DNA of 64,000 nucleotides from Citrobacter enshiensis (lineage in GTDB: Bacteria; Pseudomonadota; Gammaproteobacteria; Enterobacterales; Enterobacteriaceae), in NCBI RefSeq assembly GCF_029338175.1, contig NZ_CP119862.1, forward strand, positions 2,852,001 to 2,916,000. Direction: 5' to 3'. Each line of letters starts with the position of its first letter. The first letter of the stretch is position 1. Made by a program: the position numbers and the translations under genes. Below the pieces are notes generated by a model. That model made no database searches. It had not been told where the DNA came from and worked only from the letters and a program-made list of their open reading frames with translations. Positions 1-64,000 of this stretch are shown in pieces.

Positions 1-281
1 TCCGCTACCAGACGAATGATATCATCGTCCTCTTCCCGTACATTTGCTGCGGGGGTCGCTTCAGCCGCTTTCTCAGGTTCATTTGCTTCACACAGACGAC
101 GCAGCAACGCGTTTTGACGTTTTTGCTGGTCTAACAAGGATTCGAGCAATTCGATCTGCTCATTGGTACGCGAACTTGCGCGGTTGACGAAGAACCACAA
201 GACAAGACCAACAACCAGAACCACCACCGATACCATTAAAGACGCGAAAGTCAGCGCGCCTGAGTTCAGAACTTCGTTCAT
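1..281 (-). CDS. yebO: YebO, small membrane protein (3' end cut by window edge)
   Basis: Small single-pass membrane protein of unknown function. The start is at 281 with a GGTGG ribosome binding site just upstream. The N-terminus has one hydrophobic segment at about residues 11-32, followed by a polar, Glu/Gln-rich cytoplasmic-type tail ending in an acidic stretch. The sequence closely matches E. coli YebO as I remember it, and only the last couple of codons lie off the left edge. It sits directly downstream of mgrB on the same strand, as in E. coli. No function can be assigned from the sequence. Confidence 0.88.
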   Translation of the reverse strand, partial: MNEVLNSGALTFASLMVSVVVLVVGLVLWFFVNRASSRTNEQIELLESLLDQQKRQNALLRRLCEANEPEKAAEATPAANVREEDDDIIRLVA

Positions 282-355
282 TTTACCACCTCAATGTAGA
301 CGGGGCATTTTAGCACTGCTACACGAGAAGGTAATCACCTGTCGTAAAAATGCGG

Positions 356-499
356 TTACCAGGGAATAAATTTATTGATGGCGCAAATACCGCTGAAAAA
401 TTGTACATCCTGATCGCACATGATGTTGAACACCTGCGCCCAAAGCAACAGGCAAACCAGCACGCCAATTATCAGGAATACCCACCGAAACTTTTTCAC
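356..499 (-). CDS. mgrB: MgrB, feedback inhibitor of the PhoQ sensor kinase
   Basis: Inner-membrane small protein of 47 residues that binds PhoQ and damps PhoP/PhoQ signalling. The reading frame starts with GTG at 499, as in E. coli, and ends at a TAA at 356-358. It starts MKKFRWVFL, has one transmembrane segment (about residues 6-24) and keeps the two periplasmic cysteines (C28 and C39) needed for activity, ending KFIPW. Loss of mgrB gives polymyxin resistance in several enterobacteria; here the gene is intact. It is followed by yebO on the same strand. Confidence 0.95.
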
Positions 500-530
500 T
501 CAGTTCTCCGAATCCACATCTTATGACTCT

Positions 531-565
531 AAATTACCATGCGTTACCTAAACCGAGGCTAACTG
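531..565 (-). promoter_or_regulatory. Probable PhoP box and -10 of mgrB
   Basis: Read on the minus strand, CAGTTA-N5-GGTTTA (565-549) is followed after 12 bases by TAATTT (536-531). This is the usual spacing of a PhoP box 12 bp upstream of a -10. The first half-site is degenerate (3 of 6 matches to the TGTTTA consensus), so confidence is moderate. mgrB is a known PhoP target. Confidence 0.5.
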
Positions 566-656
566 CGGCGACATTATGTATTTTTAGGAATGATTCACTT
601 GTATCAGCAGATGTACAGGCTACTCTTATTATAACGAAAGAAGAAAAGAGGTTGTA

Positions 657-896
657 ATGCGTTTGATCATTCGCGCGATTGTCTTGCTTGCTCTGGTATG
701 GATAGGTTTACTACTCAGCGGTTATGGAGTTTTGATTGGAAGTCAGGAGAATGCGGCAGGTCTGGGCTTGCAATGCCAGTATCTGACCGCCCGAGGCACC
801 AGCACGGCACAGTATATTCACACTAATAGCGGTATTATTGGCCTGACCGATTGTCCTGTATTGCGAAAAAGCACGGTTGTTGTCGATAATAACTAA
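657..896 (+). CDS. yobH: YobH, small exported/membrane protein
   Basis: 79-residue protein matching E. coli YobH in length and sequence. It has an N-terminal hydrophobic segment (residues 4-27) that could be a signal peptide or anchor, and two cysteines (about 40 and 66) in the predicted exported part. An AAGAGGTT ribosome binding site precedes the ATG. It is transcribed away from mgrB and converges on kdgR. Function unknown. Confidence 0.85.
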   Translation: MRLIIRAIVLLALVWIGLLLSGYGVLIGSQENAAGLGLQCQYLTARGTSTAQYIHTNSGIIGLTDCPVLRKSTVVVDNN

Positions 897-1033
897 ATCT
901 GTTTAGTCGAATATTTCCCCAGGGCATAACCCTGTTATGCCTTATTTATTCTTCCGTTCATCATATTAAGTCCCGCTAATATTTACTTATCTAATATTGA
1001 AATGATCCAAGTGATGAATGATTAAGTCATATT

Positions 1034-1072
1034 TAAAAAGCCAGCCAGCAGTATGTGACCGTCTGGCTTTTT
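1034..1072. terminator. Bidirectional terminator between yobH and kdgR
   Basis: AAAAAGCCAG and CTGGCTTTTT form a stem around an 18-base loop, with A- and T-runs on the two flanks. It can serve both convergent genes. Confidence 0.75.
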
Positions 1073-1094
1073 AATATCAGGATGCGAACGCTGC

Positions 1095-1886
1095 TTAGAA
1101 CGGGTAGTCGTTATAGCCCATTTGCTCGGAAATCTTGCGTGCCGCCGTGTGCAGCATTTCGACATACTCGTGCAAACGCTCTTCTGAGAAGCGCAGCGTC
1201 GGGAAGGAGATGCTCAGACCCGCAATGACGACCCCGAAGCGGTCGAATACCGGTACGCCAATACAGCGTAAACCTTCTTCCTGCTCTTCGTTATCTTCGC
1301 CATAACCCTGCTCACGGACTTTATCCAGCAATGTCAGTAATTCATCAGTAGAAGTTATAGTACGGTCAGTGCTGCGCTTATACTCAACCCCTTCCATGAT
1401 CTGTTTGACTTCGTCACGATCGCGCCAGGCCAAAAGCACTTTACCAATCGCGGTACTGTACAGCGGGTTACGACGTCCAACCCGCGAGTACATACGCAGG
1501 TTGTACATTGAATCTATTTTGTGAATGTAGACGATACTGTCTTCATCCAGCGCACCGAGGTGTACCGTTTCTTTGGTCAGACGCGAAAGCTCACGCATTT
1601 GAATATCGGCGCTACGGATCAGATCAACATTCTGTAAAGCACGTGCGCCCAATTCAAACAGCTTCAGGGTCAGAGAATACTTTTCCGACTCGCCTTCCTG
1701 AGCCACATATCCCAGCGTTTTCATGGTCTGCAAAAAGCGATAAACAGTGCTTTTCGACATCATGACGCGTTGCGACAACTCGGTAATACCAATTTCGCGC
1801 TCTTCCCCCAGCGCCTGTAAAATGCCAAACACCTTCAGCACAGAAGAAACAGAATCAGGTTGTTTATCCAGATCTGCGATAGCCAT
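1095..1886 (-). CDS. kdgR: KdgR, IclR-family repressor of KDG/hexuronate catabolism
   Basis: Transcriptional repressor of 263 residues that responds to 2-keto-3-deoxygluconate and controls pectin/hexuronate breakdown genes, including eda in E. coli. The winged helix-turn-helix is at about residues 34-60 (ITELSQRVMMSKSTVYRFLQ) and the IclR effector domain follows from about residue 80. The length equals E. coli KdgR. The neighbours yobH and yebQ are as in E. coli. eda, whose substrate KDPG is made from KDG, lies 36 kb away in this window. Confidence 0.95.
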   Translation of the reverse strand: MAIADLDKQPDSVSSVLKVFGILQALGEEREIGITELSQRVMMSKSTVYRFLQTMKTLGYVAQEGESEKYSLTLKLFELGARALQNVDLIRSADIQMRELSRLTKETVHLGALDEDSIVYIHKIDSMYNLRMYSRVGRRNPLYSTAIGKVLLAWRDRDEVKQIMEGVEYKRSTDRTITSTDELLTLLDKVREQGYGEDNEEQEEGLRCIGVPVFDRFGVVIAGLSISFPTLRFSEERLHEYVEMLHTAARKISEQMGYNDYPF

Positions 1887-2062
1887 TTATCACCTCATTA
1901 CGAGTGTTTTATAAAAATCAGAACAATTTTTTATTATAATTTCACGTTACACTGCTCGCAATCCATCTTTGCTTACTTAGTGACAATTCTGCGACATAAG
2001 CCCTGAATATCAATGCTAAAATAATTACTCTGATCATAATCCCAGAAAGACTCTGAATTCCT

Positions 2063-3436
2063 ATGGAAAAACGCCAGACAGATGGATTGCCTGTTCCTCA
2101 ACGGTACGGTGCCATTCTCACCATCGTTATTGGTATTTCGATGGCCGTCCTCGACGGTGCAATTGCTAACGTTGCGCTCCCCACGATAGCCGCCGATCTT
2201 CAGGCTTCACCCGCCAGTTCAATCTGGGTGGTGAACGCCTACCAAATTGCCATTGTGGTGTCCCTGCTCTCTCTCTCATTCCTGGGGGATATGTTTGGTT
2301 ATCGACGTATATATAAATGCGGGTTAGTTATTTTCCTGCTGGCGTCCCTGTTTTGTGCCTTGTCTGACTCATTGCAAATGCTGACGATGGCGCGCGTCGT
2401 ACAGGGATTTGGCGGGGCGGCGCTGATGAGCGTCAACACCGCGCTAATTCGCCTTATTTATCCCCAGCGTCATCTTGGACGAGGAATGGGCATTAACTCA
2501 TTCATTGTCGCCGTATCATCAGCGGCAGGTCCCACACTAGCTGCCGCCATCCTCTCAGTCGCGTCGTGGCAGTGGTTATTTCTGATTAACGTGCCGCTAG
2601 GCATCCTGGCATTGCTACTGGCCATGCGCTTTTTGCCGCCCAACGGATCGCGCAGTACGAAACCGCGCTTTGACCTGCCGAGCGCAGTGATGAACGCCTT
2701 AACTTTCGGACTGCTGATCACCGCCCTTAGCGGATTCGCACAGGGACAGTCATTGCTGCTGATCGCCGCCGAGTTAGGCATCATGCTTGTTGTCGGTTTT
2801 TTCTTTATTCGCCGCCAGCTTTCGCTTCCGGTTCCCTTACTGCCGGTGGACTTGCTGCGAATCCCGCTTTTTTCCCTCTCTATTGGCACCTCGATCTGCT
2901 CCTTTTGCGCGCAAATGCTCGCCATGGTGTCCCTGCCCTTTTTCCTGCAAACCGTTTTAGGCCGCAGCGAAGTGGAAACCGGCCTGTTGTTAACGCCCTG
3001 GCCGCTGGCCACGATGGTGATGGCGCCGCTTGCCGGTTACTTAATCGAAAAGGTACATGCGGGTCTGCTGGGCGCATTGGGGTTGGCGGTGATGGCGGCA
3101 GGCTTGTTTTCCCTGATGTTGTTGCCTGCTTCTCCCTCTGACATCAGTATTATCTGGCCAATGATCCTGTGCGGCGCCGGTTTCGGTTTATTCCAGTCGC
3201 CAAACAACCATACGATCATCACCTCAGCCCCCCGCGAGCGTAGCGGAGGTGCGAGTGGCATGCTGGGAACGGCACGTTTACTGGGGCAAAGTTCGGGGGC
3301 CGCATTGGTAGCGCTAATGCTGAACCTGTTCGGCGATGGTGGAACCCACATCGCGCTGATGGTTGCAGGTATTATGGCCACGCTGGCGGCCATTGTGAGT
3401 GGTTTGCGCATCACGCAACCCCGGGCAGGAGCATAA
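2063..3436 (+). CDS. yebQ: YebQ, DHA2-type MFS drug transporter
   Basis: 457-residue polytopic inner-membrane protein with the DHA2 signature in helix 1 (LDGAIANVALPTIA), close to the EmrB/Bcr-type LDxTIxNVALP motif. Hydrophobic segments recur along the whole length. It matches E. coli YebQ in length and position, divergent from kdgR. The natural substrate is not known; drug export is inferred from family only. A strong terminator follows directly. Confidence 0.9.
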   Translation: MEKRQTDGLPVPQRYGAILTIVIGISMAVLDGAIANVALPTIAADLQASPASSIWVVNAYQIAIVVSLLSLSFLGDMFGYRRIYKCGLVIFLLASLFCALSDSLQMLTMARVVQGFGGAALMSVNTALIRLIYPQRHLGRGMGINSFIVAVSSAAGPTLAAAILSVASWQWLFLINVPLGILALLLAMRFLPPNGSRSTKPRFDLPSAVMNALTFGLLITALSGFAQGQSLLLIAAELGIMLVVGFFFIRRQLSLPVPLLPVDLLRIPLFSLSIGTSICSFCAQMLAMVSLPFFLQTVLGRSEVETGLLLTPWPLATMVMAPLAGYLIEKVHAGLLGALGLAVMAAGLFSLMLLPASPSDISIIWPMILCGAGFGLFQSPNNHTIITSAPRERSGGASGMLGTARLLGQSSGAALVALMLNLFGDGGTHIALMVAGIMATLAAIVSGLRITQPRAGA

Positions 3437-3465
3437 AAAAAGCGCGTCATCAGACGCGCTTTTTT
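3435..3465. terminator. Terminator after yebQ
   Basis: AAAAAAGCGCGTC, a four-base loop and GACGCGCTTTTTT make a near-perfect stem with A/T runs on each side. It sits just past the yebQ stop and also faces the htpX 3' end. Confidence 0.88.
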
Positions 3466-3524
3466 ACAGTCAGACGTGACGTTTTGCCGGAGCGCCGATT
3501 CAGCTCACCGACATATCATGCCTG

Positions 3525-4409
3525 TTACTTCAGATATTCTCCACTGCGCAGCGCTTCAATACGCTTATCCAGCGGTGGGTGCGTCATGAACAATTCGCTC
3601 AGCGATTTCGACTTGCCGTTGATACAGAATGCCATCATGCTGCTGGCTTCCTGCGGCTCATAGCTGGTTTTCAGACGCTGCAGCGCGGCAATCATTTTTT
3701 CGCGACCGACAAGTTTCGCCGAACCGGCATCGGCATGGAATTCGCGGTGACGAGAGAACCACATGGTGATAATGCTCGCCAGAATACCAAAGACCAGCTC
3801 CAGCACTGTCGCAACAGCGAAGTAGATCAACGGATTACCATTGCCACCCTCACCTTCTTCTTCACGGTTACCGCCCATAAAACCAGCGGCGATCTGCGCA
3901 AGAATACGCGAGATAAAGATAACAAACGTGTTCACCACCCCCTGAATCAGGGTCATCGTCACCATATCGCCATTAGCGATATGGCTGATCTCATGCGCAA
4001 TAACGGCTTCAGCTTCGTCCGGGCTCATGTTTTGCAGCAAACCCGAGCTCACGGCGACCAACGACGCATCACGACGAGCACCAGTTGCAAATGCATTGAT
4101 ATCTGGCGCATGGTAAATAGCCACCTGCGGCATAGCAATCCCCGCCTGGCGGGCCTGCGTCGCGACCGTATTCATCAGCCAGCGTTCTCTTTCATTGCGT
4201 GGTTGCTCGATGACCTCTCCACCAACGGATTTCAGCGCCATCCATTTGGACATCAGCAGCGAAATGAAGGAACCACCAAAACCAAACAGCAGCGCCATGA
4301 TCAGCAGGCCTTGCACACTGCTCGACTGTATCCCCGTCAGGCTCAGCACCAGCCCGAAAACGACCATCACGGCCAGGTTCGTCAGCAGGAAGAGCGCGAT
4401 TCGCATCAT
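3525..4409 (-). CDS. htpX: HtpX, heat-shock membrane zinc protease
   Basis: M48-family integral membrane metalloprotease of 294 residues that helps degrade damaged membrane proteins together with FtsH. Two hydrophobic hairpin segments (about 4-25 and 34-53) precede the catalytic zinc motif HEISH (residues 139-143). Two more hydrophobic segments follow, then [13 protein letters not shown], which holds the Glu ligand. E. coli HtpX is 293 residues. A sigma-32-like promoter lies upstream; the E. coli gene is under heat-shock and Cpx control. Confidence 0.95.
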
Positions 4410-4462
4410 AATCTTCTTTTAACCTCAACTTAACAAAACGCACTATGCGATTACCCACATCG

Positions 4463-4487
4463 TATGGGTCTTATCGCTATTTTCAAG
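4463..4487 (-). promoter_or_regulatory. Sigma-32-like promoter of htpX
   Basis: On the minus strand CTTGAAA (4487-4481) is followed at about 12 bases by CCCAT (4468-4464). This resembles a heat-shock -35/-10 pair and lies about 55 bp upstream of the htpX start. A short hairpin ACCCA...TGGGT (4453-4469) overlaps it. Confidence 0.55.
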
Positions 4488-4564
4488 CATCAATGGGCTG
4501 TAAGTCACCAGAAAGACACAACTTTACATTTGAGAGCCATTGTCTGACAGCCCCCTGCACTTGT

Positions 4565-4596
4565 TAAAAAAAACAGGCACAATTTCTTGTGCCTGT
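4565..4596 (-). terminator. Terminator of prc
   Basis: A 10-bp perfect stem (ACAGGCACAA/TTGTGCCTGT) with a 4-base loop. On the minus strand it is followed by a run of eight T, just after the prc stop. Confidence 0.9.
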
Positions 4597-4602
4597 TCAG
4601 GG

Positions 4603-6651
4603 TTATTGCGTGACTGCGGGTTGCTCCGCAGGCTTCTCTTTCTCAAGATGGGCCAGGTCCAGCGCTATTTTCACCGTCTCATCAAGATACGGATCGGGCT
4701 CCTGGTAATCCTTCGGCAGATCGTCCAGGTTCTTCAGCGGTGGTTTACCTTCGCGTTTAAAGCGGTCATTGATACGCGCCAGTCGCATTGCATCATCTTC
4801 GTTATTCTCTTTTTCACGTTGCGCAAAATTGAGAGACGCGATGTTGCGTTTATCTTTCATGGCGTTGTAACGGGCAATATCCTTCATGATGTACTGGAAT
4901 TCAGGATCACTGGCGATACGTGCAGTGTGTTCCTTGAGCAATTCCGGACCGAATGGCGTCAAATCCTCTGACTTCACATAGGTTGCCGCATCAACACTGT
5001 CCCACGGCAACGCGTTATCTTCGAACTTCTCACCGGTTTCAGTCTCTTCATTACCTGTCGGCATGAGGATATCTGGTGTAACGCCTTTACGCTGAGTACT
5101 ACCGCCATTGACACGATAGAACTTCTGGATTGTGTATTGCACGGAACCCAACGCCGGCCATTCAGGACGCAGCATCTGGTCGTAAATACGATTCAGTGAA
5201 CGGTACTGCTGCACGGTACCCTTCCCGAAGGTTGGCTCACCCACGATCAGCGCACGCCCATAATCCTGCATTGCGGCGGCAAAAATTTCAGATGCGGATG
5301 CGCTAAAGCGGTCGACTAACACCACCAGCGGACCTTTGTAGTAGACAACGCCGTCGGTGTCGCTGTCTTCGCGAACCTTACCGTTGTTGTCACGCACCTG
5401 CACAACCGGGCCAGAAGGGATAAACAAGCCAGAGAGCGAAACGGCCTCTGTCAGCGCGCCGCCACCGTTGGTGCGCAGATCGATAACGATGCTGCTCACG
5501 TTCTGTTTTTCCAGTTTCTGCAGTTGAACTTTGACATCATCCGTCAGGCCAACATAGAAACCAGGAATATCCAGCACGCCCACTTTTTCTTTGCCGACGG
5601 TTTTCACCGACATTTTGACAGCACGGTCTTCAAGGCGGATACGTTCACGCGTCAGCGTGACAATTCGGGTCTTCGTGCCTTTACCGGCAGGCAGGACTTC
5701 AAGGCGAACTTTACTGCCCTTCGGTCCTTTGATCAGCGCAACAACATCATCAAGACGCCAGCCAATCACATCCACCATGCCTTTACCGTTCTGGCCGACG
5801 CCCACAATGCGATCGCCAACGCTTATCGCTTTGCTCTTCGCCGCCGGACCGCCAGCCACCATGGAGTTGATGACCGTGTAATCATCATCCATCTGCAGCA
5901 CAGCGCCAATACCTTCCAGAGACAGGCTCATTTCGGTATTGAATTGTTCCGTGTTACGCGGGGAAAGGTAATTGGTATGCGGATCGATTTCGCGAGCGAA
6001 AGCGGTCATTGCCAGCGAGAAAACGTCTTCGCTGTTGGTCTGCGCCAGACGGCGAATGGCAAATTTGTAACGACGCGTCAGCGTCTCACGAATTTCTTTG
6101 TCGGTCTTGCCCGTTAACTTCAGGCTCAGCTCGTCAAATTTTACTTTGCCATCCCACAGCGCATTCAGCTCGGCCTCATTCTTCGGCCAGGGGGCTTTGC
6201 TGCGATCGAGGTTAAACGTATCGGTACCGGTGAAATCCATCGGACGCTCCAGTACGCTTAACGCATACTGATAACGTTCAAATCGACGTTTTTGCGCCAG
6301 ATTATAGAGATCGTAAAAGACATCCAGCTTGCCCGAACGTAGCTCATCGCCCAGCACGGTTTTCTTTTTAGCAAACTGTTCGACATCGCTCGCCAACAGC
6401 ACGTTGTGGCTGAAGTCGAGTAAATTCAGATAACGATCGAATATTTTCGCCGAAAACGACTGATCCAGATCGAACTGACGATAGTGGGAACGTGTGAAAC
6501 GGGACGTCACACGTTCACTCACTGTCGCATGCTGTGTTTCTTCCTTCAGTACAGGAATTTGATCGGCACGCGTAATGTCGTCCACAGCAAATGACTGGCC
6601 TGCTATTGCAAGCAGGCCAGCTAACGCGGTAAGCCTAAAAAAAGTGTTCAT
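4603..6651 (-). CDS. prc: Prc (Tsp), periplasmic tail-specific protease
   Basis: Periplasmic S41 protease of 682 residues that cleaves ssrA-tagged proteins, processes FtsI and, with NlpI, degrades the endopeptidase MepS. The start chosen at 6651 (MNTFFRLTALAGLLAIA) gives a signal peptide cut after SFA and the same length as E. coli Prc; a longer upstream frame exists but has no support. A PDZ domain lies in the middle. The catalytic Ser is in the segment FSASASEIFAAAM and the Lys in TFGKGTVQ, about 25 residues apart. It starts 19 bp after proQ, an arrangement conserved in E. coli. Confidence 0.96.
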   Translation of the reverse strand: MNTFFRLTALAGLLAIAGQSFAVDDITRADQIPVLKEETQHATVSERVTSRFTRSHYRQFDLDQSFSAKIFDRYLNLLDFSHNVLLASDVEQFAKKKTVLGDELRSGKLDVFYDLYNLAQKRRFERYQYALSVLERPMDFTGTDTFNLDRSKAPWPKNEAELNALWDGKVKFDELSLKLTGKTDKEIRETLTRRYKFAIRRLAQTNSEDVFSLAMTAFAREIDPHTNYLSPRNTEQFNTEMSLSLEGIGAVLQMDDDYTVINSMVAGGPAAKSKAISVGDRIVGVGQNGKGMVDVIGWRLDDVVALIKGPKGSKVRLEVLPAGKGTKTRIVTLTRERIRLEDRAVKMSVKTVGKEKVGVLDIPGFYVGLTDDVKVQLQKLEKQNVSSIVIDLRTNGGGALTEAVSLSGLFIPSGPVVQVRDNNGKVREDSDTDGVVYYKGPLVVLVDRFSASASEIFAAAMQDYGRALIVGEPTFGKGTVQQYRSLNRIYDQMLRPEWPALGSVQYTIQKFYRVNGGSTQRKGVTPDILMPTGNEETETGEKFEDNALPWDSVDAATYVKSEDLTPFGPELLKEHTARIASDPEFQYIMKDIARYNAMKDKRNIASLNFAQREKENNEDDAMRLARINDRFKREGKPPLKNLDDLPKDYQEPDPYLDETVKIALDLAHLEKEKPAEQPAVTQ

Positions 6652-6670
6652 GCCCGGCCTGGCCTCCGTT

Positions 6671-7357
6671 TCAGAACACCAGGTGTTCTGCGCGTACAAT
6701 CAAAGACATACCCGAATTCAGCTGTACACGGACGCCATCTTTGGTGATTTCTAATACGGTGGCATCCATCGCATTATTACCTGCTTTCACCTTCAGAGAC
6801 TGCCCTACCGTGAGGACTGAAATGTCAGAAACCGGGGTGTGCTGCTCTTCGCGAGGTGCACGAGGTGCTTTCGCTGCCGGTTTCTCAGCGCGAACTTTAC
6901 GTTCAGCGCCTTCTTTGCGGCGTGGTGCAGGACGCGGCTTACGTTCGCGACGCGGGGCGTCTTCTTTTTCGCCTGCGGCAGCGGCAGCTTCGCGTTTTTT
7001 CGCTTGCTGTTCTGCGCGCTGCGCCTGAACGCGAGCTTTTGCCTCTTCAAGCTGCTTACGTGCGTGCTCAACGTGCTGCTCGTCCAGCTCACCACAAGGG
7101 TTGCCGTCGAGATCGACACGCGTTGCACCCGGTTTAACACCGTACAGGTAACGCCAGCTTGAAGTGTAAAGACGTAAAGCGGAGCGAAGTTGTGTCTTGC
7201 TAAGGTTCATTTCACCCTCAACACGCTCTACCAGATCCTGAAAAATGCCAATTTTCAGTGGGCGCGCTTCGCCTTCCGCACTAAAACAGTGGGGAAAACG
7301 TTCGGCCAAAAATGCGATAACTTCTTTACTGCTATTCAACTTAGGTTGATTTTCCAT
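6671..7357 (-). CDS. proQ: ProQ, global RNA-binding protein / RNA chaperone
   Basis: 228-residue FinO-domain RNA chaperone that binds structured sRNAs and mRNA 3' ends. The FinO-like domain spans about residues 1-120. A very basic Lys/Arg/Ala/Pro linker follows (about 125-172), and a Tudor-like C-terminal domain closes the protein ([13 protein letters not shown] to the end). E. coli ProQ is 232 residues, and the few missing residues are in the linker. It lies upstream of and probably co-transcribed with prc. Confidence 0.95.
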
Positions 7358-7454
7358 GAAATTTCCTGATTACAACGGACGTAGCCAACTAGCCGCAGGC
7401 ATGAACAGGCGTCATTATAATGACGCCATCAGTAATTGCTACGTTATCCGTTGA

Positions 7455-7952
7455 TTATCCTGCATCGGCCGCAAAGAATTTTTTGTAATCCGTCATTGCA
7501 AGCACCGTCTCAAGCTGTGCGACAAGCTGACGCAGCCCCTGTTCATCTTCTTCAGTGAAGCGACCAAACGCCGTGCTATCAATGTCCAACACCCCCAGAA
7601 TCCGATTCCCGACCGTCAGCGGCAGTACGATTTCGGAATTGCTGGCCGCATCGCACGCGATATGCCCGTCAAAGGCATGAACATCTTCGATACGCTGAAC
7701 GCTGTTCTGCGCCACTGCCGTGCCACAGACACCGCGCCCAACCGGAATACGCACGCAGGCGATTTTCCCCTGGAACGGACCTAACACCAGCGTGTCGTTT
7801 TCAAGCAGGTAAAAACCCGCCCAATTTACTTCTGAAAGACGTTCATACAGCAATGCGCTGGTGTTCGAGAGCGTCGCCAGAAAGCTTGTTTCACCTGCCA
7901 TTAATGCCTGAAAGTCGCGATTAAGATCCGTGTATAACTCTATTTTGTTCAT
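7455..7952 (-). CDS. msrC: MsrC, free methionine-(R)-sulfoxide reductase
   Basis: Cytoplasmic GAF-domain enzyme of 165 residues that reduces free methionine-(R)-sulfoxide. The start at 7952 (MNKIELYTDL) gives the E. coli length; the frame stays open 29 codons upstream without a better start. The catalytic cysteines are visible at residues 66, 76 and 100 (KIACVRIP, GRGVCGTAV, HIACDAAS). It is divergent from letA. Confidence 0.93.
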   Translation of the reverse strand: MNKIELYTDLNRDFQALMAGETSFLATLSNTSALLYERLSEVNWAGFYLLENDTLVLGPFQGKIACVRIPVGRGVCGTAVAQNSVQRIEDVHAFDGHIACDAASNSEIVLPLTVGNRILGVLDIDSTAFGRFTEEDEQGLRQLVAQLETVLAMTDYKKFFAADAG

Positions 7953-8080
7953 TTTATAATCACTTGGTTGTCTTACTTTAAACTGCAGCCTATTAAAATA
8001 AGCATTAAATGCGTTAATGCTCAAGATCATTCCCGTCATGAGTTAAGATTACAGACATCTCACATTTTGATTCGCGATAC

Positions 8081-9376
8081 ATGGCTCTTAATACTCCACA
8101 TATCACGCCAACGAAAAAAATAGCGGTCAGATCCATCGGCGAGGCATTGCCCCGTGCACATTATCAACGTTGCCCTCAGTGCGACCTGCTGTTCAGCCTG
8201 CCTAAAATGCGTTCTTACCAGAGCGCGTACTGCCCGCGCTGTCAGGCCAAAATTCGCGACGGCCGCGACTGGTCGCTGACGCGTCTGGCGGCGATGGCCA
8301 TCACGATGCTGTTGCTGATGCCTTTTGCCTGGGGTGAACCGCTGCTGCACATCTATTTACTCGGGGTACGCATTGACGCCAACGTCATGCAGGGTATCTG
8401 GCAGATGACAAAACAGGGCGACCCGATTACCGCCGCGATGGTGCTTTTTTGTGTCGCCGGTGCGCCGCTGGTGCTGGTGACCGCCATCGCCTACCTGTGG
8501 TTTGGCAACATTCTGGGTATGAACCTGCGCCCGGTGCTGTTGATGCTGGAAAGGTTAAAAGAGTGGGTCATGCTGGATATCTACCTGGTCGGCATCGCGG
8601 TGGCATCAATTAAAGTGCAGGATTACGCCTTTTTGCTACCAGGTGTCGGGCTCACTGCCTTCATCGCGCTGGTGATCCTCAGTATTCTGACCTTATCCCA
8701 CCTCAATGTGGAGCAGTTATGGGAGCGCTTTTACCCTCAGAAACCGGCCCGGCGTCCCGACGAAAAACTTCGCGTTTGTCTTGGATGTCACTTTACCGGT
8801 TACCCTGATCCCCGTGGGCGTTGCCCTCGCTGTCATATCCCACTGCGGTTGCGCAGAAAGCAGAGCATACAAAAATGTTGGGCCGCCTTATTAGCCTCCA
8901 TCGTCTTTTTGCTACCGGCCAACCTGATGCCCATTTCGATTATTTATGTCAATGGCGGGCGTCAGGAAGACACTATTTTTTCAGGTATTATGTCACTGGC
9001 GAGCAGCAATGTTGCGGTGGCCGCCGTGGTCTTTATCGCCAGTATCCTGGTGCCATTTACCAAAATAATTGTGATGTTTACACTGTTGATCAGTATCCAC
9101 TTCAACTCTGTGCTGGGGCTGCAAATGCGTATCCGGCTTCTGCGGCTGGTTACCTGGATTGGTCGTTGGTCAATGCTGGATCTCTTTGTTATTTCATTAA
9201 CGATGTCTCTGATTAATCGCGATCAGATACTGGCTTTTACTATGGGACCGGCTGCGCTGTATTTCGGCTCAGCGGTAATATTGACTATTCTTTCAGTCGA
9301 ATGGCTGGATAGCCGCTTACTTTGGGATGCACATGAGTCAGGAAACGCCCGCTTCGCCGACGGAAGCGCAGATTAA
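8081..9376 (+). CDS. letA: LetA (YebS), membrane partner of the LetB lipid tunnel
   Basis: 431-residue inner-membrane protein of the PqiA family, partner of the MCE protein LetB in phospholipid transport between the membranes. Two zinc-ribbon modules are visible: C31-P-Q-C34 with C51-P-R-C54 near the N-terminus, and CLGCH with CPRCH in the middle. Each precedes a group of transmembrane helices, so the protein is a tandem duplication. It overlaps the letB start by 44 bp, so the two genes are translationally linked. Confidence 0.93.
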
Positions 9377-11966
9377 AACAAAACGCCGTATTTCTCCCTT
9401 CTGGCTGCTGCCGCTCATTGCCCTGATGATCGCAGGATGGCTGGTTTGGGGAAGTTATGAAGATCGCGGTAATACCGTCACCATCGATTTTATGTCGGCG
9501 GATGGCATTGTTCCTGGCCGAACCCCCGTGCGTTATCAAGGGGTTGAAGTTGGCACGGTGCAGGATATCAATCTGAGTAAAGACCTGCGCAAAATCAAAG
9601 TTCGCGTCAGTATCAAGGCCGACATGAAAGATGCACTGCGTGAAGATACGCAGTTCTGGCTGGTCACGCCGAAAGCGTCTCTGGCGGGGGTTTCCGGCCT
9701 GGACGCGCTGGTCGGCGGCAACTATATCGGCATGATGCCCGGAAAAGGCGAGCCCAGCGATCACTTTGTGGCGCTGGATACACAACCAAAATATCGCCTG
9801 AACAACGGCGAATTAATGATCCATCTTCAGGCGCCGGATCTCGGCTCTCTCAACAGTGGCGCGCTGGTCTATTTCCGTAAAATTCCGGTTGGCCGCGTCT
9901 ATGACTACGCCATCAACCCCAATAAACAAGGGGTCACGATTGATGTGCTGATTGAACGACGCTTCACTAACCTGGTGAAAAAAGGCAGCCGTTTCTGGAA
10001 TGTCTCGGGGGTGAATGCCGACATCAGTCTCAGCGGCGCAAAAGTGAAACTGGAAAGTCTGGCGGCGCTGGTGAACGGCGCTATCGCGTTTGATTCCCCC
10101 GACAATTCTCAGCCCGCTGCCCAGGATGATACTTTCGGGTTGTACCAGGATCTCGCGCACAGTCAACGTGGCGTACTGGTAAAACTTGAGCTGCCCAGTG
10201 GCGACGGCCTGAAGGCCGGTTCAACGCCATTGATGTATCAGGGGCTGGAAGTGGGTCAGTTAACCCAACTGCATCTTACCTCCGGCGGAAAAGTGACCGG
10301 TGAAATGACGGTGGATCCTGGCGTTGTGACACTGCTGCGCGATTCAACACGCATTGAGCTACGCAATCCGAAACTGTCGCTCAGCGATGCCAACCTCAGC
10401 GCATTACTCACCGGCAAAACCTTCGAACTGGTGCCCGGTGAAGGTGTGCCGCGTAGCGAGTTTGTGGTGGTGCCGGGCGAACAAGCCCTGCTTCATGAGC
10501 AAAATGTCCTGACCTTTACCCTCACCGCGCCGGAAAGCTACGGCATTGATGCCGGACAGCCGCTTATTCTGCACGGGGTGCAGGTGGGCCAGGTCATTGA
10601 GCGTAAACTCACCAGCAAAGGCGTCACATTTATGGTCGCTATCGATCCACAACATCGCGATCTGGTTCAGGGCGACAGCAAATTCGTGGTCAATAGCCGT
10701 GTCGATGTCAAAGTCGGTCTGGACGGCATTGAGTTTCTCGGCGCCAGCGCCAGTGAATGGATAAGCGGCGGCATTCGCATTTTGCCTGGCACAAAGGGCG
10801 AGATGAAGTCCAGTTATCCGCTGTACGCCAATCTGGAAAAAGCCGTAGAAAACAGCCTGAGCGACTTGCCGACAACCACCGTGAGCCTCAGCGCCGAAAC
10901 ATTACCGGATGTACAGGCCGGTTCCGTCGTGCTGTACCGTAAATTTGAAGTGGGTGAAGTGATCACCGTGCGTCCGCGCGCCAATGCCTTTGATATTGAT
11001 CTGCATATCAAGCCTGAATACCGCAATCTGCTAACCAGCAACAGCGTGTTCTGGGCTGAGGGCGGCGCGAAAGTACAGCTCAATGGCAGCGGCCTTACCG
11101 TGCAAGCCTCCCCGCTCTCCCGGGCGCTAAAAGGGGCTATCAGCTTCGATAATTTGAGCGGCGCCAGCGCCAGCCAACGTAAAGGCGACAAACGGATCCT
11201 TTATGCGTCGGAAACCGCAGCCCGCGCGGTCGGCAGCCAGATCACCTTACACGCCTTCGACGCGGGAAAACTCGCCGCAGGCATGCCGATTCGTTACCTC
11301 GGCATCGACATTGGACAGATCCAGACGCTTGAGTTGATTACTGCACGCAATGAAGTTCAGGCCAAAGCGGTACTCTACCCGGAATATGTGCAAACCTTTG
11401 CCCGGGGCGGTACCCGTTTCTCGGTGATCACCCCGCAAATCTCTGCCGCGGGCGTCGAGCATCTGGATACTATTTTGCAGCCTTACATCAACGTTGAACC
11501 GGGGCGCGGCAATCCACGTCGCGAATTCGAGCTACAGGAAACCACCATTACTGACTCGCGCTATCTTGATGGCCTGAGCATTGTGGTTGAAGCCCCTGAA
11601 GCCGGTTCGCTGAACATCGGTACGCCGGTTCTGTTCCGGGGAATTGAAGTGGGCACGGTAACCGGAATGACGTTGGGAACACTGTCTGACCGTGTGATGA
11701 TCGCCATGCGTATCAGCCAGCGTTATCAGCACCTCGTACGCAACAACTCCGTCTTCTGGCTGGCTTCCGGCTATAGCCTCGATTTCGGTCTGACCGGCGG
11801 GGTCGTGAAGACAGGTACCTTTAATCAGTTCGTTCGTGGCGGTATCGCGTTTGCCACCCCGCCAGGCACGCCGCTGGCACCGAAAGCGCAGGCAGGTAAA
11901 CACTTCCTGCTGCTGGAAGTTGAACCCAAAGAGTGGCGCGAGTGGGGTACGGCTCTCCCTCGTTAA
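9333..11966 (+). CDS. letB: LetB (YebT), seven-MCE-domain periplasmic lipid tunnel
   Basis: 877-residue protein with one N-terminal membrane anchor (about residues 20-42) followed by seven repeated MCE domains. The repeats show as recurring motifs of the type [53 protein letters not shown] and VLFRGIEVG. In E. coli it forms a stacked hexameric tube spanning the periplasm. The ATG at 9333 (MSQETPASP) gives the E. coli length; an ATG two codons upstream is also possible. It overlaps letA. Confidence 0.95.
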
Positions 11967-11972
11967 CCGCTC

Positions 11973-11998
11973 CGCTCCGGCGTGCCCGCGCCGGAGCG
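11973..11998 (+). terminator. GC-rich hairpin after letB
   Basis: A perfect 10-bp stem CGCTCCGGCG/CGCCGGAGCG with a 6-base loop is followed only by TTTGTG. It is probably a weak terminator between letB and rsmF. Confidence 0.6.
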
Positions 11999-12044
11999 TT
12001 TGTGCTACACTGCGCGCCTGTTTTACTGCCGGTGGTATATTCTT

Positions 12045-13484
12045 GTGGCTCAACACGCCGTTTATTTTCCTGATGCTTTTCTGACGCAAATGCGTGAGAT
12101 AATGCCTTCAACGCTCTGTTTTGATGATTTTCTTGCCGCCTGCCAGCGTCCGCTACGCCGCAGCATTCGCGTCAACACACTGAAAATCTCCGTCTCCGCG
12201 TTTCTCGAGTTGACGGCCCCTTACGGCTGGTCACTGACGCCCGTACCCTGGTGTGAGGAAGGTTTTTGGATCGAGCGTGATAATGAAGAGTCACTGCCGC
12301 TGGGCAGTACGGCCGAGCATTTAAGCGGTCTGTTTTATATTCAGGAAGCAAGCTCAATGCTGCCGGTCGCCGCACTGTTTGCCGACGGAAATAGCCCTGA
12401 GCGGGTCATGGACGTCGCTGCCGCCCCAGGTTCTAAAACCACGCAAATCGCCGCCAGAATGCATAACCAGGGCGCGATTCTGGCTAATGAGTTTTCTGCC
12501 AGCCGCGTCAAAGTGCTGCATGCGAACATCAGTCGTTGCGGGATCAGTAATGTCGCGCTGACCCATTTTGACGGTCGCGTGTTCGGTGCCGCACTGCCAG
12601 AAATGTTTGATGCCATTCTGCTGGACGCCCCCTGTTCAGGCGAGGGCGTGGTGCGCAAAGATCCTGACGCGCTCAAAAATTGGTCGATTGAGAGCAACCT
12701 TGACATCGCCGCCACCCAGCGCGAGTTGCTTGAGAGTGCATTCCACGCATTACGCCCCGGCGGAACGCTGGTTTATTCCACCTGTACGCTCAATCGCGAT
12801 GAAAACGAAGCCGTCTGTCTGTGGCTAAAAGAAACCTGGCCGGACGCCGTTGAATTCCTCCCGCTGGATGACTTATTTCCCGAGGCAAAGCGGGCATTGA
12901 CGCCGGAAGGTTTTCTGCATGTCTTCCCGCAGATTTATGACTGTGAAGGCTTTTTCGTTGCGCGTTTACGCAAAACACAGGCTATCCCTGCGCTACCGAC
13001 GCCAAAATATAAAGTCGGTAATTTTCCGTTTACACCGGTGAAAAGTCGCGAAGCGGCACAGATTACGCAGGCGGCCAACGCCAGCGGCTTGCAATGGGAT
13101 GAGAATCTGCGCCTCTGGCAACGTGATAAAGAGATCTGGCTTTTCCCGGCGGCGATTGAAGGGTTGATTGGCAAAGTGCGCTTCTCCCGACTCGGTCTCA
13201 AATTAGCGGAAACCCATAACAAAGGATTCCGCTGGCAGCACGAGGCCGTCATTGCGCTGGCCAATCCTGAGCACAAAAATGCCTTTGAACTTTCGCAGCA
13301 AGATGCGGAAGAGTGGTATCGCGGTCGCGATGTTTATCCGCAAACGTCTCCAGCCACTGACGATGTTCTGGTGACCTTCCAGCATCAGCCGATAGGTCTG
13401 GCAAAACGCATTGGTTCGCGCCTGAAAAATAGCTATCCCCGCGAACTGGTGCGTGACGGCAAGCTGTTTAGCGGTAATGCCTAA
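12045..13484 (+). CDS. rsmF: RsmF (YebU), 16S rRNA m5C1407 methyltransferase
   Basis: 479-residue SAM-dependent enzyme that methylates C1407 of 16S rRNA. I take the GTG at 12045 (read MAQHAVYF) because it gives exactly the E. coli length; the frame is open 21 codons further upstream. The SAM-binding segment is [14 protein letters not shown] (about 121-134). The two catalytic cysteines are C197 ([10 protein letters not shown]) and C247 (STCTL). The C-terminal part is PUA-like. Confidence 0.94.
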
Positions 13485-13601
13485 AAGCGCGCAAAAATAG
13501 CGCACTTTTTTACTGGCGCTTTTGCCGCCGTTGACTACGCTGAAAATTGGGCGATCGAACTGGTCGTACCACAACCAGCGAATTTCAACGGAGAGCAAAT
13601 G

Positions 13602-13838
13602 ATGAAAACCAGTGTGCGTATTGGCGCTTTTGAAATTGATGACGGTGAGTTACACGGTGAATCGCCGGGGGATCGAACGTTAACCATTCCGTGTAAATCC
13701 GATCCTGATTTATGTATGCAACTGGATGCCTGGGACGACGAAACCAGCATCCCCGCCCTCCTCAATGGAGAACATTCCGTTCTATTCCGCACCCGCTACG
13801 ATCGCCATTCCGATGCCTGGGTCATGCGTCTTGCCTGA
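13602..13838 (+). CDS. yebV: YebV, small conserved protein
   Basis: 78-residue soluble protein matching E. coli YebV nearly residue for residue. An ATG one codon upstream (13599) is the alternative start. It has no membrane segment or known motif and is acidic in the middle. yebW follows on the same strand after a terminator. Function unknown. Confidence 0.88.
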   Translation: MKTSVRIGAFEIDDGELHGESPGDRTLTIPCKSDPDLCMQLDAWDDETSIPALLNGEHSVLFRTRYDRHSDAWVMRLA

Positions 13839-13843
13839 CTCAA

Positions 13844-13872
13844 AAAGAACCCGTCGCCAGACGGGTTATTTA
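13844..13872 (+). terminator. Terminator after yebV
   Basis: Perfect stem AACCCGTC/GACGGGTT with a 4-base loop followed by a T-rich stretch, immediately after the yebV stop. Confidence 0.8.
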
Positions 13873-13940
13873 TCTCTTCCTTTCCCTCATCCGATAACCT
13901 CTCCTACACTAACGGTACGGCAGTACAATTTGAGGATCGA

Positions 13941-14132
13941 ATGTTCGCACTGGTACTTTTTGTTTGCTACCTGGATGGCGGTTGCGAGGATATCGTGGTG
14001 GATGTCTACAATACTGAGCAACAGTGCCTGTTCTCAATGGACGATCAGCGAATTCGCCATGGAGGCTGCTTCCCGATAGAAGACTTCATCGATGGATTCT
14101 GGCTGCCAGCCCAGAAATACAGCGATTTCTGA
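13941..14132 (+). CDS. yebW: YebW, small conserved protein
   Basis: 63-residue protein, the same length as E. coli YebW and in the same place. It starts with a short hydrophobic stretch (MFALVLFVCYL) followed by an acidic soluble part with cysteines at about 9, 15, 29 and 43. Its stop abuts the pphA stop, so the two genes converge with no gap. Function unknown. Confidence 0.85.
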   Translation: MFALVLFVCYLDGGCEDIVVDVYNTEQQCLFSMDDQRIRHGGCFPIEDFIDGFWLPAQKYSDF

Positions 14133-14795
14133 TTACTGCAACTGGACCAGCGTCAGTTCGCCACCAAATACGGCACCGGTATCAATATAGTGCAGGTTAT
14201 CCATATCCACGCGATGACGTAACGGGGTATGGCCAAACCAGAAGTGATCCGCCCCACCAATACCGCCACCGCGTCCCGCCAGCCGTTCACTCAGACGCGT
14301 GCGACTCCACAACACCTCATGCAAGTCGACAGGCTTTTGCCACTGATACTCATCGTCCGGATAATCAGCATGCGCCACAACGTGCGTGCCATTGTGGCAA
14401 TGCAGCTCCAGAATCCACGGAAGTTCGCGGCAATCGTCCAGCGCGCGCCTTGCCTGCGCCTGCTGTATTGCAGGCAACGCCATAAACCAGCCCCCGCCAT
14501 TCATCGACCATAACGAAGGTTCTTCTGATTTCAGCGCATCCATCGCCATTTGCTCATGGTTCCCTCTGATCGCCACCATCCAGTTTTTACGCAGCAACCG
14601 GAGGCAGCCCAGACTGTCTGGCCCACGATCGATAACATCGCCTACCGAGACCAGCAGATCCTGCCAGGGATCAAAATGGCATTCGCGTAATTTCGCCATC
14701 AGCAAGGAAAAACACCCGTGGAGATCGCCCACAATCCAGACGTGTCGCCACTGGTTTCCGTCAATGCGCAGGTAGACATTTTCAGGCTGTTTCAT
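14133..14795 (-). CDS. pphA: PphA, serine/threonine protein phosphatase
   Basis: 220-residue phosphatase of the PP1/PP2A/lambda type, heat-inducible in E. coli, that acts in misfolded-protein signalling. The metal-binding motifs are in order: GDLHG (23-27), GDVIDRG, GNHEQ, then HADYPDD and FGHTPLRH. The start at 14795 is fixed by a strong GGAGGAGAG site. It is more diverged from E. coli PphA than its neighbours are from theirs. It is the last backbone gene before the island. Confidence 0.93.
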   Translation of the reverse strand: MKQPENVYLRIDGNQWRHVWIVGDLHGCFSLLMAKLRECHFDPWQDLLVSVGDVIDRGPDSLGCLRLLRKNWMVAIRGNHEQMAMDALKSEEPSLWSMNGGGWFMALPAIQQAQARRALDDCRELPWILELHCHNGTHVVAHADYPDDEYQWQKPVDLHEVLWSRTRLSERLAGRGGGIGGADHFWFGHTPLRHRVDMDNLHYIDTGAVFGGELTLVQLQ

Positions 14796-14946
14796 CTCTC
14801 CTCCTCTCCCATACGACACACCACAAAAATGTAATCACAGAGGCAAAAAAGCCAGGCCGATTGAGGGGCGGAGTATGGAATGGTTTAAAAAGAGTACAGC
14901 GTGTAGCGCAGGTTTGTGCCAGGAAATGACAGCCTATTTTGCACTT

Positions 14947-14975
14947 AAAAAGAGACGGAATACGGTTCCCGCATT
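14947..14975. repeat. Left island boundary: degenerate copy of SdsR 3' end
   Basis: This 29-base stretch matches 25 of 29 positions of 29041-29069, the 3' terminator end of the complete sdsR gene. Both copies begin AAAAAGAGAC. The region 14820-15180 otherwise holds no gene, only AT-rich sequence and a TTAAAAACA...TGTTTTTAA-type hairpin near 15025-15055. I read the repeat as the left attachment-type scar of an insertion at the sdsR/ryeA locus. Confidence 0.65.
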
Positions 14976-15136
14976 GTCCTGAATTTTATTTTTTCTTTAT
15001 AATTCGTATAAATAAAAGATTCTTAAAAACAACCGATCTACGTTGTGTTTTTAAAGCCTGCGGTTACAGCTGAAACATCAACGGATTGCGAGGCCTTTTC
15101 AGTCAGGTTTTAGGCTGAAGAATAATATTTCCAAGT

Positions 15137-15166
15137 ACCCATTCAAGTTTTGTCTCCTGAATGGGT
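15137..15166 (-). terminator. Hairpin downstream of the SDR gene
   Basis: Perfect 9-bp stem ACCCATTCA/TGAATGGGT with a 12-base loop, 18 bp past the stop of the minus-strand SDR gene. There is no clear T-run, so termination is inferred. Confidence 0.45.
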
Positions 15167-15183
15167 AAAGCGACTTACTGCGA

Positions 15184-15861
15184 CTACCAGCTTAACGGCG
15201 TTGAGGTGTAGTCCACGAAATGATGTCCCCCCTTCCCTTGATAACTTTCCAGAACGTTAGCCAGCCCCTTAACGCTTTCTTCAACCGTAAGCGGTGCCTG
15301 CGCGCCACCCATATCAGTCTGCACCCAGCCCGGATGCAGTGACAGAAGCGTCAGACCACGAGAATCTGTCTCCGGTAACAAGGCGCGTGTCAGCATGTTC
15401 AGGGCGGATTTACTTGCCGAGTAGAGAGGCATATCAGCCTGCGTGTTTTCGTTCAGGCTGGCAAGCTTTGAACTGGTGAAGGCCAGGATCCCTGTTCCCG
15501 GCTTAACGGCATCAAGCACTAAATTTGCTAACCTGATAGGCGAGAACGTATTGGTCATAAACAAGGACAAGAGCTCTTCTGGCGTCGCGGAACTGGCTGA
15601 CTGACGCTCCGGACCCTGCACGCCAGCATTAATCAGAATGACATCGTATTGCCCTGGCTGCAGCAACTGACCGAAAGCAGTGCTTTGCTGCACATCATTA
15701 ATATCGAGAGTCAGCCACGTAATTGCTGGATACATCTCTGCTCCAACAGACTGCCTGCGCGTTGCAGAGACTGCCCATCCCCGATGATGCAACTCCTGAC
15801 TCAGACCAAGCCCGATCCCCCGAGATGCGCCAATGATGAGTGCCTGATGTTGCTTACTCAT
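15184..15861 (-). CDS. Short-chain dehydrogenase/reductase (SDR)
   Basis: 225-residue cytoplasmic NAD(P)-dependent oxidoreductase of the classical SDR fold. The cofactor motif is GASRGIG (residues 11-17), the NAG motif is at 78-80, and the catalytic Tyr/Lys pair is Y147-SAS-K151 with Ser at 130/131. The GGAGG site before the ATG fixes the start. It resembles the small CsgA/YciK-like SDRs; the substrate cannot be told. It is the first gene of the island, alone on its strand with a hairpin behind it. Confidence 0.85.
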   Translation of the reverse strand: MSKQHQALIIGASRGIGLGLSQELHHRGWAVSATRRQSVGAEMYPAITWLTLDINDVQQSTAFGQLLQPGQYDVILINAGVQGPERQSASSATPEELLSLFMTNTFSPIRLANLVLDAVKPGTGILAFTSSKLASLNENTQADMPLYSASKSALNMLTRALLPETDSRGLTLLSLHPGWVQTDMGGAQAPLTVEESVKGLANVLESYQGKGGHHFVDYTSTPLSW

Positions 15862-15962
15862 ATTTCCTCCGTTTGAGTATGGTCGGATTGTGCCTGGTAG
15901 CAGAACCCAGCAGCAGCGACCGGATCTTCCTACATCCTGATATCAGTATTCCCATGAGCCCC

Positions 15963-15990
15963 AGACTGAAGACTGAAGACTGAAGACTGA
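15963..15990. repeat. Four perfect tandem copies of AGACTGA
   Basis: A 7-bp unit repeated four times without mismatch, in the region upstream of the SDR gene. It could vary in copy number by slippage, and it lies about 100 bp upstream of the SDR start. Confidence 0.9.
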
Positions 15991-16200
15991 ATACGAAACG
16001 TTAAGATATTACTGATGTATTAAACATAAGGAACGTTCAATTTGTGCTGAAATTATTTTTTCTGTGAAGGGCGAATTTATTTACGGCTGAGGGGACGAGC
16101 ACAGCGGCCAAACTCTCCGGCCCGGATAAAAACAGGCGTACAATAGCCGTTGGCAAGTATTATTGTTGCCTTTGCGAAAAGTGAAACAATACACACGCCG

Positions 16201-16503
16201 TCAATTCATTTTTAACCAAAATGATTCCTGGCAAACGTTATGAAATTGCTTTTTCATTGGTCTGATATCCTGTCCAGCCGCATCTGTGACTTCCCAACAG
16301 ATCCAACATTCAGGACAAACATGAGCGGAGCTTTGCATTGCTTCAAGTTCATTGGTGTAGCTGATTATCACACCACTCTCATGAAGCCATACCTTAGAGA
16401 TAGTCTCAACTTCTGCTAAATCATCTTTTTCCCTGCTCTCTTGAATGCAATTTACTTTCTTTCCATTTTTAATAGCATTCACATAATACCTTAAGTCGAT
16501 CAT
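16201..16503 (-). CDS. Hypothetical protein, cysteine-containing
   Basis: Open frame of 100 codons on the minus strand (ATG at 16503; a GTG one codon upstream is also possible). The protein is soluble and mixed in charge, with a CPECWIC cluster at about residues 68-74 and further cysteines at about 20 and 92. This could be a metal site, though only one clear CxxC is present. The ribosome binding site is weak. Base composition is more AT-rich than the backbone. I do not recognise the family. The flanks, 15991-16200 and 16504-16820, show no other gene. Confidence 0.4.
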   Translation of the reverse strand: MIDLRYYVNAIKNGKKVNCIQESREKDDLAEVETISKVWLHESGVIISYTNELEAMQSSAHVCPECWICWEVTDAAGQDIRPMKKQFHNVCQESFWLKMN

Positions 16504-16823
16504 CACCGGGTTCGTCGCAAAAAATAACTGTGGTAAGAATATATTATCCTATTGCTTCTCCCACAGCATCACAGATGTAACAAAATACGGTCTACCACAC
16601 ACCGTCAACCTTTGGTATAGATCCGGTATACACACCAGACAACTTTCCCTCATTGAACTCACAACCAGAAGCTGACATTAGATATATCGAAGTTTGATAA
16701 AGAATAAAACGCCTGGCAGTATACACCGCATATTAAGCGGTGCGGGCGACGTGCAAGTCTTCGGTGACAGCAAGAAAGCAACGGAGGTATTGAAGCTCAA
16801 TGATACAGACGACCTTGCTCTAC

Positions 16824-17987
16824 TCATATCTGACGTGGATGAAACCGACGCCTCTTGTGCATATACGGCGCAAGACTGAGCAATCCCAGTACTGCAAGCA
16901 GCACACCTACCCACAGCGGTGATCTCAATCCATAGCCAGCGTCGATTCCCAGCCCTCCAAGCCATGCGCCCATGCCCAAACCGATATTGATGACCGAGTT
17001 ATGCACGGTATTGACCATCGGCCCAGGTTGGGCTGCCCTCATCACGCGTGCCACCATTGCAGGGTTCATCGTAACACCGACCAAACCAACCGCCAGCGCC
17101 ATGGCAACACTGACAATGGGGATATGCGCCAGCAGCGCAAAGACAACCAGCGCAGCCGTTAAAAGTGACAAACCCCAGGCCATGACAGGAAATGTGTGCT
17201 TGTCCGCATAGCGTCCGACTACAGCATTGCCCACGATGTTGGCAACGCCGTAGCTGCCGAGCAGCCAGGGGATCATCGCGGCAGAGAAGCCGGACACTTC
17301 AGTCAGGATGGGGGTGAAATAGCTGAAGGCTGCAAAGGTGGCGCCGACAATCAGCGCACTGGTGGCATAGGCTGCCCACAGGTTCCTGCTCCTGAACTCG
17401 CGCAACTCGGCCCCCAGGCTGATGGCGGTGGATGATGGGGAGCGAGGAACCAGCCCCCCGATGACCAGCGCGCACATCACGGTCAGGATTGCCACTAGCC
17501 AGAAGCTGGCGCGCCAGCCCATGTGCTGGTCAATCAATGTGGCCACAGGCACACCCAGCGCTGCCGCCAGCATCAAACCGCCCAGCACGATGGACGCTGC
17601 CCGTCCGCGCATATCCTCAGCCACAGTATCGGCGCAGATCGACAGCGCTGCGCCAAAGCACGCCGATGCAGTCACACCTGTGAAGAAGCGTGCCACGGTC
17701 ATGACGGCATAGCTGTCGGTCACGGCAGCGACCGATTGCGCCACCGCATACAGACCCAGCAGCAGCAATAAGGCCGTCTTGTTCGGCATGCGTAGTCGCA
17801 GCAGGCCAGCCGTCAGCAGTGGGCCACCCACCACCATGCCAAGCGCATACACGGAAATCAGGTAACCAACCTGCGTAACCGACACATCAAAGGCAATGGT
17901 CAGCGACGGCATCATGCCAGCGACCATGAACTCGGAGGTGGTCAACGAAAAAATCGTCAATCCAAGGATGTAGATGACTAGTGGCAT
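16824..17987 (-). CDS. MFS efflux transporter, DHA1/AraJ type
   Basis: 387-residue twelve-helix major facilitator protein resembling AraJ/YdhP-type drug or sugar efflux pumps (SEFMVAGMMPSL in helix 1, GPLLTAGLLRLRMPNK in loop 2-3). I choose the ATG at 17987 because it has a GGAG site eight bases upstream; the ATG at 17999 has none. The last residues (HKRRRFHPRQI) are basic and may read into foreign junction DNA. It lies behind a tetR gene on the same strand with a terminator hairpin and operator-like palindrome between them. Substrate unknown. Confidence 0.85.
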   Translation of the reverse strand: MPLVIYILGLTIFSLTTSEFMVAGMMPSLTIAFDVSVTQVGYLISVYALGMVVGGPLLTAGLLRLRMPNKTALLLLLGLYAVAQSVAAVTDSYAVMTVARFFTGVTASACFGAALSICADTVAEDMRGRAASIVLGGLMLAAALGVPVATLIDQHMGWRASFWLVAILTVMCALVIGGLVPRSPSSTAISLGAELREFRSRNLWAAYATSALIVGATFAAFSYFTPILTEVSGFSAAMIPWLLGSYGVANIVGNAVVGRYADKHTFPVMAWGLSLLTAALVVFALLAHIPIVSVAMALAVGLVGVTMNPAMVARVMRAAQPGPMVNTVHNSVINIGLGMGAWLGGLGIDAGYGLRSPLWVGVLLAVLGLLSLAPYMHKRRRFHPRQI

Positions 17988-18014
17988 GCAGAACTCCATT
18001 TTTTAACGTTCATT

Positions 18015-18048
18015 CCAATATTGGTTAAAATAAAAGGCCAAAAGGCCT
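18015..18048 (-). promoter_or_regulatory. Operator-like palindrome (and tetR terminator hairpin) before the MFS gene
   Basis: The perfect palindrome CCAATATTGG (18015-18024) lies 28 bp upstream of the MFS start. Its AATATTGGTT core recurs upstream of tetR at 18727-18736, as expected for one repressor acting on both promoters. The hairpin AGGCC-AAAA-GGCCT (18035-18048), T-rich behind it on the minus strand, probably ends the tetR transcript. Confidence 0.6.
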
Positions 18049-18069
18049 CTGTGAGTATTCGCCGCCTGC

Positions 18070-18651
18070 TTAGAGCCTGGCCAGCGTACCCTTTATCACA
18101 TCTTCAAGAAACTCGCGATCCGGCATGGACTGGCCCAGCACACGCAGGCCGTAATAGCTGCTTAGAAAGGCTCGCGCCAACTCCAATGCTGAGGACTCTG
18201 AGGACACTTCGCCATTGCGCTGTCCAACGGTAAACAGATGGCACAACACCTGCTCCAGTTTGATCACATACACACGACTGATCTCGGCAATGACCGGATC
18301 TTTGCCAGCACGGTCGAGCACGGCAAACAGAGCCATACAGCCCCGACCTCTGTTTGGTCCCAAATCGTCCTCGATGCCCCAGCGCATCAGAGCAAGCAAA
18401 CGCTCTTTGACGGAACCGGGAGCATTGAGGATGTCCGCTTGCGCCTGAAGGCCTTGATCCTGGTAACGGCGCAAGGCTATCTCATAGAGCTTCTGCTTGT
18501 TGCCAAAAGCATTGTAGAGGCTGCCGCGCCCCAGGCCCGTTCGTTCACACAGCACCTCAGCGGAAGCACCGTCGTAACCGTTCGACCAAAACACGTCCAT
18601 CGCCGCCTTGATAACTGCGCTGTCGTCGAATTTTCTAGGTCTTCCGCTCAT
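18070..18651 (-). CDS. TetR-family transcriptional repressor
   Basis: 193-residue TetR/AcrR-type regulator. The DNA-binding domain is at residues 1-55: RPRKFDD, then the helix-turn-helix SAEVLCERTGLGRGSLYNAFGNK (about 30-52). The C-terminal ligand domain contains RGCMALFAVLDRAGKDP. It lies directly upstream of the MFS gene on the same strand and probably controls it and itself through the shared AATATTGGTT sites. Confidence 0.88.
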   Translation of the reverse strand: MSGRPRKFDDSAVIKAAMDVFWSNGYDGASAEVLCERTGLGRGSLYNAFGNKQKLYEIALRRYQDQGLQAQADILNAPGSVKERLLALMRWGIEDDLGPNRGRGCMALFAVLDRAGKDPVIAEISRVYVIKLEQVLCHLFTVGQRNGEVSSESSALELARAFLSSYYGLRVLGQSMPDREFLEDVIKGTLARL

Positions 18652-19120
18652 AAGAATGTCGAAATAATTGAATGCCAGTGAGTTGTGTATTTGGCATAAA
18701 CATATCCATATTTTAACGACTGGTCAAATATTGGTTTACCTAATGAATGCTTTGCCCACGCTACTGCCCGATTTCCCAAGACACACTGCCACGGCACAAA
18801 GCTGGCCCTTGTTGAATTCTTTAGCACTGCCAGGTTTCCCATTCACGATACACCTCAATGGCTGACTATAGGCCAGACGTGCGTGCCGGGTTGAAAGGTG
18901 CTGCACATCCTTAGTTTTTTTGTCTGCTTCTCGCTCGTAGCAGTCCGATGATGGCTCTATGGTTGGTTTCGTGCCAAAAACGAAGACGACCAACATCATG
19001 GTGTGTTAATCAATGAGGAATTGGTCAAAGATCGTCTGTTTGTTGTCCTTTTCGTTCGACTTTGCAAAGATGTATCGCACACGATTTACTCGCGCGAACA
19101 AACAGCAGAGGAACGATGCC
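18652..19120. other. Intergenic region, tetR promoter with operator half-site; otherwise no gene seen
   Basis: This 469-bp stretch holds the tetR control region, with TCAAATATTGGTTT at 18724-18737 repeating the core seen before the MFS gene. Open frames of up to 87 codons occur on the minus strand (18736-18999), but they lack a ribosome binding site and match nothing I recognise. A GAGGAACG ribosome binding site at its right end belongs to the broken ohr gene. Confidence 0.5.
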
Positions 19121-19298
19121 ATGAAGACCCTCTACCAAACTCAAGACACCACCACCGTTGGCATCACCCTCGCCGTAAAGCTTGAAGTCACGATTCCGGA
19201 CCTGCCAGGCGCAGGATTTACTCGCCATGACCCACGCCGTGTGCCCCAGCAGCAACGCACTTCGTGGCAATGTCGTCGTCGAACTGGTTCTGCTCTGA
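19121..19298 (+). pseudogene. Broken organic hydroperoxide resistance gene (Ohr/OsmC family)
   Basis: A start codon with a good ribosome binding site opens MKTLYQTQ and TTVG, the N-terminus typical of Ohr. It then runs directly into ALAVKLEVTIPDLP-like sequence (read TLAVKLEVTIPDLP). After a one-base frame change comes AQDLLAMTHAVCPSSNALRGN and a VELVLL end. Ohr proteins are about 140 residues; here the central part with the first catalytic cysteine is missing (about 80 residues) and the rest is frameshifted. The second catalytic cysteine motif (VCPxSNAxRGN) survives. It sits 10 bp upstream of an intact glutathione peroxidase gene, so an ohr-gpx peroxide-defence pair was probably acquired and half lost. 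Confidence 0.75.
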
Positions 19299-19308
19299 GG
19301 ATTCCGAT

Positions 19309-19791
19309 ATGACCACCTTTCATCAACTGACTGCCACCAGCCTGCGTGGCCAGCTCATCTCTATGGCCGACTACGCGGGTAAACTGGTTCTGGTGGTTAA
19401 TACCGCCAGCCATTGTGGCTTCACGCCACAATACGCAGGCCTTGAAGCGCTCTACAAGAAGTACGCCGCCCAGGGGCTGGTGGTACTTTGTTTCCCCTGC
19501 AACCAGTTCGGTAAGCAGGAACCCGGCGGCGCCGACGAAATCGCGCAGACCTGTCACATCAACTACGGTGTGAGCTTCCCGATGTTCGAGAAAGTGGAGG
19601 TCAACGGCGCCGCTGCGCACCCGGTGTTTCGTTATCTGAAAGAAGAATTGCCCGGCGTGCTGGGTGGGCGGATCAACTGGAACTTCACTAAGTTCCTGAT
19701 CGGACGCGACGGCAAACCGATCAGGCGTTTTGCACCGTTCACCACCCCAGAGAAAATGGAAGCCGCAATCCTTGCTGCACTTAAAATCTAA
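19309..19791 (+). CDS. Glutathione-peroxidase-family thiol peroxidase
   Basis: 160-residue peroxidase of the GPx fold. The start at 19309 (MTTFHQLTA) follows a GAGG site; the frame is open 15 codons upstream. The catalytic tetrad is visible: C36 (NTASHCGFTPQ; Cys, not selenocysteine), Q66 in FPCNQFG, and W124-N125 (INWNFTKF). C82 could be the resolving cysteine for thioredoxin-type recycling. It is distinct from the usual BtuE (183 residues) of E. coli. Its upstream neighbour is the broken ohr, which suggests a hydroperoxide-detoxification role. Confidence 0.88.
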   Translation: MTTFHQLTATSLRGQLISMADYAGKLVLVVNTASHCGFTPQYAGLEALYKKYAAQGLVVLCFPCNQFGKQEPGGADEIAQTCHINYGVSFPMFEKVEVNGAAAHPVFRYLKEELPGVLGGRINWNFTKFLIGRDGKPIRRFAPFTTPEKMEAAILAALKI

Positions 19792-20037
19792 GTGATCCTG
19801 TAATCCGAGCCATTCCCTTTTAGAGAGCACTGATGATATCCGTGCGAGGTCAATTTCCGCTCTTCGCTGTGAGTTCAATCGATGGATGCAACACGCTGGT
19901 TAAACCGCTTCGTGCCACATGCGGTCCTTAATCAGATGCTTCACAATGAATGGGTAACCGATTGATTGTTTTAACAGAGCGCACGGACTGATGTTATATT
20001 GTAACGCTCTGCCCCTGAAAATATATAAGGAGTGAAC

Positions 20038-20253
20038 GTGCAGCCAGGAATGAAGGAAAAAATCATCAGAACGTGTGAAGCAAAAATTGCTTCTAAGGGC
20101 AGCAATGTAGGGCTTTCATTCTATGCCTTTTTTGCCAATAAAAATGATGATCCTGAACTGCTGATGGAGGTTGCGCATTGGTGGATTATGGAGATGAAAC
20201 TAGATCACTTTGAAAAGGCAGAAAGGATAAAATCCCTCGTTTTAGCCATGTAG
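20038..20253 (+). CDS. Small conserved-looking soluble protein of unknown function
   Basis: 71 codons from a GTG at 20038. The AAGGAG site at 20027-20032 lies five bases before this GTG and overlaps the alternative GTG at 20032, so it decides the start. The product (MQPGMKEKIIRT...) is a charged, helical, soluble protein with an aromatic core (SFYAFFANKNDDPELL, HWWIMEMKLDHFEKA). It looks like a DUF-type small protein, but I cannot name the family safely. The region 19792-20037 upstream carries only a possible promoter. Confidence 0.6.
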   Translation: MQPGMKEKIIRTCEAKIASKGSNVGLSFYAFFANKNDDPELLMEVAHWWIMEMKLDHFEKAERIKSLVLAM

Positions 20254-20740
20254 CGTGTCTGTGGCTATAGGTTCTTCTGAAGCAATGGGTTTAGCAGAGG
20301 ACTGACTTAACCCGGTTACTGACCTGACGGATGTAATGAGTGTCCGCTCCTCGCTCTAAACAGACATAGCTAATCTCAAGATTGGCTATGAATTCGTATC
20401 ATCAGTTACTGGAAAGCGTTGAGATGACTAAATCGCTTATCTTCAAATCGCTACACTTTTGCCTACCTGTGTTTTCCGCCAGCCAATGGATTTAACGTAT
20501 TCATTCAGTGGCGTACTTTGTTCTGAACCCATGTCAGCAGACCTCCATTTACGTGTTGTATCCCATAGCCGAACACACCTCTGATTTCTTCATGCAGAGC
20601 AGCCTCAGACAGATGAGTGATCCGGTGCTGATTCTGTTTACGACCACAGTCAACAAACGCCTCATTAAATACCCTTCAAACCATCAGGGTTTGTGAAATC
20701 CGCCATAATTAGTAGGGATATTCAAAGGTAGGAGACAATC
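20254..20740. other. 487-bp region without a recognisable gene
   Basis: Only short open frames without ribosome binding sites are present, the longest 62 codons at 20508-20696. No repeat, IS end or known motif was seen. The last bases contain the ribosome binding site (AGGAGA) of the following oxidoreductase gene. Confidence 0.5.
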
Positions 20741-22126
20741 ATGAAGGAGTTACTAAAGCTAAATATCGACGAGTTCAAAACTCACTTCCTGGGGGAGGTG
20801 ATTCTTCCTGACGATGCAGGCTACGACGAGGTGCGCCAGATCTGGAACGCCATGATCGACCGCAAACCCGCGCTGATCGCCCGCTGCACGTCGCCTGAGG
20901 ATGTCGTCCAGGCCATAGAATTTGGACGAACGCAAAATCTCCTCATTTCGATCCGAGGAGGTGGACACAATATCGCGGGCAATGCCGTGTGCGACGACGG
21001 CCTAATGATCGACCTCTCGCTGATGAAGAAAGTGCAAGTGGACCTTGCAACCAACAGGGCTAGCGTTGAACCTGGCTGCACCCTTGGCGATTTTGATAAG
21101 GTGGTGCAGGCACATGGCCTTGCCACGCCACTGGGCATCAACTCGACCACAGGTGTGGCCGGCCTGACGCTCGGCGGCGGGTTCGGCTGGCTGAGTCGCA
21201 AGTACGGTATGACAATAGACAATCTGCTCTCCGCGGAGGTCGTTACGGCAGATGGCAGCCAACTGCACGCCAGCGAATCAGAAAACTCGGATCTCTTTTG
21301 GGGGTTGCGGGGTGGAGGTGGCAACTTCGGTGTTGTTACTTGCTTCGAATTCCAACTCCATCCCGTCGGGCCGAATGTATTGAGTGGACTCATCGTGTTT
21401 CCGTTTGATCAGGCAAAGCCCGTTATCTCGCAGTTCGCCCAATTCACCGAGACGATGCCGGAAGAGCTCAATGTTTGGATGGTAACGCGCAAGGCGCCTC
21501 CGCTACCTTTCCTGCCCGAGGACGTTCACGGGAAAGAGATGGTCGCGCTCGCGCTGTGCTATGTGGGCGACCCTAAAGAGGGCGAGAAGCTTATTGAGCC
21601 ATTACGCGGGTTTGGTACGGTGCTCGGCGAGCACATCGGAGTGCAGCCCTATATCGCCTGGCAGCAGGCATTCGACCCGCTATTGTCAAAAGGGGCGCGC
21701 AACTACTGGAAGTCGCACAACTTTTCGCAACTCAGTGAGGGGGTTATCGATGCCATCATCGAATACGCCGCCAGGTTGCCGTCACCCCAGTGTGAGATAT
21801 TCATCGGGACAATTGGAGGCCAGACGGCCAACGTCTCGCCCGAAGCAATGGCCTACTCAAGTCGGGATGCCAACTACGTGATGAATGTGCACGGTCGCTG
21901 GGAGTCAGCCACAGAGGATGAGCACTGCATTACCTGGGCGCGCGAATTCTTCGCTAAATCACAACCGTTTGCCAGCAGCGGTGCATACATCAACTTCCTC
22001 ACCCAGGAGGAGACTGACCGCATCGCCTTCGCTTACGGTGCGACCTGGAATCGACTAGTGGAGCTCAAGAAAAAGTACGACCCGACGAACCTCTTCCGGA
22101 TGAATCAGAACATCAAGCCGGAATGA
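20741..22126 (+). CDS. FAD-linked oxidoreductase of the berberine-bridge-enzyme type
   Basis: 461-residue flavoprotein with a PCMH-type FAD-binding domain (about 40-215) and a C-terminal BBE segment (KYDPTNLFRMNQNI). The covalent FAD attachment His is H76 in RGGGHN. The second, cysteinyl link found in many family members is absent: TTGVAGLTLGGGFGW has no Cys. It is therefore probably mono-covalent. Such enzymes oxidise sugars, alcohols or secondary metabolites; the substrate is unknown. GC content and codon use differ from both neighbours, and an attC-like hairpin follows 12 bp after the stop. Confidence 0.87.
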   Translation: MKELLKLNIDEFKTHFLGEVILPDDAGYDEVRQIWNAMIDRKPALIARCTSPEDVVQAIEFGRTQNLLISIRGGGHNIAGNAVCDDGLMIDLSLMKKVQVDLATNRASVEPGCTLGDFDKVVQAHGLATPLGINSTTGVAGLTLGGGFGWLSRKYGMTIDNLLSAEVVTADGSQLHASESENSDLFWGLRGGGGNFGVVTCFEFQLHPVGPNVLSGLIVFPFDQAKPVISQFAQFTETMPEELNVWMVTRKAPPLPFLPEDVHGKEMVALALCYVGDPKEGEKLIEPLRGFGTVLGEHIGVQPYIAWQQAFDPLLSKGARNYWKSHNFSQLSEGVIDAIIEYAARLPSPQCEIFIGTIGGQTANVSPEAMAYSSRDANYVMNVHGRWESATEDEHCITWAREFFAKSQPFASSGAYINFLTQEETDRIAFAYGATWNRLVELKKKYDPTNLFRMNQNIKPE

Positions 22127-22137
22127 GACCAGGTATT

Positions 22138-22199
22138 GCGCCTGACAGCAGTATGTCGCCAGCACGCTACGCGTACTGCGGATGCTAAACGTTAGGCGC
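22138..22199 (+). repeat. attC-like imperfect hairpin (possible integron cassette recombination site)
   Basis: Outer arms GCGCCTGAC (22138-22146) and GTTAGGCGC (22191-22199) pair with one mismatch. Inner arms GCAGTA and TACTGC pair perfectly. The arrangement, a GTTAGGC right core with nested inverted repeats and a total of 62 bp just behind a gene stop, is that of a short integron attC. Against it, the spacer between L' and R' looks long and the left core has G where A is usual. No integrase or matching GTTRRRY core was seen upstream of the gene. Confidence 0.4.
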
Positions 22200-22700
22200 A
22201 GTAACGACGCGCATTTATTGGCCACGCAGTTGCCAGTCGACACCTATTTTGGGGTTGAGATGGATATCGACGTGATCCTCATTTCGAACAGCAATTTTGT
22301 CTGCACTGTTCGCTCTTAGCCGACTGCCAGTGTCATGCGTTTGCCCGCTCCGTGCCAGAAGCGGACGTCGTAGAGGCCTCTAATGATAACTATTACTTTC
22401 TCTTTTGCCGTTTTTATCTTTTAACGTGTGCTGAAAATCCCTTTCACTGTTTAAGAGCATAACTGTGTACTTTAAGCAGAATTCATCCGCGCGATTTTGG
22501 GCGGGGTAAGTCGGGGACTTCATCGTCTTCGGGGTAAAGCGGTGCTGAGGGGCGCAGAAGCGGTGCGGTGAACTGGTGTTATGTTAAATATGTGTGATTG
22601 TCATACTACAACGGGACGTAATGGTAAATGACTGGCTTAATATCCGTTTAAAGTTTTACTCGTCTGAGTCGATAAAAAAAGGATTAACAGAAACTGTAAG
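22200..22700. other. 500-bp region without a gene; left copy of a direct repeat
   Basis: No coding frame with a ribosome binding site was found. 22560-22586 begins GCGGTGCGGTGAAC and is repeated in similar form at 23317-23345, on the other side of the lipoprotein gene. The right part is AT-rich and should hold the lipoprotein promoter. Confidence 0.5.
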
Positions 22701-22709
22701 GTGATGCGC

Positions 22710-23243
22710 ATGTATGGAAAGCTGGTCGTTACGGGAATAATGGTAACCTTGTTGAGTGGATGTACGGCGGGGTTTAGGCCTTCGCTGGAAGACTATAAAG
22801 GTTCAGATGCTGCTCGGGTTCGTGCTCCATCTAATGGCAATACCGCTCTGCAATTTTACGAAAAACAGATAAGTGGTTGTTATAAAAAAGTTTTAGAGCG
22901 TCGGATTACGACTGGTCTGGCTATTATCGGTATTCCTGTCACAGGAAATAAAAAAATTGGAATGCCAGAGTCACCTAACAACATGGGCGTTTTCATCAAT
23001 GAATTTACTCTCAAGCCGGGGCAACTGGTGACGGTAATTCATTATTGGACCCAGGCTGGGTACTCTCAAAATACAGACCAGTCTGTCTCCGCAAGATTCA
23101 TTCCTCAGCCAAATCATGATTACGATATCGTCGTTACTGGCTCAGAATTTTCCGGAGATAAGGTATCGGTAAAAGATCTGGATCCAGGCGCTAAGATAGT
23201 GGAATGGGAAGGCAAGTACTGCCCGTCCAGTGTTTTCGATTAA
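22710..23243 (+). CDS. Predicted lipoprotein of unknown function
   Basis: 177-residue protein with a lipoprotein signal peptide: MYGKLVVTGIMVTLLSGC, lipobox LLSGC, Cys at residue 18. The TAAGGTG site places the start at ATG 22710; GTG 22701 and ATG 22704 overlap that site. The mature part has two further cysteines (ISGCYKK and GKYCPSS) that could form a disulfide, and beta-rich sequence. No Asp at +2, so outer-membrane sorting is likely. I do not recognise the family. A terminator follows, and a direct repeat flanks the gene. Confidence 0.75.
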   Translation: MYGKLVVTGIMVTLLSGCTAGFRPSLEDYKGSDAARVRAPSNGNTALQFYEKQISGCYKKVLERRITTGLAIIGIPVTGNKKIGMPESPNNMGVFINEFTLKPGQLVTVIHYWTQAGYSQNTDQSVSARFIPQPNHDYDIVVTGSEFSGDKVSVKDLDPGAKIVEWEGKYCPSSVFD

Positions 23244-23285
23244 TGGCATGGCGCTGGTCATCTTCTGTACGGCATTAATCTGGTT

Positions 23286-23314
23286 TTAAGCCCGCCTGTG
23301 GAGTGGGCTTTTTC
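23286..23314 (+). terminator. Terminator after the lipoprotein gene
   Basis: AAGCCC...GGGCTT stem followed by TTT, 43 bp past the lipoprotein stop. Confidence 0.7.
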
Positions 23315-23316
23315 AT

Positions 23317-23345
23317 GCGGTGCGGTGAACGGATGCTATGGTTAA
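23317..23345 (+). repeat. Right copy of direct repeat flanking the lipoprotein gene
   Basis: It begins with the same 14 bases, GCGGTGCGGTGAAC, as 22560-22573, then continues with about 80 percent identity for another 12-15 bases. The copies are 757 bp apart in the same orientation, with the lipoprotein gene between them. Confidence 0.7.
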
Positions 23346-23479
23346 TCGATTTGAAATCTGAACGGTTTAACTCAACTCAGGATGCCTCGCAGTTCTTCAT
23401 GTCTTCATTATGATCTGGCAACCTTCATTCAGGCCGGTAGTGGACTGACCCCGCCCCGGTAGACAATCCTGCCCCATAG

Positions 23480-23575
23480 CTGAAACTGTTTCCTGGTGAC
23501 CACGATCCACGTACGCCGATGAGGGAAAATACCATCAATAAGGCGCTGCACACGATGGCCTTAGCGCTCTGTAAG
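23480..23575 (+). pseudogene. Fragment of a P4-type tyrosine integrase
   Basis: The reading frame gives LKLFPGDHDPRTP followed by MRENTINKALHTMAL. This is the piece of P4/CP4-family integrases that normally reads like LFPGxxDPRKPMSENTINKALRxMGY and lies before the HGFR active-site motif. A TAG stop lies immediately upstream in frame, and the homology ends after about 32 codons, so only a scar remains. The 87-codon open frame starting at 23519 is this scar plus unrelated sequence and is not a gene. It points to an integrative-element origin of the island. Confidence 0.65.
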
Positions 23576-23803
23576 CAGTGCAGCGGCAACGTTAATAGTC
23601 GGTGTTTTTGCCTGGATTATCACTTTTGTTTCTCTTGTCTTATGTATTATTGCTGCGGTTCAATATTGAGAATAAAAAACAAAAGAACCAGAAGAAATTT
23701 TGGAAATAATTTATCCACAATGTTAACCATTGATGAAATTAAAGTAACATCTCGTAAAATTGGAGTTTTTCATTTCTCATAGACGAGAATTTACATATCA
23801 TGA

Positions 23804-23841
23804 TATAATGTGACAGAAAAACACGCAGGTTATTAACCTGC
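23804..23841 (+). promoter_or_regulatory. Extended -10 promoter and leader hairpin of the yeeN-like gene
   Basis: TGATATAAT (23801-23809) is an extended -10. Its transcript would begin shortly before the perfect hairpin GCAGGTT-ATT-AACCTGC (23825-23841), which lies in the leader. Codon 1 follows after GAGGAG (about 23863-23868). Confidence 0.5.
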
Positions 23842-23877
23842 TAGTAATGTAAATAAATTTTTGAGGAGACTATTCCA

Positions 23878-24594
23878 GTGGGACGTAAATGGGCCAATAT
23901 TGTTGCTAAAAAAACGGCTAAAGACGGTGCAACGTCTAACGTATATGCAAAATTCGGTGTAGAAATCTATGCCGCTGCTAAACAAGGTGAACCAGATCCA
24001 GAATCAAACTCATCTTTAAAATTCGTTATTGAACGAGCGAAACAAGCACAAGTTCCAAAGCACGTTATTGATAAAGCAATTGATAAAGCCAAAGGTGGCG
24101 GAGATGAAACGTTCGTGCCAGGCCGTTATGAAGGCTTTGGACCAAATGGTTCAATGATTATCGCTGAAACATTGACTTCAAATGTTAACCGTACGATTGC
24201 TAATGTCCGCTCAATTTTCAATAAAAAAGGCGGGAATATCGGTGCGGCAGGTTCTGTCAGCTATATGTTTGACAATACTGGAGTGATTGTATTTAAAGGA
24301 ACAGACCCTGATCATATTTTTGAAATTTTGCTTGATGCTGAAATTGAGGTTCGTGATGTAACCGAAGATGAAGGAAACATCGTTATTTATACTGAACCTA
24401 CAGACCTTCACAAAGGAATTGCAGCTCTAAAAGCAGCTGGAATTACTGAATTCTCAACAACAGAATTAGAAATGATTGCACAATCAGAAATTGAACTTTC
24501 ACCAGAAGATTTAGAAATCTTTGAAGGACTTGTTGATGCCCTTGAAGATGACGATGATGTTCAAAAAGTATATCATAACGTTGCAAATCTCTAA
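23878..24594 (+). CDS. yeeN: YebC/PmpR-family protein of the YeeN (Gram-positive-like) branch
   Basis: 238-residue protein of the YebC/TACO1 family, whose members act as DNA-binding regulators or help ribosomes through proline stretches. The GTG start (read [17 protein letters not shown]) follows a GAGGAG site. Family motifs visible: [41 protein letters not shown] and SVSYMFD. It is clearly AT-richer than the backbone, with many AAA, ATT and GAA codons. In sequence it resembles the streptococcal/lactococcal and E. coli YeeN branch rather than enterobacterial YebC. I infer horizontal transfer from a Firmicute-like source. Confidence 0.85.
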
Positions 24595-24607
24595 TTATAA
24601 ATTAAAG

Positions 24608-24634
24608 AAATCTGTCATTATGGCAGATTTTTTA
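24608..24634 (+). terminator. Terminator after the yeeN-like gene
   Basis: AAATCTG...CAGATTT stem followed by TTTT, 13 bp after the stop codon. Confidence 0.8.
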
Positions 24635-24676
24635 ACTTATAAATTTGTATAAAAAAAGCATATCTAGCCAAATATA

Positions 24677-24872
24677 TTGATTATAAAAAATAGATAAAAA
24701 CTACTATCACCCAAAAGAAATCACATTAATTGAAATTCCTGGTCTTAACTATCTGGTGATAGACGGCAAAGGAGCACCTGCAAGTTCAGTTTTTCAAAAG
24801 GCGATTCAATGTTTATATGCGACGGCTTATATGATTTCATATGCCTTACCGAAGTCCATATTTTTCAATTGA
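24677..24872 (+). pseudogene. Truncated GyrI-like (small-molecule-binding) domain gene
   Basis: After small frame changes, the translation reads DYKK, then IDKNYYHPKEITLIEIPG, then LNYLVIDGKGAP and FQKAIQCLYATAYMISYALPKS. This is the N-terminus of Gram-positive GyrI-like proteins of about 200 residues (pattern DYKK...P..I..IP...FL.IDGKG.P). There is no ATG, because the expected start reads TTG and is out of frame. The homology stops after about 60 residues where IS3 debris begins. It is AT-rich like the preceding yeeN-like gene, so both were probably acquired together. Confidence 0.6.
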
Positions 24873-24878
24873 AAATTT

Positions 24879-24941
24879 AATGATATTCTGCGTCAGGCTT
24901 CAGCGTACTTTGCGCTGACGGAGGTCGACCGCCATGGTAAG
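24879..24941 (+). mobile_element. IS3-family OrfA 3'-end fragment
   Basis: The frame gives NDILRQASAYFALTEVDRHGK. This resembles the C-terminus of IS3-family OrfA proteins (pattern NEILRxASAYFAxAELDR). Only about 21 codons are left, with no inverted repeats. It abuts an OrfB fragment in the opposite orientation. Confidence 0.5.
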
Positions 24942-25064
24942 TATCAAATCACGTTGTTTCAGTAGTGCTTTATCCTCTCCACGATGGCGTTGCCCCAGTG
25001 TCACATAGCATATCGCACTGCGCCGATGCTCTTCGTTATACTGTAAGTATCCCAGCAAAGCGAA
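24942..25064 (-). mobile_element. IS3-family OrfB (integrase) C-terminal fragment
   Basis: The minus-strand frame reads LQYNEEHRRSAICYVT, then GQRHRGEDKALLKQRD. This matches the end of IS3-family integrases (pattern YNxEHRHSAIxYVTPxQRHxGEDxALLxxR). The catalytic DDE residues are absent, so it is inert debris. From here to 25247 nothing else was recognised; about 180 bp is empty. Confidence 0.6.
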
Positions 25065-25247
25065 CCATTATCTTTCAGAGATCTTCAGGCCTGCGGATTA
25101 GTTTACCTTTAAAGCGAACTTCTGCTTCTCGCTCATAACCGACGTCATGCCCCGAGCCTGCCAGATATAGTCATTTGTTTACACCAAAAGTGTGTAATTC
25201 ATTAATAAGCATACGCCTCTGTTGAGGTGATCATATTTACTATGCCA

Positions 25248-26159
25248 CTACAACCAGTTATACCGAGTGCAATGATCGCGCAAGAGATCGAGAAAACGGC
25301 GAGCAGTGTTGGTGAGGGGCGATTTTTGTGAATAGAGAACGCAATATTGTGCCTGCGGCAGGTTGTCGATCGGCAATATTGCCAGTTGTTGTTGAAACCA
25401 GATGGAACGCACCATCGCTCTGGCAACCACCACCAGATACCCCGTCTCCAGTACCATATTCATGCCGCTAATAAATGAGTCAGTATGTACTGCAGGAGTG
25501 ATCAGATGCTGATAAAGTTCACTCCATTCCAACTGTACCTGTTGGTAATACCCCATATCCGTTTTTGGCAATATCCATTTCGCCTCTGTCAACTCAGCGA
25601 ATGTAGAAGACCGGGACAGCGGATTATCTTTGTGAGAAATAATGCAAAATTCGGCGCTAAACAGTGGCTCACAGATTAAATCATCTAACGGCAATTCCGG
25701 ACAGACGGTACCGACAGCAAAGTCCAGTCGCCCTTCCCGCAACGCAGGCAGCAGCGTAGAGAGTTGTGCTTCATGAATGAATACATTGGATTGCGAAAAG
25801 GATTGGCGAAACGCATCTACAAGCGCCGGTAAGACAGTGAGGGAAAGTAATGAGGAGCAACCAATAGCTACACTGCCTTGCTTAAGTTGATCGAGTTGCT
25901 GAATTTCATGAGCGGCGCGCTGGAGCTCTTCAAGAATCAACTGCATACGATGCGAAAAGGCCCGCCCCGTTTCGGTCAGCGTCATTCCATTGCTGCTGCG
26001 AATGATTAACTGGGTTTGCAGTACCTGTTCCAGTTCCCGAATGGTGCGACTCACCGCCGGTTGCGATTGCCCAAGCGCCCGCGCAGCCCCTCGAATGCTG
26101 CCACTACGAATCACCTGCTGAAAGACCTTCAACTGCTGAATCTTGGGTAAGTAGCGCAT
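25248..26159 (-). CDS. LysR-family regulator, TdcA-like
   Basis: 303-residue LysR-type transcriptional regulator. The N-terminal helix-turn-helix is at about residues 18-45 (SGSIRGAARALGQSQPAVSRTI). The effector domain shares EAQLS..LPALR.GRLDFAVGT and LPKTDMGYY with TdcA, the threonine-degradation regulator. It is divergent from an MFS/M20 pair with 184 bp between, the usual position of a LysR activator for its target operon. The inducer is unknown. Confidence 0.85.
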   Translation of the reverse strand: MRYLPKIQQLKVFQQVIRSGSIRGAARALGQSQPAVSRTIRELEQVLQTQLIIRSSNGMTLTETGRAFSHRMQLILEELQRAAHEIQQLDQLKQGSVAIGCSSLLSLTVLPALVDAFRQSFSQSNVFIHEAQLSTLLPALREGRLDFAVGTVCPELPLDDLICEPLFSAEFCIISHKDNPLSRSSTFAELTEAKWILPKTDMGYYQQVQLEWSELYQHLITPAVHTDSFISGMNMVLETGYLVVVARAMVRSIWFQQQLAILPIDNLPQAQYCVLYSQKSPLTNTARRFLDLLRDHCTRYNWL

Positions 26160-26267
26160 CCTGTGCCCTATCAGAAAAAAACATCACCGATTAAAAATTA
26201 GTATCTTATGCCCCTTCAATAAAGTCGATAATTTCAATGGCGCAAGCACTTATATACAACATCATAA

Positions 26268-26283
26268 AGTGACTCAAGTCACA
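26268..26283 (+). promoter_or_regulatory. CRP-cAMP binding site candidate
   Basis: AGTGA-CTCAAG-TCACA matches the TGTGA-N6-TCACA consensus at nine of ten positions. It lies 61 bp upstream of the MFS start, between the divergent lysR and MFS genes. It suggests catabolite control of the module. Confidence 0.6.
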
Positions 26284-26343
26284 CAAAATACACGCCACCC
26301 TATTCATTGGTTTTCCGGGTGATAATTAAAAGGAATACATCCG

Positions 26344-27549
26344 ATGAAAAATCGTTCGTTGATGGTTTTTTTGCTGTTTATGGGTTACGCCGTGGTTTAT
26401 CTCGATAAGACGCTTATCGGCTTTGCACTGCTACCTATAGAAAAAGAGTTTCACTTACTGCCTGAACAACTCGGTTATATCACCGGGATGTTTTTCCTCG
26501 CCTATTCGTTGTTTCAGGTTCCCGCTGGTTGGTTAAACGATCGTATCGGTTTTAAGAAAGTCCTCTGCTGTTCTTTGTTATTGCTGGGCGGATTTGCTCT
26601 GTGCTTTGGCTTACTGGGCTTCAGTCTGGGCCTGTTGGTCACTTTTCGTTTTCTTTCCGGTATGGGGCACTCAGGGTATCCAACGGCTTGCGCCAAAGCG
26701 GTGGTCGCCAATTTTCCTCTCGAACAGCGTACGTTTACCCAATCTATTCTGCTCTCCTCTGCCGGACTGGCGATGACCGTCGGGCCGCTGATCGCCGTCT
26801 ATTTACTGGCGCATCTTGGCTGGCGGGGCTCATTTTCTGGGCTCGGTTTGATCGCCTTCGCCATCATGATAGCCGTCTTGTTGCTGGTGCCAAATCCGCC
26901 TAAAACAGCAGACGAAAAATCCGTGGCAGCAGCGGTGAGTTATAAGGCCTTGTTGAAAAACCCTATCGTGATCCTGCTGTTTATCTCGATTTTTTGTATC
27001 AACATCCCTGCTTATGGTCTGTTGGCCTGGTTACCAAAATTCCTCGTGCAGCAACGAGGGATGCCAATGGGTACCTCCAGCCTGGTCGTTGCAGCGGGTG
27101 GCCTTGGAATCTGGATTTCCTCACTCGGTAGCGGCTGGCTGGTCGGGCGCTATCTGCAAGGACGTGAGCCCCTGTTTGTCTGTTGCAGTTCGCTGCTCAG
27201 CGCATTGTGCATCTGGTTGGTATTTATCAGTCAATCCGCGCTGGTTTCCAGTGTGTTCCTGTTTATTGGTTATATCTTCCTGATGGGTTCATTTGTCACC
27301 GTCTTCACGCTGCCAATGAAACGCCTGCAGACCGAAGTCATAGGCGCGGGTATGGGCATGATAAACACCGGGGGAACACTCGGGGGCTTTATCGCGCCTA
27401 TTGCTATCGGCTATTTAGTTACCCTCAGCGGTAATTACACGACGACCTTTATCTTTTTAGCCATGGCTATGGTGGTTTCCGGGTTAATTGTTTTACCGCT
27501 GGCGGGCAAATCACGTCACCAACTCTCACCTGAAGGAATCAGAAAATGA
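26344..27549 (+). CDS. MFS transporter, anion:cation symporter type
   Basis: 401-residue major facilitator protein with twelve predicted helices. The helix 1-2 region (GYAVVYLDKTLIGFALLPIEKEF) and the loop 2-3 motif (PAGWLNDRIGFKKVL) resemble the ACS family, which imports organic anions such as glucarate, phthalate or amino-acid conjugates. Its stop overlaps the start of the amidohydrolase gene (ATGA), so the two are co-translated. Role inferred: uptake of the substrate that the amidohydrolase cleaves. Confidence 0.87.
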   Translation: MKNRSLMVFLLFMGYAVVYLDKTLIGFALLPIEKEFHLLPEQLGYITGMFFLAYSLFQVPAGWLNDRIGFKKVLCCSLLLLGGFALCFGLLGFSLGLLVTFRFLSGMGHSGYPTACAKAVVANFPLEQRTFTQSILLSSAGLAMTVGPLIAVYLLAHLGWRGSFSGLGLIAFAIMIAVLLLVPNPPKTADEKSVAAAVSYKALLKNPIVILLFISIFCINIPAYGLLAWLPKFLVQQRGMPMGTSSLVVAAGGLGIWISSLGSGWLVGRYLQGREPLFVCCSSLLSALCIWLVFISQSALVSSVFLFIGYIFLMGSFVTVFTLPMKRLQTEVIGAGMGMINTGGTLGGFIAPIAIGYLVTLSGNYTTTFIFLAMAMVVSGLIVLPLAGKSRHQLSPEGIRK

Positions 27550-28718
27550 ATGCTGAACAACTCATCGCTGACGTGGAACAGGAAGTCCTGACATGGCGTC
27601 GTCATCTCCACGCCAACCCGGAATTGTCGTTTCAGGAGCATAAAACGGCCGACTATATCGTGGAGCAGCTTACAAGCTTTGGCGGGCTTAAAATCAGCCG
27701 TCCGACAGCAACGAGCGTGATCGCGTATCTGCAGGGCGTTACTGCAGGTCCATGCTATGCATTACGTGCGGATATCGATGCCCTGCCATTGCAGGAAAAA
27801 AATGACGAGCCGTTCTGCTCGACGAATCCTGGGGTGATGCACGCCTGTGGTCATGATGCCCACACGGCGATGCTGCTGGGTGCCGCGCGTGTGTTGTGTC
27901 AGATGCAGGAGCAATTAAAGGGGTCTGTCTGTTTTATCTTCCAGCATGCGGAAGAATTGCCGCCGGGCGGCGCACAAGAGCTGGTTGATCTCGGGTATCT
28001 TGACGATGTGAGTATGATCTTCGGACTGCATGTTTTCCCGACGGTCCCAACCGGGATCGTCAACATGAAGCAGGGGATTTTCAGCGCCGCTTGTGACAAC
28101 TTCGACATCGTGATTCAGGGCAAAGGCGGCCACGGCTCGACACCGCAGTACTGCATCGATCCTATTATGATTGGCGCTGAAGTTGCCACGTCATTACAGA
28201 ATATCGTATCGCGTAAAATCGATCCGCTCACGGTGCCGGTGTTGAGCATCACCACTTTCCAGGCCGGGGCCAGCTATAACGTGATCCCCGATAGCGCTCG
28301 TCTGGCGGGGACACTGCGTACGCATAACCGTGAGGTTCGTGAGAAAGTACCACAACTGGTGGAACAGACCGTCGCAGGTATCTGCCAGGCCCATGGAGCC
28401 AGCCACAAAATTAGCTGGACACGGGGTTTTTCCAGCGGCGATAACCATCCGGATGCGTGTGCTATCGCCCGCCAGGTGGTGGCTGACGCGTTGGGACCAG
28501 AGGCTCTGGAGGAGGTTGATACCCCACTGTTTGGCGGGGAAGATTTTTCGTCATATCAGGAGAAACGGCCTGGTTGCTTTCTGTTTATCGGCTGCGGTAA
28601 TGACGCTATTGGCGCTACCCATGGCCTGCACAACCCCTACTTTAAACTGGATGAGGATGCCTTGCAGGTGGGTGTGAAACTGCATGTAGGCTTTATTCGT
28701 CAGCTATTAATGCGTTAA
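27546..28718 (+). CDS. M20D amidohydrolase (N-acyl amino acid/aminoacylase type)
   Basis: 390-residue cytoplasmic metallohydrolase of the M20D group (hippurate hydrolase, IAA-amino acid hydrolase, AbgA/B-like). Metal ligands: C and H in MHACGHDAHT (about 97-106), the acidic pair HAEELPPGG, H in FGLHVFP, and H in THGLHNPYF near the end. The dimerisation lid domain starts around GKGGHGSTPQ. It is coupled to an importer and a LysR gene, so the module probably takes up and hydrolyses an N-acylated or peptide-like compound. Exact substrate unknown. Confidence 0.87.
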   Translation: MNAEQLIADVEQEVLTWRRHLHANPELSFQEHKTADYIVEQLTSFGGLKISRPTATSVIAYLQGVTAGPCYALRADIDALPLQEKNDEPFCSTNPGVMHACGHDAHTAMLLGAARVLCQMQEQLKGSVCFIFQHAEELPPGGAQELVDLGYLDDVSMIFGLHVFPTVPTGIVNMKQGIFSAACDNFDIVIQGKGGHGSTPQYCIDPIMIGAEVATSLQNIVSRKIDPLTVPVLSITTFQAGASYNVIPDSARLAGTLRTHNREVREKVPQLVEQTVAGICQAHGASHKISWTRGFSSGDNHPDACAIARQVVADALGPEALEEVDTPLFGGEDFSSYQEKRPGCFLFIGCGNDAIGATHGLHNPYFKLDEDALQVGVKLHVGFIRQLLMR

Positions 28719-29040
28719 TCCATAAGATCTGGCCCATCAGGCATTTTTGTTGCGGCCAGTTTCAACACGTCTCATACCATGACTGGCCGGGAGCATGTAG
28801 AAGAAAGAATTCGGGAAGGATTTTGCACAAAAACGGCTGGGGCATAAGGCGGAAAAAATGACAGAGAAGTACCCGGGCAGCAAAAAAAAGAGTAGGTGAT
28901 GATCTGATTTTTTTCGGCGTAAATGAATTGTTAATGTTAATGTCGGGTGGTATAACGGGGAAAGACCGGATATTGAAATTCGGGAAAATTTCGGGGCTTT
29001 TCGGACATGATGTCTTAACTGCCTGAAATTAAAGACAGAT

Positions 29041-29069
29041 AAAAAGAGACCGAATACGATTCCTGTATT
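29041..29069. repeat. Right island boundary: native SdsR 3' end (repeat partner of 14947)
   Basis: 25 of 29 bases are identical to 14947-14975. This copy is part of the complete sdsR terminator stem. The region 28719-29040 between the amidohydrolase stop and this point contains no gene; an imperfect CTGGCC/GGCCAG hairpin at 28731-28761 may end the operon. Confidence 0.65.
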
Positions 29070-29143
29070 CGGTCCAGGGAAATGGCTCTTGGGAGAGAGC
29101 CGTGCGCTAAAAGTTGGCATTAATGCAGGCTAAGTCGCCCTGC
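29041..29143 (-). ncRNA. sdsR: SdsR (RyeB) small RNA
   Basis: Read on the minus strand from 29143 (GCAGGGCGACTTAGCC), the sequence matches the E. coli/Salmonella 104-nt sRNA SdsR almost throughout. It ends in the terminator stem GACCGAATAC...GTATTCGGTC followed by TTTTT. SdsR is sigma-S dependent, binds Hfq and represses targets such as ompD, tolC and mutS. A CTATTCTTA -10-like element lies just upstream (about 29149-29157). The 3' end is the edge of the island. Confidence 0.9.
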
Positions 29144-29230
29144 CCTTTAAGAATAGATGACGACGCCAGGTTTTCCAGTCTGTGGCTAAAGTGGCCGGAA
29201 AAAAAGGATGCTTGTCACCCGCTACAACGT

Positions 29231-29271
29231 AAAAACCGCAAGTTCTTCTTCGAGAAACTTGCGGTTTTTTA
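29231..29271. terminator. Terminator between ryeA and yebY
   Basis: AAAAACCGCAAGTT and AACTTGCGGTTTTTT pair over 14 bases around a short loop, with A- and T-runs on both sides. It can serve the convergent yebY transcript as well. Confidence 0.9.
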
Positions 29272-29299
29272 TTGGAAATCAGAAAGATATTTCTGACAA

Positions 29300-29638
29300 T
29301 TAACAGAGTTTTCCTGCTCTTTCAATAAACGGCGCCAGGCTCATTTTTTCCCCTGGCTTCGCAGGATCGTCAATCTGAATAATGGTAAGAGGCTGAGCAT
29401 TGGTTTTCCCGCTGCTTACCTGCTGTTGCGCGATATCATTGAGCGGGTATTGCACCAACGTACTGGGGTTGATCACATACAAGGCATTCCCCGCCCGACA
29501 CGTCAACATCACTTCTTCACGGTTAAAAGCCCACTTGTCTTTACCGATTTCAAAGCGGCTTACGGTGATCACCTGGGGTGCCGCCAATGCTGCTCCTGAA
29601 CTTGCCAGTAGTAGCAGAGAAAGAATCATTTTTTTCAT
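29300..29638 (-). CDS. yebY: YebY, periplasmic DUF2511 protein
   Basis: 112-residue protein with an N-terminal signal peptide ([19 protein letters not shown]) and a small mature domain with two cysteines (MLTCRAG and the final Cys). The start at 29638 gives the E. coli-type length. It is the last gene of yobA-yebZ-yebY, a copper-related operon, 16 bp behind yebZ. Its own role is not established. Confidence 0.9.
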
Positions 29639-29654
29639 GCGTTTTGCCTGTCCA

Positions 29655-30527
29655 TCAGAACGGTTCCAGGGTCGCAAACAGGCTGACAATGGCCAACACG
29701 ACGCCCCCGATTCCCCATTCAATTTGAGTCATCCAGATAAACCAGAGATTCGCGCGGTGATTTTCGTCGCGCATCCGTGGTACGAGAACATACCGATTCG
29801 TCAGTGCAATTGCCACCATTAGCAGTACCAGCACAATTTTTAGCACCAGTAACTGCCCGTACGCGGTGTGCCATGGCGCAGCAAACCCGTTAATAAACAA
29901 GATATTAAAGATGCCGGTCAGTAACACGCCAGCCACGAAAGCGTGACCATAACGGGAAAAGCGCATCATGGTATCAATGGCCTGCTCGCGCCAACGGCTT
30001 CTTGCGATGCGCATACAGTAGATAACGGGCAGCAACCCGCCAAACCAGGCCGCCGCGCAGATCAGGTGTAGGGCGTAGTTTGTTTTCACCAGCCCACCCA
30101 GCACACCGTTATTTACGGCGGCGTGCCCCACACCCGCGAGGAAAAGGAGTTGGCCCAGCGTGAGGATAAGCAGCAAACGCGGCAAATTACGCGGCACAAT
30201 CAGCACCACACCCAGCGTGACGAAGGCCAGGATAATCTGCCATAGCCAGACACCACCGAATTGCGTTTGCAGGACTGCGCCCCACACGGGGACGGAAAAG
30301 ACATCCTGCCAGCCGGAACCCATTAATCCGCCCTGAACCGTAAACATCAGTGCAGCGCTGATAAAACTCCACGTTGCGGCATGTTGTTGCAGTCGCAAGA
30401 AACGGCGCGCCATCAATCGGCGAATCGAGAACGGCGCCAGCCATGCGCTATACAAAGCGCAGCCGAACACCAGCATCAGAGCGGTAAAATGGATAAATCT
30501 GAGCGCGACCCAGGCGAACGTCAGCAT
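29655..30527 (-). CDS. yebZ: YebZ, CopD-like copper membrane protein
   Basis: 290-residue inner-membrane protein of the CopD/PcoD family with about eight transmembrane helices and conserved His residues ([32 protein letters not shown]). CopD proteins are thought to bring copper across the inner membrane together with the periplasmic CopC. The stop of yobA lies 2 bp upstream, and the length equals the E. coli protein. Confidence 0.92.
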
Positions 30528-30529
30528 AG

Positions 30530-30904
30530 TTACTTCACGCTAAAGGTGTATTGCCCTTTGGTTTTATGCCCGTCTACCGAGACGACATGCCACTCCACCG
30601 TGTAAGTTCCCGGATTAAGAGGCTGGTCAAGCGGGACTACCAGTTGTTTTTCATCCTGATCGTTGCGCTTCGCTTTTTGCGTTTTAATGATTTCCTGTTT
30701 TGCTCCCGTGAGCGTCACCCCGCTGAATCCCGGTTCAATACCCTCAGAAAAATTCAGCGTGATGGCCTGCAAAGCGGCTTCAACTGCGGCATTCGCAGCA
30801 GGATATTGGTGTGTCAAATGAGCATGGGCCCAAACGGCAGGAGCGACCAGCGTAGAGACAAGAAAGATGAATGCATAACGCAGCGATGGTGTAGCAAAAA
30901 CCAT
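30530..30904 (-). CDS. yobA: YobA, CopC-like periplasmic copper-binding protein
   Basis: 124-residue CopC-domain protein. A signal peptide ends at VWA and the mature protein begins HAHLTHQYPAA, with the N-terminal His that is part of the Cu(II) site. The second His ligand is near the C-terminus (VEWHVVSVDGH). It is the first gene of the yobA-yebZ-yebY operon and divergent from holE. Confidence 0.92.
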   Translation of the reverse strand: MVFATPSLRYAFIFLVSTLVAPAVWAHAHLTHQYPAANAAVEAALQAITLNFSEGIEPGFSGVTLTGAKQEIIKTQKAKRNDQDEKQLVVPLDQPLNPGTYTVEWHVVSVDGHKTKGQYTFSVK

Positions 30905-31042
30905 ATCAAATATTCCTTTTTGTTATGTCATAACCCTATGAGAATAACCTTCTATAATGATTGAGTCGAGAATCATCATTTGTGGCTTGCCATTGCGCCT
31001 GGGAGTTAGTAACTTTTGCGCGCACTTGATGAGGAGAAGCGC

Positions 31043-31273
31043 ATGAAAACAAATCTGGCTCTACTTGAACAGGCTGAAATGGATAAGGTCAACGTCGACC
31101 TGGCCGCTGCAGGCGTGGCATTTAAAGAGCGCTACAACATGCCGGTCGTTGCTGAAGTTGTCGAACGCGAGCAACCAGAGCATTTACGCGGATGGTTTCG
31201 CGAGCGGCTGATCGCACACCGTCTGGCCTCCGTTTCACTTTCACGTTTACCTTACGAGCCTAAAGTTAAATAA
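31043..31273 (+). CDS. holE: HolE, DNA polymerase III theta subunit
   Basis: 76-residue core subunit of DNA polymerase III that binds and stabilises the epsilon proofreading subunit. The start at 31043 (MKTNLALL) gives the E. coli length. The body is nearly identical to E. coli HolE ([29 protein letters not shown]). The N-terminal eight residues are more diverged. Confidence 0.95.
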
Positions 31274-31379
31274 AGCTTATATAACGTTACACTTCCTTAC
31301 ATGACAATTGCTACAGTATAAGTGCATCCTTAATGCCTGATTTAAGGATGATTGTAGACACTATGAAAAGGAAGTCATT

Positions 31380-32036
31380 ATGTCACACTGGAAAATCGCC
31401 GCAGCACAGTACGAACCCCTACAGACCACTCTGGCGGAGCACGTCACGCACCACCTGAAATTTATTGAGAAAGCCGCCAGCCATCGATGTGAATTGCTGG
31501 TATTTCCTTCCCTGTCGCTGCTGGGATGCACCGATCAGGATGATTCACTGCCCGCCCCGCCCGACAGCGCGTTATTACAGCCTTTGGCTTACGCCGCCGC
31601 TACGTACCGCATGACGATCATCGCAGGTTTGCCGGTGGAACATCACTCCCGTTTCGTTAAAGGTATTGCGGTATTTAGTCCGTGGATCTCTTCACCGCTA
31701 ACCTTTCATCAAAGTCATGGCGCCTGTATTGCCCGGCATCTAAAGACCATCAGCGTTGTCGACGAACAACCTGAAGGCATGGATATGGATCCGGCGTTTT
31801 CGCTGTTCACCACCGGTCAAAGCGTGAGTGAGCCAAACCTGCTGGCCTCCACTTCCCGACTGCAGCGCTTCTCGCATCAATTCGCCATTGCCGTTTTGAT
31901 GGCAAATGCGCGCGGAAGCAGTGCATTATGGGACGAAAGCGGTCAGCTCATCGTCCGTGCTGACCGCGGTTCGTTATTGTTGACAGGTCAGCGTACCGCA
32001 CAGGGCTGGCAAGGTGATATCATTCCACTCCGCTAA
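31380..32036 (+). CDS. yobB: YobB, carbon-nitrogen hydrolase family protein
   Basis: 218-residue nitrilase-superfamily protein, the same length as E. coli YobB. The Glu of the first active-site block is not clear in LAEHVTHHLKFIEKAASHRCELLVFPSLSL, and the usual catalytic Cys block (C in xxxCxD) is not obvious, so enzymatic activity is doubtful. Function unknown. exoX follows 22 bp downstream. Confidence 0.87.
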   Translation: MSHWKIAAAQYEPLQTTLAEHVTHHLKFIEKAASHRCELLVFPSLSLLGCTDQDDSLPAPPDSALLQPLAYAAATYRMTIIAGLPVEHHSRFVKGIAVFSPWISSPLTFHQSHGACIARHLKTISVVDEQPEGMDMDPAFSLFTTGQSVSEPNLLASTSRLQRFSHQFAIAVLMANARGSSALWDESGQLIVRADRGSLLLTGQRTAQGWQGDIIPLR

Positions 32037-32058
32037 GCGTTTTGGTCAGGAGCCTCCC

Positions 32059-32721
32059 ATGTTGCGCATTATAGATACAGAAACCTGTGGCCTGCAGGGT
32101 GGAATTGTTGAGATCGCGTCAGTTGACGTCGTTGACGGCAAAATAGTGAATCCCATGAGCCACCTGGTGCGTCCTGACCGCCCCATTAGCCCGCAAGCCA
32201 TGGCGATCCACCGCATTACCGAAGCCATGGTGGCCGACAAACCGTGGATTGAAGACATTATTCCGCTCTATCACGGAAGTGAATGGTATGTCGCGCACAA
32301 CGCCAGTTTTGACCGTCGCGTTCTGCCGGAGATGCCCGGCGAGTGGATCTGCACCATGAAACTCTCCCGCCGGTTATGGCCGGGAATTAAATACAGCAAC
32401 ATGGCGCTGTATAAATCACGCAAACTGAGTGTGCAGACGCCTCCGGGGCTTCACCACCACCGCGCGCTGTATGACTGTTACATCACAGCGGCTCTGCTCA
32501 TCGATATCATCAACACCTCGGGCTGGTCGGCAGAACAGATGGCCGACATCACCGGTCGCCCTGGGCTTCTGACGACCTTTACGTTTGGCAAGTATCGCGG
32601 TAAGGCCGTCTCTGAAGTCGCGGAACGCGATCCGGGCTATCTGCGTTGGTTGTTCAACAATCTTGACAGCATGAGCCCGGAACTGCGCTTAACGCTAAAA
32701 CATTATCTGGATAACGCTTAA
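32059..32721 (+). CDS. exoX: ExoX, DnaQ-like 3'-5' exonuclease X
   Basis: 220-residue DEDDh exonuclease active in mismatch repair and UV repair. The motifs are present: IIDTETCG (D and E at positions 6 and 8), the block HNASFDRR, and [12 protein letters not shown] with the final His/Asp. The start at 32059 gives the E. coli length. The C-terminal extension holds [21 protein letters not shown], a SWIM-like tail shared with other bacterial exonucleases. It converges on ptrB with overlapping stops. Confidence 0.94.
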
Positions 32722-34778
32722 ACGTCTGCCTGTCCGGGTAAGGTCCCCTGCGCCAGCGCAATCAGGAACGCGAATTCCAGCGCCACGCCTTCATACGACT
32801 TAAAACGCCCGGATTTGCCGCCATGTCCGGAATCCATGTCCGTACACAGTAGCAGCAGGCGTTCATCGGTTTTGAGTTCCCGCAGTTTTGCGACCCACTT
32901 GGCAGGCTCCCAGTACTGCACCTGGGAATCATGCAGTCCGGTGGTGACCAGAAGATGAGGATAGTCCTGCGCGCTGACGTTATCGTAAGGACTGTAACGC
33001 TTCATGTAGGCGTAATATTCAGGATCCTGCGGGTTGCCCCACTCTTCAAACTCTCCGGTGGTCAACGGGATCGATTCGTCGAGCATGGTGGTCACCACAT
33101 CCACAAACGGAACCTGCGCAACAACGCCGTGGAAAAGTTCAGGTCGCGCATTAATCGCAACGCCCATCAGCATTCCCCCCGCACTCCCCCCCATGCCATA
33201 GCACAGTGAAGGCGAACCGTACCCCAGATTGACTAAGGCGTCACAGGCATCCAGATAGTCGTTGAAGGTATTGTTCTTTTTCAGAAACTTGCCGTCTTCG
33301 TACCACTGTTGCCCCAGTTCGCCGCCACCGCGCACATGGACGATGGCATAGACAAAGCCACGATCCAGCAGGCTGAGTCGACTGCTGCTAAAATCGGCAT
33401 CCATACTGGCACCGTAGGAACCATAGCCATACACCAACAGTGGATTATGATGCCTGCGAAAATGCTTTTGATGGTACACCAGTGAAACCGGCACCTCGGC
33501 GCCGTCACGCGCAGTTACCCACATATGCTCACTGCGATAATTCGCGGCGTCAAATCCTGGGACATTGGTCTGTTTAAGGACCCGTCGCTCACCGGTGTCC
33601 ATATCCAGTTCAAATAACGTATCCGGCGTCGTCATTGACGAGTAGCCATAGCGCAGGCGGGAGGTTTCCGGTTCCGGGTTATAGGCAAGCCAGGTCACGT
33701 AAGCCGGATCGTCAAAGGCGATCCCTACCACCTCACCTGTTTTACGGTTTATCTGCCGCAGACTGGTCAACCCGCGCTGACGTTCTTCCACCACCAGCCA
33801 GTCGGTGAAAAGCGTGAACCCTTCCAGCATGATGGCATCTCGCGGCGGGATCAGCGCCTCCCAGGCGTTTTCATCACGGACACGCGTGCGGTACAGACCG
33901 AAATTTTTACCCTGCCGGTTTGAACGCAGATAAAACGCATGCTGGTAGTGATCGAGGCTGTATTCATGTTCCTTACGGCGCGGTAAAAACACGAACGGTT
34001 CAGCATCGGCAAGCTCCGCATCGAGCAGGCGTACTTCACTGGTCGTCGCGCTGGCGAGTTGGATCACCACGTAATGCTGCGATGTCGTTTTATGCAGACT
34101 GACATAAAACATATCGTCTTTTTCTTCGTAGACCAGTTCATCGCAGGATGTTGGCGTTCCAACCGTATGCCGCCACACCTGGTACGGCAACAGCGTGACG
34201 GCGTGTTTACGCACGTAATAGAAGGTCTGTGAATCATTCGCCCATACCAGTTCCGGCTCGACATTATCCAGCAGCTCCGGATACCAGTTGCCAGTTTCCA
34301 GGTTACGAAAGCGGATCCCATACTGGCGACGGGACAGATAATCTTCCGCCAGCGCCATAATGGTGTTGTCAGGGGAAATCGCGAGTCCACCCAGCGTATA
34401 AAACTCGCTGTGTGCCGCTCGCTGGTTGCCATCCAGCAACGTCTCCCATTCATCCCACTCTTCAGTGAACGCGGATTGCCGCTGGTAGATGGCGTATTCG
34501 CATCCCGGCTCATAAAGATGTCGGTAGCGATAGCCATTCTTTATGTAAGGCGCAGAGACGTCCTGAGGGGGGATCCTGTCGATAATTTCTTTCAGCACAC
34601 GCTCCTGCAGCGCCTGCTGAGAAGCCATGACCTTGTGCCCGTAGGCATTTTCCTGATGCAGATAGTCCAGAACATCTGGCTGCGAACGGGAATCGTCGCG
34701 CAGCCAGTAGTAGTTGTCGATTCGGGTGTCGCCATGCACGGTCATGGCGTGAGGAATTTTGTGAGCTTTTGGTAGCAT
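32718..34778 (-). CDS. ptrB: PtrB, oligopeptidase B
   Basis: 686-residue S9A serine peptidase that cleaves oligopeptides after Lys/Arg. A beta-propeller covers about residues 70-400, and the alpha/beta-hydrolase domain contains the nucleophile motif GGSAGG, the Asp in GLHDSQV and the His in [10 protein letters not shown]. The start at 34778 ([12 protein letters not shown]) gives the E. coli length. The 3' end overlaps the exoX 3' end by 4 bp. Confidence 0.95.
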
Positions 34779-34865
34779 GTCATTGTTCTTTTGCAATATA
34801 CACTCTATAAGGTGTGGCAAAAGTTACGCGCAATGCAAGCGAAACATGCGACTTCACAAAGTGTA

Positions 34866-35525
34866 TTAACCCGGCAACGCCTGTTTTTGTTGCTGCAGAT
34901 CCCGTTCAATATCTTCCCGGACGTCCTGCGGGATCTTCAGGGCATCGCCTAACGCGTTCAGGTAGCTACGCTCCATAAAGTGGTCAATATCGATAGCCGC
35001 ACAGCTCAGGAAGTAAATTTCCAGCGCCTCTTCTTCATTACGGATCCCCTGAGCCAGTCGCTGCGGGTCGAGCGGTTGTTCAATGGCGTGTTCAATGAGT
35101 CTCCGCCCCTGCTCTTCCACACCGGCTTCGCGTAACTGCTGTTCAATGGCCGCGCGCTCTTTCGCATCAATATGCCCATCGCTTTTCGCCGCAAAGACCA
35201 GCGCCAGAATCAGTCGCTCGGTACGCACATCAAGCGGTGTGCTATGTGTGCCAAACTGCGGTTCATCCTGATGCGCCGTACGGACTTTATCCTTGTATTT
35301 GTTCCATAGCACCGTACCGGCGACGGCGCCGCCGCCCACCAGCAACGCGCTGGTGCCGTATTTGGTCAGTAATTTACGAGACGATTTATTGGCGACCAGT
35401 AAACCCGCCAGGCCGCCTAACGCGCCGGGAACCAGCAGTTTACTGAGACCTTGATCACCAGAAGACGATGAAGAAGACCCTTTTTGCCCGAGAAGAGATT
35501 GTAATTGGTTCAGCCAGTTGGCCAT
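34866..35525 (-). CDS. yebE: YebE, TerB-like inner-membrane protein
   Basis: 219-residue protein with a glycine-rich membrane segment (about 28-75: [19 protein letters not shown] and [18 protein letters not shown]) and a soluble TerB-like acidic helical domain at about 105-205. In E. coli yebE is a Cpx regulon member. Its exact function is unknown. Length as in E. coli. Confidence 0.92.
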
Positions 35526-35620
35526 GTAGCCCCCTCAAGTACAGACGATTTGTCGTCAAAGCGTACCCGAGAGGATGTCAGGAAGTGTCTGGTTCCGCAA
35601 AAGATGCGCAAATTCGGTGA

Positions 35621-35977
35621 TTAGCGCAATTGGTACTCCGCCTTTCCAGCGCTGCAATCAACGCTGACCTGATAGTGAAGATCGGCGTTTTTACCGCGCG
35701 CGGTCAGCGGCACGGACCATTTACCCTCTTTGCCCACAATGTCCTGCGCATTTACCCATACCACCGGATCGATTTGCCCCAGCGTTTTTTGATCATCTGC
35801 CCAGCGCACAATGCGGTTTTGCTGATAATCACGCTTTACGCTCGCGGCAATACCTTCAGCGTCCAGACCTTCACACTTTGGAAACGTCACCGATTTGCTG
35901 TCGGGATTATTGGCGGCGAAGGCCGATACGCTGGCGGATAACAACAGCAGGCTCAACAGCGCTCCTCTCTTATTCAT
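35621..35977 (-). CDS. yebF: YebF, secreted small protein (colicin-M-immunity-like fold)
   Basis: 118-residue protein known in E. coli to reach the culture medium through outer-membrane porins. The signal peptide [21 protein letters not shown] is cut before ANNPDSKS. The mature part has two cysteines (TFPKCEG, SVDCSAG) that form a disulfide in the known structure. The start at 35977 gives the E. coli length. Confidence 0.93.
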
Positions 35978-36043
35978 ACTTTTCTCCTTAGCACAATGAT
36001 TCAGGAAAAGCATGGTACAAAACGCCAGGAGCGCAAGTCAGAT

Positions 36044-36334
36044 TCAGGCGGCCTGGGTATCTTCCTCTGCGGACGCCGCGTTATCGACGGCCTGCGGAGA
36101 AGGCAGTTTGCCGGTTTTCAGGATCGTACTCAGCACATCTTTCTGTTCAGCCAGCCAGAGAGACAGCGCTTCACGCTGTTCGTCTTCCAGTGAGACCGGG
36201 GATTGCTCAAGCCACGTGTCGAGCAAATCTGCTGTATCGAGCATTTTGTCGTATGCATCGGCTTCCTTTTTGCTGGTAAAAGACATCTTCTCCTCACCTT
36301 CCCGAATGACTACGTATTTAACTTCAACCGCCAT
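36044..36334 (-). CDS. yebG: YebG, SOS-induced DNA-damage response protein
   Basis: 96-residue acidic protein induced by DNA damage in E. coli; its biochemical role is unknown. The start at 36334 (MAVEVKYVV) follows an AGAGGC site. The first 70 residues are nearly identical to E. coli; the C-terminal tail differs. A perfect LexA box lies about 20 bp upstream. Confidence 0.94.
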   Translation of the reverse strand: MAVEVKYVVIREGEEKMSFTSKKEADAYDKMLDTADLLDTWLEQSPVSLEDEQREALSLWLAEQKDVLSTILKTGKLPSPQAVDNAASAEEDTQAA

Positions 36335-36354
36335 TTTGCAGCCTCTCAATATAC

Positions 36355-36370
36355 CTGTATTTTTGTACAG
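36355..36370. promoter_or_regulatory. LexA (SOS) box of yebG
   Basis: CTGT-ATTTTTGT-ACAG fits the CTGT-N8-ACAG consensus at every fixed position. It lies in the yebG promoter and not far from the divergent purT promoter. Confidence 0.92.
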
Positions 36371-36414
36371 TATATTACTTTTCGGCATTGAAATCAACCT
36401 GGCAATAAAGACAG

Positions 36415-36430
36415 ACGCAAACGTTTTCGT
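36415..36430. promoter_or_regulatory. PurR operator of purT
   Basis: ACGCAAACGTTTTCGT matches the PurR consensus ACGCAAACGTTTTCGT-type palindrome and lies about 36 bp before the purT start, as expected for purine repression. Confidence 0.88.
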
Positions 36431-36465
36431 ATATACTGCGCCCGGATAAATCAGGGGATATTTTT

Positions 36466-37644
36466 ATGACGTTATTAGGCACAGCGCTGCGTTCGGCAGC
36501 GACGCGGGTGATGTTGTTGGGTTCAGGCGAACTGGGTAAGGAAGTGGCGATTGAGTGCCAGCGTTTGGGCGTCGAAGTGATCGCCGTCGATCGCTACCCC
36601 GACGCGCCAGCGATGCACGTTGCTCACCGTTCGCATGTCATCAATATGCTGGATGGTGACGCGTTACGTCGCGTGGTCGAGCTTGAGAAACCGCATTATA
36701 TCGTGCCGGAAATTGAAGCGATCGCCACCGATACGCTGGTGAAACTGGAGCAGGAAGGGCTGAACGTCGTGCCCTGCGCCCGGGCAACCCAGCTGACCAT
36801 GAATCGTGAGGGGATCCGCCGTCTGGCCGCAGAAGACCTGGCGTTGCCGACCTCCTCTTTCCGTTTTGCGGACAGTGAAGCGAGCTTCCGTGAAGCCGTG
36901 GCAGACATCGGTATTCCCTGTATCGTTAAGCCGGTAATGAGCTCTTCGGGCAAAGGGCAAAGTTTTATTCGCTCTGCCGGGCAACTGGCGCAGGCGTGGG
37001 ACTACGCGCAACAAGGCGGTCGCGCCGGTGCGGGCCGGGTGATCGTCGAAGGGGTGGTGAATTTCGATTTTGAAATTACGCTGCTGACCGTCAGCGCCGT
37101 TGATGGCGTCCATTTTTGCGCCCCCGTCGGACATCGTCAGGAAGATGGCGATTACCGCGAATCCTGGCAGCCGCAGCAAATGACGCCGCTGGCCCTTGAG
37201 CGGGCGCAGGAAATTGCCCGTAAAGTGGTACTGGCGTTAGGCGGCCACGGCTTATTTGGTGTCGAACTGTTTGTTTGTGGCGACGAGGTTATCTTCAGCG
37301 AAGTGTCTCCCCGGCCACACGACACCGGGATGGTCACGATGATCTCTCAGGATCTGTCGGAATTTGCTCTGCACGTTCGCGCCTTCCTCGGTCTGCCCGT
37401 TGGCGCGATTCGCCAGTATGGCCCTGCCGCCTCGGCCGTGATCCTGCCGCAACTCACCAGCCAGAATGTGTCGTTTGATAATGTGCAGGCGGCTGTTGGC
37501 GCCGGTCTGCAGGTACGATTCTTTGGGAAACCGGAGATCGAGGGAACCCGTCGCCTGGGTGTTGCGCTGGCAACTGGCGTGTGCGTTGAAGAGGCCATCG
37601 CACGCGCGAAAGACGCTGCCGCTCAGATAAAAGTCAACGCATAA
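36466..37644 (+). CDS. purT: PurT, formate-dependent GAR transformylase
   Basis: 392-residue ATP-grasp enzyme that makes formyl-glycinamide ribonucleotide from GAR, formate and ATP in purine synthesis. Visible blocks: [11 protein letters not shown] (N-terminal nucleotide fold), the ATP-grasp strands [13 protein letters not shown] and [16 protein letters not shown], and the metal region [10 protein letters not shown]. Length as in E. coli. Repressed by PurR through the upstream operator. Confidence 0.96.
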
Positions 37645-37647
37645 AAA

Positions 37648-37696
37648 AACGGGCCAAATGGCCCGTTCTGGCAAAGCCCGGTGGTGTACCGGGCTT
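37648..37696. terminator. Two hairpins between purT and eda
   Basis: AACGGGCC-AAAT-GGCCCGTT (37648-37667) is followed by a T-run on the minus strand and ends the eda message. AAGCCCGG...CCGGGCTT (37674-37696) lies just before it. The two genes converge here. Confidence 0.85.
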
Positions 37697-37704
37697 GTAT
37701 TCAC

Positions 37705-38346
37705 TTACTGTTTCGCGCCTTCTACCGCTTCGCGAGCCAGTTGAGTAATGCGGTCGTAATCACCCGCTTCCAGCGCATCGGCCGGAACCAGCCAGGAACC
37801 ACCGATACACAGCACGCTTTTCAGCGCCAGGTAATCACGGTAGTTAGCCGGAGAGATACCGCCGGTCGGGCAGAAACGTACCTGAGAGAACGGACCCGCA
37901 ATCGCCTGCAGCGCTTTGGTGCCGCCGTTGGCTTCCGCCGGGAAGAATTTGAACTCTTTCAGACCGTAGTCCATACCCAGCATCAGTTCAGAAACGGTGC
38001 TGATACCCGGAATCAACGGGATCGTTCCTTCCGTTGCCGCTTTCAGCAGAGGCTCAGTCAGACCCGGGCTAATGGCGAACTGCGCGCCCGCTTCAGTCAC
38101 TTCTGCCAGCTGCTGCGGGTTCAGTACGGTACCCGCACCGATAATCGCGTCAGGCACTTCTTTGGCAATCGCGCGGATAGCATCCATCGCACATGCGGTA
38201 CGTAAGGTCACTTCCAGAACGCGCACACCACCTGCAACCAGCGCTTTTGCCATCGGCACCGCGTGTTCCAGTTTATTCACCACAATCACCGGAACTACCG
38301 GGCCAGTGGTCAGGATTGCTTCCGCACTTGTTTTCCAGTTTTTCAT
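37705..38346 (-). CDS. eda: Eda, KDPG/KHG aldolase
   Basis: 213-residue class I aldolase that splits 2-keto-3-deoxy-6-phosphogluconate into pyruvate and glyceraldehyde 3-phosphate, the last step of the Entner-Doudoroff pathway. The Schiff-base Lys lies in [15 protein letters not shown], the catalytic Glu in VLEVTLR, and the phosphate loop is at FCPTGGIS. It lies 38 bp behind edd in the same transcript. KdgR and GntR control is known in E. coli. Confidence 0.96.
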
Positions 38347-38384
38347 CAGAGTTTTTCTCTCGCCTGATTACAAAATTTTTCGTT

Positions 38385-40196
38385 TTAAAAAGTGATACAG
38401 GTTGCGCCCTGCTCCGCACCGGAGAGTTTTTCGCGCAACGCGCTGAACATCTCACGTCCTGTCCCTACCCTTGATGAGCTCAGATCCGGGATGTGAGGCT
38501 GGCGAGCGGCAAGTTCCGCTTCATCGACCAGCAGAGTCAGTTCACCTGTCTGTCCGTTCACACGAATGATGTCGCCATCGCGCACTTTCGCCAGTAACCC
38601 GCCATCGTAAGCTTCCGGCGTGACATGGATTGCTGAAGGCACTTTACCTGAAGCACCGGAAAGCCGTCCATCAGTAACTAACGCAATTTTGAAACAACGG
38701 TCCAATAATACACCAAGTGGCGGCATGAGTTTGTGCAATTCTGGCATTCCGTTCGCTTTTGGTCCCTGATGGCGTACGACTACCACGCAATCACGGTCCA
38801 ACAACCCGGCCTCAAATGCCGGTAATACGTCGTGCTGGCTCTCAAATACAATGGCTGGTGCTTCAATGATCTGATTTTCAACCGGTACCGCAGAGGTTTT
38901 CATCACTGCACGCCCCAGGTTGCCACTCAGCACTTTCGTCCCGCCGTGGTGCGAGAACGGCTTATCAAAGGTCGCGATAACATTGCTATCAAGAGACTTC
39001 GCCGCCCCTTCACGCCAGTCCAGCTCGCCATCGTTCAGCCACGGTTCCAGGGTATAACGAGACAAACCAAAGCCCGCCACGGTGTTGACGTCTTCATGCA
39101 GCAGGCCCGCGTTGAGCAGTTCACGCATCAGGACAGGCACCCCGCCCGCCGCCTGGAAGTGGTTAATGTCCGCCGGGCCATTCGGGTAGAGGCGAGCCAT
39201 CAGCGGGACGACATCTGAAAGGTCGGAGAAGTCATCCCAGTTGATCACAATACCGGCGGCACGCGCCATCGCCACCAGATGCATGGTGTGGTTGGTTGAC
39301 CCTCCCGTTGCGAGCAGCGCGACAATGCCGTTCACCACCACTTTTTCGTCAATCATTTTGCCGACAGGCATCCATTCGTTACCGTTGCCGGTCAAACGCG
39401 TCACCTGACGGGCCGCCGCCGCGGTCAGCGCGTCACGCAGTGGCGCATCGGGATGCACAAAGGAGGAGCCCGGTAATTGCATCCCCATAAACTCCACCAC
39501 CATTTGGTTGGTGTTGGCGGTGCCGTAGAACGTACAGGTGCCTGGCGCATGGTAAGAGGCGGCTTCGGATTCCAGCAACGCCATACGGTCAACCTTACCT
39601 TCAGCATAAAGCTGGCGAATTCGGACTTTTTCTTTATTTGGCAGGCCGCTGGCCATCGGACCAGACGGCACGAAAATGGACGGCAGATGACCAAATGAGA
39701 GCGCCGCCATCGCCAGTCCTGGGACAATTTTGTCGCACACGCCGAGGAATAACGCCCCATCGAACATATTGTGTGACAACCCGACCGCCGCCGACATGGC
39801 AATCACTTCGCGGCTCAGGAGTGACAGTTCCATTCCGTCCTGGCCCTGGGTCACGCCATCGCACATCGCAGGCACACCACCCGCCACCTGACCGATCGCA
39901 TTCGCCGCGTGCAGCGCTTTGCGGATAATCTCAGGATAATGCTCATAAGGCTGGTGCGCAGAAAGCATGTCGTTATAGGAGGTAATGATCGCGATATTGT
40001 TACGCAACATGCTTTTCAGCGACGCTTTATCGTCGGGTTGGCACGCAGCAAATCCGTGCGCCAGGTTTCCGCACGCTAACTGGGAGCGGTGAACCGTCGA
40101 CGTTTTCGCTTGCTCAATACGAGCAAGGTAGGCAGAACGTGTTTTGTGTGAACGTTCGATAATACGTTGTGTTACGCGTAACAAATTCGGATTCAT
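38385..40196 (-). CDS. edd: Edd, 6-phosphogluconate dehydratase
   Basis: 603-residue Fe-S dehydratase of the IlvD/Edd family that converts 6-phosphogluconate to KDPG. The cluster cysteines are in the regions [11 protein letters not shown] and [11 protein letters not shown], plus [15 protein letters not shown]. Length equals E. coli Edd. It forms an operon with eda, downstream of zwf but separated from it by a terminator and its own promoter region. Confidence 0.96.
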
Positions 40197-40323
40197 AGAG
40201 GCTCCTAAAATTTATCTGTCCGGGCCGCAGGATTACCAATGTGTTTCATCAGGGTTAAACAATGCTGAAACGCTTGTAAGCCGGAGCTCAGGGGCAAAAT
40301 CGTTTCAGTCAGTGTAATAAAAA

Positions 40324-40353
40324 AAGCCCCGCGGGTGAATCCACGCGGGGCTT
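40324..40353 (-). terminator. Terminator of zwf
   Basis: Perfect stem AAGCCCCGCG/CGCGGGGCTT with a 10-base loop, followed on the minus strand by a long T-run. It separates zwf from edd-eda. Confidence 0.9.
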
Positions 40354-40390
40354 AAAAGTGCAAAAATTATTCTACAATCTGTGTTAGATC

Positions 40391-40406
40391 ATGTTACCGG
40401 TAAAAT
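40391..40406. promoter_or_regulatory. GntR operator candidate upstream of edd
   Basis: ATGTTACCGGTAAAAT resembles the GntR consensus (ATGTTACCGATAACAT type) in its conserved TGTTACC half and centre. It lies 24 bp past the zwf stop and upstream of the zwf terminator. A promoter starting here would place the terminator in the edd leader, so its role is uncertain. Confidence 0.55.
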
Positions 40407-40430
40407 AACACCGTCGCGGAAGATGAAATT

Positions 40431-41906
40431 TTATTCAAATTCATTCCAGGAACGGCCATCACGGGTGATCATCGCCACGGAGGCAACCGGTCCCCACGTC
40501 CCCGCCTGATACGGCTTAGGCGCGTCGTTATCCATCGCCCAGGCTTCGGTGATGGAGTCTACCCATTTCCATGCTTCTTCCACCTCATCACGGCGCACAA
40601 ACAGCGCCTGAATGCCCCGCATGGTTTCCAACAGTAAGCGTTCATAGGCATCCGCCAGATGCGTTTGGTTGAACGTTTCGGAGTAGCTCAGATCCAGCTT
40701 GGTAATCTGCAGATTATGTTTATGATCCAGGCCCGGGACTTTATTGAGTACCTGAATATCCACGCCTTCATCCGGCTGCAGGCGGATCGTCAATTTGTTC
40801 TGCGGCAGATCCTGCCAGGACTCTTTGAACAGGTTGAGCTCCGGCGTTTTGAAGTAGACAACCACTTCAGAACATTTGGTCGGCAGTCGTTTGCCGGTAC
40901 GCAGGTAAAACGGCACGCCCGCCCAGCGCCAGTTATCGATGTCGACACGAATGGCGACGAACGTTTCGGTATTGCTGCTCTTATTCGCCCCCTCTTCTTC
41001 CAGATAACCCGGCACTTTTTTACCTTGCGCGAAACCGGTGGTGTACTGACCACGAACCGTTTTTTCACGGACGTTCGAACGGTCGATACGACGCAGCGAT
41101 TTCAGCACTTTCACTTTTTCATCGCGAATACTGTCAGCGCTCAGATCGGACGGCGGCGACATGGCGATCATGCACAGAATTTGCAGCAGGTGGTTCTGGA
41201 TCATGTCGCGCATTTGACCAGCCTGGTCAAAGTAGCCCCAGCGACCTTCAATGCCCACCTCTTCCGCCACGGTGATTTCCACGTGATCGATGGTGCGATT
41301 GTCCCAGTTATTGACAAACAGGGAGTTGGCGAAACGCAGCGCCAGTAAGTTCAGAACCGTCTCTTTTCCGAGATAGTGGTCAATACGATAAACCTGGCTC
41401 TCGTCAAAATATTCACCCACCTGGTCGTTGATTTCACGAGAGGTGGCCAGTGATGTGCCGAGCGGTTTTTCCATGACCACGCGCGCAGGCTTAGCATTCA
41501 GCTTCGCCTCGCCTAACCCTTTGCAGATGGCGCCAAAGGTGCTGGGCGGCATCGCAAAATAGTTAATGGTGGTGCGCGCTTTTTGATCCAGCATCTCCCC
41601 CAGGCGGGAAAAGGCTGCGGTATCGTTGACATCCAGATTGCAGAAATCCAGGCGACCACTCAGGGTATCCCACAAACCTTCATCAATTTTTTCCTTCATG
41701 AAGGTTTCGAGCGCTTCGCGAACCACCTTGGTGTAGGCTTCTTTATCCCAGTCAGCACGACCAACCCCAATAATGCGGGTATCCGGGTTAATCTGACCGG
41801 CTTTCTCCAGTTGATACAGGGAAGGCAGCAATTTACGACGCGCCAGGTCGCCTTTCGCGCCGAAAATGACCAGGTCACATGCCTGGGCTGTTTGCGTTAC
41901 CGCCAT
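40431..41906 (-). CDS. zwf: Zwf, glucose-6-phosphate dehydrogenase
   Basis: 491-residue NADP-dependent dehydrogenase, entry to the oxidative pentose-phosphate and Entner-Doudoroff pathways. The nucleotide fold motif is [17 protein letters not shown] (about 15-31), and the substrate/active-site motif is RIDHYLGKE. Length equals E. coli. A HexR palindrome lies 48 bp upstream of the start, and hexR is the next gene, divergent. Confidence 0.97.
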
Positions 41907-41953
41907 GTCATTCTCCTCAGTTAACTATCCTGGTACTTCTGCCAGGTTATAGT

Positions 41954-41968
41954 TGTAATTTTATTACA
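41954..41968. promoter_or_regulatory. HexR operator in the zwf promoter
   Basis: TGTAATTTTATTACA is a near-perfect palindrome and fits the HexR consensus (TGTAATTAAATTACA type). It lies between zwf and the divergent hexR gene. The rest of this 355-bp gap (41969-42261) holds the two promoters; I see no other gene. Confidence 0.8.
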
Positions 41969-42261
41969 GTGCACTGTACTGCTTTTACGTGATTCCGGAA
42001 ACCGTAAACACTTATCCACCGGTGCGATCCCGGCTTGTCAGGCGTTTTGCCGCACGTTCAGCCGCAAAACGGATAAAAAAGTCGTCGTTTTCACACACGT
42101 AGCCGACAGTTAAAATCAGACACCGATCATGTAATGAAAAAAAACAACAACTATTCTATCCATTTTGCCCCCTTAATGGGCGGCCGGGGGTAATATCTAA
42201 CAAAATTGCCTCTCGATTTCCTGTATCTCAGAAATCGTCGTCACCATGAGTTTTCTACATC

Positions 42262-43131
42262 ATGAATATGCTGGAAAAAATCCAGGTACAACTGGAACAT
42301 CTGAGCAAATCAGAACGCAAAGTCGCCGATGTTATTCTTGCTTCCCCTGAGCAGGCCATCCATTCGAGTATTGCAACGCTGGCCCTGGAAGCGAACGTCA
42401 GTGAGCCTACCGTAAACCGCTTCTGTCGCAGCATGGACACGCGCGGGTTTCCTGATTTTAAACTGCATCTGGCGCAAAGTCTGGCAAATGGCACGCCCTA
42501 TGTTAATCGTAATGTGGATGAAGATGACAGCGTTGAGTCCTACACGGGAAAAATCTTCGAATCTGCGATGGCCAGTCTCGACCATGTCCGCCAGTCGCTT
42601 GATAAATCGGCTGTGAATCGCGCGGTCGACCTGCTGACGCAAGCGAAGAAAATTTCCTTCTTCGGCCTTGGTTCTTCCGCCGCCGTGGCACATGACGCCA
42701 TGAACAAATTTTTCCGCTTCAACGTTCCGGTCATATACTCCGATGATATCGTCCTGCAACGCATGAGCTGTATGAATTGTAGCGATGACGACGTCGTTGT
42801 GCTCATTTCGCACACGGGCAGAACCAAAAGTCTGGTGGAGCTGGCGCAGCTGGCGCGCGAAAACGATGCGATGGTGATTGCACTGACCTCCGCAGGTACG
42901 CCGTTGGCGCGCGAGGCCACATTAGCGATTACACTTGATGTACCGGAAGATACTGACATTTATATGCCGATGGTCTCTCGACTTGCTCAACTGACCGTGA
43001 TAGATGTGCTGGCAACCGGATTTACTTTGCGTCGCGGGGCAAAATTCAGAGATAACTTGAAGCGCGTCAAGGAAGCGCTTAAGGAATCGCGTTTTGATAA
43101 AGAACTGCTCATAAGGAGCGATGACCGCTAA
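42262..43131 (+). CDS. hexR: HexR, RpiR-family regulator of central carbon genes
   Basis: 289-residue regulator with an N-terminal RpiR helix-turn-helix domain (residues 1-77; SIATLALEANVSEPTVNRFCRS) and a C-terminal SIS sugar-phosphate domain (from about 120; FFGLGSSAAVAHDAMNKFFR). It senses KDPG and controls zwf, edd-eda and related genes. All of these lie next to it here, with an operator before zwf. Confidence 0.95.
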   Translation: MNMLEKIQVQLEHLSKSERKVADVILASPEQAIHSSIATLALEANVSEPTVNRFCRSMDTRGFPDFKLHLAQSLANGTPYVNRNVDEDDSVESYTGKIFESAMASLDHVRQSLDKSAVNRAVDLLTQAKKISFFGLGSSAAVAHDAMNKFFRFNVPVIYSDDIVLQRMSCMNCSDDDVVVLISHTGRTKSLVELAQLARENDAMVIALTSAGTPLAREATLAITLDVPEDTDIYMPMVSRLAQLTVIDVLATGFTLRRGAKFRDNLKRVKEALKESRFDKELLIRSDDR

Positions 43132-43224
43132 AAGCAATAACAAGCACACCCTTTTCGTCATCCGGCTTTATATCCGGATCAATGTTCACGCAACACCAAG
43201 TTGTTTCAGTCAACGGAGTATTAC

Positions 43225-44667
43225 ATGTCCAGAAGGCTTCGCAGAACCAAAATCGTTACCACGTTAGGCCCGGCAACTGATCGCGATAACAACCTTGAGA
43301 AAATTATCGCTGCGGGTGCGAACGTCGTACGAATGAACTTCTCTCACGGATCGCCAGAAGATCACAAAATACGCGCTGATAAAGTTCGTGAGATTGCCGC
43401 AAAACTGGGGCGTCATGTGGCAATTCTGGGCGATCTCCAGGGGCCAAAAATTCGCGTATCGACCTTCAAAGAAGGCAAAGTATTCCTGAACATCGGCGAT
43501 AAATTCCTGTTAGACGCAAACCTGGGGAAAGGTGAAGGCGATAAAGAAAAAGTCGGTATCGATTACAAAGGCCTGCCCGCGGACGTGGTTCCTGGCGATA
43601 TCCTGTTGCTGGACGATGGTCGCGTACAGCTAAAAGTCCTGGAAGTTCAGGACATGAAAGTTTTCACTGAAGTGACCGTCGGCGGCCCACTCTCCAACAA
43701 CAAAGGCATCAACAAACTCGGCGGTGGCCTCTCTGCAGAAGCGCTGACCGAAAAAGACAAAGCGGATATCGTCACTGCAGCGCAAATCGGCGTTGATTAT
43801 CTGGCCGTCTCCTTCCCTCGCTGCGGTGAAGACCTGAACTATGCGCGTCGCCTCGCACGCGATGCTGGCTGCGATGCAAAAATTGTCGCCAAAGTCGAAC
43901 GTGCCGAAGCCGTTTGCGACCAGAATGCGATGGATGACATCATTCTGGCTTCCGACGTTGTGATGGTCGCTCGCGGCGATCTGGGCGTTGAAATCGGCGA
44001 TCCGGAGCTGGTCGGTATTCAGAAGGCCCTGATTCGTCGCGCCCGTCAGCTGAACCGTGCGGTTATTACCGCCACGCAGATGATGGAGTCGATGATCACT
44101 AACCCAATGCCGACCCGTGCAGAAGTCATGGACGTGGCCAACGCCGTGCTGGATGGCACCGACGCCGTTATGCTGTCGGCGGAAACCGCAGCGGGCCAGT
44201 ATCCGGCTGAAACGGTGGCCGCGATGGCGCGCGTTTGTCTGGGCGCAGAAAAAATCCCGAGCATTAACGTCTCTAAACACCGCCTCGATGTGCAGTTCGA
44301 TAATGTCGAAGAAGCCATCGCCATGTCGGCAATGTATGCTGCAAACCACCTGAAAGGGGTGACGGCCATTATCGCCATGACCGAATCAGGGCGTACTGCG
44401 CTGATGACCTCGCGTATCAGTTCTGGCTTACCGATTTTCGCGATGTCTCGTCATGAGCGCACGTTGAACCTGACCTCATTGTATCGTGGCGTCACGCCGG
44501 TGCACTTCGACAGCGCGGCTGACGGCGTTGTGGCGGCAAGTGAAGCGGTTAATTTGCTGCGTGACAAAGGCTATCTGGTGTCCGGCGATCTGGTGATCGT
44601 CACCCAGGGCGACGTGATGAGCACCATCGGTTCGACCAACACCACCCGTATTCTGACCGTCGAGTAA
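43225..44667 (+). CDS. pykA: PykA, pyruvate kinase II
   Basis: 480-residue glycolytic enzyme, AMP-activated in E. coli, that makes pyruvate and ATP from PEP. Visible: [11 protein letters not shown] at the N-terminus, [11 protein letters not shown], the active-site signature [11 protein letters not shown], and [12 protein letters not shown]. The start at 43225 (MSRRLRRTK) gives the E. coli length. A small ATCCGG/CCGGAT hairpin at 43160-43179 lies in the hexR-pykA gap. Confidence 0.97.
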
Positions 44668-44686
44668 TTTCCCGGTGCCAGAAAGT

Positions 44687-44716
44687 AAAAAGCCTCTCTG
44701 ACGAGAGGCTTTTTTT
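44687..44716. terminator. Terminator between pykA and lpxM
   Basis: AAAAAGCCTCTC-TGAC-GAGAGGCTTTTTTT: a strong stem with A- and T-runs that serves the two convergent genes and overlaps the lpxM stop codon. Confidence 0.92.
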
Positions 44717-45686
44717 ATTTGATGGGATAAAGATCTTTGCGTTTATACGGCTGAATTTCGCCCGGTTTACGGGTCTTCAGCAGTTTTAATATCCAGGTGT
44801 ATTGTTCAGGATGCGGACCTACGAAGATTTCCACCTCTTCGTTCATTCTTCTGGCGATAGTGTGGTCATCCGCAGTCAGAAGATCGTCCATCGGCGGGCG
44901 CACCAGAATCGTTAACCGGTGTGTTTTGCCATCATAGACAGGAAAAAGCGGAACCACGCGTGCACGGCACACTTTCATCAAGCGACCAATCGCAGGCAAG
45001 GTTGCTTTATATGTCGCGAAGAAATCAACAAACTCACTGTGTTCCGCACCGTGATCCTGATCCGGTAGATAGTATCCCCAGTATCCCTGGCGGACAGACT
45101 GGATAAACGGCTTAATGCCGTCATTACGGGCATGCAAACGCCCGCCGAAGCGACGACGTACGGTGTTCCACACGTAATCAAATACCGGGTTGCCCTGATT
45201 ATGGAACATGGCCGCCATTTTCTGCCCCTGTGATGCTATCAGCATCCCCGGGATATCGACGCCCCACCCGTGCGGTACCAGAAAAATCACTTTCTCATTG
45301 TTGCGGCGCAGTTCCTCGATAATCTCCAGTCCCTGCCAGTCGACACGTTTCTGTACTTTTTCAGGGCCTCGCATCGCCAGTTCGGCCATCATTGCCATTG
45401 CCTGAGGCGCTGTCTCAAACATTTTATCAACGATCGCCTCACGCTCGGCTTCGCTGCGCTGCGGGAAGCAAAGCGACAAATTGATCAGCGCACGACGACG
45501 AGAGCTTTTCCCCGTACGTCCGGCAATACGGCCCAGTTTGGCCAGGATGGGATCGCGAAATGACGCTGGCGTTAGCGCAATGCCCGCCATCGCGGCGACG
45601 CCCAGCCAGGCTCCCCAATAGCGAGGGTGGCGAAATGATTTTTCAAACTCAGGGATGTATTCAATGTTATTTTTTTTCGTTTCCAT
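44715..45686 (-). CDS. lpxM: LpxM (MsbB), lipid A myristoyl transferase
   Basis: 323-residue inner-membrane acyltransferase that adds the last (myristoyl) chain to lipid A. The start at 45686 (METKKNNIEYIPEFEKS) gives the E. coli length; an open frame runs 55 codons further upstream but is not used in relatives. It has an N-terminal membrane segment (about 26-44) and the catalytic HX4D motif HGWGVD. In E. coli the next gene upstream is mepM; here it is ptsG. Confidence 0.95.
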   Translation of the reverse strand: METKKNNIEYIPEFEKSFRHPRYWGAWLGVAAMAGIALTPASFRDPILAKLGRIAGRTGKSSRRRALINLSLCFPQRSEAEREAIVDKMFETAPQAMAMMAELAMRGPEKVQKRVDWQGLEIIEELRRNNEKVIFLVPHGWGVDIPGMLIASQGQKMAAMFHNQGNPVFDYVWNTVRRRFGGRLHARNDGIKPFIQSVRQGYWGYYLPDQDHGAEHSEFVDFFATYKATLPAIGRLMKVCRARVVPLFPVYDGKTHRLTILVRPPMDDLLTADDHTIARRMNEEVEIFVGPHPEQYTWILKLLKTRKPGEIQPYKRKDLYPIK

Positions 45687-45812
45687 GCTTTTCCAGTGTC
45701 TGATGACGCGAATGCGAAAAGTAAATCTGCTGATAGTGTAGCGGCGCGCCGTGCCCCATACAAAGTAAAAATCCGCCTTCGCTGGCAGAAGTCTCTCTTT
45801 TTTCGTCAAGCG

Positions 45813-45840
45813 TAAAAAAGGCAGCCATAAGGCTGCCTTA
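45813..45840 (-). terminator. Terminator of ptsG
   Basis: Perfect stem AAGGCAGCC-TTAT-GGCTGCCTT followed by a T-run on the minus strand, 23 bp after the ptsG stop. The rearrangement joint must lie between it and the lpxM start. Confidence 0.9.
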
Positions 45841-45862
45841 GTTCTCCCCAACGTCTTACGGC

Positions 45863-47296
45863 TTAGTGGCTGCGGATGTATTCATCCATTTCAGTTTTCA
45901 GGTTATCGGATTTAGTACCGAAAATAGCCTGAACACCAGAGCCCGCCACAACAACGCCCGCTGCACCCAGTTTCTTCAGGCCAGCTTGATCCACTTTCGT
46001 CACATCAGCAACGCTGACACGCAGACGAGTGATACAGGCGTCGAGGTTGGTGATGTTATCTTTACCGCCAAATGCCGCAATCAGAGCCGGAGCCATTTCA
46101 CTGGTCGCGCCAGTTTTGCTGTCTTCGGTGGCATCTTCACGACCAGGCGTTTTCAGATCCAGCGCTTTGATCAGCACACGGAAAATGGTGTAGTAAATAA
46201 TCGCATAACCTGCACCCACAATCGGGAACAGCCACAGCTTGCTGCTGTTACCGCTCAGCACGATGAAGTCGATCAGACCGTGAGAGAAGGAAGTACCGTC
46301 ACGCATACCCAGCAGGATACAGATCGGGAACGCCAGACCAGCCAGAATCGCATGAATCACATACAGGATCGGCGCAACGAACATGAAGGAGAACTCGATC
46401 GGCTCGGTAATACCGGTCAGGAACGAGGTCAACGCTGCGGAGATCATGATACCGCCCACTTTCGCGCGGTTTTCTGGTTTAGCAGAGTGCCAGATGGCAA
46501 TCGCAGCCGCCGGCAGACCGTACATTTTGAACAGGAAGCCGCCAGACAGTTTACCTGCAGTCGGGTCACCCGCCATATAGCGCGGAATATCGCCGTGGAA
46601 CACCTGACCTGCTGCGTTGGTGTATTCACCAATTTGCATCTGGAAAGGAACGTTCCAGATGTGGTGCAGACCGAATGGTACCAGGCAACGTTCAACGAAG
46701 CCGTAGATACCGAACGCAACAACCGGGTTCTGGTATGCGGCCCACTGAGAGAACGTCTGAATAGCAGTACCGATCGGCGGCCAAATGAAGGACAGGACGA
46801 CACCAGTGAAGATGGCAGCCAGACCCGAAATAATAGGAACAAAGCGCTTACCGGCAAAGAAGCCCAGATACTCAGGCAGTTTGATACGGTAGAAGCGGTT
46901 GAACATATACGCTGCAATCGCACCGGAGATAATCCCCCCGAGCACACCGGTATCCGCCAGGTGTTTTGCTGCGATTTCTTCAGCAGGTAAATGCAGAACC
47001 AGCGGCGCTACCACAGCCATGGTTTTAACCATGATGCCGTATGCAACCACCGAGGCCAGTGCCGAAACGCCGTCGTTGTTAGTAAAACCGAGTGCAACAC
47101 CGATAGCAAAGATCAATGGCATATTGGCAAAAACAGAACCGCCTGCTTCCGCCATTACGTGTGAAACTACGGCTGGCAGCCAGCTGAAGTTTGCGGAACC
47201 GACGCCTAGCAGGATACCTGCGATAGGCAGTACGGATACCGGTAGCATCAGCGATTTACCGACCTTTTGCAGGTTAGCAAATGCATTCTTAAACAT
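45863..47296 (-). CDS. ptsG: PtsG, glucose-specific PTS permease EIICB
   Basis: 477-residue membrane permease that imports and phosphorylates glucose. The IIC membrane domain spans about 1-385, the linker has the KTPGRED segment, and the IIB domain carries the phospho-Cys in [10 protein letters not shown]. The start at 47296 ([10 protein letters not shown]) is fixed by the conserved SgrS-pairing leader just before it. It is regulated by Mlc, CRP and the sRNA SgrS, for which sites are visible upstream. Confidence 0.97.
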
Positions 47297-47300
47297 AATT

Positions 47301-47316
47301 GAGAGTGCTCCTGAGT
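47301..47316 (-). promoter_or_regulatory. SgrS sRNA pairing site in the ptsG leader
   Basis: The mRNA-sense sequence ACTCAGGAGCACTCTC lies just before the start codon and is identical to the E. coli target of the glucose-phosphate-stress sRNA SgrS. It also covers the ribosome binding site. Confidence 0.9.
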
Positions 47317-47393
47317 ATTTTGTGCTTTCTACGTTCTCACGCATTGGCGAGGGGGGAGAACCCCGCCGTGGACAGGACATCTAAGTGCCCTTT

Positions 47394-47448
47394 TATTTAT
47401 TACACAGAGTAAAATAATTCAGATCAATTTTGTTTGACGGCTATCACG
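47394..47448 (-). promoter_or_regulatory. ptsG promoter region: Mlc operator and CRP site
   Basis: TTTATTACACAGAGTAAAATAATT (47395-47418, given here in part as TTATTACACAGAGTAAAATA) is the Mlc operator known from E. coli ptsG. TTTGA-CGGCTA-TCACG (47433-47448) fits a CRP site on its outer side. The rest of the ptsG-tatD gap is empty. Confidence 0.75.
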
Positions 47449-47590
47449 TTTCAGCTGTAGCCCGTGTCAATATCGTCAAATACTGTCGATACACGTATCT
47501 GAATGTTTCAAACTGACCATTCACCGCCCATTTTATGGCGGTGAACTCTACGCGTTTTGCGTATTAATTACGAGCTTAAAAAAAACTCTG

Positions 47591-48388
47591 CTAGCGAATG
47601 GATTGCAGGCGAGAAGCGTCGATATGGAACAGGCGGGAGAAGTTATCGGTGGTTACCTGCGCCAGTTCTTCAACGGCAACACCTTTCAAAACAGCCATAT
47701 ACTCTGCAACATCACGAACCATAGCGGGCTGGTTCTCTTTCCCACGATGCGGCACCGGAGCAAGATATGGCGAATCCGTTTCCACTAACAGACGATCCAG
47801 CGGTACATAGCGGGCAGCGTCACGCAACTGCTCAGCATTACGAAAAGTCACGATACCGGAAAAAGAGATATAAAATCCAAGATCCAGTAACTTACCCGCC
47901 GTTTCTCTGTCCTCTGTAAAACAGTGTAGTACGCCACCGCAATCCGTCACGTTTTCCTGGCGTAAAATTGCCAGCGTGTCAGCGCGTGCATCGCGGGTAT
48001 GGACAATGACCGGCTTATTAAGCTCACGGCCAATCTGGATATGATGGATGAAAGATTCCTGCTGACGCACCTTCGTTTCAGGCGTGTAGAAATAATCCAG
48101 TCCGGTCTCTCCCATCGCGACAACGCCCTCTTCAGCGGCGAAGCGACGTAGCTCTTCGACATCATACGGTTCATCCTGATTTAACGGATGCACGCCGCAG
48201 GAGAAAACCACATTTTCTCTTTGCCCAACCAACTCGCGCATTCCGCGATAACCGGGCAGCGTTGTCGCCACCGCCAGGCAAAATTTCACATCACGTGCGG
48301 CAGCTTTCGCCAGCACGTCATCCACGTCCTTATGCAGAGATTGATAATCCAGGCCATCCAAATGGCAGTGTGAGTCGACTAAAAACAT
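47591..48388 (-). CDS. ycfH: YcfH, TatD-family metal-dependent hydrolase
   Basis: 265-residue TIM-barrel metal hydrolase of the TatD nuclease family. Motifs: DSHCHLDGLDY at the N-terminus, GETGLDYFYTP, HTRDARADT, LHCFTEDRE and ETDSPYLAPVP. Probable DNase or phosphoesterase; the exact role is not known. It lies 10 bp behind holB in the pabC-mltG-tmk-holB-ycfH cluster. Confidence 0.94.
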   Translation of the reverse strand: MFLVDSHCHLDGLDYQSLHKDVDDVLAKAAARDVKFCLAVATTLPGYRGMRELVGQRENVVFSCGVHPLNQDEPYDVEELRRFAAEEGVVAMGETGLDYFYTPETKVRQQESFIHHIQIGRELNKPVIVHTRDARADTLAILRQENVTDCGGVLHCFTEDRETAGKLLDLGFYISFSGIVTFRNAEQLRDAARYVPLDRLLVETDSPYLAPVPHRGKENQPAMVRDVAEYMAVLKGVAVEELAQVTTDNFSRLFHIDASRLQSIR

Positions 48389-48398
48389 AATGTCTCTC

Positions 48399-49403
48399 TC
48401 AAAGATGGGAAACGGGCAACACGGTGCCCGGTTGCAGATAATGTTCAATACGGAGGATGAGATCGGTGAGCACCAGTTCGCGGTTTACCCCGACCACATT
48501 GATAAGTTGCTCGCGGCAATGACAAACATCGCTGAGTATTGCCTGAATATGTGCCGCAGATATCCGTTGTGCTATCAGCGGGATCAACGTGTGTACATCC
48601 ACATTGGTAAGGTACGAAGCACCGTGGCGGAACTTCAGGGCATCCATCAGCAAGGTCGCCAGCCAGTGTAGACGAGTCGTCGCCTGCTCATGATTCAGAG
48701 CGGAAAGCAATATGTACCAGTCATTAGCCTGCAGAGTACTCGCCAGCGCCTCACAGAGTGCACCGCGATGCGCCCAGCTCTCTTCCTGCAGCAGCGTCAG
48801 TGCGGCGCCAGGAGACCCTGCACTCAGACGCAGCGCCGTGAGCAACGCGTCTTGTGACGCTGTCACTTCTCGTGCGAGCCAGGAAATTGCATAGTTTTCT
48901 GCCGGGGGCGCCAGGTGGTGAAGTCGGCAGCGGCTGCGTAATGTGGCCAGCAGTCGCGCGGGTTCCCGACAGGCGAGGAAGAACCAGGTTTGAGACTGCG
49001 GCTCTTCCAGTGTCTTTAACAACGCATTGGCAGCAGCCTCTGTCAGTAACGACGCGTCGGGGATCCACACCACCTTCGCGCCGCCAAGACGTGAGCGCTC
49101 ATACAGTTTCTCGCTGACTTCGCGTACGGCGTCAACCCCGAGGGTACTTTTCCCTTTTTCGGGCAACAGTGAGTAGTAATCCGGATGCGTCCCAGCCTGC
49201 ATCAACTGGCAGCCCCGACAGTGTCCACAGCTTTTATGTCCTTCCGGACGCTGACACAACAGATAGCGGCTAAGGGCATAAATCAGCGCATCGTCGCCCA
49301 TACCCGGCAACGCCTGAATCAGTAGCGCATGGTGACCACGACCCGACTGATAGTTTGCTACCAGTTTTTCAAAGTCCGGTCGTAACCATGGGTACCATTT
49401 CAT
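48399..49403 (-). CDS. holB: HolB, DNA polymerase III delta-prime subunit
   Basis: 334-residue clamp-loader subunit with a RecA-like AAA+ fold. The zinc-binding cysteines are in [17 protein letters not shown], and the ATPase-like core has [11 protein letters not shown] and the SRC motif in [10 protein letters not shown]. The start at 49403 ([13 protein letters not shown]) overlaps the tmk stop by 4 bp (ATGA), so they are translationally coupled. It is moderately diverged from E. coli in its C-terminal half. Confidence 0.95.
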
Positions 49404-50041
49404 GCGCCCTGCTCCTTCACCCAATCGGTGACGGTGGCGCGAATATCACTCATGACCTTTTCCAGCGTCTGGGTCGCATCAATCGTGCGAATGCTGGCAT
49501 CCTGCGACGCCAGCTCCAGATAACGGGCGCGGGTTCGATTGAAGAAATCAAAAGACTCCTGCTCAATGCGATCCAGCTCGCCGCGCGCACGGGCGCGTTT
49601 TAATCCGACTTCTGGGGTGACATCCAGATAGAGCGTGAGATTCGGGCGAAAGTCCCCCAGCACAGCGTCACGCAGTGTCGCCAGCATGCGCTGATCGATA
49701 CCACGACCGCCGCCCTGGTACGCCTGCGTGGAGAGATCGTGGCGATCGCCAATCACCCAGGTTCCCTTAGCCAGCGCAGGTTTGATCACCGTTTCCACCA
49801 GTTGCACGCGCGCGGCATAAAACATCAGCACTTCAGCGTTGTCTGTAATCACCTCATCGCCGACAGATTTGATGTCCAGCACCAGGCTTCTTAATTTTTC
49901 CGCAAGCTGCGTACCGCCCGGCTCACGGGTAAAAATCATGTCGCGGATACCCAGTTGCTCGAGCGTCTCCACCACGACATTTCGCGCCGTGGTTTTGCCC
50001 GCGCCTTCCAGGCCTTCGATGACGATGTAATTACTGCCCAT
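49400..50041 (-). CDS. tmk: Tmk, thymidylate kinase
   Basis: 213-residue kinase that makes dTDP from dTMP. The P-loop is GLEGAGKTT (about 9-17), then the DR(Y/H) motif in [16 protein letters not shown] and the lid with Arg residues ([13 protein letters not shown]). Length as in E. coli. It overlaps mltG by 11 bp and holB by 4 bp. Confidence 0.96.
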
Positions 50042-51053
50042 TTTTTTCCTTAAGCACTTTCAGGTAGTCCTGCACTGACCGGTTATGGCCGACAAGATTG
50101 GTATTAAACGTGTGGCCGCCTTTGCCATCAGCCACAAAATAGAGATACGGCGTTTTGGCCGGGTGTGCGGCGGCCTTCAAAGACGCCTCACCGGGCATGG
50201 CAATCGGTCCGGGGGGCAACCCCGGGATAGTATAGGTGTTGTACGCGGTCGGGGTTTCCAGGTCCGCACGGGAAAGTTTGCCATTATAGCGCTCTCCCAT
50301 CCCATAGATCACCGTCGGATCGGTCTGCAGACGCATGCCCGTACGAAGACGGTTGATAAACACCGATGCCACCTGGTCACGCTCGCTGGCAACCGCCGTC
50401 TCTTTTTCGATGATAGAGGCCATGGTCACCAGTTGATTCTGATCTTTATAGGGTAACCCTTCCGACCGACCTTCCCAGACGCCCTCAACGGCGTTGACCA
50501 TCTTTTGGTGGGCACGCTTCAGTAACGAAATGTCGGTCGTGTTGGCGGTGTACATCCAGGTATCTGGCCAGAACCAGCCTTCCACCCACTCAGGATTCTC
50601 CAGCTTCAGCGCCTGCGCTACCGTCTCGTATTTGTCGTCGCTCAGGGTGTGCTTGATGTAAGGGGCCTCCCGCAGCTGTTTGAGATAATCACTCAGCCGC
50701 ATCCCTTCAACCAGCCGCAGCGGAAACTGCGCCTCTTTTCCGCTTTCCAGCAGGATAAGCATCTCCCTTACGGTCATATCAGGCGTGAGTCGATACGTCC
50801 CCGCTTTAAAGTGCGAGAGCTCTGGCTCAATGCGTAATAACCACTGGAACACGCGGGGGCGGTTGATGACGTTATCAGCATAAAGCTGCTCCCCCAGCGC
50901 CAGGCGGCCTGTCCCGGCCTTCAGGGTAAAGACCGTCTCTTCTTTGATCAACAGCTTGCTGTCCGCCAGCTGGCGAACTTTCCACATTCCCACTCCAGCA
51001 GCAATGCCCAGCACAACCAGCAACAGAAGGAAAACGTATAACAATTTTTTCAT
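50031..51053 (-). CDS. mltG: MltG (YceG), endolytic peptidoglycan transglycosylase
   Basis: 340-residue inner-membrane protein that cuts new glycan strands and so terminates their growth. It has one N-terminal membrane anchor (residues 4-24) followed by LysM-like and catalytic domains. The catalytic Glu is in [16 protein letters not shown] (E218-type), with [11 protein letters not shown] downstream. It overlaps tmk by 11 bp and lies 2 bp after pabC. Confidence 0.95.
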
Positions 51054-51055
51054 GA

Positions 51056-51865
51056 CTAATTCGGGTGCTCACACAGTGGGGCTAAAAAATCAAACAATGT
51101 GCGTGAAGACAACAATGTGTCGCCACAGGCGCGTACAGGAACAACAGGCATCAGGGCGTTGCAAACCACCATTTCTTCAGCCTGCATCAGTTCCTCTTCT
51201 CTGGCATTCACTTCGACAACCTCGAAAGGCGATTGTGCCAGCATACGGATACAGAATTGTCGCATAATGCCATTCACTCCGGCCTGGTCCAGACGTGGGG
51301 TATACACCCTGGTACCTATACGCCAGAACAGATTCGCGGCACAGCATTCCGTAACCCATCCCTCACTGTCAAGAACCAGCGCCTCATCCGCGTTCGTCTG
51401 CTCAAGATGAGAGCGGATCAGCACCTGCTCCAGCCTGTTCAGGTGTTTTAAGCCAGCAAGATAAGGATTTCGCCCGAGGCGAACCGGGCTTAGCGCGAGG
51501 GTGATTCCCTCACTACGCCAACGATCATAATGGGCAGGCCAGGCAGAAACAGAAACAAGCCGGGTGGCTGCCGTGCAGTTCGCCGCGCTATAACCTCTGC
51601 CGCCACTGCCACGACTGATGATCACTTTTAATACGCCACGTTCATGACCGGTTGCCAGCTGCGCCATTTCTCGCTGCAACTGATCCCATTCACTGAAAGG
51701 GATCAGGAGTCTCTCGCAGGCATTCTGTAAACGCTGTAGATGCGCGCTCAACAGGGAGACACTTCCCCCGGCGATTCGCGCCGTCGTAAAGCAGCCATCA
51801 CCGAATTGTATCGCCCGGTCACTGGCGGCAAGGGTTTCCTGCTCACGGCCATTAATCAAGAACAT
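51056..51865 (-). CDS. pabC: PabC, aminodeoxychorismate lyase
   Basis: 269-residue PLP enzyme of fold type IV that makes p-aminobenzoate for folate from aminodeoxychorismate. The PLP Lys is in the segment [12 protein letters not shown] (about 140), and GFVTEC-like [14 protein letters not shown] binds the phosphate. It is first in the pabC-mltG-tmk-holB-ycfH run, behind the fabF terminator. It is more diverged from E. coli than its neighbours. Confidence 0.93.
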
Positions 51866-51934
51866 GGTGGCTCCTTATGCATGGTCGGATAGTTTGGCAG
51901 GATGGATAACGCAGGACAAGGGAAGAAAACTGAA

Positions 51935-51968
51935 TAAAAAAGGCCCGACAAGCGGACCTTTTTTATTT
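51935..51968 (-). terminator. Terminator of fabF
   Basis: AAAAAAGG(T/C)CCG-type stem with a TTGT loop followed by a T-run on the minus strand, between fabF and pabC. There is one mismatch in the stem. Confidence 0.75.
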
Positions 51969-52027
51969 TAATCACCGAACGGCGCTTCGCTATGATCAGG
52001 CCTGCGTATTGGCTGGCCTGAATGGCA

Positions 52028-53299
<1,272 letters not shown>

Positions 53300-53359
53300 C
53301 TAGTGGGACAAAATAAAGATAAAACTCAGGCGGTCGAGTGACCGCCTGGAGATGTTCAC

Positions 53360-53596
53360 TTACGCCTGGTGACCGTTGATGTAATCAATGGCAGCCTGAA
53401 CGGTGGTGATTTTCTCAGCTTCTTCGTCCGGAATCTCAGTATCAAACTCTTCTTCCAGAGCCATTACCAGCTCAACGGTGTCAAGAGAATCTGCGCCCAG
53501 GTCTTCAACGAAGGAAGCATTGTTGGTTACTTCTTCCTGCTTAACGCCCAGCTGTTCGCCGATAATTTTCTTAACGCGTTCTTCGATAGTGCTCAT
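53360..53596 (-). CDS. acpP: AcpP, acyl carrier protein
   Basis: 78-codon acidic carrier protein of fatty-acid synthesis. The 4'-phosphopantetheine Ser is in [20 protein letters not shown] (S36 of the mature protein). The sequence is essentially the E. coli protein. It is very highly expressed in relatives; a 154-bp gap to fabG should hold its own promoter. Confidence 0.98.
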
Positions 53597-53750
53597 ACTC
53601 TTAAATTTCCTATCAAAACTCGCTTTCGCGATGGTTTTCGTAGTGTATAAAATGTTGAAAAATTTGCAACTAAATCCCGGCAGGTCTTACCACGATTTTA
53701 CGTTATTTTGAGGCCATTCGCTCTAATAACGCAAATCTTTTTCATCGTGA

Positions 53751-54485
53751 TTAAACCATGTACATTCCGCCGTTGACGTGCAAAGTCTCACCAGTGATGT
53801 AACTTGCTTCGTCAGAGGCTAAAAATGCAACCGCACTGGCGATTTCCTGAGCGCCGCCGAGGCGACCCGCAGGGACCTGCGCCAGAATACCCGCACGCTG
53901 ATCATCAGACAGCGCACGCGTCATGTCCGTTTCAATAAAGCCCGGAGCAACAACGTTTACAGTAATACCACGGGACGCAATTTCACGCGCCAGTGATTTA
54001 CTGAAGCCGATCAAACCCGCTTTCGCCGCAGCGTAGTTGGCCTGACCTGCATTTCCCATGGTACCAACCACAGAACCGATAGTGATAATACGACCATGAC
54101 GCTTTTTCATCATAGCGCGCATTACCGCTTTTGACAGACGGAAAACAGATGACAGGTTGGTTTCGATAATATCGTTCCACTCATCATCTTTCATTCGCAT
54201 CAACAGATTATCACGAGTGATACCGGCATTATTAACCAGGATATCGACTTCACCAAATTCTGCGCGAATATTTTCCAGAACAGATTCAATAGATGCAGGG
54301 TCGGTCACATTCAACATCAGACCTTTACCGTTTGCACCTAAGTAATCGCTAATGGCCTGAGCGCCACTTTCGCTGGTTGCAGTACCGATAACCTTCGCGC
54401 CACGGGCAACGAGTGTTTCAGCAATTGCGCGGCCAATGCCACGGCTTGCACCGGTAACCAGCGCGACTTTTCCTTCAAAACTCAT
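53751..54485 (-). CDS. fabG: FabG, 3-oxoacyl-ACP reductase
   Basis: 244-residue NADPH-dependent SDR that performs the first reduction of each elongation cycle. The cofactor motif is TGASRGIG (about 12-19), then NNAGITRD, and the catalytic Ser/Tyr/Lys lie in GSVVGTMG and YAAAKAGL. Length as in E. coli. It lies 12 bp after fabD. Confidence 0.97.
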   Translation of the reverse strand: MSFEGKVALVTGASRGIGRAIAETLVARGAKVIGTATSESGAQAISDYLGANGKGLMLNVTDPASIESVLENIRAEFGEVDILVNNAGITRDNLLMRMKDDEWNDIIETNLSSVFRLSKAVMRAMMKKRHGRIITIGSVVGTMGNAGQANYAAAKAGLIGFSKSLAREIASRGITVNVVAPGFIETDMTRALSDDQRAGILAQVPAGRLGGAQEIASAVAFLASDEASYITGETLHVNGGMYMV

Positions 54486-54497
54486 GGTTTTCCTCTT

Positions 54498-55427
54498 TTA
54501 TTGCTCAAGCGCCGCAGACAGCGCCGCTGGCTCATTCAGTGCCGAGGCTGTCAGGGTGTCAACAATACGTTTCGTCAGACCAGTGAGAACTTTACCTGGG
54601 CCCACTTCATAAAGGTGTGCTACACCCTGCGCGGCGATAAATTCTACGCTCTTCGTCCACTGCACCGGATTATACAGTTGGCGTACCAGTGCATCACGAA
54701 TTGCATCAGCGTCAGTTTCACATTTCACATCAACGTTATTCACGACAGGTACCGTCGGCGCGTTGAAGGTGATTTTCGCTAACTCAACGGCCAGCTTATC
54801 GGCTGCGGGCTTCATCAGCGCACAGTGTGACGGTACGCTGACCGGCAACGGAAGCGCACGTTTTGCACCAGCAGCTTTACAGGCTGCACCAGCACGTTCT
54901 ACAGCGTCTTTATGCCCAGCAATAACCACCTGACCCGGCGAGTTAAAGTTAACCGGTGAAACGACCTGACCTTCAGCAGACTCTTCGCACGCTTTCGCGA
55001 TGGAAGCATCGTCCAGACCGATAATAGCAGACATGCCGCCAGTCCCTTCCGGTACCGCTTCCTGCATGAATTTGCCACGCAGCTCAACCAGACGCACGGC
55101 ATCGGTAAAATCGATAACGCCAGCGCAGACCAACGCAGAGTATTCACCGAGGCTGTGTCCCGCCATCAGCGCTGGGGCTTTACCGCCCTGCTGCTGCCAT
55201 ACGCGATACAGTGCAACGGACGCCGTCAACAGTGCTGGCTGAGTTTGCCACGTTTTATTCAGTTCTTCCGCTGGACCTTGCTGCGTCAACGCCCACAGGT
55301 CATAGCCCAGCGCCGTAGAAGCTTCAGCAAACGTTTCTTCTACGATGGGGTATGCTGCAGCCATATCAGACAGCATCCCAACGGTTTGAGAACCCTGACC
55401 AGGGAACACAAAAGCAAATTGCGTCAT
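54498..55427 (-). CDS. fabD: FabD, malonyl-CoA:ACP transacylase
   Basis: 309-residue enzyme that loads malonyl groups on ACP. The nucleophile motif is GHSLGEYSAL (S92-type), the N-terminal oxyanion motif FPGQGSQ, and the catalytic His lies in VPSHCALM. Length as in E. coli. It lies 15 bp after fabH. Confidence 0.97.
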   Translation of the reverse strand: MTQFAFVFPGQGSQTVGMLSDMAAAYPIVEETFAEASTALGYDLWALTQQGPAEELNKTWQTQPALLTASVALYRVWQQQGGKAPALMAGHSLGEYSALVCAGVIDFTDAVRLVELRGKFMQEAVPEGTGGMSAIIGLDDASIAKACEESAEGQVVSPVNFNSPGQVVIAGHKDAVERAGAACKAAGAKRALPLPVSVPSHCALMKPAADKLAVELAKITFNAPTVPVVNNVDVKCETDADAIRDALVRQLYNPVQWTKSVEFIAAQGVAHLYEVGPGKVLTGLTKRIVDTLTASALNEPAALSAALEQ

Positions 55428-55442
55428 GTTTAATTCCTTATA

Positions 55443-56408
55443 CTAGAAACGAACCAGCGCGGAGCCCCAGGTGAATCCACCGCCGAAGGCCTCAAGCAAT
55501 ACCAACTGACCGGCTTTGATCCGTCCGTCACGCACGGCTTCGTCCAGCGCGCACGGTACAGATGCAGCAGAAGTATTGCCATGACGGTCAAGGGTAATGA
55601 CGACTTTCTCTTCGAGATTGTCGGGATCAATCCCCAGCTTCTTCGCCGTTGCGGAAATGATGCGAAGGTTCGCCTGGTGTGGCACCAGCCAATCCAGGTC
55701 GGAGCGAGAAAGACCATTGGCTTCCAGCGTCTCATCAACGATGCGCGCCAGTTCAGTTACCGCGACTTTAAAGACTTCGTTACCCGCCATCGTCAGATGA
55801 ATCGAGTTTTCCGGATTCACGCGATCGGCATTTGGCAGCGTCAACAATTCACCGTAGCGTCCGTCCGCATGCAAATGCGTCGAAATGATGCCCGGTTCCT
55901 CGGATGCGCTCAGAACAACAGCGCCAGCGCCATCACCGAAGATAATGATCGTCCCACGATCGGTCGGATCGCAGGTGCGTGCCAGGACATCAGACCCCAC
56001 TACCAGCGCATGCTTTACTGAACCCGATTTTACATACTGGTCGGCAACGCTTAAGGCATAGGTAAAACCAGCACACGCCGCCGCAACGTCAAACGCCGGA
56101 CAACCTTTAATGCCCAGCATGTTCTGAATCTGGCAAGCGGCACTTGGGAATGCGTGTGTTGAAGATGTGGTCGCAACCACGATCAAACCAATTTGTTCTT
56201 TATCGATGCCAGCCATTTCAAGCGCGCGGTTTGCGGCAGTGAAGCCCATCGTCGCGACTGTTTCATTTGGCCCAGCAATATGGCGTTCACGGATACCTGT
56301 ACGAGCGACGATCCACTCATCAGATGTCTCTACCATTTTTTCCAAATCGGCGTTAGTACGCACTTGTTCAGGCAGATAGCTGCCAGTACCAATAATCTTC
56401 GTATACAT
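55443..56408 (-). CDS. fabH: FabH, beta-ketoacyl-ACP synthase III (4 residues longer than usual)
   Basis: 321-residue initiation enzyme that condenses acetyl-CoA with malonyl-ACP. The active-site triad is present: C112 (AAACAGFTY), H244 (VPHQANLRI) and N278 (HGNTSAAS). E. coli FabH has 317 residues. The extra four residues (about 265-268, LEEK in [12 protein letters not shown]) fall in the loop between the H244 helix and the N278 strand, where E. coli has GMSMDNVV. The reading frame is intact and the flanks are nearly identical to E. coli. Confidence 0.96.
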
Positions 56409-56484
56409 GTACGCTCAGTCACTTTTCGGTTATATACCACCACGAACAAACTGCTGGTGCGTTAACAGCGAGCCGGCCACATCA

Positions 56485-57564
56485 TCAGTTGTGTGTCCGC
56501 GAATTCCCGCTTTTGCCACCATCCAGCAATTCGAATCCGGCTGGGTATACAGATTCCAGGCGAGCGGCAATTCGCTGAGGAACTTGTCGCTGCACCGCCT
56601 GCACTGCCTGTTCAATCGCGACCGCAAATGCTCGCTGATTGGCCGCACCATGACTTTTGATCACCGTGCCACGCAATCCTAACAGACAGGCGCCATTATA
56701 CTGGTCGGGGTTGAGGTGACTGAATCGCCTCGTCAGGCTTTTTTGTAACCAACGTTTTAATAACAGCAGCCACCACGACCGTTTTTTACCCTCACCCTGA
56801 GATTTCAGCAGTGAAAGGAACATTCTGACAACACCTTCCATTGTCTTTAATGTGACATTACCTGTAAATCCATCACATACCAGGACATCGGTTTTCCCCG
56901 TCAATAACTCATTGGCTTCAAGATAGCCGATGTAATTGATGGAAGGGATTGTTTTTAGCACCACTGAGGCATCCCGAATACTGTCGAGACCCTTGGTTTC
57001 TTCTTCGCCGATGTTAAGTAATGCCACACGAGGGTTGGTGATGCCAACCACCTCCTCCGCCAAAACGGAGCCCATAATGGCAAACTGTACTAACATCGTG
57101 CTGTCGCAATCCACGTTGGCGCCAAGATCCAGCACCACCGTTTTGCCCTTTTGCTGATGCGGTAAAACCGTCACCAACGCCGGACGCTCAATCCCCTCAA
57201 GAGGCTTGAGCAATAATTTCGCCAGTCCCATCAGCGCGCCCGTATTACCGGCGCTCACACAGGCCTCAGCTCGACCTTCTTTCACCAGCTCCAGGGCCAC
57301 ACGCATAGAGCTCCCGCGACTGGCGCGGATCGCTTGCGAAGGCCGGGCATCACTGGCAATAACTGACTGTGCAGGGATAATCTGCAGACGCGAACGTTGT
57401 TCAAAGTCAGCTTTGGCAAGTAATGGCGTGATTGTATCGGGATTCCCGACTAAAAGAAGTGTGAGTTGCGAATTAGAATTCAGTGCCTGCAGTGCTGCAG
57501 GCACTGTCACGGAAGGGCCAAAATCGCCCCCCATGACATCTAACGCCAGGGTTAGACGTGTCAA
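56485..57564 (-). CDS. plsX: PlsX, acyl-ACP:phosphate acyltransferase
   Basis: 359-residue enzyme that makes acyl-phosphate for phospholipid synthesis. The start is a TTG at 57564 (read [18 protein letters not shown]). This start agrees with the E. coli protein, and the sequence upstream (codons back to 57618) is not homologous. The C-terminus differs slightly ([11 protein letters not shown]) and is three residues longer. It lies between fabH and rpmF, as in E. coli. Confidence 0.93.
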
Positions 57565-57765
57565 GGTATCGTCGCCGCCCGGTTTGGTGTTTCCCCGCTC
57601 GCACGGGGAAATCCTCACTAAGCTTCATCACGCTTGTACTCTTCGGCGTTCACACCGCAGGCACACTGACCGCGCTTATTCACCCCAGGGCATAGTGACC
57701 TGTGCTTTGGGGATTCTCTCGCTTGCCGGTTTCCTGAAACGCGAAATCCTTCGAGTAACGCGTGA

Positions 57766-57951
<186 letters not shown>

Positions 57952-57955
57952 TCAA

Positions 57956-58477
57956 TTACTTACGCTTTAAGCTGGCTAATACGGCAAATGGGTTTGGTTT
58001 TTGCACTTCAACAGGCAATTCACCAAAGACCATGTCCGCCTCGGACACTTCACAGTGTTCAGAATCATGCACCGGAACTACCGGCAAGGAGAGGATAATT
58101 TCATCTTCTACCATTGCAAGCAGATCGATTTCACCGAATTCGTTAACCTCAATCGGCTCATACGCTTCCGGGAGTGCTTCAGCTTGTTCGTCAGAACGGA
58201 CAGGACTGAAACAATACGTTGTGTGTACATGGTGTGGAAACGGCTTCCCGCAACGCTGGCATTCGAGCGTTACCGAGACCTTCGCATCACCCGTAATGAC
58301 GGCGAGACGTTGGTTATCGATAGCGAACGACATGGAGCATTCCACATCACTGTCCACACTGACTACAGAATCGGCGACGCGCTCTGCCAGATCGGAAGGA
58401 AAGATACCTTCGTAATCGAGGCGTTTTTGAGCCGTACGAACCGGATCAAGAGTCAGGGGTAATTTTACCTTTTGCAT
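57956..58477 (-). CDS. yceD: YceD, DUF177 protein linked to 23S rRNA maturation
   Basis: 173-residue soluble protein of the YceD/DUF177 family, linked in bacteria and plants to 23S rRNA processing or ribosome assembly. Cysteines occur in [16 protein letters not shown] and HDSEHCEV; the first group resembles a CxxC zinc site (CQRC). It is upstream of rpmF in the same operon, divergent from yceF. Length as in E. coli. Confidence 0.94.
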
Positions 58478-58674
58478 AGGGCGCGCATATTAACTTTGTA
58501 ACGTCATATAGTCAAAGAAAAAGGCAACGTGCGGTTGCCTTTTGCCAATAATTCGCACACATTGCGAGTCACAGACTTAAAATCAATCAGGACAAGCCGC
58601 TGTGGCACGCTTGAACGTCCCGGCGCCTAGTTTAAAATGGCTCACATCATTACGCTATATCTGGGGAAAAAAAT

Positions 58675-59259
58675 ATGCCGCAACTGATTCTCGCCTCAAC
58701 GTCACCCTGGCGTCGCGCGTTGCTCGAAAAGCTGTGTATCCCCTTCGAATGCGCAGCGCCAGAGGTCGACGAAACACCGATGCCAGGCGAAGCGCCGCGA
58801 CATTTAGTATTGCGTCTGGCGCAGGAAAAAGCACAATCCCTCGCCCATCGCTTCCCAAATCATCTGATCATTGGTTCCGACCAAATTTGCGTTCTGGACG
58901 GCGAAATTACCGGTAAGCCGCTAACCGAAGAAAAAGCGCGGCAACAATTAGCGAAAGCCAGCGGGAATATTGTGACGTTTTATACCGGACTTGCGCTTTA
59001 TCATTCCGCGACCGGGCACTTGCAAACAGAAGTCGAGCCATTTGATGTCCATTTCCGTCATCTGAGTGAAACGGAAATTGAGGACTATGTCCGCAAAGAA
59101 CGCCCATTACACTGCGCGGGGAGCTTTAAAAGCGAAGGACTCGGCATCGCGCTTTTCGAACGCTTAGAGGGACGAGACCCGAATACACTCATTGGGCTAC
59201 CGTTGATTGCGCTGTGTCAGATGCTACGCCGGGAAGAGATGAACCCGCTGAAAGCCTAG
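58675..59259 (+). CDS. yceF: YceF, Maf-family nucleotide pyrophosphatase
   Basis: 194-residue Maf-type pyrophosphatase that removes modified nucleotides such as m7GTP in E. coli. Motifs: [15 protein letters not shown] at the N-terminus, ETPMPGEAP, and [17 protein letters not shown] containing the catalytic Asp. It is divergent from yceD, and a REP pair separates it from rluC. Confidence 0.94.
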
Positions 59260-59261
59260 TG

Positions 59262-59342
59262 GGACTGCCTGATGGCGACGCTAAGCGTCTTATCAGGCCT
59301 ACAACGGATTACCCCGTAGGCCTGATAAGCAAAGCACCGTCA
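59262..59342. repeat. REP/BIME element between yceF and rluC
   Basis: Two convergent palindromic units: GCCTGATGGCGACGC...GCGTCTTATCAGGCCTAC, then GTAGGCCTGATAAGC...GCACCGTCAGGC-like. The sequence is typical of E. coli-type BIME elements at operon ends. Confidence 0.88.
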
Positions 59343-60293
59343 GCCTTTGTTACGCAATACCTGAAGACAATGCTTCAGTTGGTTATCCATCGGCGCTTCG
59401 ATACGTAACACTTCTCCGGTGCCGGGGTGGGTAAACTTCAGTGCTGCAGCATGGAGAAAGAGTCGTGATAACCCTGTTCCCGCCAGCTGTTTATCAAACT
59501 CACGATCGCCATAACGATCGTCAAATGCGATAGGATGCCCGGCATATTGGGTGTGAACACGAATCTGATGGGTTCTTCCAGTCACCGGGCTACAACGTAC
59601 CAGCGTGGCGAACGCGTAGCGTTCTTCCACTTTGAAACGTGTCTCCGACGGCTTACCTTCCTGGTTTACCCGAACAATGCGCTCACCGCTTTGCAGAATA
59701 TTCTTTAATAAAGGTGCCTGGACCGTTTTGACGTGCGACTGCCACTGACCGCGCACCAGCGCCAGGTAATCTTTTTGCATCCCCTTTTCGCGCAACTGTT
59801 CATGCAGCGAACGCAAAGCAGACCGTTTTTTCGCCACCAGCAATACGCCGGAGGTGTCACGGTCAAGGCGGTGCACCAGTTCCAGGAAACGCGCTTCTGG
59901 TCTCAGCGCGCGTAAACCTTCAATCACACCAAAACTCAGACCACTTCCGCCATGCACAGCCGTACCGGAAGGTTTGTTCAGCACCAGAATATGCTCATCC
60001 TCATAGAGAATGACATCTGCCAATGCCGCCACTTTTTGCAGATGTGGCGAAACCGCCTCTTCTTCGCGTTCGGCAACACGCACTGGCGGAATGCGCACCT
60101 CATCCCCGGCTTCCAGCTTATACTCGGGTTTGATGCGCTTTTTGTTCACCCGCACTTCGCCTTTACGCAAAATGCGATAAATCATACTTTTTGGCACGCC
60201 TTTAAGTTGCGTGCGTAAAAAGTTGTCGATTCGTTGCCCAGCGTCGTCTGCTGCAATGGCAATAATTTTTACGGATGGAGTCTCTGTTTTCAT
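59340..60293 (-). CDS. rluC: RluC, 23S rRNA pseudouridine synthase (955, 2504, 2580)
   Basis: 317-residue enzyme with an N-terminal S4 domain (about 20-80) and a pseudouridine synthase domain. The catalytic Asp is in HRLDRDTSGVLL. The start at 60293 (MKTETPSVKI) agrees with E. coli; an open frame continues 26 codons upstream. The C-terminus is two residues shorter than E. coli. It is divergent from rne. Confidence 0.95.
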   Translation of the reverse strand: MKTETPSVKIIAIAADDAGQRIDNFLRTQLKGVPKSMIYRILRKGEVRVNKKRIKPEYKLEAGDEVRIPPVRVAEREEEAVSPHLQKVAALADVILYEDEHILVLNKPSGTAVHGGSGLSFGVIEGLRALRPEARFLELVHRLDRDTSGVLLVAKKRSALRSLHEQLREKGMQKDYLALVRGQWQSHVKTVQAPLLKNILQSGERIVRVNQEGKPSETRFKVEERYAFATLVRCSPVTGRTHQIRVHTQYAGHPIAFDDRYGDREFDKQLAGTGLSRLFLHAAALKFTHPGTGEVLRIEAPMDNQLKHCLQVLRNKG

Positions 60294-60468
60294 GGTGGGC
60301 GATTCTAAATAGCCATTGAGATTAGCGCCACTCATTTTTCTATGCTTATATTTACTTTTACGCCCGGTCACTCACCGTCCGCTTCTTCATTTTGGTGGTT
60401 ATTAAACCAATCACTCTGCAGAAGTGAAAAAACTGTGAGTAACCGGGTGATAAATGGTAAAAGTCATC

Positions 60469-60864
60469 TTGCTATAACAAGGTTAGCAGTGGAATAATGA
60501 GGCTGTTTCCGTGTTGATACTTGCTAAAACAAGAACTTTTGCGGAATACCCCATTTTGTCTGACCGATCATCAACGCAGCAATGGCGTAAGACGTATTGA
60601 TCTTTCAGGCAGTTAGCGGGCTGCGGGTTGCAGTCCTTACCGGTAGATAGGATCTTCTCTGGAGAGTAATACCCAGACTGTTCCCCTGATAATTGCGCTG
60701 TGTTTCCGTTTGAAATGCAGGCAACCGACACTCTGCGCCTCTTTAGCGAGCGACAACCGTGAGGTTGGCGACGCGAATAGTCACGAGGCCATCGGTTCAC
60801 ACCCGGAAAGGCGTCACCATGCCCGCAGCTTAGTCGTCAATGTAAGAATAATGAGTAAGTTACG
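60469..60864 (+). promoter_or_regulatory. rne promoter and long autoregulatory 5' leader
   Basis: TTGCTA (60469-60474), an 18-base spacer and AATAAT (60493-60498) predict a transcript start near 60504, giving a leader of about 361 nt before the rne start, the length known from E. coli. The leader contains GC-rich hairpins and no gene. In E. coli RNase E cleaves its own leader, mainly through hairpin hp2, to control its level. Confidence 0.75.
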
Positions 60865-63800
60865 ATGAAAAGAATGTTAATCAACGCAACTCAGCAGGAA
60901 GAGTTGCGTGTCGCCCTTGTAGATGGGCAACGTCTGTACGACCTGGATATCGAAAGTCCTGGACATGAACAGAAAAAAGCAAACATCTATAAAGGCAAAA
61001 TTACCCGTATTGAACCGAGTCTGGAAGCCGCTTTTGTTGATTACGGCGCTGAACGTCACGGTTTCCTCCCGTTAAAAGAAATTGCCCGCGAATATTTCCC
61101 CGCTAATTACAACGCCCATGGTCGTCCAAACATTAAAGATGTGTTGCGCGAAGGCCAGGAAGTTATTGTTCAGATCGATAAAGAAGAGCGTGGCAACAAA
61201 GGTGCCGCGCTGACCACATTTATCAGTCTGGCGGGGAGCTATCTGGTTCTGATGCCGAACAACCCGCGTGCGGGTGGCATTTCTCGTCGTATTGAAGGCG
61301 ATGATCGTACCGAGCTAAAAGAAGCGCTGGCGAGCCTGGAATTGCCTGATGGCATGGGGCTCATCGTGCGTACCGCTGGCGTCGGCAAATCTGCCGAAGC
61401 GCTGCAGTGGGATCTGAGCTTCCGTCTTAAACACTGGGAAGCGATTCAGAAAGCCGCTGAAAGCCGCCCTGCGCCATTCCTGATCCACCAGGAAAGCAAC
61501 GTTATCGTTCGCGCTTTCCGTGACTATTTACGTCAGGATATTGGTGAAATCCTCATCGATAATCCGAAAGTGCTCGAACTGGCGCGCCAGCACATCGCGG
61601 CCTTGGGTCGCCCGGATTTCAGCAGCAAAATTAAGCTCTACACCGGTGAAATTCCGCTGTTTAGCCACTATCAGATCGAATCGCAGATCGAATCTGCATT
61701 CCAGCGTGAAGTCCGCTTGCCTTCCGGTGGCTCCATCGTTATCGACAGCACCGAAGCGTTAACCGCTATCGATATCAACTCTGCTCGCGCCACGCGCGGC
61801 GGTGATATCGAAGAGACGGCGTTCAACACCAACCTGGAAGCGGCAGATGAAATCGCCCGTCAGTTGCGTCTGCGTGACCTCGGCGGCCTGATTGTTATCG
61901 ACTTCATCGATATGACCCCGGTTCGCCACCAGCGCGCAGTTGAAAACCGTCTGCGTGAAGCGGTGCGCCAGGATCGCGCGCGTATTCAGATTAGCCATAT
62001 TTCCCGCTTTGGCCTGTTGGAGATGTCCCGCCAGCGCCTGAGTCCATCTTTGGGTGAATCAAGCCATCACGTTTGCCCACGCTGTAGCGGCACCGGCACC
62101 GTTCGTGATAACGAATCGCTGTCCCTGTCTATTCTGCGTCTGATCGAAGAAGAAGCGCTGAAAGAAAACACCCAGGAAGTGCACGCAATTGTTCCTGTGC
62201 CGATCGCTTCATACCTGCTCAACGAAAAACGTAACGCGGTTAACGCGATTGAAACACGTGAGGATGGCGTTCGCTGTGTGATCGTACCAAACGATCAGAT
62301 GGAAACCCCGCACTACTCCGTGCTGCGTGTACGTAAAGGCGAAGAAACGCCAACCCTGAGCTATATGCTGCCGAAACTGCATGAAGAGGCAATGGCATTA
62401 CCTTCTGAAGAAGAGTACGCCGAGCGTAAACGCCCTGAGCAACCGGCGCTGGCAACTTTTGCAATGCCAGAAGTTCCGCCTGCACCAGAACCTACAGAGT
62501 CCGTTGTTAAAGCAACTGCGCCGAAAGTGGCCGCAGTTACCGCAGCCACCGCCGCTGCACAGCCGGGTCTGTTAAGCCGTTTCTTTGGCGCGTTGAAATC
62601 CATGTTCGCCGGCAGTGAAGAAGCGAAACCCGTTGAGCAAGCAGAACCCAAAGCGGAAGAGAAACCGGAACGTCAGCAGGATCGCCGCAAGCCGCGCCAG
62701 AACAATCGCCGCGATCGTAATGATCGCCGCGATAACCGCAATGAGCGTAGTGACCGTGGCGACCGTGGCGACCGTTCAGAAGGCGGTGAAAACCGCGAAG
62801 AGAACCGTCGTAACCGCCGTCAGCCTTCGCCGCAAAATGCAGAGCCTCGTGACAACCGTCAGCCGACGGGCAATGACGTTAGCGAAAAAACCAAATCCGG
62901 TGATGAGCAGCAAGCGCCGCGTCGCGATCGTAATCGTCGCCGTAGCGAAGACAAACGTCAGGCGCAGCAAGAAGTTAAAGCGCTCAACCTTGATGAACAA
63001 CCGGTACAGGAAGTTGAACAGGAAGAGCGCGTTCGTCAGCCTCAACCGCGTCGTAAACAACGCCAGTTGAACCAGAAAGTGCGTTACGGTGAGAGTGCAG
63101 CGGTTGACGTCGAACTCGCTGCCACTGCAGTCGTTGAGAATGTCGCCTCCCACGCGGTAGAGCAGACCGCACCGGTTCAACGTACTGAGCTTGCGAAACT
63201 GGATCTGCCGGTTGTCGCAGATAACACTGCAGAACAGGAAGAGAACACCGATGCTCGCGACAACAACGGTATGCCGCGTCGCTCACGTCGTTCACCTCGT
63301 CACCTGCGCGTCAGCGGCCAACGTCGTCGTCGCTACCGTGACGAGCGCTACCCGGTTCAGTCACCGATGCCGTTGACTATCGCCTGTGCGTCCCCGGAAA
63401 TGGCGTCTGGCAAAGTGTGGATCCGTTACCCGGTTGTTCGTCCTCAGGATGTGCAGGTTGAAGAGTTGCGTGAACAAGAGATCGTACCGGTAGTAGCCCA
63501 ACCCGCCGCGATTGAGCCGCAAGCGGCTGCCGTCGAGCAGGTTGTCGAGACACCAGTTCAGACTGAAACGGTCGCTGTCGAGCCACAGCCTGTTGTTGTG
63601 GAATCCATTGTTGTGGAAACCACGCACCCGGAAGCGATCGCGACAGCCGTTGATGAACAGCCACAGGTTATCGCGCAAGCAGATGTCCCTGTTGCAGAGG
63701 AAATCATTGCTGAAGCGAACGCTGTGGAAGAGATTCAGGAAACCGTAACGACCGAATCTGTGGAAGTTGTCGCTGCACCAGACGTGGTTGCAGAGGTGGC

Positions 63801-64000
63801 TGAACCTGTCGTTGTGGCGGAAGAAGAACCAAAAGTCGAGGTTATTGCGCCTGTTGCCGCGGCTGAAGTCATTGAAGAGACCGCGCCTGTCGCCGTTGAA
63901 TCTCTGCCAGAAAGCCATCACGCCACTGCGCCGATGACCCGTGCTCCGGCACCGGAATATGTTCCAGAAGCACCGCGTCACAGCGACTGGCAGCGTCCTG
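60865..64000 (+). CDS. rne: Rne, ribonuclease E (3' end beyond window)
   Basis: Essential endoribonuclease and scaffold of the RNA degradosome. The start at 60865 reads [18 protein letters not shown]. The N-terminal catalytic part includes the S1 domain (about 35-125), the DNase-I-like part with the metal aspartates ([14 protein letters not shown] and IVIDFIDM), and the Zn-link CPRCSGTG. The C-terminal half is disordered: MTS-like amphipathic segment [15 protein letters not shown], then an Arg-rich RNA-binding region (about 610-760), then a long acidic/Val-Ala-Glu-rich stretch. About 1045 codons are inside the window, so only a short end is missing (E. coli total 1061). Confidence 0.97.

Follow-up and report, generated by a model that had tools for sequence, protein, structure and literature searches.

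SdsR (RyeB) is an abundant stationary-phase small RNA of enteric bacteria, and to our knowledge the origin of RyeA, its antisense partner, is so far unexplained. The ryeA/ryeB locus of Salmonella enterica is presented, in those passages of a review that treat it (PMC7380047, relaying Balbontin et al. 2008), as an insertion hot spot at which the SdsR 3' end is duplicated and the 5' part of ryeA is exchanged; PhiW104 is inserted there at the last ryeB bases, between pphA and sdsR. Outside Salmonella, a Cronobacter prophage is listed at the 'SraC/RyeA RNA' (PMC3680222) and another prophage bears the name Cfr111.52.RyeB (PMC10111431). Both share their integration site with the locus described below; they are list entries, and the passages concerned hold no island, scar or promoter analysis of the kind given here. 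Insertion at this site thus recurs across the family, and cases from Cronobacter and, taking 'Cfr' as C. freundii, from Citrobacter are already in print.

In E. coli K-12, pphA, ryeA/sdsR and yebY are neighbours, as the original prediction for this DNA had assumed. In the window (the whole 64,000-nucleotide stretch analysed) about 14 kb of extra genes lies between pphA and sdsR by ORF and Rfam coordinates, and two copies of the SdsR 3' end, one intact and one degenerate, border this island (Table 1). A 29-base degenerate pattern with up to 3 mismatches finds exactly these two copies in the 64 kb and none in 100 shuffles, and a search of the 14–30 kb region with the intact copy, allowing up to 6 mismatches, still gives just these two; the pphA-side copy that had been proposed is thus borne out, and a chance repeat was rejected. 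The island is also mosaic in composition, as predicted, with GC from 0.36 to 0.60 in 1-kb windows. A tRNA-targeted island was ruled out, since a search of the window found neither tRNA nor tmRNA genes.

Table 1. Features of the pphA–yebY region, in window coordinates.
Feature	Position	Strand	Basis
pphA ORF, left chromosomal flank	14133..14819	-	PF00149; similarity to K-12 order, pphA search
Older scar: class-1 SdsR-site integrase 3' end fossil	14821..14892	+	phage profile c1, shuffles, reverse profile
Former ryeA -10, AATGGT (TATGGT in K-12), cut off from ryeA	14879..14884	+	alignment, position
Degenerate SdsR 3' end copy (old attachment-site junction)	14947..14975	+	25/29 identical; 4 differences from 29041-29069
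SDR family oxidoreductase, genus-wide island core	15184..15861	-	NF006035 above cut-off; present in G059 and G001
101-aa ORF without assigned function, common to G059	16201..16506	-	no Pfam/NCBIfam match
MFS transporter	16824..17999	-	PF07690; nearest NCBIfam models all below their cut-offs
TetR-type regulator	18070..18651	-	PF00440
Glutathione peroxidase family protein	19264..19791	+	PF00255
DUF6500 protein	20032..20253	+	PF20110
FAD-binding (berberine-bridge type) oxidoreductase, common to G059	20741..22126	+	PF01565, PF08031
Lipoprotein-like ORF	22701..23243	+	N-terminus judged by eye; no Pfam/NCBIfam match
YebC/TACO1-family protein	23878..24594	+	PF01709, PF20772
LysR-type regulator, genus-wide island core	25248..26159	-	NCBIfam LysR models, below equivalog cut-offs
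MFS transporter, genus-wide island core	26344..27549	+	TIGR00893 and others, below cut-off
M20-type amidohydrolase, genus-wide island core	27546..28718	+	TIGR01891 above cut-off
Younger scar: decayed 3' end of class-2 SdsR-site integrase gene	28781..28907	+	tblastn and DNA profile; end at 28907 approximate
Promoter-like TTGTTA-17-TATAAC, candidate replacement ryeA promoter	28928..28956	+	position, class-2 arm conservation
RyeA body (Rfam model)	29037..29181	+	RF00101, 175.8 bits
SdsR (RyeB) sRNA	29041..29140	-	RF00111, 113.7 bits
Intact attachment core = SdsR 3' end	29041..29069	+	repeat search
yebY ORF, right chromosomal flank	29300..29722	-	order as in K-12; start codon provisional

With the PhiW104 hot spot, as the review passages describe it, the locus shares the pphA–sdsR site, the duplicated SdsR 3' end and the exchanged 5' part of ryeA; it differs in genus and cargo, in an integrase reduced to a stump, and in the age of the insertion, which is old and common to two species. 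Moreover, the exchanged ryeA part is traced here to integrase 3' ends, in 'empty' genomes as well, a comparison in which the 2008 report enters through the review only. Relative to the K-12 pair (ryeA -10 hexamer TATGGT), the RNAs are identical in kind by Rfam, whose RyeA model covers the body and not the leader that precedes the SdsR end in E. coli; however, the sdsR promoter and pphA are 14 kb apart in the window, and the DNA ahead of ryeA is the scar of another integrase.

The integrases that use this site are recognizable in viral DNA. The end of an integrase gene was located next to the core, and pointing at it, in 111 of 120 viral stretches at an SdsR core, and reduction of these loci to non-redundant sequences left 38 of class 1, with 79–91 bp from stop codon to core, and 21 of class 2, with 125–142 bp. 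Like other lambda/HK022-family tyrosine integrases they have arm-binding, central and catalytic domains (PF09003, PF22022 and PF00589 among their matches) and show 41% identity to HK022 Int over 347 residues, aligned nearly to the C-terminus; they differ in that their attachment core is an sRNA terminator and that the 3' end of the gene contains, or is closely followed by, a conserved promoter-like element. A comparison of the sRNA locus with a phage collection gave three matches, and the two examined for an integrase (PP818812 and OK490361) each have one of the SdsR type together with a core copy. E. coli 05_3471 is a live case, with xis and int beside SdsR and the break at the SdsR 3' end. 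Among 5375 E. coli genomes, 234 have no single place covering 80% of the locus; of two examined, one has a prophage and the other an IS element, so not all are prophages.

The window keeps the end of such a gene. In a tblastn search against the window 28783-28890 matched with 75% identity along 36 aa that a stop codon interrupts (E=5e-11, the best value among the integrase clusters, 8/8 of which match from 28783 onward), and a DNA profile of lambda/HK022-type integrase ends matched 28781-29039 with E=1.1e-50. The relic adjoins intact sdsR and reads towards SdsR, where intact prophages at the site keep int, and the same stump is present in the two other genomes examined for the genus, G059 (E=3.1e-37) and G001 (E=1e-38, both by DNA profile). 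The island has no intact integrase; the last ~36–40 codons are left, and the internal stop lies within them. No phage structural or conjugation genes were found among its 12 ORFs, of which 9/12 were scanned with Pfam and 10/12 with NCBIfam, so that the original element may have been either a prophage or another integrative island. We would infer that the relic integrase was responsible for the original insertion and brought the cargo, although the relic may date from a later insertion than the pphA-side junction. In G059, no core copy was found between the inner relic and a newer phage remnant, with 3 mismatches allowed in 25; a clean layering of insertions would leave one there.

The SDR, LysR, MFS and M20 genes are present in 3/3 genomes and the extra cargo differs among them, which points to one ancestral insertion with later turnover; because the insertion occurs in this one genus clade only (3 genomes), it counts as one event. 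No unoccupied allele was found within the genus, all three genomes being occupied.

Outside it, a search with pphA, in which 80 of 87 loci were kept, provided the alleles that the original prediction had proposed looking for. The second-copy check covered eight of the ten genomes with a gap of up to 250 bp (L080 and L092 were left out); in these eight named genomes (4 Citrobacter, 4 Escherichia) and in K-12 the 29-mer occurs just once when up to 6 mismatches are allowed, and none has both copies. In the eight, the SdsR 3' end lies 120–149 bp from the pphA match, and the pphA-side copy in the window lies ~130 bp from pphA. On the same contig, a second core copy was found in 8 of the 16 searched named genomes with displaced SdsR.

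The short-gap genomes were nevertheless rejected as pristine sites, on integrase-end homology in profile and shuffle tests. A profile built from single-copy Citrobacter matches window 14824-14920 (E=7.4e-14), and the older scar beside pphA is the ortholog of the pphA–SdsR interval of single-copy genomes. Against phage profile c1 the E-values in a 2.2 Mb set, which includes overlapping stretches of the same genomes, are only 0.022 for the window and 0.19 for the K-12 interval, and the assignment therefore takes its weight from position, reverse profiles and shuffles (for the window scar 13.4 bits, against a best of 4.5 in 1000). The K-12 match spans profile positions 116-180, the last 22 integrase codons. 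By homology, the DNA beside SdsR is an SdsR-site integrase fossil in K-12, other Escherichia, Citrobacter and Enterobacter-group genomes. Of five loci missed by the phage profiles, four (L068, L085, L098 and L101) were included in the Enterobacter-group profile because their sequences looked similar. On this homology, even the 'empty' allele is a scar left by an integrase. The proposal of an independent use of the Salmonella hot spot in another genus with other cargo thus holds for the site, the repeats, the single-copy alleles and the integrase relic, and has to be amended on three points: the site was already known outside Salmonella, the insertion is old (3/3 genomes), and the 'empty' allele is a scar.

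The published K-12 ryeA -10 hexamer, TATGGT, aligns with the last codons of the SdsR-site integrase gene, lying at L252 1554-1559 inside the integrase-end match 1495-1560; its change to CTCGAG makes RyeA undetectable, according to the part of PMC6610125 that deals with it. The detached counterpart reads AATGGT in the window and G001 and AATTGT in G059. This decay fits a loss of selection, and may be mostly one shared change. By eye, five other genomes in which SdsR is displaced and pphA still has the old scar beside it show TATGGT (L041, L090, L099), TATGTT (L088) and TATGGG (L107). Next to ryeA in the window stands the element at 28928-28956, with TG one base ahead of its second hexamer, a candidate promoter that would drive RyeA in this genome. 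The same element occurs in 21/21 class-2 arms, where it marks the most conserved stretch; its single-sequence promoter score is not significant, and a consensus promoter scan did not list it because the scan demands T at the last position. The extended -10-like element lies in the last integrase codons in class 1 and some 40–50 bases behind the gene in class 2.

The motif TGnTAT stands 54–94 nt from SdsR in 60 of 62 named relatives (all but L081 and L100), against 5.2 expected by shuffling, 4 on the other strand and 1–7 at four control offsets; the loci are related, so that these are not 60 independent events, and the positional test was devised after the promoter-score outputs. Of 120 viral contigs, 117 have the motif close to the core. 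Among four loci nearer than the outgroups the exact motif is missing in two, L012 and L019, the former of which has an integrase-end match. Proof of promoters by single-sequence scores failed: at p<0.05 there were 2/53 against 11/53 on the other strand, in a set made of the 62 loci less 11 whose core did not match the pattern, plus the window and K-12.

Several other accounts of these data were weighed. That the second SdsR 3' end resembles the first by chance or stems from an unrelated duplication of the terminator, with the genes there for other reasons, is scarcely credible: its 4 differences in 29 and its weaker stem would suit such an origin, but the shuffles gave no match, the copy sits at the junction position of single-copy genomes, and both the integrase relic and the second copies in genomes with displaced SdsR speak for insertion. 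It is also very unlikely that the direction was reversed and phages captured host promoter DNA beside their integrase gene. The common stretch does adjoin the attachment core in host and phage alike; however, what is shared is an integrase coding end, broken in the hosts, and the alignment of this integrase type with HK022 Int, which runs almost to the C-terminus, marks the sequence as an integrase's own. In prophages, moreover, the int end abuts SdsR and not the pphA side, so that imprecise excision would be expected to miss the pphA-side interval. A much closer call, with not quite an even chance, is that a prophage inserted and decayed and that homologous recombination or transposition into the dead remnant added the metabolic cargo afterwards, the 14 kb never having been one mobile element. 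The cargo is bacterial and metabolic, the relic is the only phage gene, and blocks of cargo vary among the three genomes, one having imperfect inverted repeats near its ends; on the other hand, the core common to 3/3 genomes is compatible with arrival in the original element. This account differs from the reading preferred below in timing only.

For the promoter, TGnTAT in the phage arm might instead serve the phage (for example, transcription across attP) or protein binding in a recombination arm, in which case it would not be the promoter of RyeA in lysogens, nor in scarred hosts outside Escherichia. We regard this as possible but somewhat doubtful. PhiW104 lysogeny in Salmonella lowers ryeA and raises ryeB transcription, by the review passages cited above (PMC7380047), and the promoter scores are unremarkable, both as such a role would have it; the retention of the element at a set distance in nearly all of the 62 genomes and the effect of the K-12 -10 change argue against it.

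We favour, with a probability of roughly 85%, site-specific insertion at the SdsR 3' end by a class-2 integrase element, followed by decay, cargo turnover and promoter replacement. On this reading a group of lambda/HK022-type integrases uses the SdsR terminator as its bacterial attachment site, and a class-2 element would have inserted there in an ancestor of the window's genus, rebuilding the SdsR 3' end on the yebY side while the old 3' end stayed beside pphA. The integrase and any phage genes would then have eroded to the younger scar plus a non-coding arm, and later gain and loss of cargo would have given the 14-kb mosaic. The class-1 scar beside pphA is older. In E. coli and in single-copy Citrobacter the same scar lies between pphA and SdsR, and in K-12 it carries the ryeA promoter. 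Since the younger element would have landed between that promoter and ryeA, it would have severed the one and brought another, the promoter-like 28928-28956.

Integrase-gene leftovers thus appear to form the promoter of RyeA, the antisense 'antitoxin' RNA restraining SdsR, here and in E. coli; activity of the elements outside K-12 is presumed from their sequence. We think it fairly probable, with less assurance than for the insertion, that the RyeA promoter is of phage origin generally: SdsR-site integrase ends would carry an extended -10 across the core into the sdsR antisense strand, prophage erosion would leave this end as a host promoter, the K-12 promoter would be such a fossil, older than the Escherichia/Citrobacter/Enterobacter split, and later insertions would repeatedly swap the promoter while the ryeA body is conserved. 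Our literature search, which did not extend to the 2008 Salmonella paper and most subscription papers, found no statement of a phage-integrase origin of this promoter. Should the ryeA promoter derive from the end of an integrase gene, phage insertion would account for the existence of RyeA, for its non-conserved 5' leader beside a conserved body, and for the shift in RyeA/SdsR balance upon lysogeny. Successive insertions at one site could then be read as layers across a bacterial family, and this core-genome sRNA gene would be one whose promoter phages have replaced again and again while its body was conserved.

In E. coli K-12 the genes pphA, sdsR/ryeA and yebY are adjacent (RyeA is the antisense RNA of the small RNA SdsR, or RyeB). 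The original prediction held that about 14 kb of unrelated genes separate pphA from sdsR in C. enshiensis and that a second, degenerate SdsR 3' end lies at the pphA side; both are present in the window. The two copies of this 29-base end (the "core", a putative attachment site) differ by 4 changes, and no third copy with six or fewer mismatches was found within 14–30 kb, nor did shuffled sequences yield one. Within a 41-nt piece the intact copy forms a strong stem (-15.8 kcal/mol) and the degenerate copy a weaker one (-9.4). GC content in 1-kb windows ranges from 0.36 to 0.60. A promoter-like TTGTCC-18-TATAAT on the + strand (14974–15003; 2 sites vs. 0.7 expected) begins within the degenerate copy and is directed into the island.

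Features of the pphA–SdsR region (window coordinates, except for the K-12 hexamer)
Feature	Position	Strand	Remark
pphA	14133–14819	-	left neighbour of ~14 kb of other genes
Old -10 hexamer, now AATGGT	14879–14884		stranded at pphA
Degenerate core copy	14947–14975		
Candidate promoter element TTGTTA-17-TATAAC	28928–28956		window's own; 85 nt from SdsR
RyeA body	29037–29181	+	
Intact core copy	29041–29069		
SdsR	29041–29140	-	right of the ~14-kb gene stretch, yebY beyond
K-12 ryeA -10 hexamer TATGGT	1554–1559 of K-12 locus L252		record positions 1923053–1923058

Eighty loci were retained from 87 PphA relatives, and a full SdsR lies within the fetched stretch in 62 of them; its end is at most 250 bp from the pphA match in 10 loci, and the gap is 0.84–9.4 kb in the other 52. 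Empty-site alleles with a single 29-base repeat, which the prediction had proposed to look for, do occur: the check covered 8 of the 10 short-gap genomes plus K-12, and Citrobacter L035, L036, L037 and L040, Escherichia L044, L045, L047 and L109, and K-12 have one copy each. The distance of the window's degenerate copy to pphA corresponds to that of the single SdsR end in these genomes. Two of the 18 loci without a full SdsR are the genus relatives, and the remaining 16 genomes were searched throughout; nine have a second, short SdsR-end copy, which in eight is on the SdsR-bearing contig at 8.7, 26, 40, 45, 48, 49, 65 or 147 kb from SdsR. The longest distance observed, 147 kb from pphA-side copy to SdsR in Leclercia adecarboxylata NCTC13032 (G074, locus L107), possibly reflects several elements in a row. 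Coverage of the K-12 locus at a single place reaches 80% or more in 5141 of 5375 matched E. coli genomes (5426 in all). Two of the remaining genomes were examined: in strain 05_3471 excisionase and integrase genes adjoin SdsR and the match stops at the SdsR 3' end, and in the other an IS element is at the locus. At locus L238 of genome G024 (~6655–6805) a 30-base SdsR 3'-end copy lies beside a class-1 integrase scar (see below); sdsR is on this contig too, ~850 kb away, as though rearrangement had parted the two borders. Locus L240 of genome G005 (~8413–8702) has a second copy resembling the SdsR 3' end, with an integrase-end match, ~1.4 Mb from sdsR.

A pattern search with the SdsR 3' end recovered at least 120 viral-contig stretches, and among the matches listed an integrase end directed to SdsR lies beside the core in 111 of 120, less than 100 bp from it in 75 (class 1) and farther in 36 (class 2). 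The int stop is 79–91 bp from the core in 38 non-redundant class-1 sequences and 125–142 bp in 21 class-2 sequences. The integrase of E. coli 05_3471, class 2 by distance, has domains PF00589, PF22022 and PF09003 and shares 41% identity with HK022 Int across 347 residues, reaching residue 355 of 358; phage records PP818812 and OK490361 each carry a core copy and an SdsR-type integrase. Host DNA continues 547–569 bp past the core in nearly all of 40 printed IMG/VR stretches (from L112–L231); viral contig borders at this site are not element borders. In tblastn all eight viral-ORF integrase clusters match the window from 28783, seven at E=0.0002–0.007 and the best (L114) at E=5e-11 in a 64-kb search space, with 75% identity over 36 aa and one internal stop. 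A DNA profile made from 21 class-2 ends matches 28781–29039 over profile positions 56–314 with E=1.1e-50 in 2.2 Mb. Therefore the island holds the stump of an SdsR-site integrase in the expected place and direction; the same class-2 relic is found in the same-species relative Citrobacter sp. R56 (G059; E=3.1e-37) and in the same-genus relative Citrobacter sp. Awk 4 (G001; E=1e-38).

To judge from sequence comparison, the "empty" site is itself an integrase scar. Printed next to phage DNA, the single-copy pphA–SdsR interval of Citrobacter resembles a broken class-1 integrase end. A class-1 phage profile (38 sequences, 2.2 Mb searched) matches the Citrobacter intervals L037, L036, L035 and L040 at E=7.7e-7 to 1.9e-5, the Escherichia intervals L044, L109, L045 and L047 at E=0.021–0.31, K-12 at E=0.19 and the pphA side of the window at E=0.022. 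All 12 host sequences outscore every one of 1000 dinucleotide shuffles each (K-12, 10.5 bits vs. 0.5 for the best shuffle; the weakest, G059, 5.2 vs. 3.3). The reverse test is stronger than this one. Profiles were built from host DNA only, using 4 Escherichia genomes (best E=4e-6), 4 Citrobacter genomes (2.9e-10) and 13 genomes of the Enterobacter group (5.5e-6; 1.1 Mb searched). Each matches core-adjacent DNA, on the side of the integrase, in 79 of the 120 viral loci among the matches listed; matches elsewhere number 5, 7 and 6, respectively. The strongest of the latter is to L223, a viral contig that extends into host DNA and itself carries pphA; what is matched there is that host's own scar beside pphA. 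The host sets also recover one another's members (for example, the Enterobacter-group profile finds K-12 at E=5.4e-5). A class-1 or class-2 match on the expected strand lies within 350 bp of SdsR in 57 of the 62 full-SdsR loci at E<=10 (44 at E<=0.001), with none at E<=10 in L068, L081, L085, L098 and L101. Seven loci of more distant genomes (L021–L027) gave no profile match at E<=10, a weak negative because profile sensitivity drops with distance.

The ryeA promoter of K-12 lies inside this scar. The phage-profile match in K-12 ends at 1560 of the locus and the RyeA annotation starts at 1567. According to the accessible part of PMC6610125, the RyeA start was mapped by primer extension and RACE, sigma-70 transcribes the gene in vitro, and RyeA is no longer detected when the -10 element is replaced by CTCGAG; our comparison of the primers published there with K-12 DNA identifies the replaced bases as the TATGGT hexamer. 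In class-1 phages the hexamer falls within the three sense codons that precede the int stop, at an identical place in 35 of 38 non-redundant sequences. In class 2 int stops earlier, and TGnTATAA follows 39–49 bases beyond the stop in non-coding DNA (21 of 21). Conservation across nine diverged class-2 arms averages 1.20 bits out of 2 and peaks at 1.90 in the nine bases around the element; next come AAATTTCGG repeats (1.80), which we take for putative integrase arm sites, and AAATGTTAA (1.73), whose TGTTAA by eye lies 17 bases before TATAAC in L113. Of 62 named loci, 60 have TGnTAT 35–110 nt from the SdsR end (5.2 expected), and in each of them the distance is 54–94 nt; the other strand gave 4 and four control offsets gave 5, 1, 3 and 7. 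It is also present in 117 of 120 viral arms among the matches listed, in 1 of 8 loci with diverged SdsR (L020–L027) and in 2 of 4 nearer loci. Single-sequence scores of these -10 elements are no better than those of shuffles, so the argument draws on their position, their conservation and the experiment in K-12; outside K-12 we infer promoter function.

The kinship table places three genomes of the genus in the set, with G059 of the same species and G001 of the same genus. SDR, LysR, MFS (26344–27549) and M20 genes occupy the same place in both relatives at 93–98% identity, and by tblastn (E<=1e-15) these genes were not found in the stretches fetched for the remaining 78 named loci or for the other fetched genomes of the set. 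Of these two relatives only G059 has the oxidase gene and the 101-aa ORF, and the other MFS, TetR, peroxidase, lipoprotein-like and YebC-like genes were found by tblastn in neither stretch. By eye, G059 instead has a different lipoprotein-like ORF, an ORF resembling a hydrolase gene and a 6–7 kb phage remnant whose class-1 integrase 3' end (E=5e-81) adjoins SdsR; in G001 the SDR-to-LysR interval is missing and other genes follow on two unjoined contigs. M20 protein relatives (E<=1e-100) occur in 18 of 149 family genomes, counting our own and G001, and the best beyond the genus is 76% identical. Since the gene core is common to three genomes and the remaining cargo differs, the insertion is most simply one event that predates the split of the two species, with turnover afterwards. 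The original prediction named the same genes in all relatives as evidence against it; this is true of a core inside the genus and not true beyond it.

Several features of the cargo may be recorded here. An MFS/TetR/peroxidase/DUF6500 block (16612–20342) falls in a stretch without a match in G059, with a 28-nt, 79% complementary inverted repeat near its ends (16652–16679 and 19852–19879), as if it had arrived as a single unit, though the repeat may be chance. Its tetR is bracketed by 52-nt direct repeats, 71% identical (17982–18033 and 18692–18743), each with a AATATTGGTT motif, which are possible regulator sites. The lipoprotein-like ORF is bracketed by 30-nt direct repeats, 83% identical (22560–22589 and 23317–23346). 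In a Pluralibacter MAG (L067, 5216–5419) a DUF6500 gene lies between a core copy and pphA and shares 79% identity with the one in the window; this gene is possibly cargo common to separate insertions at the SdsR site.

We propose that integrases of the SdsR-site clade act by recombination between the SdsR terminator and a copy of it carried by the phage. Since the core doubles as the 3' end of the sRNA, insertion would restore SdsR on one side; the ryeA sequence upstream of the core, including its promoter, would stay on the other. The arriving integrase end would supply a similar promoter-like element at a similar distance and, after erosion of the inserted DNA, would be what is left between SdsR and the neighbouring gene. 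These homologies and positions are observed, and from them we infer the order of insertions. In the window an old class-1 end at pphA would have been followed by a younger class-2 end at SdsR; G059 would have three layers, first class 1, then class 2, then another class-1 end directly at SdsR, although no core copy was found between the last two. According to the part of a review available to us (PMC7380047), PhiW104 lysogeny in Salmonella lowers ryeA transcription, which speaks against a fully equivalent promoter replacement, at least in that case. K-12 pphA receives read-through from the sdsR promoter (PMC6610125, accessible part), and in the window pphA would have been severed from that promoter as a side effect of insertion.

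The accessible parts of earlier reports describe the SdsR-site hot spot in Salmonella (PMC7380047), list a Cronobacter prophage at the same site (PMC3680222) and use a prophage name, Cfr111.52.RyeB, that refers to it (PMC10111431). We found no statement of the ryeA promoter as an integrase scar in the literature searched, a weak negative given that most subscription papers lie outside it. The island follows the known type of SdsR-site insertion, and the reading of the integrase scar as the seat of the ryeA promoter is the new part.
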